Shown here: piece by piece, positions 1 through 64,000 of the stretch | Position numbering within the stretch: the first letter of the stretch is position 1 | How the letters are laid out: each line of letters opens with the position of its first letter | From: Hyphomicrobiales bacterium | GTDB taxonomy: Bacteria; Pseudomonadota; Alphaproteobacteria; Rhizobiales; Rhizobiaceae | Reading direction: 5' to 3' | Assembly: GCA_900473205.1 (NCBI GenBank) | Contig: UCLB01000009.1 | Location: 62,001 to 126,000, forward strand | Length of the DNA: 64,000 nucleotides | Made by a program: the position numbers and the translations under genes | The notes under the pieces: generated by a model | Databases searched by the model: none | What the model was told of the DNA's origin: nothing | The model's input: the letters and a program-made list of their open reading frames with translations, nothing else

Positions 1-1
1 C

Positions 2-766
2 GTACCCGCCAAGCTGCCGCCGGGATTACGGCTGCTTGGCCCTGCCATCGTCCTGATCGTCTGGGAAGCCGCCTCCCGCCTGGGCCTGCTGTCTCCAAGC
101 ACGCTCGCTGCGCCTTCGACGGCGATCGCGACGGGCTACGACATGCTGCTGGACGGCAGCCTGCTGCCACATCTCGCAGCCTCGGCAGCCCGCGCCTATT
201 CCGGGCTTTTCCTGGGTGTCGTCACCGGCGTCATCCTCGCTCTTCTCTCCGGATTGACGCGAACCGGCGAAGCACTCATCGACGGCCTCGTGCAGATCAA
301 GCGGGCGGTGCCGACACTCGCCCTCATCCCGTTGGTCATCATCTGGCTTGGCATCGGCGAGGCGATGAAAGTCTTCCTGATTTTCACCGCCGTCCTTATT
401 CCGGTCTACATCAACACCCATGCGGCGCTGCGCGGCATTGATATCGGCCATGTCGAGCTCGCGCGCACTCTTGGGCTGACCCGCGCCGAGTTCATCCGGC
501 ATGTCGCGCTGCCCGGCGCCCTGCCCGGCTTCTTCGTCTCGTTGCGGCTTGCCGTCGCCCTCTGCTGGACGGCCCTGGTCGTGCTCGAGCTCGTCAACAC
601 CCAGACGGGCATCGGCTACCTGATGAACCGGGCTCGGGACTGGGGCCAGACGGACATCATCGTTGTCGGCATCATCATCTATGCCCTGCTCGGCCTTCTC
701 TCCGATGCGGTCGTACGGTTCATCGAAGCCAGGGCGCTTTCCTACAGACGGGCTCTCGGCTCATGA
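2..766 (+). CDS. ABC transporter permease, nitrate/sulfonate/taurine type (5' partial)
   Basis: This is the inner-membrane permease of an SsuC/TauC-like importer for aliphatic sulfonates or related anions. The frame is open from the first bases of the window, so the true start lies upstream and about 254 residues are visible. It has several hydrophobic helices and, in the middle, the EAA-type cytoplasmic loop (LARTLGLTRAEFIRHVALPG), which contacts the ATPase. It overlaps the ATPase gene downstream by 4 bp (ATGA), so the two are translationally coupled. The neighbouring flavin monooxygenase supports an organosulfur role, but the substrate is inferred only. Confidence 0.88.
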   Translation, partial: VPAKLPPGLRLLGPAIVLIVWEAASRLGLLSPSTLAAPSTAIATGYDMLLDGSLLPHLAASAARAYSGLFLGVVTGVILALLSGLTRTGEALIDGLVQIKRAVPTLALIPLVIIWLGIGEAMKVFLIFTAVLIPVYINTHAALRGIDIGHVELARTLGLTRAEFIRHVALPGALPGFFVSLRLAVALCWTALVVLELVNTQTGIGYLMNRARDWGQTDIIVVGIIIYALLGLLSDAVVRFIEARALSYRRALGS

Positions 767-1485
767 ACGCACATGTCACCCACGCTGTGGTACTTCGCGA
801 CCTTTCCCGCAGCTTCAAGGGCAAGACTGTCCTCGACCGGATCTCGCTGGATATCCGGACGGGACAGTTCGTCGCCCTGCTCGGCGAATCCGGTTCGGGA
901 AAGACGACGCTGCTGCGGGCGCTGGCGGGGCTCGACGACGACGCCGAAACCAGGGGACATTTCAGCGCGCCGGAGAGCTTTTCGGTCCTCTTCCAAGATT
1001 CCCGCCTTCTTCCTTGGAAAACGGTTATCGACAACCTCACTCTCGGTCTGCGCCGCCCGGACGCAGAAGCTGCCGCGGCCACCATGCTCGAGGATGTCGG
1101 GCTTGCCGACAAGGCCGACGTATGGCCTTCCACGCTGTCTGGAGGGCAGAAGCAGCGTGCTTCGCTGGCAAGATCCCTGCTGCGCACGCCGGACCTCCTG
1201 CTTGCCGACGAGCCTTTCGGTGCACTTGATGCCCTCACGCGCCTGAAGATGCAGGCTCTACTGATGCGCCTCGTGGAGCGCAAGAGACCGACAATCATTC
1301 TGGTCACCCATGATGTGGACGAAGCCCTCCTCTTGGCCGACCGGATCCTTGTCCTGAAGGATGGAAGTATCGCCGAAGATCATGCGATCTCGCTTCCGCA
1401 CCCTCGAAACGAACACCAGGCCGAAGTCGCCTCTCTCCGAACGAAATTGCTTAAGAGCCTCGGCGTCGAAGCCGACGGCATTTGA
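763..1485 (+). CDS. ABC transporter ATP-binding protein, SsuB/TauB-like
   Basis: A 240-residue cytoplasmic ATPase that energises the permease encoded just upstream. Walker A (GESGSGKTT) is at residues 41-49; the signature LSGGQKQRASLARSLL is followed by Walker B (LLLADEPFGALD) and the switch histidine (LVTHD). Length and motifs fit the nitrate/sulfonate/taurine subfamily. The start overlaps the permease stop. No substrate-binding protein is visible in the window; it would be expected upstream of it. Confidence 0.9.
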   Translation: MNAHVTHAVVLRDLSRSFKGKTVLDRISLDIRTGQFVALLGESGSGKTTLLRALAGLDDDAETRGHFSAPESFSVLFQDSRLLPWKTVIDNLTLGLRRPDAEAAAATMLEDVGLADKADVWPSTLSGGQKQRASLARSLLRTPDLLLADEPFGALDALTRLKMQALLMRLVERKRPTIILVTHDVDEALLLADRILVLKDGSIAEDHAISLPHPRNEHQAEVASLRTKLLKSLGVEADGI

Positions 1486-1495
1486 AAGGCACCCG

Positions 1496-2833
1496 ATGTC
1501 GCGCAATCTGCACCTGAACCTTTTCCTGATGTCCCGCGGTCACCACGAAGGCGCGTGGCGGCACCCGAAGTCGAACCACAAGGCACTTACTGACCTCGCG
1601 CTCTATGTTGAGGCGGCGGCGATTGCTGAAAGGGCAAAGTTCGATGCAGTGTTCCTGGCCGACACGCTGGCGGCCGGCAACAGCAGCGGCCTGGCATCCT
1701 CGGGATCGCTCGAGCCGATCGTACTTCTCTCCCTGCTTGCAGCACATACACAGAATATCGGCCTCATCGGAACGGCCTCCACCACCTACAGTCTGCCCTA
1801 TACGCTGGCGCGCCAGTTCGCCACGCTTGATCATCTCTCCAACGGCCGCGCAGGCTGGAACATCGTTACGTCCTGGGCTCCTGAGGCAGGGGCGAACTAC
1901 GGGCTCCAGCAGAATGTCGATCACGGCGATCGCTACAAGCTGGCGGAGGAGTTCGTGGAGGCGGTCGATGCTCTCTGGAAGAGCTTCCCGGCCGACGCGG
2001 TCCTCGATGATCGCGAGGGCGGACGATATCTCGATCGCGACCGGATGACGCCGGCGGACTATGCCGGCCAGCACTATCGGGCCAAAGGGCCACTCAACGT
2101 TCCGGAAAGCCCTCAGTCCCGCCCGGTCTACATCCAGGCCGGACAATCCGATGCGGGCCGCGGCTTTGCCGCAAGATGGGCCGAAGCCATCTTCACCGCT
2201 CACATGACGAAGGATTCCGCCAAGGCATTCTACACGGACGTGAAGAGCCGGGCCGTCGGTTACGGGCGCAGCCCGGACGACATCGTTGTCCTGCCGGGCA
2301 TAAGCGCGGCGATCGGGTCTACCACCAGGGAAGCTGAGCAGGTCTGGGAGGAACTCGACGATCTAACCAGCACGGATGTCGGCTTGACGCGTCTCTCGGC
2401 ACGTTTCGGTGGCCACGACTTTAGCAGCCTGCCGCTGGACCGCCCGCTGACCGCGGACGACTTCCCGGACCCGAATGCCGTCGAGGCCTCGAGAAGCCGG
2501 GTGGTCGGCTATATCGATATGACGGTCAAAGAAAACCTGACCCTGAGGCAGTTGCTTCGCAAGCTCGCGGGTGCCCGCGGGCACTTCGTGGCAACGGGTA
2601 CGCCGGAGCAGGTCGCCGACATTATCGAAGACTGGTTCAAGACTGGTGCTGCTGACGGCTTCAACGTGATGCCGCCGATCATCAACAGTCAGCTTGCACT
2701 CTTTGCTGACGAGGTCGTTCCAATTCTGCAACAGCGCGGCCTGTTCCGACATGACTATGAAGGCAGCACGCTGCGCTCGCATTTCGGGCTGAACGCTGTG
2801 GCGTGGACAAGTGCACTGGCGCGATCGGCTTAA
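1496..2833 (+). CDS. LLM-class flavin-dependent monooxygenase (NtaA/SnaA/DszA-like)
   Basis: A predicted 445-residue FMNH2-dependent monooxygenase of the bacterial luciferase superfamily. The N-terminus (LHLNLFLMSRGHHEGAWRHP) and the segment NGRAGWNIVTSW are typical of the nitrilotriacetate/dibenzothiophene-sulfone group. The frame stays open further upstream, but the ATG at 1496 has a GAAAGG-type RBS and gives the family N-terminus, so that start is used. It lies 10 bp after the ATPase gene and probably shares its operon, oxidising an imported organosulfur or amine compound. A flavin reductase partner is not adjacent. The exact substrate cannot be read from the sequence. Confidence 0.87.
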   Translation: MSRNLHLNLFLMSRGHHEGAWRHPKSNHKALTDLALYVEAAAIAERAKFDAVFLADTLAAGNSSGLASSGSLEPIVLLSLLAAHTQNIGLIGTASTTYSLPYTLARQFATLDHLSNGRAGWNIVTSWAPEAGANYGLQQNVDHGDRYKLAEEFVEAVDALWKSFPADAVLDDREGGRYLDRDRMTPADYAGQHYRAKGPLNVPESPQSRPVYIQAGQSDAGRGFAARWAEAIFTAHMTKDSAKAFYTDVKSRAVGYGRSPDDIVVLPGISAAIGSTTREAEQVWEELDDLTSTDVGLTRLSARFGGHDFSSLPLDRPLTADDFPDPNAVEASRSRVVGYIDMTVKENLTLRQLLRKLAGARGHFVATGTPEQVADIIEDWFKTGAADGFNVMPPIINSQLALFADEVVPILQQRGLFRHDYEGSTLRSHFGLNAVAWTSALARSA

Positions 2834-2905
2834 TATTAAACTTCTTGATCACTCGGATCCAAGCTGCTCCAGACAGAGGTGGAGCCGCTTAGGCTTTTTT
2901 CATCA

Positions 2906-2985
2906 GCTCTTGAAGGGGTTAGAACCGTAGGCACCTTGATCACGAAGACATAACGGTTTCCTATCCGATTGAAGTCGCTCGTTTT
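2906..2985 (-). repeat. tRNA-like remnant a (T-arm to D-arm)
   Basis: Read on the plus strand, this stretch has the order of a reverse-complemented tRNA: CTCTTGA, a T-loop-like GGGGTTAGAACCG, an anticodon-like CTTGATCACGAAG and a D-arm-like CCTATCCGATTGA. It aligns without gaps over 63 nt with the remnant at 10084. The stems no longer pair well, so it is not a working tRNA. It fills the gap between two convergent genes; nothing else was recognised in 2834-3057. Confidence 0.5.
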
Positions 2986-3057
2986 TCGGCATTTACTTTT
3001 AGATGCAACAAGCAAATTCCTGAGACGCTTGCTCAACCGGTTTTAGGCCCGCACAAC

Positions 3058-4026
3058 TTATGCCCTAGGATCATACTCACCCAAGGACTCTGAATATTTG
3101 GCGAGGCTTTCTTCCGGCAAGAAGCGCTTTTCGATCTCCAGAACCGTCGGGAAGCCAGTGAGGTCGAGATAGGAGAAAGTGCCAAGTTTAGACGATTTCT
3201 GTGTTTCCATGAAATCGTTGAAAGCATCGGCGCTTCTTTCCCGGCAATCGCGGAGAAAGGCTTCCATCATCAGTTGGGAAACTTTGGAGATGGAGATATT
3301 GTAGACAGCGGCACCGCTTGCCTCATATTCGGCTGTCGATAGAGCCGGTTTGACGGAGCTTGCATTGATGTAAATGTCGGTCTCCGGGAAGGCTTCCAGC
3401 ACGCGCTGCATTTCTTCGCGGCTCTGAAGCGCCATCACCATCAGCATATCGACACCACAGGTTAGATAGGCCTCGCAGCGGCGGAGAACTTCATCGACGC
3501 TGCCGCCCACCGCGGCTCTCGAATCCGTTCGGGCAATGACGACGACATCCGGATCCAGTTCATCTCGTTTGGCACAGGCGGCGCGATATTTGGCACTGGC
3601 CTCCGAGATCGGCACGACCTCGACACCCTTGGTAAAGCCGCAGCGCTTGGGAAAGGTCTGATCCTCAAGGAAAAAGCCTGCAACACCGGCGGTGATGAAT
3701 TCATGAACCGCGCGCGTGGTGTTCACCGCGTTGCCAAAGCCCGTTTCGCAATCGGCAATGACGGGAATGCTGATCGACTGGCAGATGCGGCGGATATTAT
3801 CGACCGCTTCCGTCAAGGTCATAAGGCCAGCATCCGGCATGCCCATAATGTGAGCGGCGGCCTGGGAGCCGGATTGGAAGAACAGGCGAAAGCCTGCGGC
3901 TTCTGTCAACTGAGCGTGGTGCGGCGTTGCGCCAGAGATACCGACGAGCGGCCTGCGCTCCTCGCGCAACTGACGCCGCAACTCAGAACTCATCCGACCA
4001 GATATGACCATGGGGCGAAGATGCAT
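3058..4026 (-). CDS. isocitrate lyase / PEP mutase family enzyme (2-methylisocitrate- or dimethylmalate-lyase-like)
   Basis: A 322-residue (beta/alpha)8 enzyme of the ICL/PEPM superfamily, which cleaves or forms C-C or P-C bonds next to a carboxylate with Mg2+. The metal motif is D92-C-E94-T-G-F-G, with Glu in place of the usual second Asp, followed by E121-D-Q and KRCGF (Cys129 kept, the usual His replaced by Phe131). The ATG at 4026 is preceded by GGGAGG at 7 nt. The gene is divergent from the Tct transporter operon and shares an operator region with it, so it probably degrades the imported acid. The second homologue at 6227 belongs to the same module. Confidence 0.82.
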   Translation of the reverse strand: MHLRPMVISGRMSSELRRQLREERRPLVGISGATPHHAQLTEAAGFRLFFQSGSQAAAHIMGMPDAGLMTLTEAVDNIRRICQSISIPVIADCETGFGNAVNTTRAVHEFITAGVAGFFLEDQTFPKRCGFTKGVEVVPISEASAKYRAACAKRDELDPDVVVIARTDSRAAVGGSVDEVLRRCEAYLTCGVDMLMVMALQSREEMQRVLEAFPETDIYINASSVKPALSTAEYEASGAAVYNISISKVSQLMMEAFLRDCRERSADAFNDFMETQKSSKLGTFSYLDLTGFPTVLEIEKRFLPEESLAKYSESLGEYDPRA

Positions 4027-4074
4027 GTGTAATCCTCCCTAAAACATCGATGATAGAAATTGCATTGCCACTGT

Positions 4075-4152
4075 AATATGTCAACACGATTGGCGAAATT
4101 ACGGGATTCAAGCGCGATTATCGAATTTAATAAGAAAATATGTTGACATATT
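4075..4152. promoter_or_regulatory. divergent promoter region with palindromic operator
   Basis: AATATGTTGACATATT (4137-4152) is a palindrome broken only at its two central bases, and it contains a -35-like TTGACA facing tctB. The reverse complement of its right part, AATATGTCAACA, recurs at 4075-4086 and puts TTGACA in the promoter facing the divergent lyase gene. The two sites make an exact 12-bp inverted repeat 54 bp apart. They are good candidates for binding by the GntR-type regulator at 9294. Confidence 0.6.
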
Positions 4153-4204
4153 GCAAGTCATTAGGCTTATTTTGTGAAACTGATATGACGGCATGGGAGG
4201 AGCT

Positions 4205-4684
4205 ATGACTGTCAGAAACTGGCCTTTGGCCTCATTTGGCATCACGATATTTGTCATAGGCGTTGCGGTGTTTCTCAATGCCCGCGGCATTCAAGGTGGC
4301 TTTGGCTATGACGCCGTCGGCCCTGCGGTTTTTCCGATGATCATAGGTGGCGGCTTCATAGTCGCCGCCATCCTGATCTGTCTCGAAAGCCTTAGCGTCG
4401 ATGCAGACGCGAACGACGGCGAAGAGAAAATCAACATCTGGCCGGTCATCGTCATCTCGGCGGCAGTGCTGATCGAAGCATTGCTGATCAAAAAGGCTGG
4501 TTGGGTGCCAATGGCAACGATTGTCTTCGTGGCTGGTGCTTGGGCCTTCGGCGACCGGAGGTTCCTGCTGAATACCGTATTCGGCCTCGTTCTCTCCGGC
4601 ATCATTCTCTTCGCCTTTAATTGGGGGCTCGGCCTCGATCTTCCGCTCGGCATTCTCGCGCCGATCCTTCCTGCCAACCAGTAG
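4205..4684 (+). CDS. tripartite tricarboxylate transporter TctB family protein
   Basis: A 159-residue small membrane subunit of a TctABC secondary importer, with four hydrophobic helices (near residues 8-25, 37-57, 78-95 and 107-150). The frame can also begin at 4193, but GGGAGGAG immediately before the ATG at 4205 fixes the start there. It is the first gene of the operon tctB-tctA-lyase-tctC-abrB. The family is recognised by size, topology and position just before TctA rather than by catalytic motifs. Confidence 0.8.
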   Translation: MTVRNWPLASFGITIFVIGVAVFLNARGIQGGFGYDAVGPAVFPMIIGGGFIVAAILICLESLSVDADANDGEEKINIWPVIVISAAVLIEALLIKKAGWVPMATIVFVAGAWAFGDRRFLLNTVFGLVLSGIILFAFNWGLGLDLPLGILAPILPANQ

Positions 4685-4695
4685 GTCCGGCTAAA

Positions 4696-6210
4696 ATGGA
4701 TACTTTCTTCGATCTCATGAACGGTTTTGCCGTTGCCCTCACCCCTGCCAATATCGGCTGGTCTTTGCTCGGCGTGACACTGGGAACCGCCATCGGTGTA
4801 CTGCCTGGCATTGGCCCCGCGACAACTGTGGCACTTCTGATGCCCTTGACCCTCGGGCTTGATCCGATTTCGGCCTTCATCATGTTTGCGGGCATCTATT
4901 ATGGTGCGCAGTACGGCGGCTCCACGGCGTCCATTCTGCTTAACACGCCCGGTGAAGCCGGGGCGATGATGACGGCGCTCGATGGTAACGCCATGGCCCG
5001 TAAGGGTCGCGGGGCGCAAGCGCTGGCAACGGCGGCCATCGGCTCGTTCGTTGCCGGAACGATTGCGACCATCGGCCTAACATTTGCGGCACCACTTCTC
5101 GTCAATGTCGCACTGCTTTTGACCGCACCTGATTATTTTGCACTGATGATCCTGTCGCTTGCGACTGTGACGACCGTCATCGGCCGGTCCATCGGCAAGG
5201 GCATTGCCGCACTCTGCTTCGGCCTATTCCTTGGCTGCATCGGACTTGACCCGCAGACCGGACAGGAACGCTTCACCTTTGGCATTATCGAGCTTCTGGA
5301 CGGCATCGATACGGTGGTCGTGGCAGTCGGCCTGTTCGCTGTCGGCGAAACGCTGTTCGTGGCAGCCCGTGAAGGCGGCGTTGCCGACAAGATTCATGCC
5401 CTCAAGGGCTCGATCTGGATGAGCCGCGAGGACTGGTCGCGGTCCTGGAAGCCTTGGCTGCGCGGCACCATCATTGGCTTTCCCATCGGTGCCATTCCAG
5501 CGGGCGGAAGCGAATCGCCGACCATTCTGTCCTACACTCTGGAAAAGAAACTGTCCCGCAACCCGGAAGAATTCGGCAAGGGTGCGATTGAAGGTGTCGC
5601 CGGACCCGAGGCTGCCAACAATGCGTCCGCGGCAGGTGCATTGTCTCCGCTGCTGGCGCTGGGTCTGCCGACCTCAACGACAGCCGCTGTCCTACTTGCC
5701 GCCTTCCAGCAATATGGCCTGCGTCCCGGCCCGCTGCTCTTCGAAAGCAACAGCGATCTGGTCTGGGGTCTGATTGCCAGCCTCTATATCGGCAATGTGC
5801 TGCTGCTGATCCTCAACCTGCCTATGGTCGGCATCTGGGTAAAGCTGCTGTCGATCCCCAAGCCTTGGCTGTATGGCGGGATCCTCGTGCTGGCATCACT
5901 TGGCACCTACAGCATCAATGGCAATGCCGTCGATATCTTCCTTCTCTGGGTCATCGGTATCATCGGCTTCTTCTGCCGGGTTCTGGATGTGCCGATCGTG
6001 CCCTGCATTCTCGGTCTCATTCTCGGGCCTATGATCGAACAGCAGATGCGCCGCTCACTGGCCATCAGCCAGGGGGACTGGAGTGTGTTTCTCACCCATC
6101 CGGCATCGGCAATCATGCTGGCGCTAGCAGCCTCCATCATCTTTGTCCCGGCCCTGATGCGTCTTCGCCGGTCCAACGCACCGACTTCCGGCACAGCCGA
6201 AACGCCCTGA
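4696..6210 (+). CDS. tripartite tricarboxylate transporter large permease TctA
   Basis: A 504-residue polytopic permease that carries substrate with Na+ or H+. It has the family motifs [17 protein letters not shown] near the N-terminus, the [15 protein letters not shown] segment, and the matching second-half signature [14 protein letters not shown]. The start is the ATG at 4696, 11 bp after the tctB stop, giving the usual N-terminus ([20 protein letters not shown]). The substrate is a di- or tricarboxylate by family; the two lyases nearby suggest a methylated or branched acid. Confidence 0.92.
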
Positions 6211-6226
6211 ACGAACGGAAATCATA

Positions 6227-7174
6227 ATGTCACTGAGAGCCGAATATCGAAAACTCATCCGTGAACGCGCAGGGCACGTCATGCCCGGCGTCTATGACGC
6301 ACTGTCCGCCAGAATTGCGGAACGCGCAGGCTTCAAGCTGATCGGTGGCGGTGGCTTTGCCGCCATCGGCACCATGCTGGGCGGGGCTGATATGGGGCAA
6401 TCCAACATGCGCGACTATGCGGACCATTACGGACGCATCTGCGCGGCGGTGAACGTGCCGGTCTCCGTGGATGCCGACACCGGCTTCGGAGATGTGCACA
6501 ACGTCACGCAAATGGTGCGCAGCTTCGAGACGGCGGGGGTATCCGGCATCATGATTGGCGACCAGAGCTTTCCCAACCGCTGCGGATATCTGCCGGGGAA
6601 GGACGTCATCTCGGTCGAGGAAATGATCGCGAAAATACGCGCTGCCGTCGCCGCCCGTCGCGATCCCGATCTCGTCATCATTGCACGCACGGACTCTCGC
6701 TCGGATCTCGGGCTCGATGAAGCGATCCTGCGCTGCAAGCTTTATCTTGAAGCGGGGGCAGACCTCGCCAAGCCGCAAGGTGTAGACAGGCCGGAGGAAA
6801 TTGCCCGCTGCATGGAGGAAATCCCCTGCGAGTTTGCAGCAACGCTCTCTCAGGCCGCGCGCCAACGGTTTACCGATATTGCCGAGTTGAAGGCTCAGGG
6901 CGTGGCGACCATCAGCATGCCGTCGATCTCGCTGTTTGCAGCCGCCCACGCGGTCGATGCGACCCTACGTTCGCTCGCGACCGCTGGCTCGCTGTCTTCG
7001 GTGGAAGGCGAGCTGATGCAACTCGACGATTACAATGAACTCGTTGATCTCAACGGCATGATCGCCAATGAAATCACGTTTCGGGAGGAGGCCGCACGCC
7101 TCGTTCAGCGCCACGGCGCACATTCTACACCAAAAACTTCAGAAACCATCGAAATGGGAGGAAACGTTCGATGA
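6227..7174 (+). CDS. isocitrate lyase / PEP mutase family enzyme, second copy
   Basis: A 315-residue member of the ICL/PEPM superfamily inserted between tctA and tctC. The Mg2+ motif is canonical (D82-A-D84-T-G-F-G), but the next motifs are unusual: G111-D-Q instead of E-D-Q, and N117-R-C119-G-Y121 instead of K-R/K-C-G-H. The Cys is kept and the His lost. It differs clearly from the divergent copy at 3058, so the two probably act on different intermediates or in a lyase/hydrolase pair. Oxaloacetate decarboxylase- or dimethylmalate lyase-like activities are possible. Confidence 0.82.
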   Translation: MSLRAEYRKLIRERAGHVMPGVYDALSARIAERAGFKLIGGGGFAAIGTMLGGADMGQSNMRDYADHYGRICAAVNVPVSVDADTGFGDVHNVTQMVRSFETAGVSGIMIGDQSFPNRCGYLPGKDVISVEEMIAKIRAAVAARRDPDLVIIARTDSRSDLGLDEAILRCKLYLEAGADLAKPQGVDRPEEIARCMEEIPCEFAATLSQAARQRFTDIAELKAQGVATISMPSISLFAAAHAVDATLRSLATAGSLSSVEGELMQLDDYNELVDLNGMIANEITFREEAARLVQRHGAHSTPKTSETIEMGGNVR

Positions 7175-8139
7175 TATCACGCAGACTGTTACTGGCAGCT
7201 TTTGCCACCACGCTTACCCTACCGGCACTACCCGCCGCAGCGCAAAATATCAGAACCCTCGACGTGACGGTGCCGGGCGGACCCGGCAGCGGGCTCGATC
7301 AGGTGGCTCGCGCCATCGAAGACACGGTGCGCCATGAAAAGCTGGCACCATCCGTGAAGGTCACCAACATTCCCGGTGGTGGCGGCTTTGTCGCCATCTC
7401 GCAATTCGTCACCAGCAAAGAAGGCAACGGCAACGCCGTGGTCGTGCAGGGTGCCGGTACGGTGTTCTTCCCGCTGACCAACAAGACGCCAGTAACATTG
7501 GCGGATGTTCGTCCGCTGGCGCGACTGGCGGGTGAATATGAGGTCATCGCCACCCGCTCCGATTCCGAACTCAATTCCTTCAAGGACCTGATGGACAAGT
7601 TCAAGGCCAATCCCGGCAGTGTTGCCTGGGGCGGTGGTTCGCCGGGCTCGACTGAAAACATCTTCTTCGCACGTTTGGCGAAGCAGGCCGGTCTTCAGCC
7701 AAAGCAGGTGAACTTTATTCCCCACCCGAATACGGGTGAAGTCGTGGTATCCGCACTCAACGGTCAGGCAACCGTTGTCGGCGGTGGTTTGCAGGACTTC
7801 CTGACACAGGTGCAGGCCGGGAAGATGAAAATTCTGGCCGTCGCCGCGCCCGAACGCCTGCCGGGCGTGGATGCTCCGACCCTGCGTGAACTCGGTGTTG
7901 ACGTCGTGTTCGCCAACTGGCGCGGTATCTCGGTGCACAAGAGCCTCGATGACAACCAGGCAAAGACGCTTGCCACCTTCGTGGAGAAAATGAAGGACAC
8001 ACCACGCTGGAAGCAGATCCTGAAGGATCGCGGCTGGCTGGATATGTATCTCAATGAGGCCGACTACCAGGCCTTCATCCAGAAAGAGACAGCCAGCGCC
8101 AAGGAAATCCTGAGCGAGTTGGGACTGGCTGCAAACTGA
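7171..8139 (+). CDS. tripartite tricarboxylate transporter substrate-binding protein TctC/Bug family
   Basis: A 322-residue periplasmic solute receptor. The N-terminus is a Sec signal peptide (MISRRLLLAAFATTLTLPALPAAA) with cleavage near residue 24. The mature part starts LDVTVPGGPGSGLDQVAR, the hallmark of the Bug/TctC family, and includes the ligand loop WGGGSPGSTENIFFARL. It overlaps the preceding lyase gene by 4 bp and the following membrane gene by one base, so the module is tightly coupled. Confidence 0.9.
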   Translation: MISRRLLLAAFATTLTLPALPAAAQNIRTLDVTVPGGPGSGLDQVARAIEDTVRHEKLAPSVKVTNIPGGGGFVAISQFVTSKEGNGNAVVVQGAGTVFFPLTNKTPVTLADVRPLARLAGEYEVIATRSDSELNSFKDLMDKFKANPGSVAWGGGSPGSTENIFFARLAKQAGLQPKQVNFIPHPNTGEVVVSALNGQATVVGGGLQDFLTQVQAGKMKILAVAAPERLPGVDAPTLRELGVDVVFANWRGISVHKSLDDNQAKTLATFVEKMKDTPRWKQILKDRGWLDMYLNEADYQAFIQKETASAKEILSELGLAAN

Positions 8140-9185
8140 TGCCTCCCAGGGCAAAATCCCTCACTGTCCTGCTGGTTCTGGCAGCGGGGGTGGCAGGCGG
8201 ACTTCTGTTCCGCCTGCTCCATCTTCCCCTGCCTTGGACGCTGGGGGCTATGTTCGGCGCGGCTCTTCTTTCCTTCTATGATCGCAGCCGGGTTCTGCCC
8301 ACCATCTTTCGCGATGGCGCGCGCCCTGTAATTGGCGTTATGGCAGGAAGCGCGTTTACGCCAGTTGTCGTGCAGACCATCACCGGATGGTGGATGCTGG
8401 TGCCGATACTGGTCATCTTCTTTCTGCTGGTCACGACCTGCGGATTCTATTTCTTTCGGCTTCTCGGTTATGACCGTTCCACTGCCATTTTCGCCTCGAT
8501 GCCGGGCGGGCTCGGTGAAATGACATTGCTGGGCGCGCAGTTCGGGGCGGATATTCGCAAATTGGTGCTTGTGCATTCCGTGCGCATCATCATCGTCGTC
8601 TCTGCCGTGCCGTTTCTTTTGACGCTGATGACCGATGTCAATCTGGTGAAAAGTATAGCACCCGTTGGGCATCACGCCGTCGCCAGCGCAGTCGATTGGC
8701 TGATTTTGCTCTTGTGCGCGTGCCTTGGTTATCTGGCGGGACGACCGCTGAGATCCTTCGGTGGCATCATGATCATGCCGCTGCTGTTCAGTGCTCTGGC
8801 TCACGGAACAGGGATGACCGCAATCGCACCGCCAGGATGGTTGGTAGCCGCTATGCAGGTGGTCATCGGCTGCATTACCGGCGCGAGATTTGCAGGCATC
8901 AAGTTTCACGAAGCACGGCTTGCGTTGATGCAGAGCATTTTCTGGACATCTATCCTGATCGGTCTCGCGCTTGTGGCAGCAGAGGTCACCAGCATCCTGG
9001 TCAATCAACCCTTTGCTGCGCTGTTCCTCGCTTTTGCGCCCGGCGGCTTTGCCGAAATGAGCATCATCGCTTTTGCGGCAAACATCGAAGTGGCCTTCGT
9101 AGTCACCTGCCACGTCTTCCGCACCATTTATGTGGTTCTGGCGGGCCCTTCCATTCACCGTCTCCTTGCGGGAAAAAGGACGTGA
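8139..9185 (+). CDS. AbrB-like family membrane protein
   Basis: A 348-residue polytopic inner-membrane protein built of two similar halves, each with a GG(L/F)GEM or GGFAEMS motif in a helix break (MPGGLGEMTLLGAQFGAD; APGGFAEMSIIAFAAN). Despite the family name it is not a DNA-binding AbrB. Such proteins often lie beside TctABC or TRAP genes. An extra transport or permeation role for the same substrate is likely but unproven. The start ATG shares its A with the tctC stop codon. Confidence 0.75.
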   Translation: MPPRAKSLTVLLVLAAGVAGGLLFRLLHLPLPWTLGAMFGAALLSFYDRSRVLPTIFRDGARPVIGVMAGSAFTPVVVQTITGWWMLVPILVIFFLLVTTCGFYFFRLLGYDRSTAIFASMPGGLGEMTLLGAQFGADIRKLVLVHSVRIIIVVSAVPFLLTLMTDVNLVKSIAPVGHHAVASAVDWLILLLCACLGYLAGRPLRSFGGIMIMPLLFSALAHGTGMTAIAPPGWLVAAMQVVIGCITGARFAGIKFHEARLALMQSIFWTSILIGLALVAAEVTSILVNQPFAALFLAFAPGGFAEMSIIAFAANIEVAFVVTCHVFRTIYVVLAGPSIHRLLAGKRT

Positions 9186-9293
9186 AGACTGATTGACCCA
9201 TACAGCCAACGCACCAGCCATCGAAAATCCATTCCGGTCTTTGAGCCGATGCGCTAGTATCAAGCGAACTGATAAACGAGATTGGCATTGAGC

Positions 9294-10061
9294 ATGGATC
9301 GCATCGACAGTCTGAACACGGGCATTCAAGACCCCACTGTGGAGGTAGAAGGGACGCTCGCAGAACGGCTTTTCCATCAATTGACCGAAGCCATTCTTAT
9401 GGGCGAAATTCCGCTCGGTTCGAAAATCAGTGAGCCCGCTTTGGCCCAGCGTTTCGGTGTCAGCCGTGGCCCCCTTCGCGAAGCAATGCACCGCCTGCAG
9501 GAGCGCCGCCTGATTACACGCACCGCCAACCAAGGCGCACGCGTGACAGAAGCGACACCGGAGAGACTGTCTTCGCTGTTTTCCGTGCGTGAAATGTTGG
9601 AAGGTCTGGCTGCGCGAGAAGCAGCCATCAAGATGACAACAGCAGATTTCGTGAAGCTCCGCGAAACAATCGAGCACCACGAGGCCGGGCTTGCCGGGCT
9701 GGAACCCGGTCAACACAACGCGCTTGGCACGGTTGATAGAGACTTTCATTTCCAAATCGCCCAATCGAGCCAGAACGACCTGCTGATAAAACTGCTCTGT
9801 GAAGAACTCTATCCGCTTCTGCGTCTCTATCGCAGCCGCAACGATAGTCTCGTTCTGCGACAGCGTGCAGTGGTCGAACACAAGCGTATCTACGACGCCA
9901 TAACCGACCGGGACGCCGATCTCGCCGAAATCATGATGCGCCGCCACATCGGCAGCGCCAAGACGCGCCGTGTCGAGGCGATGCAGCGTGACATGGCGTT
10001 GGAGGAGGCAGTTACATCATCTGCCCGTAAGCGAAAGCTCAAGCAAAATGCTAGTCGTTAA
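9294..10061 (+). CDS. GntR-family regulator, FCD (FadR) subfamily
   Basis: A 255-residue transcription factor. A winged helix at about residues 18-85 includes EPALAQRFGVSRGPLREAM; the FCD ligand domain follows, with the metal-binding pattern DRDFHFQIAQ and HKRIYDAI followed by MMRRHIGSA. A TTG 12 bp upstream could also serve as start, but the ATG at 9294 gives the normal N-terminus. It lies last in the tct gene run, 108 bp after the membrane protein, and probably controls the divergent operator at 4075-4152. Confidence 0.88.
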   Translation: MDRIDSLNTGIQDPTVEVEGTLAERLFHQLTEAILMGEIPLGSKISEPALAQRFGVSRGPLREAMHRLQERRLITRTANQGARVTEATPERLSSLFSVREMLEGLAAREAAIKMTTADFVKLRETIEHHEAGLAGLEPGQHNALGTVDRDFHFQIAQSSQNDLLIKLLCEELYPLLRLYRSRNDSLVLRQRAVVEHKRIYDAITDRDADLAEIMMRRHIGSAKTRRVEAMQRDMALEEAVTSSARKRKLKQNASR

Positions 10062-10083
10062 GAAGTTCACCCGATATTTACGC

Positions 10084-10159
10084 CCTGAAAGGACTTGAAC
10101 CGCAAACACCTTGATCCGGAAGCTATCAGGCGAGGCTAACTGATTGAGAAAGCTTCAGG
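10084..10159 (-). repeat. tRNA-like remnant b
   Basis: The plus strand shows CCTGAAAGGACTTGAACCG (T-arm-like), CACCTTGATCCGGAAG (anticodon-arm-like) and GGCTAACTGATTGAG (D-arm-like), 63 nt from CTGA to GATTGA with the same spacing as remnant a. Position 10136 onward doubles as the last codons of the ParE-like toxin. It marks the left edge of the toxin-antitoxin/recombinase island. Confidence 0.5.
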
Positions 10160-10429
10160 CCACTCCTGAGCCCCGTGTAATACGCGTAGGATGCGGATCG
10201 TAGTTCCGCTAACTGCGTATGCCGCTACGTAAGGCGTTCCGCTGATTACAAGCTCGCGCGTCCCGGCAATTCTGCCAAGCCGGCCACTTGCTGGGAAATC
10301 GATCAGGCGACGGACTGCAACGACGAGGCGTTCGTCAACCAAAACGGCGGCGGCCGGGTTCTCTAACTCGATAAACGTAAAAATTGCATCGCGATCCGAT
10401 AAGGCAAACGCAGACCAAGTTAGTCTCAA
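10136..10429 (-). CDS. type II toxin, RelE/ParE family
   Basis: A 97-residue RelE/ParE-superfamily toxin with the typical opening WSAFALSDRDAIFTFIE, the core LIDFPASGRLGRIAGTRELVI and the closing strand IRILRVLHGAQEWP. Whether it cuts mRNA or poisons gyrase cannot be told. The start codon overlaps the stop of the antitoxin gene (ATGA), the usual antitoxin-first order. Its last codons lie inside a tRNA-like remnant, so the C-terminus may have been changed at an integration joint. Confidence 0.85.
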   Translation of the reverse strand: MRLTWSAFALSDRDAIFTFIELENPAAAVLVDERLVVAVRRLIDFPASGRLGRIAGTRELVISGTPYVAAYAVSGTTIRILRVLHGAQEWPEAFSIS

Positions 10430-10734
10430 GACGTCACACCCGCCGCCTTGTTGCGCGCAGCCTGCCGACGCTTTTCGAAATGAGCTTCGACTTCATCGTC
10501 TGAAATATCCGGTCTTGTATCATTGAGCGCCTCAAGCACCTTGGCGCGAAACCAGGTATCGTGAGCCTCGCTGCCTGAAAAAAGTTCAAGCGGCAACATG
10601 CCCTCATTGGCGGTCCTCGTAAGCAATATGCGAACCGCGTCTGACACCGTAAGTCCCATACCTTCCAGAACTAGGGACGCCCGGTCACGAACGTCAGCAT
10701 CGATACGAGTTTGAACGAGCGCATTTGCAGCCAT
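10426..10734 (-). CDS. type II antitoxin, RelB/DinJ family
   Basis: A 102-residue antitoxin. The ribbon-helix-helix N-terminus (NALVQTRIDADVRDRASLVLEGMGLTVSDAVRILL, split here for length) has the RelB/DinJ pattern, and the acidic C-terminus would wrap the toxin. The frame stays open further upstream, but the ATG at 10734 has GGAG at 8 nt and gives the family N-terminus (MAANALVQTRID). It probably represses its own promoter together with the toxin. Confidence 0.85.
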   Translation of the reverse strand: MAANALVQTRIDADVRDRASLVLEGMGLTVSDAVRILLTRTANEGMLPLELFSGSEAHDTWFRAKVLEALNDTRPDISDDEVEAHFEKRRQAARNKAAGVTS

Positions 10735-10807
10735 AACTATCTCCAGATTGGTATGGAATATTAATGCAATTGAATTACAAAATCTAGCATTCGTCTTTTC
10801 GCCAATC

Positions 10808-11209
10808 CTACTTTTTAAGTGCGATACCAAACTGCGACGACAGTTGCTCGGAAATATAAGTGACAGCAACTGCCTTCGCGATCTCGAAGGTGCCTCCTCC
10901 CGCCCTTCTCATAATAGCGTTGGTATGATCCCAAACATCTTTGCGTCGGACACTGTCTAGGAACTCATGGCCGCTCCAACTCAGTCCCCGAAAGCTCACT
11001 GAAATCGAAGGCTGCTTTTTGATCCTCAACGGCATAAGGAAACCTGCATCATCCAGCAGGTGCAGATGATAATGGATAACCTCGTCCCGGTACCCCTCAA
11101 TTGCGACTTCAGGACTGCTGCCGGTTAACAATAGCCCGCGGGTGCCATCAATTTCTATGGCGTCCAACCTGAGCAGAAGCTCTCTGATCAGAACCATATC
11201 TCGCGTCAT
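10808..11209 (-). CDS. DUF2513-like protein
   Basis: A 133-residue cytoplasmic protein of unknown function. It begins MTRDMVLIRELLLRLDAI and has IHYHLHLLDDAGFL and LSWSGHEFLDSVRRKDVWDH, the pattern I associate with DUF2513, a family common on phages and mobile islands. The start at 11209 has AGGAGA upstream. It stands between the toxin-antitoxin pair and the recombinase, consistent with mobile cargo. A winged-helix-like fold is possible. Confidence 0.7.
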   Translation of the reverse strand: MTRDMVLIRELLLRLDAIEIDGTRGLLLTGSSPEVAIEGYRDEVIHYHLHLLDDAGFLMPLRIKKQPSISVSFRGLSWSGHEFLDSVRRKDVWDHTNAIMRRAGGGTFEIAKAVAVTYISEQLSSQFGIALKK

Positions 11210-11399
11210 AATTTCGTATCTCCTGCCAACAATTTGGAAGATAACACATCCGAACATTCACTTGAATGGAAGTCCCCTGAACGAACTACGCGCGCCAGAC
11301 ATATTGATGCGCGCATTTTTTGAGCGTTAATATCTCGTCAACCCAATTCCCTTAGCAAGCCGCCCCCGGGCTGGGCTGTAATCTGCAAGGGAAACCTGA

Positions 11400-13700
11400 A
11401 TGAGCATAGATCAATCGGCAATCGTCTTTCGGCGCAAGATTTCCAGCTTCTGCGAGATGAAGGTGGCACCGCTTACGGATGCAAAGCAATTTCGCGCGCT
11501 TTCACAATACATGATCGGTCTGATTGACGACCGGACGCCTCCTCCAATGCTCGGCAGGCATGTCAATTGGGAAGAAATCTCGTTGGCATGCGGTCTTGAG
11601 CAGATATCAGCAGAACTCAGGAGGGTCGGCCAGTACGGTTTCGATGCCATCTCACGGTGGTTCGCTGAAACCGGGCGAAGTCATAAAAGACCCTCGGCCA
11701 CAGGCAAAGCAACAAAGACACGCAGCCGCGCAAAAAGCCTTTCGAATAAAAGCACGCCTGACGCGGCCAAAACCAGTTATCGATCAAAAACCGGTCCGAA
11801 GCCCAAGCCCATCGAAGAGTTCCCAGAACCACTCTTCGAGACTTACGACGAACCGGTATCTTTTCAGGCTGCTCTCCAATTCCATATCGACCGTTTCGGC
11901 GAGACTATTACCATTTGCATCGCGCCATATTCCGGGACGGTGATGCGCTTGAAGCAACAACCTTGCTGAGCTGGCTGAAAGGAACGAAAGTGCCACAGAG
12001 CGTGGCGAACTTGGAAATCCTCAATCGAATAGAGCGGCGGTACCGATTGCCAATCGGTTATTTCAAGGACAAGCTTCCGCATCAGTCTCGTGCCGGGGTC
12101 GGATATGACGTTGGTGACGACATCTCGCCCGCAGAGCGTCGACGTCTCGCATGGCATCTGCCAGATGATTTCAACTTATTGCCGGAGGAAAAGCGTGCGG
12201 AAATCCTTGAATGGGTAAGGCGGTGCGACGGACTATCGTCGTTATCAGGCGCTGGCGACGAAACAACGTTATGCCATCCGCTTTCCTGGCGTAACCTACG
12301 GCGGTTCTCACAGACCGATGACGTCACCCCGTAAGGTGGTCGATGAATGTAAAGACGAGCTGGAAGACCCCGATATGCTTTCCGGGGTAATCGACGCACC
12401 TGCTCAACTCGCGCTCGAAATGGCCAATCTCATGTCGTTCAAGACCGCGACCCTGACTGCAGTCGGCTTCAAACGAAATGGAGTATGGGGCGAGGAGACG
12501 GCATCTCAGAAGCTCGAACACCTTGGGTTGATGTTTGGTGCTCTTGCTGCGTCACCTGAGGGCGAAGTCGCTGGCAGAGGCGTGCCGCTAAGCGCATTGA
12601 CCTTCGGCCTCCTGGTTTTTCCGGGTGTCTGGGATTGGTATCTACAGTGGCGTGAGCGACGACGCGGCTTCTACACGGCCTGGGAAGCGGACATGCTCAG
12701 CATCTCATTATCGCTCACTCGGGAGGAGACCGGTTGGATCAGGCAGCATCCCGAACTCATCGAGCGCGTGGTGCCGGTAAGTGGCCTGGTTACGAAAGAA
12801 GAGATTGCTTTCGCCCGGCGTGATTGGCACGCTTGCTGCGATGCGTTTCATTCCCATGCAAGAAACCGCATCAGGGAAATCCAGCGGGTGATGCGCGTTC
12901 ACCGAGACCCGTTCGAGCCGATCATGTGCGTGCTGGAGGCACCGAGCCCTCTTGCCGAATATCGCAAGATCACAGACGAAATTCTTCTCCGTATGCCCGA
13001 CAAAGACCGCTATCCAAGGGCTGCTGCAGAATCCGTACGCTCGTTTCTCATGCTACGGCTAGGGCTTCATCTTGGCCTGCGACAGAAGAACCTGCGGCAA
13101 CTTCTGTTTTGCCCACGCGGCCATTTCCCGACCTCTGAAAGGCGTCTTGAAGAAATGCGCCGTGGAGAAATTCGGTGGAACGACAGAGAGAATGGCTGGG
13201 AGGTATTGATCCCATCGGTCGCATTCAAGAATGCCAACTCGTCTTTCTTCGGATCGAAGCCATTCAGGCTGATCCTGCCTGATCTGCTTGACCTCTACCA
13301 CTACATCAACGCCTACATCGAACGTCACCGAAAGATTCTACTCGGTCACGCTACCGATCCAGGTACGTTCTTCGTCAAGACCGTCAAGCTATCGAGCGCT
13401 GACGCGGCCTATAATCAGACCACATTCTATGAAGCTTGGCGTCTCATCATCCAACGCTACGGCATCTATAACCCGTACACTGGTCGCGGAGCGATCAGTG
13501 GGCTGCTGCCACACGGCCCCCACAATGTTCGGGATGTGTTGGCAACTCACATTCTGAAACTCACCGGCTCATATGAACAGGCGAGCTACGCCATTCAGGA
13601 TACGCCGGAAATGGTTCAACAACATTATGGTCGTTTCTTGCCGCAAGACAAAGCAGCGCTGGCGGCAAAAATACTAAACCAGGTTTGGGAGGCGGCTTGA
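11400..13700 (+). pseudogene. large tyrosine recombinase broken by two compensating frameshifts
   Basis: Three overlapping open stretches (11400-11969, 11915-12334, 12318-13700) read as one protein of about 766 residues. Frame 1 ends sensibly at DRFGE; the next frame continues YYHLHRAIFRDGDALEATTLLSWLKG. Around 12222 the original frame resumes with GATDYRRYQALATKQRYAIR. The first shift needs a lost base near 11903 and the second a gained base near 12222. The C-terminus is a tyrosine recombinase: LGLHLGLRQKNLRQLL (catalytic Arg), HGPHNVRDVLATH (H-x-x-R) and the nucleophile in QQHYGRFLP. The start has AAGGGA upstream. Sequencing error or programmed shifts remain possible. I do not know the subfamily. 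Confidence 0.75.
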
Positions 13701-13710
13701 AGACAAGTTG

Positions 13711-13735
13711 CTGGCGATGCCGCAAACATCGCCAG
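13711..13735 (+). terminator. hairpin after the recombinase gene
   Basis: CTGGCGATG and CATCGCCAG form a perfect 9-bp stem with a 7-nt loop, 11 bp after the recombinase stop codon. Only a short T run (CGTTTCC) follows, so termination may be weak. Confidence 0.6.
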
Positions 13736-13828
13736 CGTTTCCGTGATTAGATCCACTGATCCAGCGAGAACTGCTTTGCCGCTGATTGCACTGCGAGCTA
13801 TGGATTCGAAACAGGCATGCACAAGGCT

Positions 13829-13890
13829 ACTCTTGACAGGATTCGAACCGTAACCAGACAAATCTTAGCTCCTACAAATCAGATACGTCT
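13829..13890 (-). repeat. tRNA-like remnant c
   Basis: ACTCTTGACAGGATTCGAAC and the following CG match the reverse complement of a tRNA T-arm (GGTTCGAATCC). A D-arm-like TAGCTCCTACAAATCAG follows about 20 nt later. It lies at the right edge of the recombinase island, opposite remnant b. No other feature was seen in 13736-13913. Confidence 0.45.
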
Positions 13891-13913
13891 CTGATTTTAA
13901 AGATTAGGTGACT

Positions 13914-14576
13914 TCATTCCGCCGCCACCTTCTCATCTGCCTTCCGGCTTTCCCATTCCTGTGGTGTCAGCGTCTTGATATCGAACTGATCACGGGTGCG
14001 GGTATAAGTGTGCCCACCCATACGGCCGACGGCATCCATGAGCTGCTGGTCAATGTGCAGATTGGACGCATTCACCGCATCGCTGCGGACGAATACGCCG
14101 ACGACTTCTCCGAGGATGATTTCGCGGGCCGGGCCGACCTGAAGCGTCGTGTGCCGGCGACATTCCAGGGCAGCGGGGGCGGCGAGGATACGGGGGCTTT
14201 TCACCATCTGGCCGGGTGCCGTGGCAAGGCCCGCCTCCTCCATCTCGTCAACTTCGGGGCCAAACTTGATGGCGCAGACTTCCATCTGCTCGACCAGTGC
14301 GTTGTCGCAGATGTGGACGGTGAACTCACCGGTCTCTCTGATATTGCGGGCAGTATCCTTAAAGCGCATATCTGAATAGTTCTCGACGCCGATGGCGACG
14401 ATGGCCGGGTCGTGGGTCAGGACATTGAAGAAACTAAAGGGACCGGCGTTTGGCTGCCCGTCCTTGTTCACTGTCGTCACCAGTGCAATCGGACGCGGAA
14501 TGACGGTTCCGATGAGGATTTTGTAGCGTTCGCGTTCGCTGAGTTTTGCGAAATCGAAATGGGTGTGTTCGGTCAT
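13914..14576 (-). CDS. flavin reductase-like domain protein (FMN-binding, DIM6/NTAB type)
   Basis: A 220-residue flavin-binding split-barrel protein. Typical parts are YKILIGTVIPRPIALVTTV at the N-terminus, NAGPFSFFNVLTHDPAIVA and the LECRRHTTLQVG region. Starting at 14576 gives MTEHTHFDFAKL and the correct family length; the open frame upstream lies inside the preceding gene. It is the last gene of the operon 19864-13914 and lies one base after the M24-fold gene. It may reduce FMN for a monooxygenase or be an oxygenase itself. Confidence 0.85.
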   Translation of the reverse strand: MTEHTHFDFAKLSERERYKILIGTVIPRPIALVTTVNKDGQPNAGPFSFFNVLTHDPAIVAIGVENYSDMRFKDTARNIRETGEFTVHICDNALVEQMEVCAIKFGPEVDEMEEAGLATAPGQMVKSPRILAAPAALECRRHTTLQVGPAREIILGEVVGVFVRSDAVNASNLHIDQQLMDAVGRMGGHTYTRTRDQFDIKTLTPQEWESRKADEKVAAE

Positions 14577-14577
14577 A

Positions 14578-16002
14578 TCAGGCCTCGGCAGCGATGCGGT
14601 GGGTTTCAAGCGGAGTGTGGCGGGAGAGGTTTTCGAACCCATCTTTGGTGACGACATACATATCGCCGACATTGCAGCCTGCCGACAACGGCTCAAGCCA
14701 TTGCGTGTGCAGCACGAACACCATGCCCTCCTCCATTCGGTCATAGTTGTGGGAGGAGATGTTGAAGCTGTTCTGGCCGCCGGCCATGCCGACCGAGTGG
14801 CCGAGATTGGGGTTATGCGGCCCATGGGTTGCCGGGTAAACATGCATCAGGGTACGGCCCTGCGCTTCCCAGTCGATGTTCTTCACATATTGGCGCGGGA
14901 TCAGACGAGCGCTGCCATCATCCATCGGCGCCCAATTGTACGGCATGGTGCGGGCTTCCGGTGAGGAAAACATGCCGCGCTCGATCATCGGCTCGAAGGC
15001 AGCATTGTTGACATCCCGCATCAGCGCGCCGGGACGGATCAGCTTTTCGGCGCGTTTGACGCCCTCGGTGCAGGCGGAAAGCACCTCCTCCTGCCGCTTG
15101 GTGATATCACCAACGGCAATCATGCGCGCCGTCTGAGCGGTGTATCCACGATAGGTAATGTTGGAGACGTAGAGATTGATGAGATCGCCCGTACGGACGA
15201 CATGGCCATAAGGCTTGCCGCAATGGGTGCCGAACTCGTTGATGCCGATCTGGTAGCCGTCACCCGTCTCACCACCGAAGCAAAGCTGTGCTTGCGTGAA
15301 GGCGGCATAGATTTCGTGGTCGGTGATACCAGGTTTGGCGACATGATAAGCCGCCTGCGTGGCGATGCTGACGAGTTGGGCAGCGGCGCGGAACATTTCG
15401 ATTTCGCGCGGCGAGCGCACTTTCTGCATCCGGTCGAGAATAGCATTGTCAGCGACGGACTTGGCCTTCGGCATCATTTCATCGAGTGCCGCCCATAAGG
15501 TGAGTGATGTGCGATCACCGATGCGGCCGATCTGCGCCTTCGCCAAGCCCATGCCAGCCAGCAGTTCTGCGCATTTTTCAGCGGTCTTGATCACGCTATC
15601 GCCCGGACGGTCCGCATATTCGCGACCTATCGGGCCGATTTGCCAGATGTCTTCCACCAGCACCGGCTCACCGCCCGGCGGCAGAAGCACGGATTGGGTG
15701 AAGAAGGACAGGAGCACCATCGGCTTGTCGGAATCCGTCGGGATGATCAGCACGCCCTCGCGCATCCAGTCGCAGATGTAGCGCAGATAGGCGTTCGAGG
15801 TATGGAACCAGCCGACGCCGCCGGTGTGGATGATCAGCGCATCATGGCCAGCTTCGACAGCCTGGCGGCGAATGCGCCGGAGACGGTCCTCGAACTCTTC
15901 GACGGGCAAAGGCAGCGGTGCGACAAAGTCGAAATCCGGCTGGAAATCGGCCAGCAGCGATCCGATGCGATAGTTGCCTGCCTTATTGGCGTGTATGTTC
16001 AT
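14578..16002 (-). CDS. M24-family pita-bread-fold hydrolase lacking most metal ligands (creatinase/ectoine-hydrolase-like)
   Basis: A 474-residue protein with an N-terminal creatinase-type domain (residues 1-190) and a C-terminal pita-bread domain. The five metal ligands of M24 aminopeptidases can be placed: the first Asp is Tyr278, the second Gln290, His402 is kept (GHSVGM), the first Glu is His432 and the last Glu is Gly446. It is therefore unlikely to be a dinuclear metallopeptidase. Creatinase is a known metal-free member that opens a guanidino compound, and ectoine hydrolase is another non-peptidase member. The operon encodes a polyamine-type ABC importer, so a small nitrogen compound is the likely substrate. 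Confidence 0.8.
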   Translation of the reverse strand: MNIHANKAGNYRIGSLLADFQPDFDFVAPLPLPVEEFEDRLRRIRRQAVEAGHDALIIHTGGVGWFHTSNAYLRYICDWMREGVLIIPTDSDKPMVLLSFFTQSVLLPPGGEPVLVEDIWQIGPIGREYADRPGDSVIKTAEKCAELLAGMGLAKAQIGRIGDRTSLTLWAALDEMMPKAKSVADNAILDRMQKVRSPREIEMFRAAAQLVSIATQAAYHVAKPGITDHEIYAAFTQAQLCFGGETGDGYQIGINEFGTHCGKPYGHVVRTGDLINLYVSNITYRGYTAQTARMIAVGDITKRQEEVLSACTEGVKRAEKLIRPGALMRDVNNAAFEPMIERGMFSSPEARTMPYNWAPMDDGSARLIPRQYVKNIDWEAQGRTLMHVYPATHGPHNPNLGHSVGMAGGQNSFNISSHNYDRMEEGMVFVLHTQWLEPLSAGCNVGDMYVVTKDGFENLSRHTPLETHRIAAEA

Positions 16003-16026
16003 TGGGTATTCCTTCCAGAAGTATTT

Positions 16027-16854
16027 TTATTGGTCAGGTTGCCGGGATGGTGCCAGCACGCGCCTCGCCACCAGCATCACGATGAGCGTCAGTCCAATCA
16101 GGATGCCCGACATCGCCGCGACACGAACATCAAGCGACTCTTCGATCAGCGCGAACATGCGAAGTGGCAGCACGGTCGTTTGCGCATCGGCGAGAAAGAG
16201 TGAGACGGAGACGTTGTCGAGCGACTGGATGAACACCAGAAAGGCCCCTGCAAGAATGCCGGGTGCTAGCAGCGGCAGGGTCACGCGTCTCAGCGTCGTG
16301 TACCACGTCGCGCCCATCACGGTGGAGGCTTCCGCCAGTGATGGGTTGATGCCTTGAGCGACGACCGAAGCGGCGCGGTACATCAGCGGACCGAACACGA
16401 CGACATGGCCGATAACGGTGAGCCAGAGCGATGGCTGGAAACCGACGTAATTCGCCACGATCAGTGCCGCCAGACCATAAACGAGGCTCGGCAGAACAAG
16501 TGGGGCCAGCAGAAACGGCTCCAGCGCATTGACCGTGCGGCGTCTCATCCGCGCCATGCCGATGGTAGCAGGCACGGCAAACAGCAGCGATCCCAGCACT
16601 GCGAGGCCCGCGATCTTCAGCGAATTGCCAGCTGCAATATGTTCGGTTCCTGAACGGACAGGATCGATCAGCGCTTCATACCAGCGAAGGGAGAACCCCT
16701 CTGGCGGGTATTTGAGCGTCTGGCCAGAGGTGAACGACATGGTGATACCAATGACGATCGGTGCCACGAGATAGATCAGGCTGAGACTGCCGAAACCGAA
16801 GACGAATGCCTTGTAGAGGAACGTCGTGATCGGGTTTTCGCGATGATTATGCAT
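16027..16854 (-). CDS. ABC transporter permease, PotC-like
   Basis: A 275-residue inner-membrane permease of the spermidine/putrescine/iron group. The EAA loop is EASTVMGATWYTTLRRVTLP in the last third, and about six membrane helices are visible. The ATG at 16854 is chosen because AGGAGG precedes it by 10 nt; a TTG at 16863 would be only one base from that RBS. It pairs with the permease encoded immediately upstream, whose last 8 bases it overlaps. Confidence 0.85.
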   Translation of the reverse strand: MHNHRENPITTFLYKAFVFGFGSLSLIYLVAPIVIGITMSFTSGQTLKYPPEGFSLRWYEALIDPVRSGTEHIAAGNSLKIAGLAVLGSLLFAVPATIGMARMRRRTVNALEPFLLAPLVLPSLVYGLAALIVANYVGFQPSLWLTVIGHVVVFGPLMYRAASVVAQGINPSLAEASTVMGATWYTTLRRVTLPLLAPGILAGAFLVFIQSLDNVSVSLFLADAQTTVLPLRMFALIEESLDVRVAAMSGILIGLTLIVMLVARRVLAPSRQPDQ

Positions 16855-17674
16855 GGCCGACAAGCCTCCTGTGACGGGAAATCATGGTCATGGCGACGAG
16901 AAGAATACCGGTCGACAGAAGCAGGACGACGGCGATGGCCGAGGCCATAGGCCAATCGAACAGTGTGCCAACCTCGCGGTAGATCAGCTGCGGCACATAG
17001 ACATTGCGCGCACCGCCGATGACGGCCTGGGTGACGAAGGACGCGCTGGTGCTGGCAAAGACGAGTATCCAGCCCGCCAGCAAACCGGGCAGCATCATCG
17101 GCAGGAGAACCGTGACGAAGATACGCCATGGCCCGGCACCCGAAACCTGCGCGGCCTCGGTGAATTGCACCGGCGTTCGCGACAGGATGGCGATCAGCGG
17201 CAGGATGATCAAAGGCAAGTCGATCTGACACATGGCCATGACAAGACCCAACTCGGTGGAGAGCAACGTGAACGGCCTCTCCGCAAATCCAAGCGCGACG
17301 AAGGCCTCGCTGATCGGTCCCTGTCGTCCAAGGATGACGATCCAGGCGAAGGTTCGCACCACATTGCTGGTCAGCATGGGAACAAGCGTCAGGAAGATAA
17401 TGATCTGCCGCGCAGTCTTGCCACTGTGCCAATAGAGCAGCGCAATGGGAATGCCGAGCAAGGTGGTGCTGGCGATGGTTTGGAGACCGAGTTTGGCGGT
17501 GTTAACCAGCACACGGTAGTTGAATGCATCGCCAAGAAAGCGTGCATAGTTGTGAAGAGACAGGCCATCAGGACCGATGAAGCTGAACCCGACGAGAACG
17601 GCGAGCGGCGTCGCAAAGAACGCCACCGATAGCGCAAGCATCGGGATAACGTATGGGAAACCGCTCGCTTTCAT
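16847..17674 (-). CDS. ABC transporter permease, PotB-like
   Basis: A 275-residue permease with about six helices and an EAA loop (EAAQVSGAGPWRIFVTVLLP). The frame is open further upstream, but the ATG at 17674 lies 11 bp after the binding-protein stop with a GAGGGT RBS and gives the expected short N-terminus MKASGFPYVIPML. It forms a heterodimer with the PotC-like partner. Confidence 0.85.
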   Translation of the reverse strand: MKASGFPYVIPMLALSVAFFATPLAVLVGFSFIGPDGLSLHNYARFLGDAFNYRVLVNTAKLGLQTIASTTLLGIPIALLYWHSGKTARQIIIFLTLVPMLTSNVVRTFAWIVILGRQGPISEAFVALGFAERPFTLLSTELGLVMAMCQIDLPLIILPLIAILSRTPVQFTEAAQVSGAGPWRIFVTVLLPMMLPGLLAGWILVFASTSASFVTQAVIGGARNVYVPQLIYREVGTLFDWPMASAIAVVLLLSTGILLVAMTMISRHRRLVGHA

Positions 17675-17684
17675 TGTGTAACCC

Positions 17685-18725
17685 TCAACCGGCGACGAGA
17701 GCGTCGAACTGGCGGATCCATTCCGCACGGTTCTTGTTGATTGCAGCCCAGTCCGGATAGACCAGCGATGCCAGCTGTTCGCGCTTTACATAGGCCTCGA
17801 TACCCGGAGTGAGTTCGACTTCCTTGTTCGTCGGGAACATCTCGGTCGGCGGCATTTTCAGCTTGTCCTGCGCTGCCTTGGAGATGGCCGCATCCATATA
17901 GGCATAGGCCGCGTCGGGGTTCTTCGCGCCCTTGGTCAGGTGGATGTTGACGGGCGCTGCTGGCGAACCGGTTTCCGGCTGGACGAATTCGGCCTTCAAG
18001 CCCATGGACTTGAGACGGGCGACATTGCCGGTCGAGCACATGAAGACGGCGATTTCACCCTGCTGGAACAGCGTCATCTGGTTATTGGTGCTGGCGACGA
18101 CGCCCTTGATGTGTTCGGGATGGTCCTTGAACAGCTTAAACACGGCGTCCATGTCTGTGGGGCCTTTGCCAAATATCTTGGCGATTTCGGTATAGGCCAT
18201 GACGCCGGTGTTGGAGGCAAAACCGGTCCAGGAGACAAGGCCTTTGTAGACAGGGTTTTCGAACAGGTCGCGGTAACCCTTCGGAGCCGGAACCAGATCC
18301 GGGTTGTAGGCGATGCCATTGACTTCGACTGTGACGGTCGGACCGTATTCGCCCTGGAATGCCGGATCGAGCATGCTCCAGTTCTTGAGCTTGGACGGAT
18401 CGATCTTCTGGATCAGGTCATTCTCGATGGCGACGGCCATCTGGCCGGGCGACATCAGCAGTGTGTCGTAAGGCGGATTTCCAGGGCTCGCCATGACCTT
18501 GGCCAACTGGTCCTGCGCCATGGCTGGCGCGACCGTCAGATCGAAACCGGCTTCTTTGACGAGTGGCGTTAGTACCGTGCGATAGCCGTCTTCCCAGTTG
18601 CCCGGAAAGGTCGCGGCGATTGCGGTGCCACCCGCAGCACGGGCTGCAAAGGGGGCGGTGACGGCTACTGCCGCACCAGCGGCAAGCAATCCGAAATGAC
18701 GTCGTGTGATGTTAAAGTCCTGCAT
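17685..18725 (-). CDS. ABC transporter substrate-binding protein, PotD-like (Tat-type signal)
   Basis: A 346-residue periplasmic binding protein of the polyamine/iron type. The N-terminus, with ITRRHFGLLAAGAAVAV, is a twin-arginine-like signal ending near AARA. The start at 18725 has GAGGTG 5 nt upstream; the earlier ATG at 18752 has none. The mature part includes PGNWEDGYR and the usual hinge YTEIAKIFGKGPTDMDAVF. Ligand unknown; a nitrogenous compound is suggested by the M24-fold enzyme in the operon. Confidence 0.85.
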   Translation of the reverse strand: MQDFNITRRHFGLLAAGAAVAVTAPFAARAAGGTAIAATFPGNWEDGYRTVLTPLVKEAGFDLTVAPAMAQDQLAKVMASPGNPPYDTLLMSPGQMAVAIENDLIQKIDPSKLKNWSMLDPAFQGEYGPTVTVEVNGIAYNPDLVPAPKGYRDLFENPVYKGLVSWTGFASNTGVMAYTEIAKIFGKGPTDMDAVFKLFKDHPEHIKGVVASTNNQMTLFQQGEIAVFMCSTGNVARLKSMGLKAEFVQPETGSPAAPVNIHLTKGAKNPDAAYAYMDAAISKAAQDKLKMPPTEMFPTNKEVELTPGIEAYVKREQLASLVYPDWAAINKNRAEWIRQFDALVAG

Positions 18726-18748
18726 CTGTTCACCTCTGTTGTTGTTGT

Positions 18749-19864
18749 TCATTCACTGGATGCTTCCGGTTCGCTCGGAAAGGCGTGACACCTTGCGGTG
18801 TCAATCTCGGCAAAGAGCTGTGCTCCCGGCCCGGGAATGAATGTGGCCGGTCCACGCACCTGCGAAGCGCGCAGGCCCGTGCCGTCCTCAAGAAGAAGAT
18901 CATGGACGAGCGTCGGCCCGAGGGGCACAGACACGGTCAGCCGTGCTGGCAGTGCGAATTCGCTTGGGCTCGTCGAAAGACGGACGTCTTCGGGGCGGAA
19001 GGTGATGGTGACCTTGGAGCCAACCGTAAAGTTCAGGCGACGCGGTAGAACGAGTGGTCTGCCATTCGTGAGCGCAATGGTCGTCGCCTCCGCCTCCAGC
19101 TGCTCAACCATGCCGTGCAGCAGATTGGCCTGGCCGATGAAGGTGTTGACGAAAAGCGTCTTCGGCCGGTCATAAACGGCCATCGGCGTGTCGATCTGCT
19201 CGACATTGCCCTTGTTCATCAGGACCAGACGTCCGGCAAGGCTTTGCGCCTCTTCCTGGTCATGCGTGACGATCAGCGTTGTGATGCCGAGGGTTTTCTG
19301 CAAATGCAGGAGTTCGACCTGCAAATCAAAGCGAAGTGCGCGGTCGAGAGCGCCGAAGGGTTCGTCGAGCAAGAGAAGCGAGGGCCGTCCGGCAATGGCA
19401 CGGGCAACCGCCACGCGCTGCTGCTGGCCGCCGGAGAGTTCACGTGGCAAGCGGTTTCCATAACCGTTCAACTGCACGAGCGAGAGCATTTCCTCGACGC
19501 GCTCTTTGCGTTTCGCACGCGGTACCTGCTGGCAGGCCAGTGGATAGGCGATGTTTTCAGCCACAGTCAGGTGCGGAAACAGCGCGTAATTCTGGAACAC
19601 CATGCCGATGCCACGGGAGCGCGCGGACACGTTGGCGAGATCTTGGCCACCAAGCTGGATCACGCCGTTCTTCGGCTGAATCAAACCGGCAATTGCCCGC
19701 AGCACCGTGGACTTGCCACAGCCGCTCGGCCCCAGAAGCGCAACAATCTCACCTGCAGCGACCTCGAACGAGATATCGCTGATCGCATTCTGTCCGCCAT
19801 AGCTATGGGTCAGGCCGCGAACGCTGAGCTGCTTACCATCGCCTGCCTTCGAGCCCTCTGCCAT
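18749..19864 (-). CDS. ABC transporter ATP-binding protein, PotA-like
   Basis: A 371-residue ATPase with a C-terminal TOBE-like domain. Walker A is GPSGCGKST, the signature [16 protein letters not shown] and Walker B LLLLDEPFGALD. Two upstream ATGs (20008 and 19966) keep the frame open, but AAAGGGAT before the ATG at 19864 and the family N-terminus favour the shorter form. It is the first gene of the minus-strand operon ATPase, binding protein, two permeases, M24-fold protein, flavin reductase. Confidence 0.87.
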   Translation of the reverse strand: MAEGSKAGDGKQLSVRGLTHSYGGQNAISDISFEVAAGEIVALLGPSGCGKSTVLRAIAGLIQPKNGVIQLGGQDLANVSARSRGIGMVFQNYALFPHLTVAENIAYPLACQQVPRAKRKERVEEMLSLVQLNGYGNRLPRELSGGQQQRVAVARAIAGRPSLLLLDEPFGALDRALRFDLQVELLHLQKTLGITTLIVTHDQEEAQSLAGRLVLMNKGNVEQIDTPMAVYDRPKTLFVNTFIGQANLLHGMVEQLEAEATTIALTNGRPLVLPRRLNFTVGSKVTITFRPEDVRLSTSPSEFALPARLTVSVPLGPTLVHDLLLEDGTGLRASQVRGPATFIPGPGAQLFAEIDTARCHAFPSEPEASSE

Positions 19865-20493
19865 TGATATCCCTTTGGGTTGCCCGCTGCCGTCAAAGTT
19901 TTCTGCGCCCGCTGCTACGAGGCGAAGATGGAATCGATCAGCGATTTGGGTTTCTGTGTTGGTCATGCCAAGGGTTTTGCAAGCTGCGTGCCAGTTTGCG
20001 ATTTTCAACGGAAAGCCATCATCAACATATTGATTAAAAATAATTATTTCTGATTTTTATGTTTGCGAATGTTCATAATAATATTCAATCGAATTTATTT
20101 TCGGATTTAAAAAATGTGCATTTCTGAGCGATACCGCTTATTCAATAAGCAGTATTTCAGCCCCTAAACGGAAAAATTTGCCGTTGATTGATCGAAAGTA
20201 GTTGGCAGATCATGGCCGCCGCAATTTGAAAAATTATCGGAATACGCTGCGAAAGCAGAAACCTAGGCTGTCGAGCGTCAACCTGCGGCATCAAGGCCGT
20301 TAGGAGGGATGATTTTTTAATCAGTATTATTACGAATTTTTATGCGAATATCTGTGCGAAATATCTTGAGACTCAGGAACTCAAAAATAAGTCATAAAAA
20401 ACAATGCGCTGAATATTCACCCATCAAGCTGGCATGCAGATTGCATCGTACTTCCCGTGAATTCAAACCGATAAAAATCAAAAAGGGGATCGC
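19865..20493. promoter_or_regulatory. AT-rich divergent control region with a 15-bp palindrome
   Basis: This 629-bp gap separates two divergent ABC operons. GCTTATTCAATAAGC at 20136-20150 is a perfect palindrome around one central base and a likely operator. Near-identical direct copies TGCGAATATC and TGCGAAATATC follow each other at 20342-20364. The RBS AAAGGGGATCGC precedes the start at 20494. No gene or RNA was recognised in the gap. Confidence 0.5.
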
Positions 20494-21426
20494 ATGCGCA
20501 GCTTCAAGACAAATCTCAAGAATGGCCTGACGGGTATCGCTTTCGTATTGCTGGCCACCTCCGCACATGCAGCAGAAGGCAACACCATCAAAATGGTGCC
20601 GGATGCCGTTGTCGCCAAACTGCCGGGCGTCGTGTTCGACAAGGCGCTGGCGGACCGCCTTCCACCTGCAATCAAGGACAAGAAAGTGCTCAAGGTGGCA
20701 ACCGATTTGACGCCGCCCATCAGCTTTCAGTCGGAAGACGGCAAGCTGATCGGGATCGATGCCGATATCGCCGCAGCACTCGGCGTCATTCTCGGCGTCG
20801 ATGTTCAGATGACAAATGTCGGCGCAGGTGCGGCAATCGTACCCGCTGTCCTCTCCAAGCGTTTCGACATGACCATTTCCGGCATCAATGACGATGTGGA
20901 GCTGGAAAAGCAGGTCGATGTCATCGACTACATGTTTGATGCCACGACAATCATGACCATCAAGGGCAATCCGCTCGGCATCAAGAGCATGGAAGACCTC
21001 TGCGGCAAGAAGGTTGCCGTGCCGGTCGGCACGTTCCAGGCACGCATGGTGGAAGCCGCATCGGCAAAATGCGCGACACCCATGAACATCATGTCGATCC
21101 CGAAAATGCCTGACGTCTTGCAGGCCGTACGCACCGGCCGCGCTGACGCAACCGTCAACGGTTATGCCACGAGCGTCTATACAACCGAAAACCAGACCGG
21201 CAAGGGCTTCGGACTTCAAGCGCTGCCCGATGTGCGCCTAGCGGTCGGCTATCTCGGCATGCTGGTATCGAAGGACAATCCGGACCTGCGCGATACGGTA
21301 ATCGCCTCGCTTCAGCATATGGTCGATACCGGTGCCTACAAGGCCATCATGGAGAAATGGGGCCTTGGCCCACTGGCCGTGACGACCGTGAAATTCAACG
21401 ACGCCGCCAGCATGCCGGTGAATTGA
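20494..21426 (+). CDS. ABC transporter substrate-binding protein, family 3 (amino-acid type)
   Basis: A 310-residue periplasmic receptor. A Sec signal peptide ends near ATSAHA (residue 26). The type-3 fold is recognised by LKVATDLTPPISFQSEDGKL, IGIDADIAAALGVILG, RFDMTISGINDD and GKKVAVPVGTFQ. The ligand is a polar amino acid or opine-like compound by family; the TIM-barrel isomerase downstream hints at a sugar-containing ligand. It is the first gene of the operon and has a strong RBS. Confidence 0.87.
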   Translation: MRSFKTNLKNGLTGIAFVLLATSAHAAEGNTIKMVPDAVVAKLPGVVFDKALADRLPPAIKDKKVLKVATDLTPPISFQSEDGKLIGIDADIAAALGVILGVDVQMTNVGAGAAIVPAVLSKRFDMTISGINDDVELEKQVDVIDYMFDATTIMTIKGNPLGIKSMEDLCGKKVAVPVGTFQARMVEAASAKCATPMNIMSIPKMPDVLQAVRTGRADATVNGYATSVYTTENQTGKGFGLQALPDVRLAVGYLGMLVSKDNPDLRDTVIASLQHMVDTGAYKAIMEKWGLGPLAVTTVKFNDAASMPVN

Positions 21427-21429
21427 GCC

Positions 21430-22302
21430 ATGGCCCTATTCGCTCAACCCGTCGGCATGGCCATCGCCCCACCGTTCGGCAAGCCGATACGGTGGGAGCA
21501 GATCACATCCGGTACCAGCGCGATCCTCGCGCTGGCTCTCTTCGTCCTCACCATCGCACGCAACCAGACTGTCCAATGGGGCGAAATTCCGCGTTTTATG
21601 GTCGACCCGGTTATTCTCGACGGCGTCGTTCTGACGTTGCAGCTGACGGCCGGTGCCATGGTCTTCGGCATCGCTTTCGGCTGCATCGTTGCCGTCATGG
21701 CCACAAGCCAGAATATTGTTTTGAAAGCGATGGCTGTCGCCTTCGTCTGGTGTTTTCGTGGCGTGCCGCTCATCGTCCAGATTTTCTTCTGGTTCAACAT
21801 CGCACTGTTCATTCCGCAAGTGGGCATTGGCGCCTATTCCATATCGATCAACGAACTCGTCACTCCTGCCCTTGCAGGCTTTCTGGCGCTCGGCTTGCAT
21901 GAGGCCGCCAATATGAGCGAGATCATTCGTGGCGGATTGACCGCCGTGGATCGTGGCCAGCGCGAAGCCGCCTCGTCACTGGGCCTGCGACCGCTCCAGC
22001 CCCTTCGAACCGTGGTTCTCCCACAGGCCGTCCGCCTCATTGTCCCTCCGACCGGCAACCAGGCCATCGGAATGCTGAAGGCTAGCGCCATCGTTTCCGT
22101 CATCGGCATGCAGGACTTACTGACCCAGGCGCAGGCCATCTATGCGCGCAACTTCCTTGTCATCGAGCTGCTGTGCGTCGCCTCGCTCTGGTACCTCCTC
22201 ATCACGTCAATCGCATCGATCGGCCAGCATTTTCTGGAGAAACGCCTCGCACCGAAAGGCCGGGATGCCGGGGCGCAGAAAGATACCCCACGCCGTGCCT
22301 GA
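21430..22302 (+). CDS. amino-acid-type ABC transporter permease
   Basis: A 290-residue HisM/GlnP-like permease with the His/Glu/Gln signature GVVLTLQLTAGAMVFGIAFG and the EAA loop EAASSLGLRPLQPLRTVVLP. It starts 3 bp after the binding-protein gene. A single permease gene is present, so a homodimer is expected. No cognate ATPase gene is in this operon, so one encoded elsewhere must serve it. Confidence 0.87.
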   Translation: MALFAQPVGMAIAPPFGKPIRWEQITSGTSAILALALFVLTIARNQTVQWGEIPRFMVDPVILDGVVLTLQLTAGAMVFGIAFGCIVAVMATSQNIVLKAMAVAFVWCFRGVPLIVQIFFWFNIALFIPQVGIGAYSISINELVTPALAGFLALGLHEAANMSEIIRGGLTAVDRGQREAASSLGLRPLQPLRTVVLPQAVRLIVPPTGNQAIGMLKASAIVSVIGMQDLLTQAQAIYARNFLVIELLCVASLWYLLITSIASIGQHFLEKRLAPKGRDAGAQKDTPRRA

Positions 22303-22380
22303 CGCGACGCCAACTCAACCATCAATCAAACGGAAATGCCATTGCAGCAAATCCGATCTGGAAACATCAAGGAGCAGATC

Positions 22381-23511
22381 ATGAAATTAGGCATCGACGG
22401 ACAGAAACTGCCCGAAGCGAAAAAACGCGGACCACTCAAAAGCCTCGAACACGTCAAGGAAATCGGTCTCGGCGGCATCTTCTTCAGCACGATCCTCGAC
22501 ATGAGCGAAACATTGGACAAGGGCGAACTCGCTGATATCAGAGCCAAGGCCGACGAACTTGGCCTTTATCTCGAAGCGGGCGTTGGCAAGATCAACCCCT
22601 ATTGCAGCGCCGAGGCCCCGGAGTTCCGCGCGATCGGCGGCGGCGATGTCATCCTCGGTTTCACCCGCATGATCGAAGCGAGTGCGGCCATCGGCTGCCT
22701 TGAACTGTGGGTGTCGCCAGGAAATTTCAAATCGGAATATCGCGGAAGGCTGGCCAATGACCGCTTCCGCACCGATGTGACTTGGGACGAGCAGTTGCTA
22801 GCCATCGAAAAGGTACTGCAGAAACTCGCACCCGTAGCACGCGCGCACGGCGTCCATCTCAACATGGAAACCCACGACGAGATCACCTCTTTTGAAATCC
22901 TCCGGCTGATCGAAAAGGTTGGCGAGGATAGTATGGGCATCGTCTTCGACACGGCCAATGGCCTGCAACGCGCTGAACACCCGGTCTTCGCTGCAAAACG
23001 CGTCGCGCCCTATGTGCGCCAGACCCACATCAAGGATGCCTATGTCGGCCACGCCACGGGCGGCCTCGATTTCCAGACCCGCCCGGTCGGTCGCGGCATT
23101 GTCGATTTCGCTGAGATCATCCCCATTCTCGCCAAAGCCAATCCCGACCTGAACCTCTCCCTTGAGGTCGCAGCATCTGTCGAAGACAAGCCACGCAAGG
23201 CCAATCCCCGCCAATGCATCGAGATCAACGACCCCATCTGGCGTGCAGGCCACCCTGATCTGACGCCGGAGGAACTGGACGCCTATCTCGGATTGGTTGA
23301 TACCTTCGAGAAACGTGTGGCCATTGGAGACATTCCTGATTGGGAGACCTATGAGGCCAGCCAGTATGGCTACCCGACGTATGAGCACCAGTCCTATGGT
23401 TTCAATGAAGCGGTGACCTTCATCCAGAATTCTGCACGCCACATTGAAGAGGCTTGCCGAGACAGTGGAATTTCACTTTCGACGCCGCCCAGAAAGCAGC
23501 AGGCAGCCTAA
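22381..23511 (+). CDS. sugar phosphate isomerase/epimerase family TIM-barrel protein
   Basis: A 376-residue xylose-isomerase-like TIM barrel (AP-endonuclease-2 family). Metal-site candidates are H and E in HGVHLNMETHDE, D in GIVFDTANG and H in YVRQTHIKDAY. The start is the ATG at 22381 with AAGGAG 6 nt upstream; an open extension to 22336 lacks an RBS. It follows the importer genes and probably isomerises or cleaves the imported compound. The exact reaction is not readable. Confidence 0.8.
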   Translation: MKLGIDGQKLPEAKKRGPLKSLEHVKEIGLGGIFFSTILDMSETLDKGELADIRAKADELGLYLEAGVGKINPYCSAEAPEFRAIGGGDVILGFTRMIEASAAIGCLELWVSPGNFKSEYRGRLANDRFRTDVTWDEQLLAIEKVLQKLAPVARAHGVHLNMETHDEITSFEILRLIEKVGEDSMGIVFDTANGLQRAEHPVFAAKRVAPYVRQTHIKDAYVGHATGGLDFQTRPVGRGIVDFAEIIPILAKANPDLNLSLEVAASVEDKPRKANPRQCIEINDPIWRAGHPDLTPEELDAYLGLVDTFEKRVAIGDIPDWETYEASQYGYPTYEHQSYGFNEAVTFIQNSARHIEEACRDSGISLSTPPRKQQAA

Positions 23512-23576
23512 TATCCCGATTTCATCGGAGACGTATGTCACCAACTTTAAATACCATGGGACGAACTGGATTTTTA

Positions 23577-23633
23577 GGATCAAGCGCATATACGCAGGAA
23601 TATTCCCATGAAAATAATCATATCGCTTGATCC
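23577..23633. promoter_or_regulatory. 10-bp inverted repeat before the GntR gene
   Basis: GGATCAAGCG (23577-23586) and CGCTTGATCC (23624-23633) are exact inverted copies 37 nt apart, just before the GntR-family gene at 23649. The similarity extends inward (ATAT follows each core). Two matching half-elements suggest autoregulation, perhaps with DNA looping. Confidence 0.55.
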
Positions 23634-23648
23634 GATCTGGAGACGACA

Positions 23649-24401
23649 ATGAAGACCACAAGGCGACGTCTAAGCGCCAAGAACGCACCCAAGGCCAGCA
23701 GCGCGGTGGATACGGCCGAAACCGCCAATGACGACGTGACCGAGCGCATCCGCAACACACTCGCCGCGGCCATTGGTGAGGGCGCGCTCAAGCCGGGCGT
23801 CAAAATTCTTGAGGACGCAATCGCCGACCATTTTGGCGTCAGCCGCACCGTCGTGCGCGGCGCGCTTGGCGTGCTGGAAAGCGATCATCTTCTTGAGCGC
23901 AAGAAGAACCGTGGCACCTTCGTGGCTGAGCCAGGCATCGAGGAAGCCAAAGCCCTGTTCGAGGCACGGCGTAAGCTTGAACACGTCATCCTCGAACTCG
24001 TCATGGACCGCGCGACCATTGATGAACTGGATGCGCTGGAAAAACTGACCGACGAAGAAGAGCACATCCATCACCATGGCGACGAAAAGTCGAAGACGGT
24101 CCTATCCGGCAAGTTCCATGTCGTTCTGGCAGACCTCGGTGGCAACGCCGTCATGACGGAGATGCTCTCCAAAATCGTCGCCCGCCTCTCTCTCGTCATG
24201 TCGCTCTACGAAGAGGAGCGTAAGGATGATTGTGGCGCAGATCATCACCGCCTGATCGTCACGGCCCTGAAAGCGAAGGATTTAGCGAAGGCGCAGCAGT
24301 TGATGGACCACCACCTCGCAGACATAGAAGGTCGGGTCCGGCTGACCGAGGGTCAGGGAGATCGACATACGTTCCTGGCCGTGCTGGAGAATTTTTCCTG
24401 A
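23649..24401 (+). CDS. GntR-family regulator, FCD subfamily
   Basis: A 250-residue transcription factor with a lysine- and arginine-rich leader, then a winged helix (about residues 30-100, EDAIADHFGVSRTVVRGALG) and an FCD domain with GKFHVVLADLGGN and DHHRLIVTALKA. It follows the importer/isomerase operon by 137 bp on the same strand and most likely responds to that operon's substrate. Its stop codon abuts a tRNA-like remnant. Confidence 0.87.
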   Translation: MKTTRRRLSAKNAPKASSAVDTAETANDDVTERIRNTLAAAIGEGALKPGVKILEDAIADHFGVSRTVVRGALGVLESDHLLERKKNRGTFVAEPGIEEAKALFEARRKLEHVILELVMDRATIDELDALEKLTDEEEHIHHHGDEKSKTVLSGKFHVVLADLGGNAVMTEMLSKIVARLSLVMSLYEEERKDDCGADHHRLIVTALKAKDLAKAQQLMDHHLADIEGRVRLTEGQGDRHTFLAVLENFS

Positions 24402-24405
24402 TGAC

Positions 24406-24475
24406 CGCCTTGAAGGGAATCGAACCTGAGTCCCATTTTTCCGTCGGACTTCCAAAACCGCTCGCGCGTCTGGAG
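24406..24475 (-). repeat. tRNA-like remnant d
   Basis: CCTTGAAGGGAATCGAACCT begins 5 bp after the GntR stop and resembles the reverse complement of a Ser/Leu-type tRNA 3' half. A D-arm-like TTCCAAAACCGCTC lies 25 nt further on. It stands between two convergent genes. Confidence 0.4.
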
Positions 24476-24496
24476 CCTAGAAAGAATTCCCACGCA

Positions 24497-25717
24497 CTAA
24501 TGCCACAACGCCGAAATTGGAACCGCCGATAAACGTTCCCCAAATGGAATTACCTTGTGGTGGTCGTAAAGGACCATGCCTGATACGAAGCGCTCTCCGC
24601 ATTCTTCGGCCAAAATTCGTAAGCCAGAGAAATCGGAATTTGTGACGGATGCTGCGGCTTTTATCTCGATACCGACAATCCGCCCTCGCCTGTCTTCAAC
24701 GACGATATCGACTTCATTCTGCTGCTTGTCACGAAAATGCGAAAACTCAAATCGTGTATGTGCGACACTGGCGAGTTTGAGTATCTCCCCAAAAACGAAA
24801 GTCTCAAGCAACGCCCCGAACTGCCCTCTGTCGTCCCGCATTCTCTCGAGAGACAGGTCACGAAGAGATGCAAGCAGACCAGAATCCAGGAAATGTATTT
24901 TTGGCGTTTTAGTTAAGCGCTTTAGTTTGTTGGAAAACCAAGGTTGAACGGTTCGGGCCAGGAACAGGCTCTCGAATATACCGACGTATTTCTGGGTTGT
25001 GACGTGGTTCATCCCGATGGGGGCGCCAATTCCGGAGTAGTTCACGAGTTGTCCCGAATGCTCAGCTAAAATTCGCAGCAAGCGTGGCATTTGCGCAATC
25101 TGCTCGATTTGGGCAACTTCACGAACGTCGCGTTGAACGATCGCTTGGATGTAATCCGCATACCAGTCGTGTTTGCGACTCAACGTTTTGCGGCTCAATG
25201 CCTCAGGATATCCACCGGCAAGGACCGCAGCCATCAAGTCGTCACCGATGACGGGTTCTCCGACCTTTGGTTCATTTTGAAAGGCGTCGCTCAGGAAGCT
25301 GCTGCCCGAGGTTCTGATCTCGCTCTGCGCAAGCGGCAGCAATCGAACGACCTCCATGCGTCCTGCGAGCGAGTCCGCCACGCGTGGCAGCGTCATAATA
25401 TTAGCTGAACCGGTCAGGAGGAAACGTCCCGGGCGCTGGTCGATATCCACACTTTCTTTGATTGCGAGCAACAGCTCGGGGGCGCGTTGAATTTCATCGA
25501 TGACGGCGCGATCTATACGCCTTACGAAGCCAACCGGATCCTGTCGCGCTGCATCCAGGGTGGTCGCATTGTCTAGAGTGTAATACTCCATGGCCTCTTT
25601 GGCTATCTTCTTTGCCAGTGTCGTTTTTCCTGATTGTCGGGGACCGACGATCATAATCACCCTTGTGTCTAACATGGCATCGGCAACACGTTGCTCGACG
25701 AGTCTCGGATAGAGCAT
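24497..25717 (-). CDS. AAA+ ATPase with DUF4143 domain
   Basis: A 406-residue P-loop ATPase. Walker A is IVGPRQSGKTTLAKKI, Walker B AVIDEIQRAPELL, and a sensor motif RFLLTGSANIMTLPRV follows. The second half is a DUF4143 nuclease-like domain ending with NEVDIVVEDRRGRIVGIEIKA, the D-E-K pattern of restriction-like folds. Such genes are often linked to mobile or defence-like loci; their role is unclear. Starts at 25717 (ATG, GAGAGG about 12 nt upstream) and 25756 (ATG inside the repeat array) are both possible; the shorter is used. Confidence 0.8.
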   Translation of the reverse strand: MLYPRLVEQRVADAMLDTRVIMIVGPRQSGKTTLAKKIAKEAMEYYTLDNATTLDAARQDPVGFVRRIDRAVIDEIQRAPELLLAIKESVDIDQRPGRFLLTGSANIMTLPRVADSLAGRMEVVRLLPLAQSEIRTSGSSFLSDAFQNEPKVGEPVIGDDLMAAVLAGGYPEALSRKTLSRKHDWYADYIQAIVQRDVREVAQIEQIAQMPRLLRILAEHSGQLVNYSGIGAPIGMNHVTTQKYVGIFESLFLARTVQPWFSNKLKRLTKTPKIHFLDSGLLASLRDLSLERMRDDRGQFGALLETFVFGEILKLASVAHTRFEFSHFRDKQQNEVDIVVEDRRGRIVGIEIKAAASVTNSDFSGLRILAEECGERFVSGMVLYDHHKVIPFGERLSAVPISALWH

Positions 25718-25738
25718 CACGGCCTTATTCCTCTCAAT

Positions 25739-25826
25739 GACCGTTTGAAAATACATTATTGACTAATTGAAAGTCAAGATTTGACCATTTGAAATTCATT
25801 TGCCGGCTGATTGAAAATAGAGGTCC
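25739..25826. repeat. four direct repeats at exact 22-bp period upstream of the AAA+ ATPase
   Basis: GACCGTTTGAAAAT (25739), GACTAATTGAAAGT (25761), GACCATTTGAAATT (25783) and GGCTGATTGAAAAT (25805) start exactly 22 bp apart. The conserved core is GACynnTTGAAAnT. Two helical turns per unit put all copies on one DNA face, as in an iteron or cooperative operator. The first copy contains the upstream candidate start codon of the ATPase gene. Confidence 0.7.
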
Positions 25827-25995
25827 GAACTCAGTGGCACGAGGTAGGCGAGAGTTACGCAGGCACCGACTCTCGCTAATCAATCATCCGAGTTGATTTA
25901 GCTGAAACGCGCCGAAAGGATGGTCATGAATGATGAGGAAGACAATTTGTGTATACGCTGGACACAATGCTGAGTTTTACAATGGAAGAATCCGA

Positions 25996-26063
25996 CGCCT
26001 CGAAACAATTCGAACCGTCAACCTGTCATATGATAAATCCTAAGCCATTAAGCCACTGGCACC
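25996..26063 (-). repeat. tRNA-like remnant g
   Basis: The plus strand carries AATTCGAACCGTCAACCTGT (T-arm and variable loop) and then CCTAAGCCATTAAGCCACTG (D-arm side) followed by GCACC, in the order of a reversed tRNA. The stems do not pair fully. It overlaps the end of the FecE-like fragment. The rest of 25830-25990 shows nothing recognisable. Confidence 0.45.
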
Positions 26064-26258
26064 ATCCGTGGGCGGACACTGCTTTTTAGCTCCGATCGAG
26101 CGGCGGCCCTTTGGTACGATCATCGGCGTCCCACTTACGAGATCCGAAATGACGATCGAGGGAAGGTTGAAGACGATCTGGACGAGGTCGGCAGTGACGA
26201 TCTCTGTTGGTCGCCCGCTGGCGGCAGGAGTACCATCTTCAATTTGATCCGAAAGTTC
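26040..26258 (-). pseudogene. fragment of a siderophore ABC ATPase (FecE/FepC-like C-terminus)
   Basis: On the minus strand the frame from 26258 reads PTEIVTADLVQIVFNLPSIV, then ISDLVSGTPMIVPKGRR, and ends at a TAG at 26040. This matches the C-terminal signature of Fe3+-siderophore ATPases, where a G(R/T)P-x-E-I-V-T segment, a VFGL-like motif and a D-P-V-S-G-T-P motif are conserved. About 70 codons survive; Walker motifs and start are absent, and an in-frame TGA lies just upstream. It is a relic of an iron-uptake operon. Confidence 0.55.
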
Positions 26259-26440
26259 GATTACTCACAAACATGAGTATTTAATGCAGGTTAATGCTCT
26301 CTCTAATAGGACGGCCGCCGAAAGCAATAGCCGATGAGGATTTTTGAAGCGTGTTGGCGGTCGGGCTCGGTTGGATCGAGGGTGTCGGGACACGGCGCGT
26401 CAGAGCCGGCACAAAGTTAATCTTGAAATCCGAGCTTTAA

Positions 26441-26500
26441 GCTCTTGAGCGGAGTCGAACTGCTGGCCACGCAGATAAAATTGTTTATCAATCTCGAATT
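26441..26500 (-). repeat. tRNA-like remnant e (weak)
   Basis: GCTCTTGAGCGGAGTCGAAC has the shared CTCTTGA start and a T-loop-like TCGAAC, followed by CTGGCCACGCAGATAAA. No D-arm is clear. The surrounding gap 26259-26569 has no recognisable gene. Confidence 0.3.
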
Positions 26501-26569
26501 TGACGTTACAGCCCTCTATTTTTGCGCGTTCTACTCAGCAGTACCCGCTGGAGATCTGGATGATCGTGA

Positions 26570-27601
26570 CTAAAAATCAATTTGCACTTTCATCGAGCGG
26601 CTTCTGTCACCTGCAACTTCGAATGCTGTTACGGCATCATTGAGAGGAAAGGTTCCGGTGAGCAATGGTTTGAGATCGACGCGACGTTTGCCGATGAGAT
26701 CAACGGCCAGACCGAATTCTTCATGAAAGCGGAATGTGCCCTTCATTTCGATCTCTTTAGCGACAACCATATTTTGCGGGATAGACACGTCGCCTCCGAG
26801 ACCCAGTTGGACAACGGTCGATCGCGGTCGCAAAACCTCTAGCCCCGACCGTACTGCACGCTCGTTTCCGGATGCCTCGAACTGGACATCGAAATATCCT
26901 TTATTCGCTGAATAGGCAGAAAGATCTTCTGGGTTCTCCGCGACATTGATCACTCGATCTGCCCCGACCTCCAATGCCTTCTTCAAGACTGCATCCATGA
27001 CATCCGTCGCCACGATTTCCCGAGCGCCATGGGCACGTGCGGCGATGATGGCGAGCGCACCGATCGGACCGCATCCCGTCACTAGAACCCGCTTGTCAGC
27101 GAGACTGCCGACCCGATTGACCGCATGAAGTGTCACCGCGAATGGCTCGGCCATGGCGGCTTCATTGATAGATACGCCATCCGCCACCTTGTGGCATTGC
27201 CAGACCTCAGCCACCAGCCTTTCACGGAACGCGCCCTGAATGTGCGGCATCGGCATGGCCGATCCATAAAAGCGCATGTTCAAGCAATGATTCTGCTGAC
27301 CCTTCAGGCAATATTCACAGGCATTGCAGGGGCGGCTGGGCGATACCGCGACCCGGTCACCGACAGCGAGGTTTGAAACGCCTGCGCCCAGTGCCCGGAT
27401 TGTTCCAGCAACCTCATGTCCCAAGATCATTGGCTCACGAAGGCGAACGGTGCCGAAACCGCCGTGATTGTAGTAATGCAGATCGGAGCCGCAGATGCCA
27501 CCGGCTTCGATCGCGACCTCGACCTGCCCTGCAGCGAGGCTTTCGGTTTCCCGCTCTTCGATCCGCAGGTCTTTGGCTGAATGAATGACGACGGCTTTCA
27601 T
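26570..27601 (-). CDS. idnD: zinc-type alcohol dehydrogenase, probable L-idonate 5-dehydrogenase
   Basis: A 343-residue medium-chain dehydrogenase that would oxidise L-idonate to 5-ketogluconate with NAD(P)+. Catalytic zinc ligands are in GGICGSDLHYY and GHEVAG; the structural-zinc cysteines are in CNACEYCLKGQQNHC; the cofactor loop is VTGCGPIGALAIIAA. The ATG at 27601 gives MKAVVIHSAKDLRIEE, the family N-terminus. It ends a minus-strand run with IdnO-, GntK- and 2-hydroxyacid dehydrogenase-type genes, which supports the idonate assignment over other polyol dehydrogenases. Confidence 0.82.
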   Translation of the reverse strand: MKAVVIHSAKDLRIEERETESLAAGQVEVAIEAGGICGSDLHYYNHGGFGTVRLREPMILGHEVAGTIRALGAGVSNLAVGDRVAVSPSRPCNACEYCLKGQQNHCLNMRFYGSAMPMPHIQGAFRERLVAEVWQCHKVADGVSINEAAMAEPFAVTLHAVNRVGSLADKRVLVTGCGPIGALAIIAARAHGAREIVATDVMDAVLKKALEVGADRVINVAENPEDLSAYSANKGYFDVQFEASGNERAVRSGLEVLRPRSTVVQLGLGGDVSIPQNMVVAKEIEMKGTFRFHEEFGLAVDLIGKRRVDLKPLLTGTFPLNDAVTAFEVAGDRSRSMKVQIDF

Positions 27602-27611
27602 GGAGCTATCC

Positions 27612-28556
27612 TTACAGTACAGGGGTTGGCAGGGCCACGCCCTCGAAATGGGCGGCGAGATTGTCTCGCACAAGCTTGCCCATGGCTTTGCGGGTCTCGA
27701 TCGTGCCGGAGGCGTGATGGGGCTGCACAAGCACGTTGTGAAGTTCCAGAAAACGCGGATTGAGTTTCGGCTCACCCTCGAACACATCGAGTGCCGCCGA
27801 GCCCACCGCACCGGTTTCCAATGCAGTCAGCAATGCTTCCTCATCGATGTTGGATGCACGCGAGATGTTGATCAGCATGCCCTCGGGTCCCAAAGCCTCG
27901 ATGACGTCTTTGGAGACGAGATGTTTCGTGGCAGCCGACGCGGCGAGTGTGACAAACAGGAAATCCGCGTGCCGCGCAAGCTCGATGGGATCGGCGATGA
28001 ACGTCATGCCATCCGCATATGGCTTGGCATCGACATCGCTGTAGGCGATATCCATATCGAAACCCTTGAGGCGCTTGGCGACTTCGAAACCGATGCGACC
28101 GAGACCAAGTACGCCGGCTTTTCGCCCCCATACCCTGCGTTTTAGCGGGTAGAGGCCCTTCTCTCGCCAGCTCCCATCCTTCACCCATATTTCTGCGCCA
28201 ATAATGCCGCGCGACTGGGCGAGCATCATGCCGATACCGAGATCGGCTACGTCGTTGGTCAGCACATCCGGTGTGTTCGTCACACGGATGCCGCGTTCAC
28301 GGCAAGCCTGAAGATCGACCGCGTCATAACCGACCCCATAAACAGAGACGATTTCGAGCTTTGGAAGCTTATTGATCAGTTCAGCGGACGCGCCGAGTTC
28401 GCCGCGAGTCGCGATTGCACGAATTTGAGGGCCATGCATTTCAAGAAATACATGCTTTTCAGCGGCCTCATAAAGCTTGCGAACGTCGTATTGCGCTTCC
28501 AGTTCGACAAGGTCCCATTCTGGGTACGGACCGACGAGCAGAATTTCCGGTTTCAT
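27612..28556 (-). CDS. D-isomer 2-hydroxyacid dehydrogenase (2-ketogluconate/hydroxypyruvate reductase-like)
   Basis: A 314-residue NAD(P)H-dependent reductase. The Rossmann loop is GVLGLGRIGFEVAKRL, and catalytic residues lie in NISRASNIDE (Arg), the Glu of EGEP and HHASGT (His). Start at 28556 is supported by GGAGG 8 nt upstream. In this cluster it likely reduces 2-ketogluconate or a related ketoaldonate so that both 2- and 5-keto acids reach gluconate. Confidence 0.85.
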   Translation of the reverse strand: MKPEILLVGPYPEWDLVELEAQYDVRKLYEAAEKHVFLEMHGPQIRAIATRGELGASAELINKLPKLEIVSVYGVGYDAVDLQACRERGIRVTNTPDVLTNDVADLGIGMMLAQSRGIIGAEIWVKDGSWREKGLYPLKRRVWGRKAGVLGLGRIGFEVAKRLKGFDMDIAYSDVDAKPYADGMTFIADPIELARHADFLFVTLAASAATKHLVSKDVIEALGPEGMLINISRASNIDEEALLTALETGAVGSAALDVFEGEPKLNPRFLELHNVLVQPHHASGTIETRKAMGKLVRDNLAAHFEGVALPTPVL

Positions 28557-28581
28557 CACCGTTTCCTCCATGACAATCTTA

Positions 28582-29142
28582 TTAATTTTCTGTTGCTGCC
28601 GCAAAACCGATCGCAGCGATGCGACTGATCGCCTCTGAAACAATTCGCTCGACAGGCTGATCGATCTCGACAGTGACGACATCCGGCTCGCCGACAGGAA
28701 TTTCCAGCGTTGCCAACTGGCTTTCAAGCAAAGACAGCGGCATATAGTGACCGTCCCTCGCCGCCATCCTTGAGACCAGCGTAGAACGCGAGCCATTCAA
28801 GAAAACGAATATCAGCGACCGCCCTGCTTTTGCCCGCAAGAGATCACGATAGGATCGCTTGAGAGACGAGCAGGATATTACCGTGTTTCCTTCTTGGCTC
28901 AGTTCGGCACCAAGCGCTTCAAGCCAATGCCACCGATCTGCATCGACCAACGCGATGCCGTTGCGCATCTTTTCCACATTTTCGGTTGGATGACGGCTAT
29001 CGCCTTCAATGAAACGATAGCCGAGAATGGAGGCCAACTGCTGGCCAACGGACGACTTGCCGCATCCCGAGACACCCATCACCACAATGGGTCCCCGAGC
29101 TCCATTCAGCTTAGAGGGAAACTGTAATGCCACCGTCGACAT
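28582..29142 (-). CDS. gntK: gluconokinase
   Basis: A 186-residue P-loop kinase that phosphorylates D-gluconate to 6-phosphogluconate for the Entner-Doudoroff or pentose phosphate route. Walker A is MGVSGCGKSSVGQQL; FIEGDSRHPTENVEKM, DADRWHWLEAL and SCSSLKRSYRDLLR are family hallmarks. The start overlaps the end of the idnO-like gene by 32 bp; the N-terminal MSTVALQ is compatible with other gluconokinases. Confidence 0.92.
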   Translation of the reverse strand: MSTVALQFPSKLNGARGPIVVMGVSGCGKSSVGQQLASILGYRFIEGDSRHPTENVEKMRNGIALVDADRWHWLEALGAELSQEGNTVISCSSLKRSYRDLLRAKAGRSLIFVFLNGSRSTLVSRMAARDGHYMPLSLLESQLATLEIPVGEPDVVTVEIDQPVERIVSEAISRIAAIGFAAATEN

Positions 29143-29881
29143 AGAGCGTATGACCGTTCACGAAAGAGGAAGCTTTACCGGACAGGAAGACAGCAGCGCC
29201 GACAAGTTCATCGACATTGCCCCATCGGGCAGCGGGCGTGCGCTTCTCAAGCCAGGATGAAAACTCTTCGCTATCAACGAGCGCCTGATTGAGCGGCGTT
29301 TTGAAATAACCAGGAGCGATCGCATTCACTTGAAGGCCGTGTTTTGCCCAGTCGGTGCACATGCCCCTCGTCAGGTTCTTCACCGCACCCTTGGTCGCGG
29401 TGTAGGGTGCGATACCCGGACGGGCGAGTTCGCTTTGCACGGATGCAACATTGATGATCTTGCCGCGCCCGCGCTTAATCATATGCCTCGCAACTGCCTT
29501 GCCAACGTAAAAGACGCTCGAAATATTGGTTTTCAGCAGTTGGTCCCAGCGATCCGCTGGAAAATCTTCAAGTGCGGTACGAAACTGCATGCCGGCGTTG
29601 TTGATGAGAATGTCGATAGGGCCCGCATCTTGCTCGATGGATGCGACACCGCGGTTAACGGCTTCCTCATCGGTCACGTCGAAATCTGCGGTTTCGACAG
29701 AAACGCCTGTTTCCGTTTTCAGAGCTGCCGCTGCTTCGGCGAGTTTGACCGTGTCGCGACCATTCAGAACCACCGACGCGCCGTGGTCGATCATTCCTTT
29801 GGCGAGCGCCAGCCCGATCCCCTGCGAAGAACCCGTGATCAGGACACGTGAACCGGAAAGGTCAAAAAGTGGAAAAGTCAT
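29111..29881 (-). CDS. idnO: SDR oxidoreductase, gluconate 5-dehydrogenase (5-ketogluconate reductase)
   Basis: A 256-residue short-chain dehydrogenase. The cofactor motif is TGSSQGIGLALAKG, the NNAG motif is present, and the catalytic Ser-Tyr-Lys is in VASVQSELARPGIAPYTATK. It ends with VNGHTLYVDGGITVSL. It would reduce 5-ketogluconate to gluconate, feeding the kinase downstream. A terminator-like hairpin separates it from the RraA-like gene upstream. Confidence 0.85.
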   Translation of the reverse strand: MTFPLFDLSGSRVLITGSSQGIGLALAKGMIDHGASVVLNGRDTVKLAEAAAALKTETGVSVETADFDVTDEEAVNRGVASIEQDAGPIDILINNAGMQFRTALEDFPADRWDQLLKTNISSVFYVGKAVARHMIKRGRGKIINVASVQSELARPGIAPYTATKGAVKNLTRGMCTDWAKHGLQVNAIAPGYFKTPLNQALVDSEEFSSWLEKRTPAARWGNVDELVGAAVFLSGKASSFVNGHTLYVDGGITVSL

Positions 29882-29920
29882 CGGAACCTCGTTCCCTCAA
29901 CAACGGACTGCATGAGCAAA

Positions 29921-29944
29921 ACGGCGTAAAGAGCGTTACGCCGT
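29921..29944 (-). terminator. terminator-like hairpin between rraA-like gene and idnO
   Basis: ACGGCGTAA and TTACGCCGT pair perfectly over 9 bp around a 6-nt loop; on the minus strand the stem is followed by TTTTGC. It probably limits read-through from the importer operon into the idn genes. Confidence 0.65.
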
Positions 29945-29995
29945 TCGGGTGGGAGAGCACGAAACGCCTCATGCATTTCATGCAGTTCTTGAAGA

Positions 29996-30670
29996 TCAGA
30001 TATCGATAACGAGACCTTTTGCCTTCAAAACAGGCTCCAGATTGCTAACTTCGATAACCGATTTGCCCTGCTTGTAGGCGTCGATATAACCTGCTTCGGC
30101 GTCTTCACGGATTTGAGAAAGTCTAGCCGACTCTTGCGCATCTTCCCGACGCACGACCACGAGCCCATCTGCGTCCCCGACGATGATGTCACCGGGATTA
30201 ATGATCTCACCACCAACGATGATGCTGTCGTTGACCGCCGCGATCGTTTCCTTGACCGTACCCTTGATGCAGACGCTGAGCGAAAACACAGGGAAACCGA
30301 GGTCTCTCAACTGTAGCGTGTCACGTACGCCTGTGTCCGTGACCAGACCGCCGATGCCCTTGGCGAGGCAAGCATTGGCCAGCACGTCACCGAAGGAGCC
30401 AGCTTCCTCGTACTCACCGGCGGAAACGACGATGATGTCACCGGGCTTGGCGTAGTTGATCGCCAGTTGCAGCATAATGTTGTCGCGCGGCGCGCACTTG
30501 ACCGTGAATGCAGGGCCACACAGTTTCATCCGGTAATCAACCGGCTTAAGACGGGAGGAAAGTGCACCTTTACGGCCCTGTGCCTCGTGAATGGTGGCTG
30601 GTGAAAACTTCGAAAGCGCGTCGATCTCTGCCTTGCTCGGCCGTTCTGCGATATCTTTAATGTGGATCAT
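29996..30670 (-). CDS. RraA-like / 4-hydroxy-4-methyl-2-oxoglutarate aldolase family protein
   Basis: A 224-residue member of the family that joins RNase E inhibitor RraA and HMG/CHA aldolase. The aldolase-type residues are in GSFGDVLANACLAKGIGGLV and TDTGVRD (Arg and Asp binding metal and substrate), and DADGLVVV closes the core. Its place in a catabolic operon makes an aldolase or decarboxylase role likelier than RNase regulation. GGGAGG upstream supports the start. Confidence 0.83.
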   Translation of the reverse strand: MIHIKDIAERPSKAEIDALSKFSPATIHEAQGRKGALSSRLKPVDYRMKLCGPAFTVKCAPRDNIMLQLAINYAKPGDIIVVSAGEYEEAGSFGDVLANACLAKGIGGLVTDTGVRDTLQLRDLGFPVFSLSVCIKGTVKETIAAVNDSIIVGGEIINPGDIIVGDADGLVVVRREDAQESARLSQIREDAEAGYIDAYKQGKSVIEVSNLEPVLKAKGLVIDI

Positions 30671-30693
30671 AAAAACCTCCCATGGTAAGGACG

Positions 30694-30714
30694 GCGGCGG
30701 GAGCGTCCCGCCGC
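30694..30714. terminator. strong hairpin downstream of the binding-protein gene
   Basis: GCGGCGGGA and TCCCGCCGC form a perfect 9-bp stem with a 3-nt loop; TTTTATT follows on the plus strand. On the transcribed minus strand it would mainly protect the 3' end of the binding-protein mRNA and attenuate the downstream gene. Confidence 0.6.
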
Positions 30715-30771
30715 TTTTATTGAGTTTAAGTGCTGTGGTTCAGATTGTGGCCGTGGCTTTGCCCGGCAGCA

Positions 30772-31608
30772 TCAGGGAATCGGGTCGAACTTCAGCTCGG
30801 ACAGCGGAACGACTTTGTCGGTACGGGACATCTTGTACTCGGTGTTCGGTCCGAGCCACTTGTCCCAAATCTTGTTGATCTCGCCGTCGGAATCCAGCTT
30901 GCGAAGGACTTCGTTGATCTTTGCCGTCAGCTTAGGATTATCCTTTGCCATGCCGATGCCGATTGGCTGATACAGCATCGGCTCCTCGATCATCCGCATT
31001 GGTTTACCCTTGGTCTTGGATTCGTTGACGAACTTCGTCGTCGTCATCGTGTTGGCGACCATACCACGCGCCTTGCCCTGCTGAACGGCGAGATAGGCGG
31101 ACGCCGTATCCTGGAATGTCAGCGGGTCGGACTTGTTGAGCTTGATCGACATTTCAGAGGTCGAACCCTTGGTGGAGGCAACACGCTGGCCTTCATAATC
31201 GGCCTTCTTCTTGCCAGCATCGTCCATAGGAACGATCAGCATTTCCTTGGCGAGATAATAGGGATCGCTGAACTGGATCTGCTCGGCGCGGCTCTGCGTA
31301 TAGGCGAGATTGGCAACGGTGATATCGACGCGGCCGAGCTTGACTTCAGGCACGCGGGCTTCGACCGAAACCGGCTTGACTTCGGCCTTCACGCCCAGTT
31401 CCTTGGCGATGGCGTTGCACAGATCGACGTCGAAGCCAGCCATTTCGCGGGTTTTCGGATCTGGTGCGGCAAAGGGGACGACGTCCGCGAAGGTCGCGCA
31501 ACGCAGCACCTTGTTGTTCATGATCGTGTCCAACTGATCGGCAGCCGCTGGCGAGGCAAGCGCTGTAGAGGCAAGGATCGCCGTCAGTGTCAGGGATTTC
31601 CAGTTCAT
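30772..31608 (-). CDS. amino-acid-type ABC substrate-binding protein
   Basis: A 278-residue periplasmic family-3 receptor. Signal peptide MNWKSLTLTAILASTALASPAAA, then VLRCATFADVVPFAAPDPKT, MAGFDVDLCNAIAKELG and GRVDITVANLAYTQSRAEQI. The ligand may be an aldonate-amino compound or an acidic amino acid; the idn genes downstream do not settle this. A stable hairpin follows the gene, which usually raises receptor levels over transporter levels. Confidence 0.87.
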   Translation of the reverse strand: MNWKSLTLTAILASTALASPAAADQLDTIMNNKVLRCATFADVVPFAAPDPKTREMAGFDVDLCNAIAKELGVKAEVKPVSVEARVPEVKLGRVDITVANLAYTQSRAEQIQFSDPYYLAKEMLIVPMDDAGKKKADYEGQRVASTKGSTSEMSIKLNKSDPLTFQDTASAYLAVQQGKARGMVANTMTTTKFVNESKTKGKPMRMIEEPMLYQPIGIGMAKDNPKLTAKINEVLRKLDSDGEINKIWDKWLGPNTEYKMSRTDKVVPLSELKFDPIP

Positions 31609-31640
31609 TTCTTGTTCTCCTCTTATGATTTTGCTTGGTA

Positions 31641-32396
31641 TCAGTGGCGCAGATCGGACAGGAACCGCTGCGCGCGCGGATGGCGGGGGGTTTTGAAAAA
31701 CTCTTCTGGCGTCGCTTTTTCAAGAATTTCACCGGCGTCGATGAACCAGATGCGATCGGCAACTTCACGGGCGAATCCCATTTCATGTGTGACGCACAGC
31801 ATGGTCATGCCTTCTGAGGCCAGCCCCTTCATCACGGCCAGCACTTCGCCGACCATTTCGGGGTCGAGTGCGCTCGTCGGCTCATCGAACAGCATGACGG
31901 GTGGCTCCATGGCAAGCGCGCGTGCAATCGCGACTCGCTGCTGCTGACCACCAGACAACTGACCCGGATAGGCGCCCGCCTTGTCAGACAGCCCCACCCG
32001 GTCGAGCAGCTTTGTTGCCTTTTCCTGCGCCGCCGCCGGTGAAACGCCTTTGACACGGATTGGCGAGATCGTAACGTTCTCTAAAACCGATAGATGCGGG
32101 AACAGATTGAAACTCTGAAAAACGAAACCGACGCGGCTGCGCAGAAGGTTGAGTTCCCTCGTCTTCGTCGCTGCGTGAATGTCCTGACCGTCAAGAGTGA
32201 TGGACCCGCTGTTAATCGCCTCAAGCCGGTTGACAGTGCGGATGAGCGTGGATTTGCCCGAGCCGGAGGGCCCGCAAATGACGACCACCTCTCCGCGCGC
32301 GACTTCCGCGTCCACATTCTTCAAAACCTGATAGTCGCCATAGCTCTTGCAGACATTCGAAATACGGATTGTCTGTTCTGTCGAAGATACTGTCAT
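31641..32396 (-). CDS. amino-acid-type ABC ATP-binding protein (GlnQ-like)
   Basis: A 251-residue ATPase with Walker [10 protein letters not shown], signature [16 protein letters not shown] and Walker [21 protein letters not shown], the pattern of polar amino-acid importers. It overlaps the permease gene upstream by 4 bp and serves the two permeases encoded at 32393-33855. Confidence 0.92.
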
Positions 32397-33151
32397 GGCT
32401 GCTCCGTTAAGATTTTTGCCTGCGCCAAGGCTGCCTGCTGCGGGCGAGCGACCACGCCTGCGCGACGCTTTGCAATGCGGCGCTCGACTGTGTTGGCGAG
32501 ATAGGTCAGGCTCCAGCAGATGGCGTAATAGACGATGGCCAGAATGAGGAAGACCTGGAAAGGCTGCGTCAGAAGCTGGTTGTTGACCTGGCTTGCCGCA
32601 AAGGTCAGGTCCGGCACATTGATGACATAACCGAGCGTGGTGTCCTTGATCGTAGCGACGAAGGTCGAAATCATGCTGGGGATCATATTGTAAAGTGCCT
32701 GCGGCAGGATGATGAAGCGCATGGCACCCAGATAGCTGTGACCAAGTGCCCTTGCGGCATCCATCTGTCCGACACCGAGGGCAACGATACCACCTCTGAC
32801 GACTTCACTGAGAAACGCGCCCTGATAGACCACCAGCGTTGCCAGCATGATGGCAAAACTCGGCACATCCGCACCTGTCCAGAGCGGGATCAGGAAATAG
32901 GCCCACAAGATGAGCATGAGCAGTGGCACACCGCGCGTGACATAAACCAACACGGTCGCTGGCAAGCGCAAGACCCGCCACTTGGATAAGCGCGCCAGCG
33001 CCATGAGAATGCTGACTGGGAAAGCCAGCAGGATGGCAAGCGCTGAAAGAATGATGGTGTTCGCCAGACCGCCAAGCGGGCCGTTTGGATACTGGCCGAT
33101 CAACAGCAGCAGCCAGTTGTCCTGAACGATGGTGATCATCTCGCCGATCAT
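32393..33151 (-). CDS. amino-acid-type ABC permease
   Basis: A 252-residue HisM/GltK-like permease. [20 protein letters not shown] and the EAA-like loop [20 protein letters not shown] are visible. The ATG at 33151 overlaps the stop of the preceding permease (ATGA) and has GGAGG 6 nt upstream, so the longer open frame is not used. Confidence 0.88.
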
Positions 33152-33855
33152 GCGCGCGCCCTCCATACTGGATCGAGGCGCATCGACAGATAGGAACCGG
33201 CCCCCATGATCAGCAGGGAGAAGAACAGATAGAGGACGGTGCCGACCATATAGATCTCAAAGGTCTGGAAGCTGAGATTTTCGATTTCCTTGATCGCATG
33301 CGTCAGTTCGGACGCGCCAATGACGAGCGCCAGACTGCTGTTCTTGAACAGAGACACACTGTGATTTATGAGCGGAGGAAGAGCATTTCGCACGCCCTGC
33401 GGCATGATGATGAAGCGCATGGCCGAAATATATCCGTGACCCAAGGCCTTGGCGGCTTCCATCTGACCCGAGCTAACCGAGCGGAGACCGGAGCGTAAAT
33501 CTTCACTGAAATAGGCGGCTTGGCAAAGGCCCAGCCCCACAACGGCGAAAATGGCTTCGGCATTGTGGTCGGTCAGCCAATTCGTCAGGCCAGAGGGCAG
33601 CAGCGTGAAGATGCCGAAATACCAAAGCATCAATTGCACCAACGTCGGAACATTGCGATGGTAGGAGACGTATGCAGCGACAACGCGGTCTCCGAAGCGG
33701 AAGGGTGAAAACCGGATGCAGAGCAAGATGAGTGCCAGCGACATCGCCAGCGACCACGACCCGAGGAAGATGACGAATGTCATCTCGATGCCGTGGATAA
33801 GCATCCCAATGTATTCCTGATTGCTCAAGATCGCCCAGAGGTCAAAGCCCTTCAC
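33148..33855 (-). CDS. amino-acid-type ABC permease
   Basis: A 235-residue permease with EAAKALGHGYISAMRFIIMP as its EAA loop and about five helices. It forms a heterodimer with the permease encoded immediately downstream. It overlaps the SDR gene upstream by 4 bp, placing that SDR at the head of the operon. Confidence 0.88.
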   Translation of the reverse strand: MKGFDLWAILSNQEYIGMLIHGIEMTFVIFLGSWSLAMSLALILLCIRFSPFRFGDRVVAAYVSYHRNVPTLVQLMLWYFGIFTLLPSGLTNWLTDHNAEAIFAVVGLGLCQAAYFSEDLRSGLRSVSSGQMEAAKALGHGYISAMRFIIMPQGVRNALPPLINHSVSLFKNSSLALVIGASELTHAIKEIENLSFQTFEIYMVGTVLYLFFSLLIMGAGSYLSMRLDPVWRARA

Positions 33856-34631
33856 GGCTTTAGCTCCTGCAATGCACCAGCATCGCCTGCAGCCTGCGGT
33901 CTGGCCGTTTGCAGACCACCCATCACCTGAAGCGTCGGGGTGATTTCCATATGTCCGATATTGACCGCAATCGGTGCGGCAATGGCAAAAGCGATGGCAT
34001 CGGCAATATCTTCAGCCTTCGGCAACTCGAAGCCATCGATAAAGCGCTCACGTATGCTCGGATCATTGCCGTGGACATGGTTGAAAATATCGGTGGCCAC
34101 ACGACCCGGGCAGATTTCCGTGACGCGAACACGCTTGCCGAACGCATCCAGCCGCAGCTGGTTCGACAGCATGGCAACGCCAGCCTTGACGGCATGGTAC
34201 GTGGAGTTTCCGCCGAAATTGTAATTCCCGGCAATGGAGGAGATGTTGATGACGTGTCCGCGGTCACGCTCCACCATGCCCGGCACGATAAGACGGCAGA
34301 TATGAAGGACGGCGCGCAGGTTCACATCGACAAGGAGATCGATGTCATCTGCATCGGCCTGCAGGAATTTCTTCGGGCGATCCACACCGGCATTGTTGAC
34401 GAGAATGTCGAACTGCACCTGGTTTGCGAGATCGGCGATGGCGGCGCGATCCGTGACATCGATGACGTGAGCGATGCAGCCTGTGCGCTGCGCCAATTGG
34501 TCCAATGCCTCGGCACTACGGGCGATTGCGTGGACTTCGATGTTTTCGCGGCGAAACCTCTCCACGATGGCGGCGCCGATACCGGACGATGCGCCGGTGA
34601 CCAATGCGGTCTTGTAATCGGAGAATGGCAT
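33852..34631 (-). CDS. SDR family oxidoreductase
   Basis: A 259-residue classical short-chain dehydrogenase (YdfG-like): TGASSGIGAAIVERF binds NAD(P), NNAGVDRPK follows, and the active site is ISSIAGNYNFGGNSTYHAVK (Ser, Tyr, Lys). AAGGGG precedes the start. It heads the importer operon and probably oxidises the imported hydroxy acid first. It is distinct in sequence from the idnO-like SDR at 29111. Confidence 0.85.
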   Translation of the reverse strand: MPFSDYKTALVTGASSGIGAAIVERFRRENIEVHAIARSAEALDQLAQRTGCIAHVIDVTDRAAIADLANQVQFDILVNNAGVDRPKKFLQADADDIDLLVDVNLRAVLHICRLIVPGMVERDRGHVINISSIAGNYNFGGNSTYHAVKAGVAMLSNQLRLDAFGKRVRVTEICPGRVATDIFNHVHGNDPSIRERFIDGFELPKAEDIADAIAFAIAAPIAVNIGHMEITPTLQVMGGLQTARPQAAGDAGALQELKP

Positions 34632-34691
34632 TGTGATCCCCTTATTGTTGCCATGGAGCTTAGCGAAGCTTTTCTCGCTTGCCTAAGACCG

Positions 34692-34708
34692 ATTACTTTT
34701 GAGGTAAT
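34692..34708. promoter_or_regulatory. candidate LysR box in the divergent promoter
   Basis: ATTAC-TTTTGAG-GTAAT is a perfect interrupted palindrome of the T-N11-A kind used by LysR regulators. It lies between the SDR/ABC operon and the LysR gene, 60 bp from the operon start. Confidence 0.55.
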
Positions 34709-34857
34709 AAGGAAGTTTTATGGAGCTTCAAAAGCTGTGTTTCACCGCTCTCATTCAGCCTTGAAATTACGTAAGCGCATGCGGCTAAACGACGATGCCG
34801 ATTGCAAAATGATCGCGAACGGATAAGCTCCGCCCATCACAAAGCAGTTTTACTGGC

Positions 34858-35763
34858 ATGGACATCAGGCGTTTTAAATCATTTACAGTCATCGTGGACA
34901 GTGGCAGCATTACCAGGGCCGCTGACATTTTGCATCTGGCACAGCCAGCACTCAGCCAGCAACTTGCCGCACTCGAAGAGCATTTCGGGCAAAAGCTTTT
35001 GATACGCAGCCAACAGGGCGTGACGATGACGGATGCGGGCCATGCGGTTTACAGGCACGCGCAGATCATTCTTCGGCAAATGGAGCAAGCGCAGGCAGAC
35101 GCATCGGCAGCCGGAAACTCTATCGCAGGACGCGTTTCCGTTGGTCTGGTGCCGTTCAGCAGTGCTGCGACACTTTCGGTCGATCTTCTCGCCGAGACGC
35201 GAAAGCGTCACCCGGGTATTCTAATCCATTTGACGGAAAGCGTCGGGCAGACCTATAGCCAGATGATCATGAACGGCCGCCTTGAATTGGCGCTGATCCA
35301 CGGCGTCGGTCCAATAAAGGGTGTGCGTTTCGAGCCTTTGCTCAGTGAAGAATTCTATCTGGTCGCACATCGAGATTTCGCCATCGAGGCTGATGTAAAA
35401 CCGGTGCCGATCGCTGCCCTTGATGGTCTTCCGATGCTGATGCCACCAGCTTATAACTTCGTTCGCCGGGCAGTCGATACGGCGTTCACCCGAAGCCGCA
35501 TCAATCTTAAAGTCGTCGCGGAAGTGGAAATCGTCAGAACGCTTGCCCGCGCAGTTGCGACTGGCCTTGGCGCAACCATTATGCCAAAGGCGATTGCTGA
35601 CCGCATCGTCTCCGAGAGCAAGGAACCCTTGATCTGCCGGCTCCTCTCTCCCCGTATCGAAGAGACTTTGTCACTCTGTACCTCTGACCAGAACTCGTTG
35701 TCGGAGCCTGCGTTTGCGGTCAAAGACATTCTGATCGAGCTGACTGAAAAGCTGAAGCTTTAA
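34858..35763 (+). CDS. LysR-family transcriptional regulator (Nac-like)
   Basis: A 301-residue LysR regulator. The N-terminal HTH is SITRAADILHLAQPALSQQL and the C-terminal part is a periplasmic-binding-like effector domain (VSVGLVPFSSAATLSVDLL). The N-terminus MDIRRFKSFTVIVDSGSI resembles the Nac/Cbl branch. It is transcribed away from the SDR/ABC/idn genes and most likely activates them in response to the imported acid. Confidence 0.88.
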   Translation: MDIRRFKSFTVIVDSGSITRAADILHLAQPALSQQLAALEEHFGQKLLIRSQQGVTMTDAGHAVYRHAQIILRQMEQAQADASAAGNSIAGRVSVGLVPFSSAATLSVDLLAETRKRHPGILIHLTESVGQTYSQMIMNGRLELALIHGVGPIKGVRFEPLLSEEFYLVAHRDFAIEADVKPVPIAALDGLPMLMPPAYNFVRRAVDTAFTRSRINLKVVAEVEIVRTLARAVATGLGATIMPKAIADRIVSESKEPLICRLLSPRIEETLSLCTSDQNSLSEPAFAVKDILIELTEKLKL

Positions 35764-35771
35764 GGGTTACC

Positions 35772-35789
35772 GGCCCGAAGGAGCGGGCC
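35772..35789. terminator. GC-rich hairpin between convergent genes
   Basis: GGCCCG and CGGGCC with a 6-nt loop lie 9 bp after the LysR stop and 17 bp after the end of the aminotransferase gene on the other strand. There is no T run, so it is a weak bidirectional terminator candidate. Confidence 0.45.
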
Positions 35790-35805
35790 ATGCACCGGAT
35801 AGAAA

Positions 35806-37011
35806 TCAACGCATATCGTGGCAGTACTGAGCGATACGTGCGCAGCCTTCGCCCAGCATCTCCATGCTTGTCGCGTAAGAGATGCGGAAATACGGGCTCA
35901 TCCCATAAGCGGCACCCTGTACGGTCGCGACGTGGTGCTCCTCGACCAGTCCCATCACGAAATCCACGTCATTTTCGATCTTCCGACCACCTTTCGTGCT
36001 CTTCCCGATCAGGCCTGACATGTTGGGATACAGATAGAAGGCGCCTTCCGGCTTATGGCACCGAATGCCATCGATTCCCTTCAGTTTATCAAGGACGAAA
36101 TCACGCCGCTCGCGGTAAATGTCAGCTCGCTCCTTGAGCAAATCCTGGGGACCATCCAAAGCTGCAATCGCGGCGGCCTGAGAAACGGTAGCGATGCCGC
36201 CGCTGTTCTGACCGTTGACGTTGCTGATGGCAGCAATCAGTTCCTTCGAGCCGCTGGCGCAGTAGCCCAGCCGCCAGCCGGTCATCGCATATGCTTTTGA
36301 TACTCCATTCATGGTCAGTACGCGATCGTAAAGCCGGGGCTCGACATCGGCAATCGTACCGAACTCGAAACCGTCGTAAACAAGATGCTCGTAGATATCG
36401 TCAGTCAGGATCCAGACATGCGGATGACGTAACATGACTTCCGCAATCGCCGCCATCTCGACCCTAGAGCATGCTGCGCCTGTCGGATTATTCGGAAAAT
36501 TCAGGAAAAGCCACTTTGTCCGCGGCGTGATCGCCGCTTCCAGATCTTCCGGGCGAAGCTTGAAACCCGTCTGCTCGAAACAGGGAACAGCGACGGGAAC
36601 ACCACCAGCAAATTTGACGATGTCGGCATAGCTGACCCATGAGGGTGTGGGAATGACCACCTCATCACCCGGATTACAGGTCGCCAGCATTGCGTTGAAG
36701 ATTACCTGCTTGCCGCCACCGGATACGATGATCTGGCTGGCGTCGTAGGTCAGATTGTTGTCTCGCTTGAATTTTTGCGCGATAGCGGCCTTGAGGTCTG
36801 GCGTCCCGTCCATAGGCGGATACTTGGTTTGTCCGCCAAGAGCAGCTTCGTGTGCGGCCTCGATGGCATGGCTTGGTGTTGGAAAATCAGGTTCGCCAGA
36901 CGACAGGCTCACCACTTTAATTCCTCGGGCGGCGAGCTCTCTGGCGCGCTGCGTCATGGCGGCAGACGCTGAAATAGATACATTCTTCAATCGGGCGGCT
37001 GTTGAGGGCAT
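35806..37011 (-). CDS. class I/II pyridoxal-phosphate aminotransferase (aspartate-type)
   Basis: A 401-residue fold-type I aminotransferase of the AatA group. Landmarks are SLSSGEPDFPTP, KYPPMDGTPDLKAAI, NFPNNPTGAACS, TDDIYEHLVYDG and the PLP lysine in NGVSKAYAMTGWRLGY, with the substrate Arg in FRISYA. GAAGGA precedes the ATG. It closes the pxp/acc operon and probably handles glutamate or a related amino acid released from 5-oxoproline. Confidence 0.88.
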   Translation of the reverse strand: MPSTAARLKNVSISASAAMTQRARELAARGIKVVSLSSGEPDFPTPSHAIEAAHEAALGGQTKYPPMDGTPDLKAAIAQKFKRDNNLTYDASQIIVSGGGKQVIFNAMLATCNPGDEVVIPTPSWVSYADIVKFAGGVPVAVPCFEQTGFKLRPEDLEAAITPRTKWLFLNFPNNPTGAACSRVEMAAIAEVMLRHPHVWILTDDIYEHLVYDGFEFGTIADVEPRLYDRVLTMNGVSKAYAMTGWRLGYCASGSKELIAAISNVNGQNSGGIATVSQAAAIAALDGPQDLLKERADIYRERRDFVLDKLKGIDGIRCHKPEGAFYLYPNMSGLIGKSTKGGRKIENDVDFVMGLVEEHHVATVQGAAYGMSPYFRISYATSMEMLGEGCARIAQYCHDMR

Positions 37012-37058
37012 CGACGTGATCCTTCAGTAAGACAGAAAAGCGGGGCACATAAGGCCCG

Positions 37059-37826
37059 TTAAGATGCGAGTTCCGAGGCGTGCGTAAGTGTCGCCCCTGA
37101 ATTGATGATTTCACTGCGTACAATACCGGCAAGCTCCAGCGAGCCAGGGGTGTCGCTGTGAACCAGAATGGATCGGGCTGCCATGGGAATAATCGTACCG
37201 TCGATAGCCTCGACAGTGCCGTCCGTCAGGAAGCGGCGGACACGCGCGCGCACCGAGACCTCGTCCTTGACCAGCGCACCAGGAAGGCCCCGCGCGACGA
37301 GGCCTCCCTTGGCGTCATAGGCCCGGTCGGCCAGAAACAGAGCCAGCGTCTTCAGCCCGGCCCGTTTTGCCGCCCGTTCGATTTCGCTTTCCGGCGTAAC
37401 GAATACTACAAGCTTCGAATCGACAGCGGAAATGGCATTCATCATCATGTCGGCAAGTGCTGGATCACGGTTGACCATGTTTCCCATGGCCGCGTGGAAA
37501 CTGATATGCCCCACATTCACGCCTTCGCATCTGGCGATAGCGATCAATGCGCCGAGCTGGTAGAGCATCTGCTGGCGTAGCTCATCCGCCTGAAACGGCA
37601 ATTCGCGACGACCAAAACCTGCACGATCCGGCAGACCAGGATGCGCGCCGATGCCAACGCCGTTCTGCATCGCAAGCCGAACCGTCCGCGCCATCGTATC
37701 AGGATCGCCTCCGTGAAATCCGCAGGCGATATTGGCCGAAGAAATGAGCTTCATCATCGCTTCGTCATCGCACAGCCGGTAGGGGCCAAAACCTTCGCCC
37801 ATGTCGGAGTTGAGATCGATCTTCAT
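37059..37826 (-). CDS. pxpA: 5-oxoprolinase subunit A (LamB/YcsF family)
   Basis: A 255-residue subunit of the ATP-dependent 5-oxoprolinase PxpABC, which opens 5-oxoproline to glutamate. MKIDLNSDMGEGFGPYRLCD, SSANIACGFHGGDPDTM and GIGAHPGLPDRAGFGRRE are family signatures. The ATG at 37826 has GGGAGG 5 nt upstream; an open extension of 7 codons is ignored. Confidence 0.92.
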   Translation of the reverse strand: MKIDLNSDMGEGFGPYRLCDDEAMMKLISSANIACGFHGGDPDTMARTVRLAMQNGVGIGAHPGLPDRAGFGRRELPFQADELRQQMLYQLGALIAIARCEGVNVGHISFHAAMGNMVNRDPALADMMMNAISAVDSKLVVFVTPESEIERAAKRAGLKTLALFLADRAYDAKGGLVARGLPGALVKDEVSVRARVRRFLTDGTVEAIDGTIIPMAARSILVHSDTPGSLELAGIVRSEIINSGATLTHASELAS

Positions 37827-37843
37827 AAAGTCCTCCCTCTTCC

Positions 37844-38839
37844 TCAAGTCAGCGCGTTGAGCGCGCGTTTAACCATCGGTACGGTTTGTCTGATATCTTC
37901 GACGTAGCGCGCAACTGTCTGCTCTATCCGACGCGCCTCCTCATGGCTGGAGCGGACAAACCTGATCTTGCCTCCGGCACGTGCCTGTCCCAACCGCCAG
38001 AGATCGGCCTCGATCACACCGGCAATTTTCGGATAACCACCAGCCGTGTTCGCGTCGCTCATCTGGATGATAGGCTCCCCGCCCGGCGGAACCTGTACGA
38101 CACCGGGGACGACACCATGCGAGCGCATCTCAACGACTTCGGTCGGCTTGATAGGATCGCCGGAAAGGCGGTAGCCAGTGCGGTCACTGCGCGAGGAAAT
38201 GCGCCAGATTTGGCTCCAGAATGCTTCCGCATCATCGGCAAACAGATGATGTTCACCAGCGGGAATGGCCCGGATCTGTAACACTCCATCGACAATTGGC
38301 TCGAAAACATCCGCCATTGCCTGCGATGGCTGGATGACCGCAAGCCCGCTGGCAGGCAAAGGCAAGTGATTGACCTGCGTTCCTATGGAAAGCCTGTCAT
38401 TTTTCTGGAGCGGTCGTCCTTCCACACCACCGAAATTACCACGCAAGGCCGTGCTGCGAGACCCCATCAAGACAGGCACATCCACCCCGCCAGCTACGGC
38501 GATGTAAGCACGGGCAAGACGAGGTGGGGAGCTCAACTCTAAAATATCGCCCTCATTTGCAAGGTTGGCACACCAAGGTAAAAGCTCCCGGCCATTCAGC
38601 AATGGACAACCATCCACTCCAGCAACCGCGAACACGGATGGCCCCAGAAACCGAAGCTTGAATGGAAATGTTTGTACTTCGACGGCGGCGAGACTATCGG
38701 CGTTTCCGACAAGAACATTGGCGATTTGCATGGCCAGCGGATCCATCGCGCCACCAGCCGTAACTCCGATGTTACGGTAGCCCGGACGACCCAAATCCTG
38801 AACAGTGTTGAATGGGCCTGTTTCGATGATCTCGATCAC
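37844..38839 (-). CDS. pxpC: 5-oxoprolinase subunit C (biotin-dependent carboxyltransferase-like)
   Basis: A 331-residue KipA/allophanate-hydrolase-subunit-2 protein. NTVQDLGRPGYRNIGVTAGG, AVEVQTFPFKLRF and GGYPKIAGVIEADLW are characteristic. It begins with GTG overlapping the pxpB stop. It forms the oxoprolinase complex with PxpA and PxpB; the databases' carboxyltransferase name reflects homology, not proven activity. Confidence 0.9.
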   Translation of the reverse strand: MIEIIETGPFNTVQDLGRPGYRNIGVTAGGAMDPLAMQIANVLVGNADSLAAVEVQTFPFKLRFLGPSVFAVAGVDGCPLLNGRELLPWCANLANEGDILELSSPPRLARAYIAVAGGVDVPVLMGSRSTALRGNFGGVEGRPLQKNDRLSIGTQVNHLPLPASGLAVIQPSQAMADVFEPIVDGVLQIRAIPAGEHHLFADDAEAFWSQIWRISSRSDRTGYRLSGDPIKPTEVVEMRSHGVVPGVVQVPPGGEPIIQMSDANTAGGYPKIAGVIEADLWRLGQARAGGKIRFVRSSHEEARRIEQTVARYVEDIRQTVPMVKRALNALT

Positions 38840-39546
38840 AACTCAATCCTCGCTGGAACAAAGCGAACCGTGTCACCCGGCGCAAGAAGCGCAGGAGTAG
38901 CGGCGGAGGGATCAAACATTTGCAGATCCGCATAACCGATCGAGTTCCAGCCGTTGGGACCTGTCAGCATGGCGACGCCTGTCTGCATGCCACCGATTGT
39001 CACGCACCCTCTTTCCATCTTGATCGATGGCACAGTTTTTCGTGGCATGTATATGCGCGCATCCAAGCCGTGCAGATAACCGAAACCCGGCGCACTGCCG
39101 AGTGCAAACACACGATAGGTGGCTTCATGATGTATGCGAACGACCTCCCGGTCGCTCAGACCCGAAAAGTCACACAGCGCGGCAAGATCCGTGGCGTATT
39201 CCCCGCCATAATGAACGGGTATCTCGACGGTCTTTCCTACCAGATCCACGCTGGAAGCGTTGTCCCACGCGTTCAACAGGCGATCCACCACTGCCTCAGG
39301 GCTTTCCGGAGTTTCTTTGAGAATGGTCAGCAGGTTGGTCATTCCGGGAATGACCTCTGCAACATCCGACCAGGCACCCGCTATCTGAGACAGAGCCCAG
39401 ATCCAGCGTTGTGCAGCCAGATCGAACTCACCCGGCGCTTCCAGAAGGATAGATCGCGATCCGATAAACGATACGCGCGCCTGTCCTTTGGCTGGTTGGA
39501 CCTGCAGGGCCTGCGTGGTGAGGATGCTTGAAGTCGCAATCATCAT
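38836..39546 (-). CDS. pxpB: 5-oxoprolinase subunit B (KipI family)
   Basis: A 236-residue KipI/allophanate-hydrolase-subunit-1 homologue. HYGGEYATDLAALCDFSGLS, FALGSAPGFGYLHGLDARIY and PGGWN-like GPNGWNSIGY identify it. It overlaps neighbours at both ends by 4 bp (ATGA, GTGA). It is expected to bind PxpC. Confidence 0.9.
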   Translation of the reverse strand: MMIATSSILTTQALQVQPAKGQARVSFIGSRSILLEAPGEFDLAAQRWIWALSQIAGAWSDVAEVIPGMTNLLTILKETPESPEAVVDRLLNAWDNASSVDLVGKTVEIPVHYGGEYATDLAALCDFSGLSDREVVRIHHEATYRVFALGSAPGFGYLHGLDARIYMPRKTVPSIKMERGCVTIGGMQTGVAMLTGPNGWNSIGYADLQMFDPSAATPALLAPGDTVRFVPARIEL

Positions 39547-39959
39547 TGAAGCTCGATTTCGAAGAGAGGATCACCGTAGCCGACAAGATCGTCCTGCTTT
39601 ACAAGCGGATTGAGCAGCAATCCTGCGCACTTGGCGATCACAGGGACGAGAACAAGCCCTATTCGAACAGAACCAACGACGTCATTCGAGGCCACTTGCC
39701 TCGGGAATGGCTTCCCGTCGATTGTGTTTAAGGTCTGGAACTGGCCAGCCGTCGGCGCTTTCACCATGGCTTTACGGGCACTTCCTGTCCCCACTTTTGC
39801 GTCTACAGCGGATGATGCTCCCGTCTTGCCGGAAGTTGGAATGACAAGCCGAAGCTGCTTGTCAGCTGTTTTGATCTCCAGTCCTTCCACGCCAGCCACC
39901 GTCAGCATGTCGGTCAGCACTGCAAGGGTGGCTGTGTCCGTGAGGTCAAGCTTGCTCAT
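39543..39959 (-). CDS. degenerate biotin carboxyl carrier-like protein (no biotinylation lysine)
   Basis: A 138-residue protein with the layout of AccB: an N-terminal segment (LTDMLTVAGVEGLEI), a linker, then a lipoyl-like domain (KAPTAGQFQTL to GDPLFEIELQ). Where a working carrier has E-A-M-K, this one has VPVI (about residues 105-108); only a displaced Lys110 is near. It therefore should not be biotinylated. The start at 39959 overlaps the accC stop by 4 bp. It may be a structural subunit linking AccC to PxpB/PxpC. Confidence 0.7.
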   Translation of the reverse strand: MSKLDLTDTATLAVLTDMLTVAGVEGLEIKTADKQLRLVIPTSGKTGASSAVDAKVGTGSARKAMVKAPTAGQFQTLNTIDGKPFPRQVASNDVVGSVRIGLVLVPVIAKCAGLLLNPLVKQDDLVGYGDPLFEIELQ

Positions 39960-41341
39960 GGCGTGCTCCATGATTTGAGCCATTGCTCCAGAAAGTGGAT
40001 ATCGGTCTCGCCCTCAACGAAGGCAGCCTCCTCAAAGAGCGCCCGCAAAAGTGGGAGGTTCGTGGAGATGCCTTCCAGACGGGTCTCCGCAAGCGCTACC
40101 CTCATTTTGGCAATTGCCTCGGCTCTTGTCGGTGCATGCACGATCAACTTGGCGATCAGCGAGTCGTAGTAGGGAGAGACTTTGTACCCCTCATAAATAT
40201 GAGTATCGACCCGCACACCATCACGATGCGGCCAGACGATATCCGCTACGACGCCAGCAGAAGGCAGGAATGTGTGTGGATCTTCTGCATTGATGCGACA
40301 CTCAAAAGAATGTCCTTCACACAGGACCGCGTCCTGATCGATTGCCAGTTTCTGCCCCAAGGCGACTTTAATCTGCGATTGAACAATGTCGATACCGCTG
40401 GTCATTTCCGTAACCGGGTGTTCAACCTGCAATCTCGTGTTCATTTCGATGAAGTAGAAATTCCCTTCCTCGAACAGAAATTCGAATGTGCCGACACCGC
40501 GATATCCGATTTGTTTGCAGGCGTTTACGCATGCCAGACCGACGGGACCGATCACGTCTAGAGAAATTCCGGGCGCCGGAGCCTCTTCGACGACCTTCTG
40601 ATGGCGTCTTTGCATGGAACAATCGCGATGGCCAAGCCAGACGGCGTCACCATGTGTGTCGCACAAGATCTGAATTTCAACGTGCCGCGGATGTCGAAGA
40701 AACTTCTCGATGTAAAGCTCAGCGTTGCCGAAGGCCTGACGCGCCTCTTCTCGCGTCAGCGCGGCGGCTTCACGTACGTCGGCCCGGTCATGAATGACCC
40801 TCATGCCGCGCCCACCGCCGCCGCCGGCAGCTTTGATGATCACAGGGAAGCCGATCTCATCGGCAATTCGTGTGATTTCATCAGCATCTTCAGGTAGCGC
40901 AGTGTCAGGACCTGGTACACAAGGCACACCAGCGGCGATCATCGCCCGTTTCGCCGCAATCTTGTCGCCCATTGTCGAGATAGACTGGGCGCTCGGCCCG
41001 ATGAAGACGAGCCCGGCCTTTTCAACTGCGGCTGCAAACTTCGAGTTCTCGGACAAGAAGCCGTATCCGGGGTGCACCGCACCAGCACCGGTCAGCCTGG
41101 CAGCGAGCAACAGCGCATCCTGATTGAGATAGCTCTTTGAAGCATTTGCGGGGCCGACGCAAAGAAACGTATCGACGGCATCACCATAAGATGCTGCCTT
41201 ATCTGCTTCAGAGCAGATACCAACGGTTCGCAGTCCCAGCTCATGACACGCGCGCTGGATGCGCGCAGCGATTTCACCGCGGTTTGCTATCAAAACCGTA
41301 TCGAAACCCGGCGCAGAATGGTCGAAGTTCGTTTCCATCAT
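39956..41341 (-). CDS. accC: acetyl-CoA carboxylase biotin carboxylase-like subunit
   Basis: A 461-residue ATP-grasp enzyme. VLIANRGEIAARIQRAC, GYGFLSENSKFA, the glycine-rich KAAGGGGGRGMRVIH loop and the active-site EMNTRLQVEHPVTEMTSG are all intact. It should carboxylate the biotin of the BCCP encoded just upstream. This is a paralogue tied to the pxp operon, not the housekeeping copy, because accA/accD genes are absent here. Confidence 0.88.
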   Translation of the reverse strand: MMETNFDHSAPGFDTVLIANRGEIAARIQRACHELGLRTVGICSEADKAASYGDAVDTFLCVGPANASKSYLNQDALLLAARLTGAGAVHPGYGFLSENSKFAAAVEKAGLVFIGPSAQSISTMGDKIAAKRAMIAAGVPCVPGPDTALPEDADEITRIADEIGFPVIIKAAGGGGGRGMRVIHDRADVREAAALTREEARQAFGNAELYIEKFLRHPRHVEIQILCDTHGDAVWLGHRDCSMQRRHQKVVEEAPAPGISLDVIGPVGLACVNACKQIGYRGVGTFEFLFEEGNFYFIEMNTRLQVEHPVTEMTSGIDIVQSQIKVALGQKLAIDQDAVLCEGHSFECRINAEDPHTFLPSAGVVADIVWPHRDGVRVDTHIYEGYKVSPYYDSLIAKLIVHAPTRAEAIAKMRVALAETRLEGISTNLPLLRALFEEAAFVEGETDIHFLEQWLKSWSTP

Positions 41342-41760
41342 CCAATCTCCGCGAGAAGATCGTTGGCGTCCACTTCGCCGCCATCGACGTCAGTAAGAAA
41401 CGAGATCCGGCCAGCGCTGGGTGCAGGAATCTTGCTAAAAACCTTCATTGCTTCGATGATGAAAAGCGTCTGCCCTTCCTGAACCAGATCGCCCAGCTTG
41501 ACGAAGGGCTCAGCGCCCGGTGCAGAAGCGCGATGCAGAACACCAAAGATGGGGGAATGCACTTTCGCTGCCGAAGAGCTAACGGAATTTGCGTGTTCTT
41601 CAGGCTGGACAACTTCATCCAAGGGCAACCGATGGACCTGAGAAGGCTCATTGACTGATTTGATGATTCGAACCGTTACGTCTTTTTCCGTCACCGAAAG
41701 TTCGGTCACGTTAGAACGCCCTACGAAATCGATCAGCGTTTTTATCTTCGGCAAGTCCAT
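41338..41760 (-). CDS. accB: biotin carboxyl carrier protein (intact)
   Basis: A 140-residue carrier. N-terminal MDLPKIKTLIDFVGRSNVTE, an acidic linker, and a biotinyl domain with the intact site FIIEAMKVFSKIPAP. An open extension upstream has no RBS; AGG lies 8 nt before the ATG at 41760. It heads the operon accB-accC-BCCP-like-pxpB-pxpC-pxpA-aminotransferase. Confidence 0.88.
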   Translation of the reverse strand: MDLPKIKTLIDFVGRSNVTELSVTEKDVTVRIIKSVNEPSQVHRLPLDEVVQPEEHANSVSSSAAKVHSPIFGVLHRASAPGAEPFVKLGDLVQEGQTLFIIEAMKVFSKIPAPSAGRISFLTDVDGGEVDANDLLAEIG

Positions 41761-41937
41761 AAGAATACCTGACAATGTGCAAGCCGCTAACGAGACATGT
41801 AGAAGAAGGCATGACGCGTTCGGCACGCCGTTTTGTAGCATGAGCGCTATCACAATGGGGTCAGAAGAACTTTTGATGGCCCTAAACGGATGGCTCTAAA
41901 AATCTTCACGTTACTGCGACAAAAGCGATCGTACTGT

Positions 41938-42010
41938 AGCTCTTGAAAGGATCTGAACTTGCGACCGCGTCCGGAGGTGTCATTAACGTATTTAAATATC
42001 GATAGAATCT
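41938..42010 (-). repeat. tRNA-like remnant f
   Basis: AGCTCTTGAAAGGATCTGAA followed by CTTGCGACCGCG resembles the reversed acceptor, T-arm and variable loop of a tRNA. The anticodon and D-arm side has decayed. It lies upstream of the accB-headed operon and downstream of the aspartate decarboxylase gene. Confidence 0.4.
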
Positions 42011-42023
42011 ACCCTTTAATGGC

Positions 42024-42039
42024 CCGATAAGATTATCGG
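42024..42039. promoter_or_regulatory. 16-bp palindrome upstream of the pxp/acc operon
   Basis: CCGATAAGATTATCGG is a palindrome with perfect 7-bp arms around GA. The tiny spacer favours a protein-binding site over a hairpin, though it also sits 33 bp after the asdA stop codon and could act there. Confidence 0.45.
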
Positions 42040-42072
42040 ATGAACCGCTTCGCCGTGCCCTCGCAGAACTTG

Positions 42073-45368
<3,296 letters not shown>

Positions 45369-45548
45369 TTGGCTTCCTTCCAATGCGGGAAAGGCGGTCT
45401 GCGCGACCGAAGAGCGCGTACCTTAGTCGAAGTAAATTAGGTATGTCTACTAGATACGATGTTGCCCGAAAACGGTGTTCGATCTGATATTACCGCAGTG
45501 AACATCGACAGCAGCGCGGTCGCTTTGCAAGCTGTCGAGCGTTCCCCA

Positions 45549-45998
45549 TCACGCCTCGGAGATCTGGAGGCGAAGCGTGGCAAGCGCTCGTTCGGCCTCC
45601 ACGATATCCTGCATCAGGAGCTTCTTGTGACGGTGATCGAGACCTCCGCCTGCAAGGACTGCATCCACAAGTTCCAGAATATCGGCGGCTTCGACAACGA
45701 CCCTCGTCGCGCCCCTTTGCACCGCTTCATTGATATGGTTGCGGTTCGCGGATGGCTTCAGACGCTCGGCGGGCACGAAATCACTTCCGTCAAGCAAGTA
45801 GGAAACCAGTCTTGCATCCGGGAGCATTCTGATGAGGGCACGGATTTCGTCTGCAGAAAAAGGTACCCTGCCGATCAGTCGCGAATGAAGAGACGCATAG
45901 CTCATTCCCAGGACGGAGGCCGCTTCCTCGACTGACTTCTGCTTTTCAACGACGAGAAGCGTGTAGACGATGTGTGCGAAATCTTCGCCGCGATTCAT
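45549..45998 (-). CDS. CII-like helix-turn-helix regulator
   Basis: A 149-residue protein resembling phage regulatory CII (CP76-type) proteins: VEEAASVLGMSYASLHSRLI is an HTH, followed by FSADEIRALIRMLPDARLVSYLL and a helical C-terminus. AGGAGG is 6 nt before the ATG at 45998; the long open extension upstream is discarded. It lies 180 bp upstream of aspT on the same strand and may control it, unusual for a phage-type regulator. Confidence 0.75.
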   Translation of the reverse strand: MNRGEDFAHIVYTLLVVEKQKSVEEAASVLGMSYASLHSRLIGRVPFSADEIRALIRMLPDARLVSYLLDGSDFVPAERLKPSANRNHINEAVQRGATRVVVEAADILELVDAVLAGGGLDHRHKKLLMQDIVEAERALATLRLQISEA

Positions 45999-46184
45999 GG
46001 GTATCCTCCTGAGCACGCGATCGTCACACAGAGGGCCCGGCGCTGCAAGGTCATCAAAACGAACGCCCCGTTTTGATCGCACAAGCTGATCCGACCTTCT
46101 ATCTGCCGGACCGTCGGCTGGACCCCAGTCGTCCGGGGCGCTCCGATTTTGAAACTCCCCGATCACATACATCGTGGAGACAGG

Positions 46185-46361
46185 ATGCTCTTCTGGATAT
46201 CAATGGCTGTCACGGTTCTGGTGGCGGTCGCTGCGGCTGCTGTTCTAGGCTTCTGTCTAGCCGAAGCCGACATGCTCCATCTCGGAGCCTATCTCGTGCT
46301 ATGGGCCATCGTCGGAATTCTGATTTTGCTATGGGTGATCCTATGGCTCCGGCGACGATAA
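46185..46361 (+). CDS. small two-helix membrane protein
   Basis: A 58-residue peptide with two hydrophobic helices (about residues 3-25 and 31-54) and a C-terminal LRRR. GGAG lies 5 nt before the ATG at 46185. I do not recognise a family. Codon use and RBS support a real gene, but no homologue evidence is available. Confidence 0.45.
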   Translation: MLFWISMAVTVLVAVAAAAVLGFCLAEADMLHLGAYLVLWAIVGILILLWVILWLRRR

Positions 46362-46407
46362 GTCGCCTCCCACTCACTCCTGCATGTACGTTGGCTCAAC
46401 CGGCTCA

Positions 46408-47097
46408 TCAGCCTGGTGCTGTGGCAATGCTCTTAGCATCAAGAGTGATCAGCAATGCGACAACGAAGGCTGCGACCGTCGCAAACAGAAACGCGCCGAA
46501 GAAGACGAGGATTGCCCTTGCCCGGCCCATTCCCAGATCCTGAACAAACCACCGGATCTGAGCCTGCGCATACCATATCGTAGCGACGACGATCGTGATG
46601 AGACCAGCCAGCGCTCCCTCTTCTCGGGGCATGCTGAAGAAATCGAAACCGAGAACAAGGACGAAGGCGAAGGGCGCGGCAACATAGCATTGACTGAAGA
46701 ATGGCGGGCGAAGCGAGTTGCGCGTGACCCTGATGTTCTTAGAGCGCAGCAACGTCACGGCCATGCACAGGGGATAGATTCCGAAAATCACCCCGCGCGC
46801 GATGAGGAGATTGGATGCGGAACCGAGTTCCCTGGCTGCGGCCGTGGAATCGTAGATCGAGGGCAGCGCACTTGAGAGCCCTTGCGACAGCAGCAGAGTG
46901 ATCAACAGGAACAGAGGTGGACTGAGGGTGTCCTCGTACTGGTCTTCCGGCTCGTCGGCCAGTTCGGTGTCCGCGTAGCGCATCATCTGCAGCGGCCTGA
47001 CGATGGAGCGCCACATGGTGACAGGATAGAACACGAGCCACGACACCAGCTCATAGAGCAGTTCTTCGAGCGACTTCAGCAGTTTCATGAAATCCAA
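46408..47097 (-). CDS. conserved membrane protein of unknown function
   Basis: A 229-residue protein with an amphipathic N-terminus (MDFMKLLKSLEELLYELVSW) and five likely membrane helices after about residue 60. The acidic loop ELADEPEDQYEDTLSPPLF is distinctive. It resembles rhizobial proteins annotated simply as permease. The start may be 47097 or the ATG at 47088. It overlaps no other gene; its 47-bp gap to the small membrane protein gene is convergent. Confidence 0.65.
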   Translation of the reverse strand: MDFMKLLKSLEELLYELVSWLVFYPVTMWRSIVRPLQMMRYADTELADEPEDQYEDTLSPPLFLLITLLLSQGLSSALPSIYDSTAAARELGSASNLLIARGVIFGIYPLCMAVTLLRSKNIRVTRNSLRPPFFSQCYVAAPFAFVLVLGFDFFSMPREEGALAGLITIVVATIWYAQAQIRWFVQDLGMGRARAILVFFGAFLFATVAAFVVALLITLDAKSIATAPG

Positions 47098-47362
47098 AGG
47101 CTCATCCCTCCCATCAGACGAAGACGTGTAAGTCCGCTCTCTTACCAGCGACAGCCGCGTGCGTCACGGTGGCGGTGCTTCCAGTTATTACCGTTTTTTG
47201 AATTCTGTGAGCATGCTCTCCATTGATCTGTTGGGATCAGGGTGACGACGAGCCTGCCTCACGATGGGGCGGAGATTCAGGCACAACTAGCCCCCGCAAC
47301 GTTTTCAGGATACATACGTTGAAAATCAGTTGGTGCTAACATAAGACCCGAGGAGCCGATCG

Positions 47363-47761
47363 ATGAGGATCATGAAAAGCCTGATATTGAGTGCAGCCCT
47401 TCTAGCTGCCGTGCCGTCCTTCGCGGATGACACGAGACGCGAGGTCGTTCATTTCGCTGCGGGATCGTCCAGCTCCACCATCAAGTCTTCCGTAAAAGGC
47501 TATCAGACCGTCCAGTACTCGCTGTCTGTCACGGCTGGCCAGAAGATGAGCGTCCAGCTCGATTCGAATAATTCCAGCCTGTATTTCAATGTGACCGCGC
47601 CGGGTGCCAATGCGGCCATGTTTAACAGCTCGATAGACGGCAACGGGACAACCATCATGATCCCTTCAAGCGGCAAATATCTCATCGACGTCTATCTCAT
47701 GCGCAATGCGGCGAGGAGAAGCGAGGCCGCGACCTACGACCTTACACTCTACGTCGAATAG
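47363..47761 (+). CDS. secreted beta-sandwich protein, g-type lysozyme inhibitor-like
   Basis: A 132-residue protein with a signal peptide ending near PSFA (residue 21). The mature domain has IKSSVKGYQTVQYSLSVTAG, SLYFNVTAPGANAAMF and YLIDVYLMRNAARRSEAATY, a pattern I know from small periplasmic proteins often annotated as inhibitors of g-type lysozyme. Function is by resemblance only. GAGGAG is 7 nt before the start. Confidence 0.6.
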   Translation: MRIMKSLILSAALLAAVPSFADDTRREVVHFAAGSSSSTIKSSVKGYQTVQYSLSVTAGQKMSVQLDSNNSSLYFNVTAPGANAAMFNSSIDGNGTTIMIPSSGKYLIDVYLMRNAARRSEAATYDLTLYVE

Positions 47762-47803
47762 TCGATCCGGACATCGAGAAAGTGGTAGTGGGGGGAACAC
47801 GGC

Positions 47804-48553
47804 ATGAAAGCGTCAAGGACGTTATCCGGGCGGGATCTCCCCTTCTACGATGGCATGCCTGTCGAGATCGAAGTGAGGGGGTGGCTCGTTCTCGTCGCAT
47901 CGGTCTTGGTCGCATTTCTGGTGCTTACTCTCATTCCGCTGCGCAGTTTTCCGTACAATCTGGTTCCCACGCTTCTATTCGTCGGCATTCCGCTCCTGGC
48001 TCTAAGGGTCGTGGCCGGGCGACGCTGGACCTGTCTTTTCCGTCCGCTCCATCTTCGATCTTTTGTACTCATGTTGTTATTCGGATTAGCCACACTTGCG
48101 GGGTCGATGGCTGTCGGGTGGGTTCTGCAAAAGTTTTTCGAGCTGCACTCCAATCCGGTCGCAGACGAGATCGCGGCAATGTCGGCCGTGCAGATTGGTG
48201 AGGCATTCATCGCCACCAGCATTCAACTGGTCGGCGAGGAGCTTTTCGGGATATTCCCCTTCCTTGCTGTGCTCTGGCTTTGCGTCAAGCATCTGCATAT
48301 ATCACGGAAAATTGGAATCCTAATCGCCCTCGTCGTCTCCGGAATACTCTTTGGAGCGGCGCACCTGCCGACCTACGACTGGCATTGGGCGCAGTCCCTG
48401 ATCGGGATCGGGTCTGCTCGCATCATCCTCACTCTCGCCTACGTCGCCACCAGAAACCTCTGGGTCTCTGCGGGTGCCCATATCATCAACGACTGGGCGG
48501 GTTTCATTTTCGTGCTCGAGCTTGGCCATGTGCCGATCACCCCGGAGGCGTAA
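47804..48553 (+). CDS. CPBP-family intramembrane metalloprotease
   Basis: A 249-residue Rce1/CAAX-like membrane protease with about seven helices. The three motifs are present: VGEELFGIFPF (Glu-Glu), FGAAHLP (His) and SAGAHIINDW (His and Asn/Asp). Role unknown; bacterial members act on peptides or lipoproteins. It starts 42 bp after the secreted protein gene and may share its transcript. Confidence 0.82.
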   Translation: MKASRTLSGRDLPFYDGMPVEIEVRGWLVLVASVLVAFLVLTLIPLRSFPYNLVPTLLFVGIPLLALRVVAGRRWTCLFRPLHLRSFVLMLLFGLATLAGSMAVGWVLQKFFELHSNPVADEIAAMSAVQIGEAFIATSIQLVGEELFGIFPFLAVLWLCVKHLHISRKIGILIALVVSGILFGAAHLPTYDWHWAQSLIGIGSARIILTLAYVATRNLWVSAGAHIINDWAGFIFVLELGHVPITPEA

Positions 48554-48723
48554 GGGGTGGTCTAACCGATGCCACGTTACACCGGATCTTGCTTACCATG
48601 ACGGGCTTTAGTTTTTGGAGGTCTCTCGAGACTGGCCATCATTCCTTCAATCCGCATTCCGCATCATGACAAGCCCGTTGCACTGTTGTAACTGGAATAG
48701 ACGGCAGCAAACGGGAGGTCGGC

Positions 48724-50271
48724 CTGCGACGCTCAAAAATTATCGCGGTTTCGCTCCTTCTCGGTATCCTGGGTGCCGGCGTTCCGATCTTCGGCATGCT
48801 CTGGATCACATGGGCTCTGGCCCGAAGTGACGAGCAGGCGATGCTCAACACTGTTGCCGACCGCATCCTGATCCGGGCCACGCGCGCCGCCTCTGAAGCA
48901 GAGGCTGCAATCGCCATGTTATCCGACAGCGATGGCAAACCCTGCTCAACAGCAAAGATCGCGCTGATGCAGCGTGAAGTCTTCAATACGCTGACGATTG
49001 AGGAAATGGGATATCTTCAGGACGGAGCTTTACGATGCACGTCTTGGGGCACGCGTCTCGATCTCCCGGAGACAACTACGGACTTTCGAACGGAAAGTGG
49101 CTTGGACGTGACCTTCGCTCTGAGGCCAGCCCTCAGAGGTGGCACTCCCAAGCTCGCCTACAGAAAGGACAACTATAACGTCCTTGTCGATCCCGCGCGA
49201 TTTGTCGATGTGATCACGGAACAGAAAGTGCATATGGCGGTGGCCGCAAGAGACGGACGCGTCTTTGCGCATACTGAAGCGGCCGACCTTGAGGCCATCC
49301 GACGGATTGCCGCGCAGTCGCGATACGTTCCTGATCAAACCTATGCCTATGGGGTCGTCAAATCCGACGACTGGATCGCTATCGCTCTTGAACCGCATCC
49401 GGCACTATTCAGCACGTTACGACGAGAGCAACTTCTCATGCTGCCGCTGGCGCTTTTGCTCGCAGGCGTGATGGTGGCAACCGTGGTCTGGTTTTCCAGA
49501 CAAAGACTATCCATGCGCCGCGAACTCGAGATCGCGATCCGAAAGCAAGAGTTCACGGTACACTACCAGCCACTTATCGACTTGAAGACCGAGCAGTGTA
49601 TTGGCGCAGAAGCGTTGGTGCGGTGGAAGCGCCCTGACGGCAGTTGGGTTCGCCCGGATCTGTTCATCCCTGTCGCGGAACAGTCAGGGCTTATCCAGAA
49701 GATCACTGCACAGGTCATCGGTAGGATTGGAGATGACATCGGTCAGATTTTATCCCAGGATCCGTCCTTGCATATCGCCATCAATCTGTCGGCTGAAGAC
49801 CTTGCACACAGTAGTTTCCTCCCGCTTATTGACGCACTCGTTCGAGATCATCGCCTTAGACCCAACCAGATCTGGCTAGAGGCGACCGAGCGTGGCTTCC
49901 TCGACTACGCCGCTGTCAGCGAGACGATCTTGAGGGCACACCAGTCCGGCTACGTTGTCTGCATTGATGACTTTGGAACTGGCTATTCTAGCCTCCAGCA
50001 TCTTGAGCAGCTTTCGTTTGATGTCCTGAAGATCGACAAATCCTTCGTCGACAGTATTGGCATCTCATCGCCGAAAAGCATGGTGATCCATCACATCATC
50101 GAAATGGCGAAATCGCTTGGAGCCCGCATCGTCGCGGAGGGGGTGGAGCGCCCTGAACAAGCGGAATACCTCAAGGGGAAGGACGTAGAATTCGGACAGG
50201 GATGGCTGTTCAGCCGCGCGTTGCCGAATGACGAATTTGCCACTTATCTCCAAAAGCAAACGACCTCGTAA
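48724..50271 (+). CDS. EAL-domain cyclic-di-GMP phosphodiesterase with periplasmic CSS-type sensor
   Basis: A 515-residue membrane phosphodiesterase if read from CTG at 48724. The first helix (IIAVSLLLGILGAGVPIFG) lies before the first ATG (48796), and GGGAGG stands 5 nt before the CTG, so the CTG start is preferred. A periplasmic domain with two Cys (about residues 76 and 100) is followed by a second helix (LPLALLLAGVMVATVVWF) and a complete EAL domain: AEALVRW, LEATERG, IDDFGTGYSSL, LKIDKSFV, VAEGVE. It should hydrolyse c-di-GMP. Confidence 0.85.
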   Translation: MRRSKIIAVSLLLGILGAGVPIFGMLWITWALARSDEQAMLNTVADRILIRATRAASEAEAAIAMLSDSDGKPCSTAKIALMQREVFNTLTIEEMGYLQDGALRCTSWGTRLDLPETTTDFRTESGLDVTFALRPALRGGTPKLAYRKDNYNVLVDPARFVDVITEQKVHMAVAARDGRVFAHTEAADLEAIRRIAAQSRYVPDQTYAYGVVKSDDWIAIALEPHPALFSTLRREQLLMLPLALLLAGVMVATVVWFSRQRLSMRRELEIAIRKQEFTVHYQPLIDLKTEQCIGAEALVRWKRPDGSWVRPDLFIPVAEQSGLIQKITAQVIGRIGDDIGQILSQDPSLHIAINLSAEDLAHSSFLPLIDALVRDHRLRPNQIWLEATERGFLDYAAVSETILRAHQSGYVVCIDDFGTGYSSLQHLEQLSFDVLKIDKSFVDSIGISSPKSMVIHHIIEMAKSLGARIVAEGVERPEQAEYLKGKDVEFGQGWLFSRALPNDEFATYLQKQTTS

Positions 50272-50330
50272 GAAATCTCACTTGCCTAAGATGCGGATAC
50301 GCCTGTGTAACCTTAATCCAAGGACGTATT

Positions 50331-50750
50331 CTAACGTGGATCGAAAAGCATCAGGTTTCGGGGTCGGGGGTGATCAAGACCTGCGCAGTGGGCGGCCGCG
50401 GACGTAGTGAGATGGAATAGATCCTCGTCGGATACGGGCTTCGCTATCACTCCGAGCGTTCCCGGAACACCTCTGGACACCTATTTCGGGTTCCCCGTCA
50501 TGAAGATTACAGCTTTGCCTTCAGCAGCAAGCGCAGCCCCAATCTCGGGGACTTTCGGGCCGTCGGTCAGATTTACATCGACGAGCGCTATGTCTGCATG
50601 GGGAGCGAGATCTTTTGCATCAACCTTGCATGATGCTAGACCAGCAACCTCTAGGCCCGCCGCTACCACTGCATCCTCAATCATCATCGCGATGATCAAT
50701 TGGTCTTCAACAATGAGGACTTTGGGTCGGAGATTTGAGGTGTTCATCAC
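50331..50750 (-). pseudogene. response-regulator receiver domain interrupted by an amber codon
   Basis: The reading frame from 50750 gives a receiver domain: VLIVEDQLIIAMMIEDAV, the phosphoacceptor in ALVDVNLTDGP and VIFMTGNP. A TAG at 50481-50483 stops it, yet the same frame goes on with GVPGTLGVIAKPVSDEDLFH, including the conserved Lys, to a stop at 50331. One base change (probably CAG to TAG) explains it. The 89-residue product would lack the last helix. No output domain is present. Confidence 0.8.
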
Positions 50751-50939
50751 GCTAGAAGGCGCTTCTGACGCGAAAGTTCCTCCGTTCGTTAAGAATAAGT
50801 CGAAGTCATGGAGGTTGTCATCACTCAGCCGCGCGACTTGGTAGTGGACAGACTGATGCTTTAAACAGAAATTGGACGATCTGTTACAAGAGAAAGGGCC
50901 CCGAACCGAGTTCGGAGCCTATCAATGTCGTCGTAACCA

Positions 50940-51131
50940 TTATGCTCGGTCGACGATATCCTTCACTTTTTCCTTTGCTTCACCTTTGGCCTGCTGCGCA
51001 TGACCCTTTGCTTCCTGGGCCGCGCCCTTGGCTTCCATTTCGTGGTTGTCGGTCGCGTCGCCTACAGCCTGACGGGCTTCGCCAGCTACTTCATTGACCT
51101 TGCCCTTAACCTTATCCATGGTGCTACCCAT
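50940..51131 (-). CDS. CsbD family stress protein
   Basis: A 63-residue, very hydrophilic protein: MGSTMDKVKGKVNEVAGEAR and a lysine/alanine repeat tail (KGAAQEAKGHAQQAKGEAKE). CsbD proteins accumulate under general stress; their activity is unknown. The ATG at 51131 follows AGGAGA. The upstream EcfG-like promoter fits stress control. Confidence 0.88.
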   Translation of the reverse strand: MGSTMDKVKGKVNEVAGEARQAVGDATDNHEMEAKGAAQEAKGHAQQAKGEAKEKVKDIVDRA

Positions 51132-51173
51132 CGTCGTTCTCCTGTGTGAACTGCATTGTATTACTGCCAAAAG

Positions 51174-51199
51174 AACGGGTACTCCTGCGTTCTGGTTCC
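51174..51199 (-). promoter_or_regulatory. EcfG (general stress sigma factor) promoter before csbD-like gene
   Basis: Minus strand: GGAAC, 17 nt, CGTT, matching the alphaproteobacterial EcfG/RpoE2 consensus GGAAC-N16/17-CGTT. The -10 box lies 42 bp before the CsbD start codon. The remaining gap (51200-51546) has no recognised feature. Confidence 0.8.
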
Positions 51200-51546
51200 G
51201 CCAAAACGACAGACTTTTCGGAAGGATCGCGGAGGTGGGTTTACAAAGAACGAAATTTCGGAAGGTCAGACAGTCCTGCGTTAAGCGCATCCAACACCTC
51301 CTAACCTGACAGTTGGAGCGCGGCGATCAGGGAATCCACTAGCCTCTCGCACACCGTACTATAACGCTTTGGAATCTCAGTCACGCTCTCGAATTGCTAC
51401 GTACTAGTGACACGGAATAATCCGCCAACATGATTCTTAAGTCATTGCTTGTGCGACTATCAGCCAAGCTCCCGGCGCTGTTGAGTCTGCCAATGGAAGA
51501 GCTGCTTGAACAGCCAGTTAGAAAGCCTTGCGGCGCCGCCCCGGAA

Positions 51547-52633
51547 TTAAGCCCTGAGCGGACTACGTACGATCTCCGCATGCTGACCGTAGCGCGCTAG
51601 CAAGGATGTTGCAGCATCTCGATCGACGGCTTTCGAGAACAGATACCCCTGCCCGAGCCTGCAACCAAACGACAAGAGTTGGTCAAGCTGAGCGTCGGTC
51701 TCGATGCCTTCTGCCACAACCCGCAGGCCCAGCTTCGCGGCGATGCTGAGCAATCCCTCGACGATGATCACGGCACCATGACCTGAAACCAGCTGCTCGA
51801 CGAAGGATTTGTCGATCTTGATGATATCGACCGGGACCGTTAGAAGATGTGTAAGCGACGCGAACCCCGTTCCGAAGTCGTCGAGCGCGACACGCATTCC
51901 AAGTTTGCGTAGGGACCTGATCTCGTCGGCGACCACGTGATCGCGCTGGCCGAGATAAACGGACTCCGTCACCTCGAGAATAACGTGGTTCAGCGGGACG
52001 CCGGCATCCGCAAAGATCGTACAGAGCCGCTCTCGCAGATGTCCGGCGTGAAAGTCTGCCGCCGAAAGATTGATGCCGACGTGCTGGAAGGGCAACCCGC
52101 CGTCGAGCCAGGCGCGCATGTCTCTTGCGACACACAAGAGCATGCATTCTGTCAGCTTGGCAGCAACATGGGCGTCTTTGGTCGCTTCGTGAAAGTTGGC
52201 AGCAGCTATTATTTCCCCAGACGTGGCTCTGATGCGGCACAGTGCCTCGAATCCCACCACCTCGCCCGTATCAAGCCGTACGACCGGCTGATAATGAGCG
52301 TGTATCCGGTTTTCGGCCAGCGCGAGGCTGACATCACGTATAGCTCTAAACCGTCTCGTAAACGTGGTGCCGAGCCCAGCGCTGTATTCGATGAAAGTAC
52401 CCCGACTGCGTTCCTTTGCGTGGTACAACGCCATATCAGCGCACTGGCGAACCTGATCGGGAGTTTCTCCCGGGCCTGCGAGGCACCCCCCTAATGTAGC
52501 GCCTGGAGCTAGAACATGGCTAGCACAGTGCGCGTGTTCCTTCATAACCTGAAGGATTTCTGCCGCTAACATTGCCAATGAAGATTCTTGTCAATCGGCT
52601 TGGAATGTTGACCCCGTATCGGCGTCCAATTTT
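51547..52633 (-). pseudogene. 3' fragment of a GAF-GGDEF-EAL gene: truncated GGDEF plus whole EAL domain
   Basis: The minus-strand frame carries the last part of a GGDEF domain (QCADMALYHAKERSRGTFIE) and a full EAL domain: FEALCRI, ILEVTES, DDFGTGFASL, IKIDKSF, VVAEGIE. Everything before it, including the GGDEF active site, is missing because the IS element begins at 52634; an in-frame TGA lies near that edge. From a TTG/ATG near 52578 about 340 residues could still be made, so residual phosphodiesterase activity is possible. Confidence 0.82.
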
Positions 52634-54288
52634 GGCTCTGACTCACTTTTGATGAATTCTGGGCGTCGGCTGGCGTTGGTTTTGCAAAAGGAATCAGCGC
52701 CATGGTTCATTCGGTTCGCCCCTCCGCACTCGTGCCTCGAGGCTTTGTCATCGATGAGACAGCTTCTGCTGGCGACGCGATCATACTCGCTGTCCGCTCG
52801 AGGGATATGTCCAGCCCTTGTCCAGGCTGCGGAACAAGATCAGAGCGGATACACAGTCGTTATCATCGACGCCTCACGGATCTGCCCATCGCGGGAAAGT
52901 CTGTGCGATTGGTTATCGCCGCGCGCCGGTTCCACTGTGACGCAGTGTTATGTGGACGAAGGATCTTTACCGAGCGCTTCGAGCCAGACGTCCTGGCGCC
53001 ATGGGCGCGCCGTACCGCGCGGCTTGATCATATCGTCCATCATCTCGGGCTTGCCCTGGGTGGGCGGCCGGCGGCGTGTTTCGCTCGCAGGCTGATGGTG
53101 CCGGTCAGCAATGACACCTTGCTGCGTGTCGTCCGACGGCGCGGCACTCCGCGTTTCATTCCGCCGACGGTGATCGGCATCGACGACTGGGCGTGGCGGC
53201 GCAACCGGCGCTACGGGACGATTATCTGCGATCTCGAACGGCGTAAAACTATTGCACTACTGCCGGACAGAGAGCCAGCAACCGCTCAGGCCTGGCTTTC
53301 GAAACATCAACAGATCAGTATTGTCGCCCGCGACCGCGGTGGCGCCTACGCCCTTGCTGCAGCCAAGGCACTTCCGGAAGCAACCCAAGTGGCTGATCGA
53401 TGGCACTTGATGGAAAACGCAAGTCGGGCATTCCTCGACGCCGTGCGCAAATCCATGCGCCAGATCAGAACAGCGATCGGGTCCGCAACGATCAATCCGG
53501 ACCTGCTGACGGCCGCTGAGCGGATCCAATATCAGGGATATCTTCATCGAGAAGACACGAACGTAGCTATTCTGCACTTGGCCAAGTCCGGCGTTGCAAT
53601 CAAAGAAATCGTTCGTCGCACCGGGCACAGTCGCGGCCTCGTCAGGCGGGTGCTACGCGGTCAGAGATCCGACGTGTTCCGCGTACGAGAGAACTCGCTT
53701 GAAGTTTATCTGCCATGGCTCGACGCCCAGTGGAGTGCCGGCCACCGCAATGGCACACAGTTGTGGCGAGAGTTAACGCGCCAGGGGTTCCGGGGCTGCC
53801 TTCGTGTTGTAACCGAATGGGCGACGCGTCGGAGAAAGGCCGAAAAGATGGATTGTGATGCCTTGAGCCGTACGCCGTCGGCAAGGACTGTCGCACGCCT
53901 CATGACCATCGGGCGCGACGATCTTTCCAAGTCTCAGACCGTTACGGTTGCCGCGATTGAAGGCGGAGTGCCTCAACTCGTTGAAGCCCGGGAAGTGGTC
54001 GCCGCTTTCCAAGCCATGATCCGCAAGAAATCTCTTGCCGATCTCGAAGCGTGGTTGGAACGCGCTCGATCAAGCCTGGTAGCAGCCTTCGCCAATGGTG
54101 TAGCCAAAGATCGGGCGGCTGTCAGTGCCGCGATCAGTTCGCCATGGTCAAACGGACAGACAGAGGGGCAAATCACCAAGCTCAAGCTTGTAAAACGTCA
54201 AATGTACGGTCGAGGAAAAATTGACCTCCTTCAGGCCCGCGTCATCGGCATCGGATAGCCCACTGACCACCAAAATTGCGTCAGAGCC
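52634..54288 (+). mobile_element. ISL3-family insertion sequence (1655 bp)
   Basis: The ends are imperfect inverted repeats starting GGCTCTGAC; the first 21 bases of each end differ at three positions. The element holds one transposase gene. Flanking octamers differ (CCAATTTT on the left, AATATTCC on the right), so the expected 8-bp target duplication is missing. It interrupts a c-di-GMP gene whose two remains lie on either side. Confidence 0.85.
52702..54258 (+). CDS. ISL3 family transposase
   Basis: A 518-residue DDE transposase. An N-terminal zinc-finger-like segment (CPGCGTRSERIHSRYHRRLTDLP) is followed by IGIDDWAWRRNRRYGTIICD (first Asp), VADRWHLMEN (second Asp region) and SNGQTEGQITKLKLVKRQMYG (Glu), then LLQARVIG. 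It appears full length and intact, so the element may still move. Confidence 0.92.
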   Translation: MVHSVRPSALVPRGFVIDETASAGDAIILAVRSRDMSSPCPGCGTRSERIHSRYHRRLTDLPIAGKSVRLVIAARRFHCDAVLCGRRIFTERFEPDVLAPWARRTARLDHIVHHLGLALGGRPAACFARRLMVPVSNDTLLRVVRRRGTPRFIPPTVIGIDDWAWRRNRRYGTIICDLERRKTIALLPDREPATAQAWLSKHQQISIVARDRGGAYALAAAKALPEATQVADRWHLMENASRAFLDAVRKSMRQIRTAIGSATINPDLLTAAERIQYQGYLHREDTNVAILHLAKSGVAIKEIVRRTGHSRGLVRRVLRGQRSDVFRVRENSLEVYLPWLDAQWSAGHRNGTQLWRELTRQGFRGCLRVVTEWATRRRKAEKMDCDALSRTPSARTVARLMTIGRDDLSKSQTVTVAAIEGGVPQLVEAREVVAAFQAMIRKKSLADLEAWLERARSSLVAAFANGVAKDRAAVSAAISSPWSNGQTEGQITKLKLVKRQMYGRGKIDLLQARVIGIG

Positions 54289-54400
54289 AATATTCCACGC
54301 CGAAACACAGTTCGATTGTCACTCGCAACGTTTCGCCGCGGGCGATCATCTCCAGAATGGCATTCTGCAGTTCAAGAGTCATGGCAAGGAGTTCTTTTCG
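54289..54400 (-). pseudogene. 5' fragment of the interrupted GAF-GGDEF-EAL gene
   Basis: Directly against the IS end, the minus strand reads AFRKELLAMTLELQNAILEM then IARGETL, the usual opening before the GAF domain of rhizobial GAF-GGDEF-EAL proteins, on the same strand as the EAL remnant at 51547. About 35 codons remain; an in-frame TAA lies upstream. The GAF core and GGDEF active site are gone, so material was deleted. Confidence 0.6.
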
Positions 54401-55056
54401 GAAAGCGTGACTTTACTAACGCAACGTTGTTGTCAGGTTGCTGATGTACGTAAAGGCTTAGTAAGCCTGCTTGTTCCCGAGGCTTATGAGGGGCAATCGA
54501 AATTGCTGCTTAGGCACAGTGTTTCCCGTACCCGCCTTGATGTGAATCGAACCGTCGACATACGAGCGCGCACCCGTCGCATTCTATTGTATCTGACCGC
54601 GCCACGCCTGAGAGGACTGCTGACGTTAAACTTGCAGTCGGCGCGGCCGGACCGATGGTGTTCATCAACACAGTCTTGCTTAATCAAGCGGCTGTGATCT
54701 CCAAGAACATTATTTAGTGCTTTGGGAAGTAAGTCCTGCGTTGATGCTGGCTGATCCGTTTTTGCCGCGCCTGCAAATTTCGACATCTCAATGCTTAATA
54801 TCACAAAAACAAACGTCGATTTGTTCCGCTGGTTTGTGGCGCGAAACAAACGGCATCGTCCGATTGAACGTGATATCCTTACAGATGAAAGTTATGCCAA
54901 AATGCCGCGATGACATGAAAGACTAGTGCTGCCGCCAAACAAGCCATACTCTCGTGGGCAACTGCCCATAGGGTGTTGAGTTCAAGGTTTACCCTGCGGA
55001 CCGAACAAAGTGTCAGCCTGTGGCATTTTTTCAAAGCAGAATGGTCTGCACTATGA
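54401..55056. other. decayed gap with palindrome; no gene recognised
   Basis: AGGCTTAGTAAGCCT (54454-54468) is a perfect 15-base palindrome. A tRNA-like remnant follows at 54531. The only longer open frame (minus, 54849-54484) has no recognisable domain. Base composition is lower in GC than the flanking operons. Confidence 0.5.
54531..54605 (-). repeat. tRNA-like remnant h
   Basis: GCCTTGATGTGAATCGAACC, then GTCGACATACG and CACCCGTCGCATTCTA, follow the order T-arm, variable loop, anticodon and D-arm side of a reversed Met/Pro-type tRNA. It sits between the disrupted c-di-GMP gene and the Fbp-type operon. Confidence 0.45.
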
Positions 55057-55869
55057 CTAACCGCTTCCTGTCGTTGTAGCATGAATGCGCAAAAGCTCGT
55101 CATAAGCGGATGGATTGCTGGCGAGAACCGGGCTGCCGAGCATCAACTCTTCACCGTCGCAACGAAACGGCATGTACTGCCCACCCGCCTGCTCGACCAG
55201 GCAGAACCCCGCCATGCAATCCCAGGCCCGCATATGCGGCTCGTAATAACCGACCAGACGGCCAGCCGCGACATAGGCCAGCATCAGCGCGCCGGAACCG
55301 TTACGAATGAAATTGCCGCCGATGGACAGCAGCGAAGCAATGATGGCGCCCACCCGGTCCGGCGTTACGTAATTGTTGCTGCCAATGCCCGTCAGCGCGT
55401 TCTGGATGTTGCGTGCGGGATCAAGCCGAAGCGGCTTGCCATTGAGGGTCGCACCGAAGCCTTCGGCAGAGGCGTATAGTTCGTCTTCACACGGCACCTT
55501 GATGACGCCGACGACGGGAATGCCGTCATGAAGCACGGCGATGGACACGCACCATGTCGGCATGCCGTTGACGAAAGGTGCCGTTCCGTCGATGGGGTCA
55601 ACGACCCAGGTAAAGCCGGATTGTCCCTCGGTGTAACCGAACTCCTCGCCCAGAAACCCGTCTTCGGGCAGCGCTTCGGCCACGTGTTCGCGCAACAGTG
55701 TCTCGACGTTGCGGTCTGCGATGGAAACCACGTCGTGAAGATCGCGCTTGGTTTCGATTACCAGCGTCTCGCGCCTGTTGAAATAATCCAGCGCCATTGC
55801 GCCAGCTTTTTCCGCCAGAGTCTTCGCGAGGGAAAAGCGCAGTTCGATGGCGCTTTCATGTGTCGTCAT
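55057..55869 (-). CDS. inositol monophosphatase family protein (HisN/SuhB-like)
   Basis: A 270-residue Mg2+-dependent phosphatase. Metal and catalytic motifs are GEEFG, WVVDPIDGTAPFVNGMPTW and AWDCMAGFCLVEQAGG, all intact. The ATG at 55869 is placed 7 nt after AGGA; ATGs at 55875 and 55890 are alternatives. It is the last gene of the Fbp-type ABC operon, suggesting the importer brings in a phosphorylated metabolite rather than free iron. Confidence 0.83.
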   Translation of the reverse strand: MTTHESAIELRFSLAKTLAEKAGAMALDYFNRRETLVIETKRDLHDVVSIADRNVETLLREHVAEALPEDGFLGEEFGYTEGQSGFTWVVDPIDGTAPFVNGMPTWCVSIAVLHDGIPVVGVIKVPCEDELYASAEGFGATLNGKPLRLDPARNIQNALTGIGSNNYVTPDRVGAIIASLLSIGGNFIRNGSGALMLAYVAAGRLVGYYEPHMRAWDCMAGFCLVEQAGGQYMPFRCDGEELMLGSPVLASNPSAYDELLRIHATTTGSG

Positions 55870-55900
55870 TGTCATGTCCTTTGATTGCAAGTCCGGTGTT

Positions 55901-56962
55901 TCAGCCGTTGATCAGCGCGATACCACGATTTTTAAACCCCAGCGTGACATCGCTCGCCGCGGGCAGGTTTGCTTCCATCGCGTGGTCTATGATGAAGAGC
56001 GTGCCGACCCCCGTCTCAACCTCGTATTCGATGTGACCGCCGAGATAGGCGCTGTGCAGGACCCGTCCTGCAAGCCCGGTACCGCCCGCCGCGCCGATGG
56101 TGATGGAGCCGGGTCTGACGGCGAGTTTTGCAGAGCCGGGCTTTGCCCCACGGCCTTTGACGGAGTAATCGACGCCTGCCACGCGAATGAGGGCCTGCTC
56201 ACCTTCTACGCCGATGACCTCGCAGGGAATGACGTTAGCCTCTCCCATGAAGTCGGCAATGAAGGGCGATGCAGGGGCTTCGTAAAGCTCACGCGGCGCG
56301 CCTGACTGGGCAATCTCGCCATCCTTCATGACAATGATGCGGTCAGAAACGGCCAGTGCCTCATCCTGATCATGGGTGACGTAAACTGCCGTAAAGCCGA
56401 GGCGCTGTTGCAATTCACGGATTTCGGTACGGACGCGACGGCGCAGGCGTGCATCGAGGTTGGACAGTGGTTCGTCCAGCAGAAGGACCTGCGGTTCGAG
56501 CACCAGCGCACGGGCAACGGCGACACGTTGCTGCTGTCCACCGGACAGTTCTGCCGGAAGTCGTTGGCCCATCCCTGAGAGGCCGACGAGTTTCAGGCCT
56601 TCCTCCGCCTTTTCCCGGGCGTCGTTTTTGCGAAGGCCTGAAGACTGCAAGCCATAGGCGACATTGTCGAGGGCCGTCATATGCGGAAAAAGGGCGTAGG
56701 ACTGAAAAACCATCGACACGTCACGCTCATTCGCCGGTAGCATCGTCACATCCGTATCGCCGATCAGGATGCGGCCAGATGTTGGATGCTCGAGCCCCGC
56801 CAGCATGCGAAGCGTCGTGGTCTTGCCGCAGCCGGAAGGCCCCAGCAAGGTCACGAGTGTTCCCGGTTCTATAGTGAGGGACAGGTCGGGGATGGCCGTA
56901 AATGCACCGAATGTCTTGCGAACGTTTTGAAAGGTAACGGAGCCGGGTTTTACCTTGATCAT
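55901..56962 (-). CDS. ABC transporter ATP-binding protein, FbpC/PotA-like
   Basis: A 353-residue ATPase. Walker A GPSGCGKTT, signature [15 protein letters not shown], Walker B LLLDEPLSNLDA, and a C-terminal TOBE-like domain (LAVRPGSITIG). The start at 56962 overlaps the permease stop (ATGA); a much longer open frame upstream only shadows the permease gene. It powers the 743-residue permease. Confidence 0.9.
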   Translation of the reverse strand: MIKVKPGSVTFQNVRKTFGAFTAIPDLSLTIEPGTLVTLLGPSGCGKTTTLRMLAGLEHPTSGRILIGDTDVTMLPANERDVSMVFQSYALFPHMTALDNVAYGLQSSGLRKNDAREKAEEGLKLVGLSGMGQRLPAELSGGQQQRVAVARALVLEPQVLLLDEPLSNLDARLRRRVRTEIRELQQRLGFTAVYVTHDQDEALAVSDRIIVMKDGEIAQSGAPRELYEAPASPFIADFMGEANVIPCEVIGVEGEQALIRVAGVDYSVKGRGAKPGSAKLAVRPGSITIGAAGGTGLAGRVLHSAYLGGHIEYEVETGVGTLFIIDHAMEANLPAASDVTLGFKNRGIALING

Positions 56963-59190
56963 GCGGCTTTCTCCTGAGCGAGAGGAACAGTAGGTGCGGT
57001 GGTGACACCGGCGACGCGGTTTTCGCGTCTCAGGCGCCGTTCCCCGACAATGAGCTGGAAGCCCGTGATAACGGTAATCATCACGACGATGAGCATGGAC
57101 GAGTAAGCGATCGCCACACCATATTCTCCGTTTTCGACAAGGCCGACGATGTAGGATGTGGCCATGTTGTATTCCGCGCTGACGAGGAAAATAACGGCGC
57201 TGATCGAGGTGATTGCCCTGACGAATGAGTAGACGAGGGCGGCCGTTATTGCTGGACGGAGAAGCGGCAGGATGACCTTGCGGATGGTGCGGAAACTGTC
57301 CGCCCGCAATGTTAGAGATGCCTCGTCGAGACTTTTGTCCAGCTGGCTCATCGCCGCGATGCCACCGCGAACGCCGACGGGCATGTTGCGGAAGACGAAG
57401 CAGGCGATGAGGATCATCGCCGATCCCGTCATCTCGATGGGAGGAAGGTTGAACGCCATGATGTAGCTGACGCCGATAACCGTGCCGGGAATGGCAAAGC
57501 TCATCATCAGCGCAAATTCGAAGACGTTTTTGCCGGTGAATTTCTGGCGGACGATAATATAGGCTGTCAGCAGCCCGACAGCAGCCGTCAGCGGGGCTGA
57601 GATCAGCGCGATTTTCATGGTCGTCCAGAACGAATTCCAGGCGACGCCCGTCCAGGCAATGCTGCCATTGTTGAAGCCGACGGAGAAGGCCCTGATGTAG
57701 TGATCCAGCGTCAGGGAGTTGTCGAGACCCCATGTTTTGACGAAGCCACCGATCAGGATCATGCCGTAGACGACGATGGTAAACAGCATCCACGGCACGA
57801 CGACGGCATGCACGCCGATGGAAAGGCCACGGGGCAGGGCAATATGCGCACCGCTGTCGCCCTTGCCGGTGACCGTCGCGAAATTCTTGCCGGACAGCCA
57901 GAAACGCTGGGCCAGAAAGGCGGAAAGCGTGAAGCAGAGCAGAACCATGGCTAGAACTGCCGCCCGGGATGGATCGTTCTGGGAGCCGACGACAGCAAAG
58001 AAGATTTCGGTCGACAGCACGCCATGGCTACCGCCGAGCACGAGTGGGTTGCCGAAATCGGCCATGCTTTCGATGAAGCCAATCAGAAATGCATTGGCAA
58101 GACCGGGTTTCATCAGCGGCAGCGAGACACGCCAGAAAGTGCGCCAGCGGTCGGCACGCAATGTCTGCGATGCTTCTTCCATCGATGGGCTGACACCTTC
58201 AACGACACCGATAAGAACGAGGAAGGAAATGGGCGTGAATGACAGGACCTGCGCAATCCAGATGCCCGTCAGGCCGTAGAGCCATCGGCCGGGCTCGATA
58301 CCAAACAGGTTCGAGAGCCCTTCGGTAACGACGCCCGCACGACCGAACAGCAATGTGAGTGCAAGGCCTATGACGAATGGCGGCGTGATGATCGGCAAGA
58401 CGGTAAGGAGGCGCAGACCTTTCTTGAAGGGAAAACGCGTGCGTGTTGCCACAAGTGCAAAGCCGAGGCCAAGCAGAGTAGAGGCGGATGCCGTCATCAG
58501 CGCGAGCGCAAGGGTGCGCCATGCCACACCGCAACGTTCTTCGCCCAGGACGCAGCCAAGGCTCCAGATGCCGGGGTCTTGCAGGTTTCGGATGAAGCCA
58601 TCAGGATTGAAAGAACCGTCGAAGTCCTGCACCGAGGCGATGAACATGCTGCCGATGGGGTAGAAGACGAAGATCGCAACGAGAAATATTAGCAGCGATA
58701 TGGAGGCGACGATGAAGGCATCGCCCTTCATGACACCACGTTCTGCTAAGCCGAATGCGAAAAGCAGAACGAAAACAACTGCCATGACCACCGCACCGGC
58801 GCCCATGGAGGACTGACCGTTCGCGAGTTGTCCAAACAACGTTTCGCTGATTGTCCAGGTCCAGCCCGTAAAGCCGATGGCAAGGCCTTGAAGCGAGAGG
58901 AACAGCAGCCCCGTCATACCGATGATGGACATGAGCTGACCGCGTTTCATCGGGCCCTGTATGGTTCTTGCCAGGCACGCCGCCAGAAACATGGCGACGA
59001 CACCAATGAGCCAGAGCTTGCCATGCGAGGCGATCTGCAAGAAAGCCGGTGCCGAGGTTTCGGATGACAGGAAATCCGACAGCCAGCCAAAGCCGAAAAA
59101 GCCGCGTTCAATTCTGTACCAAGGCAGAAGAATGAGGGCCGCTGCCCCGAGTGCAAGGACGATGTCCAGCCTGCGATTGCCACGTCTCAT
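56959..59190 (-). CDS. Fbp-type ABC permease, fused double permease
   Basis: A 743-residue inner-membrane permease with two copies of the binding-protein-dependent fold; EAA loops are EEASQTLRADRWRTFWRVSL and DEASLTLRADSFRTIRKVIL. It has a long N-terminal extension of several helices (residues 1-160) before the first core, longer than typical FbpB (about 550). It acts as a self-contained pair. Iron is the family's usual cargo, but phosphorylated compounds are also carried by relatives. Confidence 0.88.
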   Translation of the reverse strand: MRRGNRRLDIVLALGAAALILLPWYRIERGFFGFGWLSDFLSSETSAPAFLQIASHGKLWLIGVVAMFLAACLARTIQGPMKRGQLMSIIGMTGLLFLSLQGLAIGFTGWTWTISETLFGQLANGQSSMGAGAVVMAVVFVLLFAFGLAERGVMKGDAFIVASISLLIFLVAIFVFYPIGSMFIASVQDFDGSFNPDGFIRNLQDPGIWSLGCVLGEERCGVAWRTLALALMTASASTLLGLGFALVATRTRFPFKKGLRLLTVLPIITPPFVIGLALTLLFGRAGVVTEGLSNLFGIEPGRWLYGLTGIWIAQVLSFTPISFLVLIGVVEGVSPSMEEASQTLRADRWRTFWRVSLPLMKPGLANAFLIGFIESMADFGNPLVLGGSHGVLSTEIFFAVVGSQNDPSRAAVLAMVLLCFTLSAFLAQRFWLSGKNFATVTGKGDSGAHIALPRGLSIGVHAVVVPWMLFTIVVYGMILIGGFVKTWGLDNSLTLDHYIRAFSVGFNNGSIAWTGVAWNSFWTTMKIALISAPLTAAVGLLTAYIIVRQKFTGKNVFEFALMMSFAIPGTVIGVSYIMAFNLPPIEMTGSAMILIACFVFRNMPVGVRGGIAAMSQLDKSLDEASLTLRADSFRTIRKVILPLLRPAITAALVYSFVRAITSISAVIFLVSAEYNMATSYIVGLVENGEYGVAIAYSSMLIVVMITVITGFQLIVGERRLRRENRVAGVTTAPTVPLAQEKAA

Positions 59191-59247
59191 GGCTTACCTC
59201 GCTTGTTTCAAGATAGAAGAATGGGATGCAACGGGCACCGGAGAAAT

Positions 59248-59276
59248 GGACCGGCGGTGCGGAGCCCCGCCGGTCC
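59248..59276. terminator. hairpin between binding-protein and permease genes
   Basis: GGACCGGCGG and CCGCCGGTCC pair perfectly over 10 bp with a 9-nt loop, just after the binding-protein gene (minus strand). It probably stabilises that mRNA and lowers read-through. Confidence 0.6.
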
Positions 59277-59290
59277 AGACACACAAGGGA

Positions 59291-60316
59291 TCAGTTGGCG
59301 ACGGCGCCAACCTCGCGGTCCCAGCGCTCCAGCAACGCCTTGCGCTTGACCGGGTCGCCGTAGGTTTTGAAGTCGTAGTCGATCAGCTTGATGTCCTCGA
59401 ACTTCGGTGCTTCCTTTGGCACTTCAGCCTGCTTGTTGGATGGCAGCTGAAAGGACTTGGCATCCTTCATTCTGGACTGCACATCAGGCTTCAACGCCCA
59501 GTCATACCAGACCTTGGCATTTTCCAGATTGCGCGCACCCTTGATGATCGACATGGAGCCGATTTCGTAGCCCGTGCCTTCGCAAGGTGCGATGGACTTG
59601 ACGGGGAAGCCTTCGGCAGTCTGGGCCACGGCGTCATGCATGAAGACAATGCCCAGTGCTGTCTCGCCGCGGGCTGCGGCCTTTACCGGGGCCGAGCCCG
59701 ATTTGGTATATTGCGAAATATTGGCATTCAGCTTCTTGAGATAGTCGATGGCCTGATCTTCGCCCATGATCTGCACGAGCGAGGCCAATGCTGTGTAGGC
59801 CGTGCCGGATGAGTTGGGGTTGGCAATCTGGATTTCGCCTTTCAGTTCCGGGGCAAGAAGATCGGCCCAGCACAACGGCTCCCTATACCCCTTGTCCTTG
59901 AAGATCGTCGTGTTGTAGCCCCAGCCCAGCGCGCCAGCGTAAACGCCGACTGTGCGGTAACCGGTGCTTTCGGCCTGCTTCTTGGCCCAGTCCTGCAACT
60001 GGTCCAGCATGGGCGATTTGTATTCCATGGTCAGGTTTTCGGATGCGGCCTGCACATGCGGGTCTCCAGTGCCGGCCCACCATAGATCAGTCTTGGGATT
60101 GCGGGCTTCGGCACGAATTTTTGCGTAGGTCTCGCCGGAAGACAGGCGCACCATATTGACCTTGATGTCGTGGGATTTTTCAAAATCCCCCTTCATCTGT
60201 TCGCAAATGACCACATCGGCCGAGCAGATGAGGTTGAGTTCACCTGCTGCCTGCGCGGAAACCGCCCCGAGGGATGTCCCTGCAAAAAGTAGAGTGGAAA
60301 GAGCTGAAAGTCGCAT
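59291..60316 (-). CDS. ABC substrate-binding protein, FbpA/AfuA-like
   Basis: A 341-residue periplasmic receptor. The signal peptide MRLSALSTLLFAGTSLGAVSAQA ends near residue 23; ELNLICSADVVICEQMKGDF, TDLWWAGTGDPHVQAASENL and the ANPNSSGTAYTALASLVQI loop follow. Free-iron tyrosine pairs are not evident. AGGAGG lies 6 nt before the ATG at 60316. It shares about half its residues with the second receptor at 60428. Confidence 0.88.
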   Translation of the reverse strand: MRLSALSTLLFAGTSLGAVSAQAAGELNLICSADVVICEQMKGDFEKSHDIKVNMVRLSSGETYAKIRAEARNPKTDLWWAGTGDPHVQAASENLTMEYKSPMLDQLQDWAKKQAESTGYRTVGVYAGALGWGYNTTIFKDKGYREPLCWADLLAPELKGEIQIANPNSSGTAYTALASLVQIMGEDQAIDYLKKLNANISQYTKSGSAPVKAAARGETALGIVFMHDAVAQTAEGFPVKSIAPCEGTGYEIGSMSIIKGARNLENAKVWYDWALKPDVQSRMKDAKSFQLPSNKQAEVPKEAPKFEDIKLIDYDFKTYGDPVKRKALLERWDREVGAVAN

Positions 60317-60371
60317 GCGTATCCTCCTGTTGCTTGCGATGGATGTGAATGAAAGGCGCGCGTTTGCCTGC

Positions 60372-60393
60372 GCGGCATGGGCTTCCATGCCGC
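60372..60393. terminator. hairpin between the two binding-protein genes
   Basis: GCGGCATGG and CCATGCCGC make a perfect 9-bp stem with a 4-nt loop in the 111-bp gap after the first receptor gene of the operon. Confidence 0.6.
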
Positions 60394-60427
60394 CTTTGGG
60401 TAACTGTCTGGAAAATGGTGTTCTCGG

Positions 60428-61450
60428 TTACTGCGTGGCGGTTATTTCCGCATCGAACCGCCTGAGAAGCCGACTTCGTTCGCCCGGTTGGCCGAAGGTG
60501 GCAAAGTCGTAATCGACCATCTTGATCAGCGATATGTCAGGTGCCGCAGGCGGAAGCGGTGCCTTGGCATTCGAGGGAACCTGGTTCTGGCCTGCTGCGG
60601 CACCTGTCGCCTGTCCCTCGGGGCTCAATGCAAATTCCACGAAGCTTTGCGCCGCCTCGATGTTTTTGGTGCCCTTGACGATGCTGACAGCACCGATTTC
60701 ATAGCCCGTACCCTCGCAGGGAGCGACGATCACAAGCGGAAAGCCTTCTTCCTTCTGGGTCACCGCATCGTGCATGAATGAGATACCAATCAAGGTCTCG
60801 CCTTTGGCTGCCGCCTTGACTGGCGCCGAGCCGGATTTTGTGTATTCCACGACATTGCGGTTCAGCGCACCGATATAACGAAAGGCGTCGTCCTCTCCGA
60901 AAAGCTGAACCAATGTTGCGAGCATGGTAAAGGCGGTGCCGGACGAGTTTGGATTGCCCGCCTGAATAAGGCCCCTATAGGCATTATCGGAAAGATCTTT
61001 CCAGCAGGTGGGTGCTCTAAGCCCTTTCTGCGCGAGAACCTGCGCATTATAGGCAAAGCCCAAGGCGCCCGCGTAAATGCCGGACGAGTGCTGCCCGGAC
61101 ATTTTGAAGAAATTTTGCGCCCAGGGCAAAATGTCGGCCTGATGTTTCGGCACGTAGACCTCAAGCAGACCTTCCGACGCTGCCTGAAGATGGGTGTCCC
61201 CAGTGCCACCCCACCAGACATCAATGGTCGGCGCTGATTTTTCCGACCTGATCTGGTCCAGTATTTCGCCCGTGCTCTTGCGGCTGATGGAAATGGGAAT
61301 GCCCGTTTTGGCTTCGAAGGATTGCTTCATCTGAACGCACCAGGCTTCGTCGGTGCCGCACAACACGTTCAGGCCGGTGTCAGCCACGCAGGGTGCCACG
61401 GCGCAAAGCCATGCCGTCATTCCCGCCGCTATAGCCAACAGTGCTTTCAA
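60428..61450 (-). CDS. ABC substrate-binding protein, FbpA/AfuA-like, second copy
   Basis: A 340-residue receptor, the first gene of the operon. TTG at 61450 with GGGAGG 5 nt upstream is preferred to a TTG at 61483; the signal peptide ALLAIAAGMTAWLCAVAPCVA follows. WWGGTGDTHLQAASEGLLEV, GNPNSSGTAFTMLATLVQL and YTKSGSAPVKAAAKGETLIG closely match the downstream receptor. Two receptors for one permease suggest two ligands or a sensing role with the divergent two-component system. Confidence 0.87.
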   Translation of the reverse strand: MKALLAIAAGMTAWLCAVAPCVADTGLNVLCGTDEAWCVQMKQSFEAKTGIPISISRKSTGEILDQIRSEKSAPTIDVWWGGTGDTHLQAASEGLLEVYVPKHQADILPWAQNFFKMSGQHSSGIYAGALGFAYNAQVLAQKGLRAPTCWKDLSDNAYRGLIQAGNPNSSGTAFTMLATLVQLFGEDDAFRYIGALNRNVVEYTKSGSAPVKAAAKGETLIGISFMHDAVTQKEEGFPLVIVAPCEGTGYEIGAVSIVKGTKNIEAAQSFVEFALSPEGQATGAAAGQNQVPSNAKAPLPPAAPDISLIKMVDYDFATFGQPGERSRLLRRFDAEITATQ

Positions 61451-61658
61451 CAGAGCCTCCCTCTTGGAACCTCCCCGTTCCAATCTCCGAAGTCAGCATG
61501 TCAGATTTGCCGGTCGGCGCAATCGAAGAATGGTTACCAATTTTGCACCGCAGTGCCGAAGAACATTACATTTATTACATATATGTCGAGGCGCATCATC
61601 AGCTAGTCTTTGAACATGGACAGGCAAAATCGTATGGTGTCACCGGGAGGACGACACA
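61451..61658. promoter_or_regulatory. divergent promoter region, ABC operon / two-component system
   Basis: A 208-bp gap between divergent start codons. It is AT-rich around 61560-61590 (TTACATTTATTACATATATG), a likely promoter core and candidate site for the response regulator. GGGAGG precedes the TTG start of the regulator. Confidence 0.4.
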
Positions 61659-62399
61659 TTGCTGAACCAGAAGGTGCGAATTCTGATCGTTGAGGACGAT
61701 CCAGATATGGCGGAGCTGATCTCCGATCTCGTGGAGGCGGAGGACTGGATACCGATCTGTGCCGGGTCAGCGGAAGAGGCGTCGGCAATATTGGCGCGGG
61801 AACAGGTTCATCTCGTGCTGGTCGATCATAATCTGCCCGGCACGTCTGGCCGGACATTTGCCCAGCGCCTGCGCTTGCAATCCGATATTGGTATCGTCAT
61901 GGTCACCGCCGCTGGAAGTGCGGCTGACCGTGTTCTGGGGCTGGAAACTGCGGCAGATGATTACGTGGTCAAACCCTTCGAGCCTATCGAACTGACGGCG
62001 CGGATGAAGGCGGTTCTACGCCGGACCATCCCTGCACTAAAGCATGACAAGGAAACCGACAAGGATCATGCGAGGTCGTCGCTACGGCTTGGAGACTGGG
62101 CCGTCGATCTTGATGGACGGCAGGCGACATGTCTCACAGACCGCAGCCGCACGCTGACGACAGCGGAATTCGCACTGCTGGAGATCCTTGCCGCCACACC
62201 CAACCAGCCCGTCAGTCGAGCCCAGATTCTGGATCGGCTCGGCACCGAGAGTGAGCGCTATATCGACCGCAACGTCGATGTGCTTGTGCTGCGTCTGAGA
62301 AGAAAGATCGAGCTCAATCCCGACCTGCCTCGCCACATCAAGACGCGGCGCGGCAAAGGTTATGTGCTGCACACAGACGAGTCAGAGCTTTTATCGTGA
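61659..62399 (+). CDS. OmpR/PhoB-family response regulator
   Basis: A 246-residue regulator with a TTG start 8 nt after GGGAGG. The receiver has RILIVEDDPDMAEL, the phosphoacceptor Asp in LVLVDHNLPG and the Lys in YVVKPFEP. The winged-helix DNA-binding part is LTTAEFALLEILAATPNQPV to RNVDVLVLRLRRKIELNP. It is divergent from the Fbp-type operon and probably controls it, as in other importer-linked two-component systems. Confidence 0.9.
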   Translation: MLNQKVRILIVEDDPDMAELISDLVEAEDWIPICAGSAEEASAILAREQVHLVLVDHNLPGTSGRTFAQRLRLQSDIGIVMVTAAGSAADRVLGLETAADDYVVKPFEPIELTARMKAVLRRTIPALKHDKETDKDHARSSLRLGDWAVDLDGRQATCLTDRSRTLTTAEFALLEILAATPNQPVSRAQILDRLGTESERYIDRNVDVLVLRLRRKIELNPDLPRHIKTRRGKGYVLHTDESELLS

Positions 62400-64000
62400 T
62401 CAGCCGTTCGTTTCTCTCGTCCATCGCTTTCCGCCTGCCATTTGCCATCGTCTTCATCTGCTGTCTGGTGTTCAGCCTGTCGGCAACGGCGATCTACGGC
62501 TTGCAGCGCGCGCGCAACGAGATGGCAGCTTATGGACTGCAAGCCTTTTCCAGCCTGGCAAAAGCATCCCTGATTTCACGGCAGGTTTCCGATCTGGTAT
62601 CGAGCGCGCCGTTTCTGATGAACGCTGCATCGCCCTACCGCGTGTCCAGCGAAAGTCGCGCTGTCGTTGCGCAGGTCGATGGGCTGTTGAGCATGATCGG
62701 TCGTGATGGGGAGGACCCTGTCATCCGGGGTTTTGCAAGCGGTCAGATTGTGGAGCTGCTCAACCTCATCCACACCCAGACCCAAGAACTGGCACGGGAT
62801 GCGGATGCAGCGCAGGACCACAAAGCCAAGGCCGCCGCAGCGTTGGGCGAGATCGCCACCGGCGAAGGTGTTGAAGACGCGGCATTGAGACGCCAGTTAA
62901 ATGGCATCGTGCAGGCGGCGGCGACATCAGATAGTCTTTTCCAACTGGGTGAACTTCGCCGACGCTACGTTTCAGAAACCGAGATGCGGCAGAACAGGTC
63001 TGCCCCGGATGTCAGGGTTTCGTCGAAGCAGCTTTTACCCTATGAACGGGTTTTCGAAGCGCAGACCAACTACCTCCTGGGGATGTTTGCCATTCGTGCA
63101 TCGGTGTCGAAGCTCCACGATGTGTCACGTGACCTTTCGCATGCGACCGAATCCCAAAGCGACGCCGTGGCACAAGGGTTGAATGACGACCTGCTTTCAA
63201 CATCGAATGCGCTGTATCGGCTGTTGATCACCGTTGCACTGGCCTCGCTGCTGGTCCTTGTCGTGGCTGTTTTCTCTATCCACTCCGTCATGCGGGTGTC
63301 GCACGGCATCGTCTCCCTCTCCAAGGGCATGAACGCCCTTGCAAAAGGCGACAAGAATGTCGGTCCGCCGTCCTATCGCGGCAACGAGACCGAGCTCATC
63401 AGGCTTCTGGATGCGTTCAAGGCTTTCAACGACAGCGTAGAGCGCGTCACGCGCTTGCGTCGCACCGCTGAAGCTGCGGCGCGGACGATACGGTCGACGT
63501 TTCGCAACATGAATGAGGGTATCGCGCTGTTCGACGCCGCAGGGGACCCGATCACGATGAACCGTCGCGTCATCGATCTCATTGGAAAATCTGCCGCATC
63601 AAGAAAGTCGCCACTGCGAAAATTCGCGCAGGCCATTCCTGAAATCGATCCAGACCTGTTGCCATGCCACACACATGCAGGAACGTTGCAGGAGCGGGCG
63701 GTCGTTCGCCACCGCGCAGCGGACCAGCAGGTTATCGAGATTTCGCTGTCACGCCAGCCAGACAGGGGCATCGTGCTTCTGGCGCGGGATGTGACGGCCA
63801 TGGACCGTCAGGAAGCTGAGGCGTCCAAAGCGCAGCGCCTTGATGGCATCATGCGCATGACGCATCAGGTCAGTCATGAGGTCGGCAACATGATCGGCAT
63901 CATCACCGGTAGCCTTGGGCTTCTGGAGCGGGAAGCTGGCTTCAACGACCGTCAGAAACGTCACCTTGCGCGTATCCGCAAGGCGGCAGACCGTGGGCGT
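62396..64000 (+). CDS. sensor histidine kinase (3' partial, runs off the window)
   Basis: A frame opens with GTG at 62396 (overlapping the regulator's TGA) and stays open to the end of the window, 535 codons. It has a first helix (residues 14-36, LPFAIVFICCLVFSLSATAI), a periplasmic helical domain of about 240 residues, a second helix (LLITVALASLLVLVVAVF), a HAMP-like segment, a PAS-like domain (FRNMNEGIALFDAAGDPITM) and a dimerisation box with the phosphorylatable His in HQVSHEVGNMIGIITGSLGL. The H-E-V-G-N box differs from the common S-H-E-L/I-R-T-P. The ATPase domain lies outside the window. Confidence 0.85.
   Translation, partial: MISRSFLSSIAFRLPFAIVFICCLVFSLSATAIYGLQRARNEMAAYGLQAFSSLAKASLISRQVSDLVSSAPFLMNAASPYRVSSESRAVVAQVDGLLSMIGRDGEDPVIRGFASGQIVELLNLIHTQTQELARDADAAQDHKAKAAAALGEIATGEGVEDAALRRQLNGIVQAAATSDSLFQLGELRRRYVSETEMRQNRSAPDVRVSSKQLLPYERVFEAQTNYLLGMFAIRASVSKLHDVSRDLSHATESQSDAVAQGLNDDLLSTSNALYRLLITVALASLLVLVVAVFSIHSVMRVSHGIVSLSKGMNALAKGDKNVGPPSYRGNETELIRLLDAFKAFNDSVERVTRLRRTAEAAARTIRSTFRNMNEGIALFDAAGDPITMNRRVIDLIGKSAASRKSPLRKFAQAIPEIDPDLLPCHTHAGTLQERAVVRHRAADQQVIEISLSRQPDRGIVLLARDVTAMDRQEAEASKAQRLDGIMRMTHQVSHEVGNMIGIITGSLGLLEREAGFNDRQKRHLARIRKAADRGR

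Follow-up and report, generated by a model that had tools for sequence, protein, structure and literature searches.

What are the eight short, degraded tRNA-like stretches that recur in a single orientation along the 64-kb window (the whole stretch of DNA analysed here), and why do they lie where one gene module gives way to another? A reading made from the sequence alone had offered two answers, scars left where elements integrated repeatedly at the ends of tRNAs or a dispersed tRNA-derived repeat family. Comparison across the Rhizobiaceae leads us to favor another: the elements, hereafter cores, are very probably sites of recombination that delimit mobile modules of genes ('cassettes') in the plasmids of this family. 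Accessory plasmids of the Rhizobiaceae are mosaic in gene content, and sites of this kind would give that mosaic a concrete mechanism, along with a sequence signature by which module borders become directly readable, including those of pAtC58 (laboratory strain C58) and pSymA.

Eight cores on one strand

The conserved part of the core spans approximately 25 bp, GCK-CTTGA-NNGGANTCGAACCNNCGACC. A position weight matrix was derived from 149 cores carrying no more than one mismatch, a set from which four of the window cores were absent as too divergent (marked below). At 11 bits or more, the matrix recovers eight matches on the + strand of the window and none on the − strand, against a mean of 0.3 and a maximum of 1 in simulated windows (first-order Markov, n=10). 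All eight copies are thus present, and in one direction: + as core is the minus strand as tRNA, as the sequence-only reading held.

Core 1, 2909..2926, + strand: CTTGAAGGGGTTAGAACC, 23.2 bits (absent from matrix); left end of module 1, 3' of the stop of an NtaA-type monooxygenase gene (1361-2833)
Core 2, 10084..10101, + strand: CCTGAAAGGACTTGAACC, 21.8 bits (absent from matrix); D-arm-like CTAACTGATTGAG downstream
Core 3, 13832..13849, + strand: CTTGACAGGATTCGAACC, 24.6 bits
Core 4, 24409..24426, + strand: CTTGAAGGGAATCGAACC, 39.6 bits; directly 3' of the stop of a GntR gene
Core 5, 25999..26016, + strand: CTCGAAACAATTCGAACC, 16.4 bits, the lowest of the eight (absent from matrix)
Core 6, 26444..26461, + strand: CTTGAGCGGAGTCGAACT, 28.2 bits
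Core 7, 41942..41959, + strand: CTTGAAAGGATCTGAACT, 20.2 bits (absent from matrix)
Core 8, 54536..54553, + strand: CTTGATGTGAATCGAACC, 32.8 bits

A weak ninth + match is located at 58887 (8.5 bits), and over the entire contig C26 (160,746 bp) all 18 matches of at least 8 bits are on the + strand. The eight window cores are situated outside the large ORFs taken as genes, with those at 24409 and 54536 falling inside short mechanical ORFs (94-158 aa).

A tRNA 3' end without a tRNA fold

On its complementary strand, the core reads as a tRNA(Arg)-type 3' end. At least 120 stretches carry the 25-bp pattern, 42 of which were scanned for tRNAs (16 rhizobial, 26 others): 22 of the 26 non-rhizobial loci are true tRNAs, 18 of them tRNA-Arg, while four gave none, and an intact tRNA gene was detected in 0 of the 16 rhizobial loci. 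The window itself yields no tRNA with ARAGORN and no Rfam match at the gathering threshold, the three matches at E<=5 including no tRNA, and the T-stem lacks compensatory change, positions 5-19 and 6-18 pairing in 31 and 31 of the 149 cores as compared to 38.7 and 34.8 expected. A functional tRNA or tRNA structure is hence ruled out, congruent with the earlier description of stretches that can no longer fold. Similarly, the mean folding z score of core plus body (−0.24, with controls at −0.08 and −0.29; n=130) rules out an attC-like hairpin. A host tRNA as source of the core was also rejected: among 32 of the 42 tRNA matches of the window's own genome (9 long ones and one other excluded), the best reaches only 18.6 bits (tRNA-Pro) and CTTGA is missing at the matching place.

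The reversed D-arm previously noted is a real signal confined to a minority, the CTAAGCCATTGA-like motif occurring between +30 and +75 in 15 of the 130 non-redundant elements, with counts of 1, 3, 1, 6 and 2 for five control windows. Beyond these roughly 25 bp, the copies have no body in common; the core is the sole sequence common to the elements. We infer that a tRNA(Arg)-type gene, its 3' end serving as attachment site, gave rise to the core, with the fold presumably lost because only some 25 bp are needed.

Modules between the cores

The intervals between consecutive cores hold the following.

Module 1, 2914..10088, between cores 1 and 2: methylisocitrate-lyase-like gene, further ORFs and a GntR-type regulator (gene calls from NCBIfam matches below cut-offs; borders inferred from the cores)
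Module 2, 10089..13836: RelBE-type toxin-antitoxin, DUF2513 and a hypothetical gene (names from the pB7.6 and pB19.1.4a records)
Module 3, 13837..24413, 10.6 kb: flavin reductase, Xaa-Pro peptidase, ABC transporters, epimerase and GntR
Module 4, 24414..26003: a single 419-aa ORF on the − strand
Module 5, 26004..26448, 445 bp: without any 90-aa ORF
Module 6, 26449..41946, 15.5 kb, between cores 6 and 7: may comprise two or more units
Module 7, 41947..54540, 12.6 kb: aspartate 4-decarboxylase and others, with an ISL3 transposase at 52702-54258

Several of these intervals recur elsewhere. Module 2 is complete in pB7.6 (query 10086-13849, 89.4%) and mostly present in pB19.1.4a (10081-13700), the homology of both plasmids beginning at core 2, to the left of which they are unrelated. 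Core 3 is the meeting point of the megablast blocks 10086-13849 and 13847-24402; module 3 is found also in Agrobacterium and Rhizobium plasmids, next to different neighbours, and the block common to the Agrobacterium plasmids stops at 24402, near core 4. Module 4 is present in a relative, G247 (96.7% to C26 86409-88000, core 4 to core 5), with a different left neighbour, and its homology ends at core 5. The window also provides counter-evidence, as several distant homologies begin or stop at operons without a core, and those within module 6 do not stop at cores.

Beyond the window, an 8.0-kb module is 99.85% identical between pB7.6 and pAspH13-3a and is also found on a contig of G335, with a 3-kb insert; its right neighbours in the two plasmids have a common stretch of 73-77% identity past a gap. 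In different plasmids, the same module end carries the same core. In the annotated plasmid stretches examined, 18 of 18 cores are positioned between annotated genes, a set covering 6 of the 11 cores of pAtC58, all 9 of pB7.6 and 3 of the 22 of pAspH13-3a (PLSDB annotation is incomplete).

The exact 18-bp core is present in 73 of 394 family genomes, as compared to 0 of 394 for a reversed-pattern control, and at the level of the order in 8 of 21 family genomes versus 1 of 376 others. The core is degenerate, found in 21 of 109 genera sampled, and at two mismatches 59 matches stand against 5 for the reversed control. Cores occupy one strand in pAtC58 (11/11, spread across 393 kb), pB7.6 (9/9) and pB19.1.4a (8/8), and orientation is uniform in 20 of 22 contigs with at least two exact cores, among the cores listed; it is mixed in pAspH13-3a (5/17), pAt13-2099-1-2a (2/10), pR132501 (4/1), pSymA (4/2) and p42f (2/2).

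Could such a series simply have accreted in tandem, as in an additive genomic island, with integrative elements entering one attachment site serially by means of their own tRNA-targeting integrases and later losing these, leaving direct tRNA-end repeats? A core that is the tRNA-Arg 3' end read backwards and direct repeats mostly in one orientation agree with such a history, and variable island cassettes bounded by tRNA-end repeats are described (PMC10872708). However, neither the window nor any of the 16 rhizobial loci scanned holds an intact tRNA, none of the annotated modules examined contains a tyrosine integrase, identical modules recur in several contexts and the pAtC58 cores are dispersed, rendering serial accretion unlikely, albeit worth keeping in mind. 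The earlier idea of integration scars at tRNA ends comes close insofar as the core is a tRNA 3' end at which module homology breaks, but 'scars' is too weak a word, considering that modules unrelated to each other keep the core, that it is a recurring crossover point and that it shows no tRNA fold.

Homology breaks inside the core

To return to cores as recombination sites, 181 Rhizobiaceae core loci were compared all against all, excluding loci with less than 150 nt on the left or 250 nt on the right. Common sequence is limited to the right flank in 51 locus pairs and to the left flank in 31, spans the core in 29, and does not reach near the core in 239. The 82 one-flank pairs, with identity up to 99.8% over 2 kb, were chosen for matches that end some 60-90 nt or less from the core; in this selection, right flanks begin at −20..+17 in 51/51 and left flanks stop at 0..+30 in 28/31. 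Of the 82, 77 (at least 150 nt) group into 12 right and 17 left families. Without pair selection (matches of at least 200 nt and at least 75% identity, 115 core-bearing loci), BLAST matches start no more than 30 nt from a core in both partners in 27 of 157 cases and end that close in 30 of 161, where chance predicts 0.8% for one partner, an enrichment of roughly 20-fold. Together with the intergenic placement in annotated plasmids, this bears out the proposed location at module junctions.

At the level of single bases, left-sharing pairs (20 of 31, at least 80% identity over at least 180 nt) keep CTTGA and agree at core positions 5 and 6 in just 0.20 and 0.25, whereas right-sharing pairs (29 of 51) agree at position 5 in 0.93 and at position −4 in 0.21. 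This comparison places the join inside the invariant CTTGA; the agreement of only 0.62 at position 6 in right-sharing pairs is unexplained by a clean join after base 4. An occupied and an empty site are congruent with this placement: flanks separated by 8,516 bp between two cores in pAspH13-3a are directly joined in pAt13-2099-1-2a, where the left match (97.7%, 1,505 bp) stops exactly after CTTGA and the right match (97.4% for 194 bp) picks up again past 1.2 kb of other DNA. An automatic search for such pairs among loci of at least 4 kb returned 0, because the informative locus (3 kb) is below the length filter.

These comparisons show that modules are linked core to core, mostly in the same direction, that the two sides of a core derive from different sources, and that a module can be precisely present or absent, products that point to recombination at the cores. 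A module would then extend from NNGGANTCGAACCNNCGACC through its genes to GCKCTTGA, and a single exchange between two cores would insert or remove it as a whole. We envisage a site-specific recombinase that recognises the arm of about 20 bp to the right of CTTGA, with strand exchange within CTTGA; the module would exit as a circle with one core and re-enter at another, whereby orientation would be kept along the series.

The invariant CTTGA also brings to mind HUH nucleases, as phiX174-type and IS91 enzymes nick at CTTG^A. The motif would then represent the nick site and the one-sided arm the nickase recognition sequence, with rolling-circle transfer of single strands from core to core, which the strand polarity fits. 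Nevertheless, the IS91-type (Y2) transposase PF04986, the sole HUH family searched, matched only in fragmentary form, in 2 of the 22 genomes or plasmids covered, leading us to reject IS91 and to view single-strand mobilisation as improbable. Homology-driven exchange, through RecA or otherwise, at short dispersed repeats would make the cores merely the only 20-25 bp shared, and indeed the elements have nothing else in common. Yet 25 bp is short for RecA, the variable core bases split at one place (after CTTGA) rather than being scattered over 18 bp, and some 180 places keep the core with mostly fixed orientation, so we hold little credence in this route. A SINE-like tRNA-derived repeat inserting in intergenic DNA, the dispersed family of the sequence-only reading, is hardly credible despite numerous, intergenic and tRNA-like copies, as no common body exists past some 25 bp, homology stops at the core, which is not an insertion inside homologous DNA, and the same module end carries the same core in different plasmids.

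Relation to known shuffling systems

Integrons comprise exchangeable units, among them toxin-antitoxin units, in long arrays with same-orientation sites and a single exchange point in a short invariant sequence. Core arrays are likewise mostly of one orientation, exchanged at one point in a short invariant sequence, and include toxin-antitoxin modules among many units. They differ from attC and IntI in that the cores are tRNA-like and without folding signal, and that the candidate enzyme P0001 (see below) shows no match to the integron integrase TIGR02249 at E<=0.01, the six PF00589 matches in the window's genome including none on C26 or C39. Unlike integron cassettes, the modules reach 10 kb, possess their own regulators and use both strands.

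The dif (pdif) modules of Acinetobacter are plasmid-borne, contain toxin-antitoxin genes and are much shuffled between plasmids, all features of the core-bounded modules (PMC13141974 for pdif). The pdif sites given there alternate between C and D orientation, their XerC/XerD arms being separated by a 6-bp spacer; in contrast, cores are mostly of one orientation and their consensus lacks such arms and spacer. In additive flexible genomic islands, and in tycheposons, variable sets of genes are preceded or bounded by repeated tRNA 3' ends, at a tRNA gene of the genome in the cases described (PMC10872708). The repeated tRNA 3'-end sequence plays an equivalent bounding role here, however with no intact tRNA in the window or the 16 rhizobial loci, and with a degenerate core distributed over 21 of the 109 genera sampled and a crossover resolved to CTTGA. 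Finally, the cointegration of p42a and p42d in R. etli through IntA and attA-attD also represents site-specific exchange between rhizobial plasmids (PMC3224233).

In the open-access literature searched (subscription papers being mostly outside the search), we found no description of tRNA-like cassette joints. There is about an even chance that, next to integrons and dif modules, the cores define a third natural system of cassette shuffling, one that is family-wide. In it, a directional, unstructured 25-bp site of tRNA origin would serve to move whole catabolic operons, toxin-antitoxin units and further cargo between agrobacterial and rhizobial plasmids, and the recombinase, acting in trans, would be of a type so far unconnected with arrays like these. 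If the enzyme is shown, it would offer a directional recombination tool for modules of 8-10 kb.

A candidate recombinase

Among possible enzymes, a trio of large serine recombinases that is cargo in pAtC58 was discarded for lack of association with the cores, the pAtC58-type recombinase occurring in 37 of 394 genomes, 6 with cores versus approximately 7 expected. The leading candidate, at perhaps one chance in three, is P0001, a 380-aa plasmid tyrosine recombinase divergent from RHE_PE00001 (ATU_RS24025 in pAtC58). Core and candidate co-occur in 47 genomes, with the core only in 26, the candidate only in 40 and neither in 281 (odds ratio 12.7, kinship ignored). Of the 42 cores listed for the 27 contigs that carry both, 39 are on the strand of the candidate gene and 31 of 42 are also upstream of it, counting places down to about 60% identity and near full length (shorter pieces enter only the genome sets).

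Other observations speak against the assignment or qualify it. Tyrosine recombinase sites usually have two inverted arms, and the single conserved arm of the core counts against such an enzyme. The candidate is missing at E<=1e-40 from 26 of the 73 core-bearing genomes and is absent from the window's own genome, so the array there may now be idle. No attI-like core of at least 11 bits lies in the 5-12 kb read beside it at 20 platforms, the nearest known core being 2.6 kb away, in G367. The enzyme may instead act on the 3' end of RHE_PE00001, where the sequence diverges directly after the stop codon.

A directional core element in Rhizobiaceae plasmids

A matrix scan of the window recovered eight short cores, all on the + strand (starts 2909, 10084, 13832, 24409, 25999, 26444, 41942 and 54536), in line with both the positions and the single orientation of the eight stretches picked out in a sequence-only reading. 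The matches score 16.4 to 39.6 bits with a matrix built partly from window copies, four of the eight being absent from it, and two weaker ones lie on the same strand; the minus strand holds no match of at least 2 bits, and ten simulated windows gave a mean of 0.3 matches of at least 11 bits. Throughout contig C26, of which the window covers 62001-126000, the + strand carries all 18 matches of at least 8 bits. The Rhizobiaceae consensus, GCK-CTTGA-A-N-GGA-A-TCGAACC-NN-CGACCC (149 copies, at most one mismatch), is conserved from about -3 to +25, beyond which just position -7 (exact set) exceeds 0.25 bits.

The stretches had been proposed to be degraded minus-strand tRNA-like remnants, which holds for their sequence: the core is a tRNA 3' end read in reverse. 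When a 25-bp consensus version was searched in one genome per species, matches were found in rhizobia and, outside these, mainly in genuine tRNA genes. Among the 42 of 80 listed loci scanned for tRNAs, a predicted tRNA contains the match in 22 of the 26 non-rhizobial ones (tRNA-Arg in 18 of the 22) and is absent from all 16 rhizobial ones. Of the window genome's tRNAs, 32 of 42 were read; these lack CTTGA at the corresponding place, and the best-scoring is a tRNA-Pro at 18.6 bits. A second, D-arm-like motif lies near +40 more often than in controls, yet in just 15 of 130 elements. T-stem partners in the cores do not covary, DNA folding does not rise above flanking controls, and neither ARAGORN nor Rfam detects a tRNA at the window cores. 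Thus, the resemblance to a tRNA is one of sequence and does not extend to structure.

The exact core was detected in 73 of 394 family genomes (21 of 109 genera), where a reversed control pattern has no match, and in 1 of 376 genomes from other families of the order. At up to one mismatch, pAtC58 carries 11 cores on one strand throughout, spanning 393 kb, pRL10 three on a single strand, pSymA six (four and two per strand) and p42f four (two and two); pTiC58, pSymB and p42e have none, and the control is without matches in these named plasmids. A two-mismatch search of six plasmids (59 core vs. 5 control matches) found single-strand cores on pB7.6 (9/9) and pB19.1.4a (8/8), and mixed strands on pAspH13-3a (5 and 17) and pAt13-2099-1-2a (2 and 10). 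On pAtC58 the cores keep to one strand on both halves of the circle, so that their orientation cannot be put down to the direction of replication. The five cores of pAspH13-3a (NC_015184) that oppose the other 17 lie at 9689, 18205 and 225784-232818, which may mean that two blocks, 9.7-18 kb and 226-233 kb, are inverted.

Homology changes at the cores

The window block between cores 3 and 4 (13847-24402) is common to Agrobacterium plasmids, and the toxin-antitoxin block between cores 2 and 3 (10086-13849) is present in pB7.6. Read base by base, three sequences correspond throughout on the right side of core 2 and have nothing in common on its left, and the sequence common to the window and pB7.6 runs up to core 3 and not past it. 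This RelBE/DUF2513 module (10089-13836) was found again in two A. vaccinii plasmids, pB7.6 and pB19.1.4a, and its first 2 kb also in the relatives G247 and G335.

We then took core loci of 45 genomes along with those of six named plasmids and compared 181 of them all against all. The right flank only is shared by 51 pairs, the left flank only by 31 and both by 29, with 239 matching only away from the core. In the one-sided pairs, selected for ending near the core, the shared right flank starts within -20 to +17 in 51/51, and the left flank ends at 0 to +30 in 28/31 (the others at -31, +42 and +53); after grouping, they represent 12 right-flank and 17 left-flank families. Unselected alignments also end within 30 nt of the core in both partners, for 27 of 157 starts and 30 of 161 ends, compared to an expected 0.8%, an enrichment of about 20-fold. 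CTTGA is common to pairs on both sides, base -4 goes with the left side, and core base 5 tracks the right (agreement 0.93), the left being tracked by neither base 5 nor base 6 (0.20 and 0.25). As the variable bases follow different sides, the join is positioned within CTTGA, although base 6 tracks the right side in only 0.62, at odds with a clean join. For modules 1 and 5-7 we infer the borders from the cores; several distant homologies there stop at operons instead.

Recent movement was also captured. pAt13-2099-1-2a represents an empty site relative to an 8,516-bp module of pAspH13-3a encoding regulators and oxidoreductases: its left flank is 97.7% identical over 1,505 bp, stopping at the end of CTTGA, and on the right it matches the sequence beyond the module at 97.4% over 194 bp, resuming after 1.2 kb of other DNA. 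The joined core is a composite of the two pAspH13-3a cores. An 8.0-kb module is 99.85% identical between pB7.6 and pAspH13-3a, and present with an additional 3-kb insert on a contig of G335, a relative placed in the genus of the window genome. Its left neighbours are unlike, and the right neighbours in pB7.6 and pAspH13-3a are alike just in a 73-77% stretch past a gap; the left neighbour in pB7.6 has a 94% match on contig C39 of the window genome, ending at a core. Window module 4 (core 4 to core 5) is found whole in G247 at 96.7%, behind a different left neighbour.

The simplest reading is that cores are the sites of a directional cassette system. A module would begin with the base that follows one CTTGA and run through the next, and would be inserted or deleted whole when two cores recombine. 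Such a system would work in a similar way to integrons, with the RelBE/DUF2513 module as analogue of their toxin-antitoxin cassettes, but the attC fold is absent and no integron integrase was found beside cores. It would likewise resemble dif modules, whose Xer arms and alternating orientation are both absent here. The core-bounded modules also resemble the additive islands with repeated tRNA ends of aquatic bacteria (PMC10872708). By this analogy, the cores may represent a plasmid form of such islands that has lost the tRNA; there is an open chance that they are a separate system in their own right.

Candidate enzymes

An IS91 transposase was rejected, being essentially absent, as was the serine recombinase of pAtC58, which shows no association with cores. 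The latter belongs to a three-gene unit (pAtC58 40495-43834; 4496-7835 of locus L273) of two RepB/ParB-like proteins and the large serine recombinase, which together with one further gene is bounded by two cores.

The remaining candidate is a tyrosine recombinase about 380 aa long that weak matches class as Cre/Xer-like. It is divergent from RHE_PE00001 on pAtC58, pAspH13-3a and pB7.6, a toxin-antitoxin pair separating the two on pB7.6. Genomes with cores have it more often (47 of 73, vs. 40 of 321 others, counts that ignore relatedness), and 39 of the 42 cores listed lie on its strand. Against it count that no core adjoins it in 20 RHE_PE00001/recombinase platforms, that the window genome lacks it, and that it was not seen on pB19.1.4a with its eight cores, where the one full-length PF00589 match is another tyrosine recombinase. 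One RHE_PE00001 copy of the window genome (C39:57648-58677, L254) is truncated, similarity being lost after residue 342, and no recombinase remnant or neighbour was found beside it. The stretches of C39 that were read hold four cores of at least 8 bits, all on the minus strand.

The tyrosine recombinase may instead act at the 3' end of RHE_PE00001, as sequence diverges directly after the stop codon in 15 platforms. This end (L431, pAtC58 15089-34740; L066, L065 and L231-L246) looks like a separate insertion hotspot. Defence-type genes then follow in pAtC58 and pAspH13-3a: Qat, KAP ATPase, endonuclease plus helicase, and restriction; TIR and SIR2.

Further features of the window

The 445-bp module at 26004-26448, flanked by a core on each side, holds no ORF of 90 aa and may be a cassette that has eroded or one that is non-coding. 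Core 8 is directly preceded by an ISL3-family transposase gene (52702-54258).
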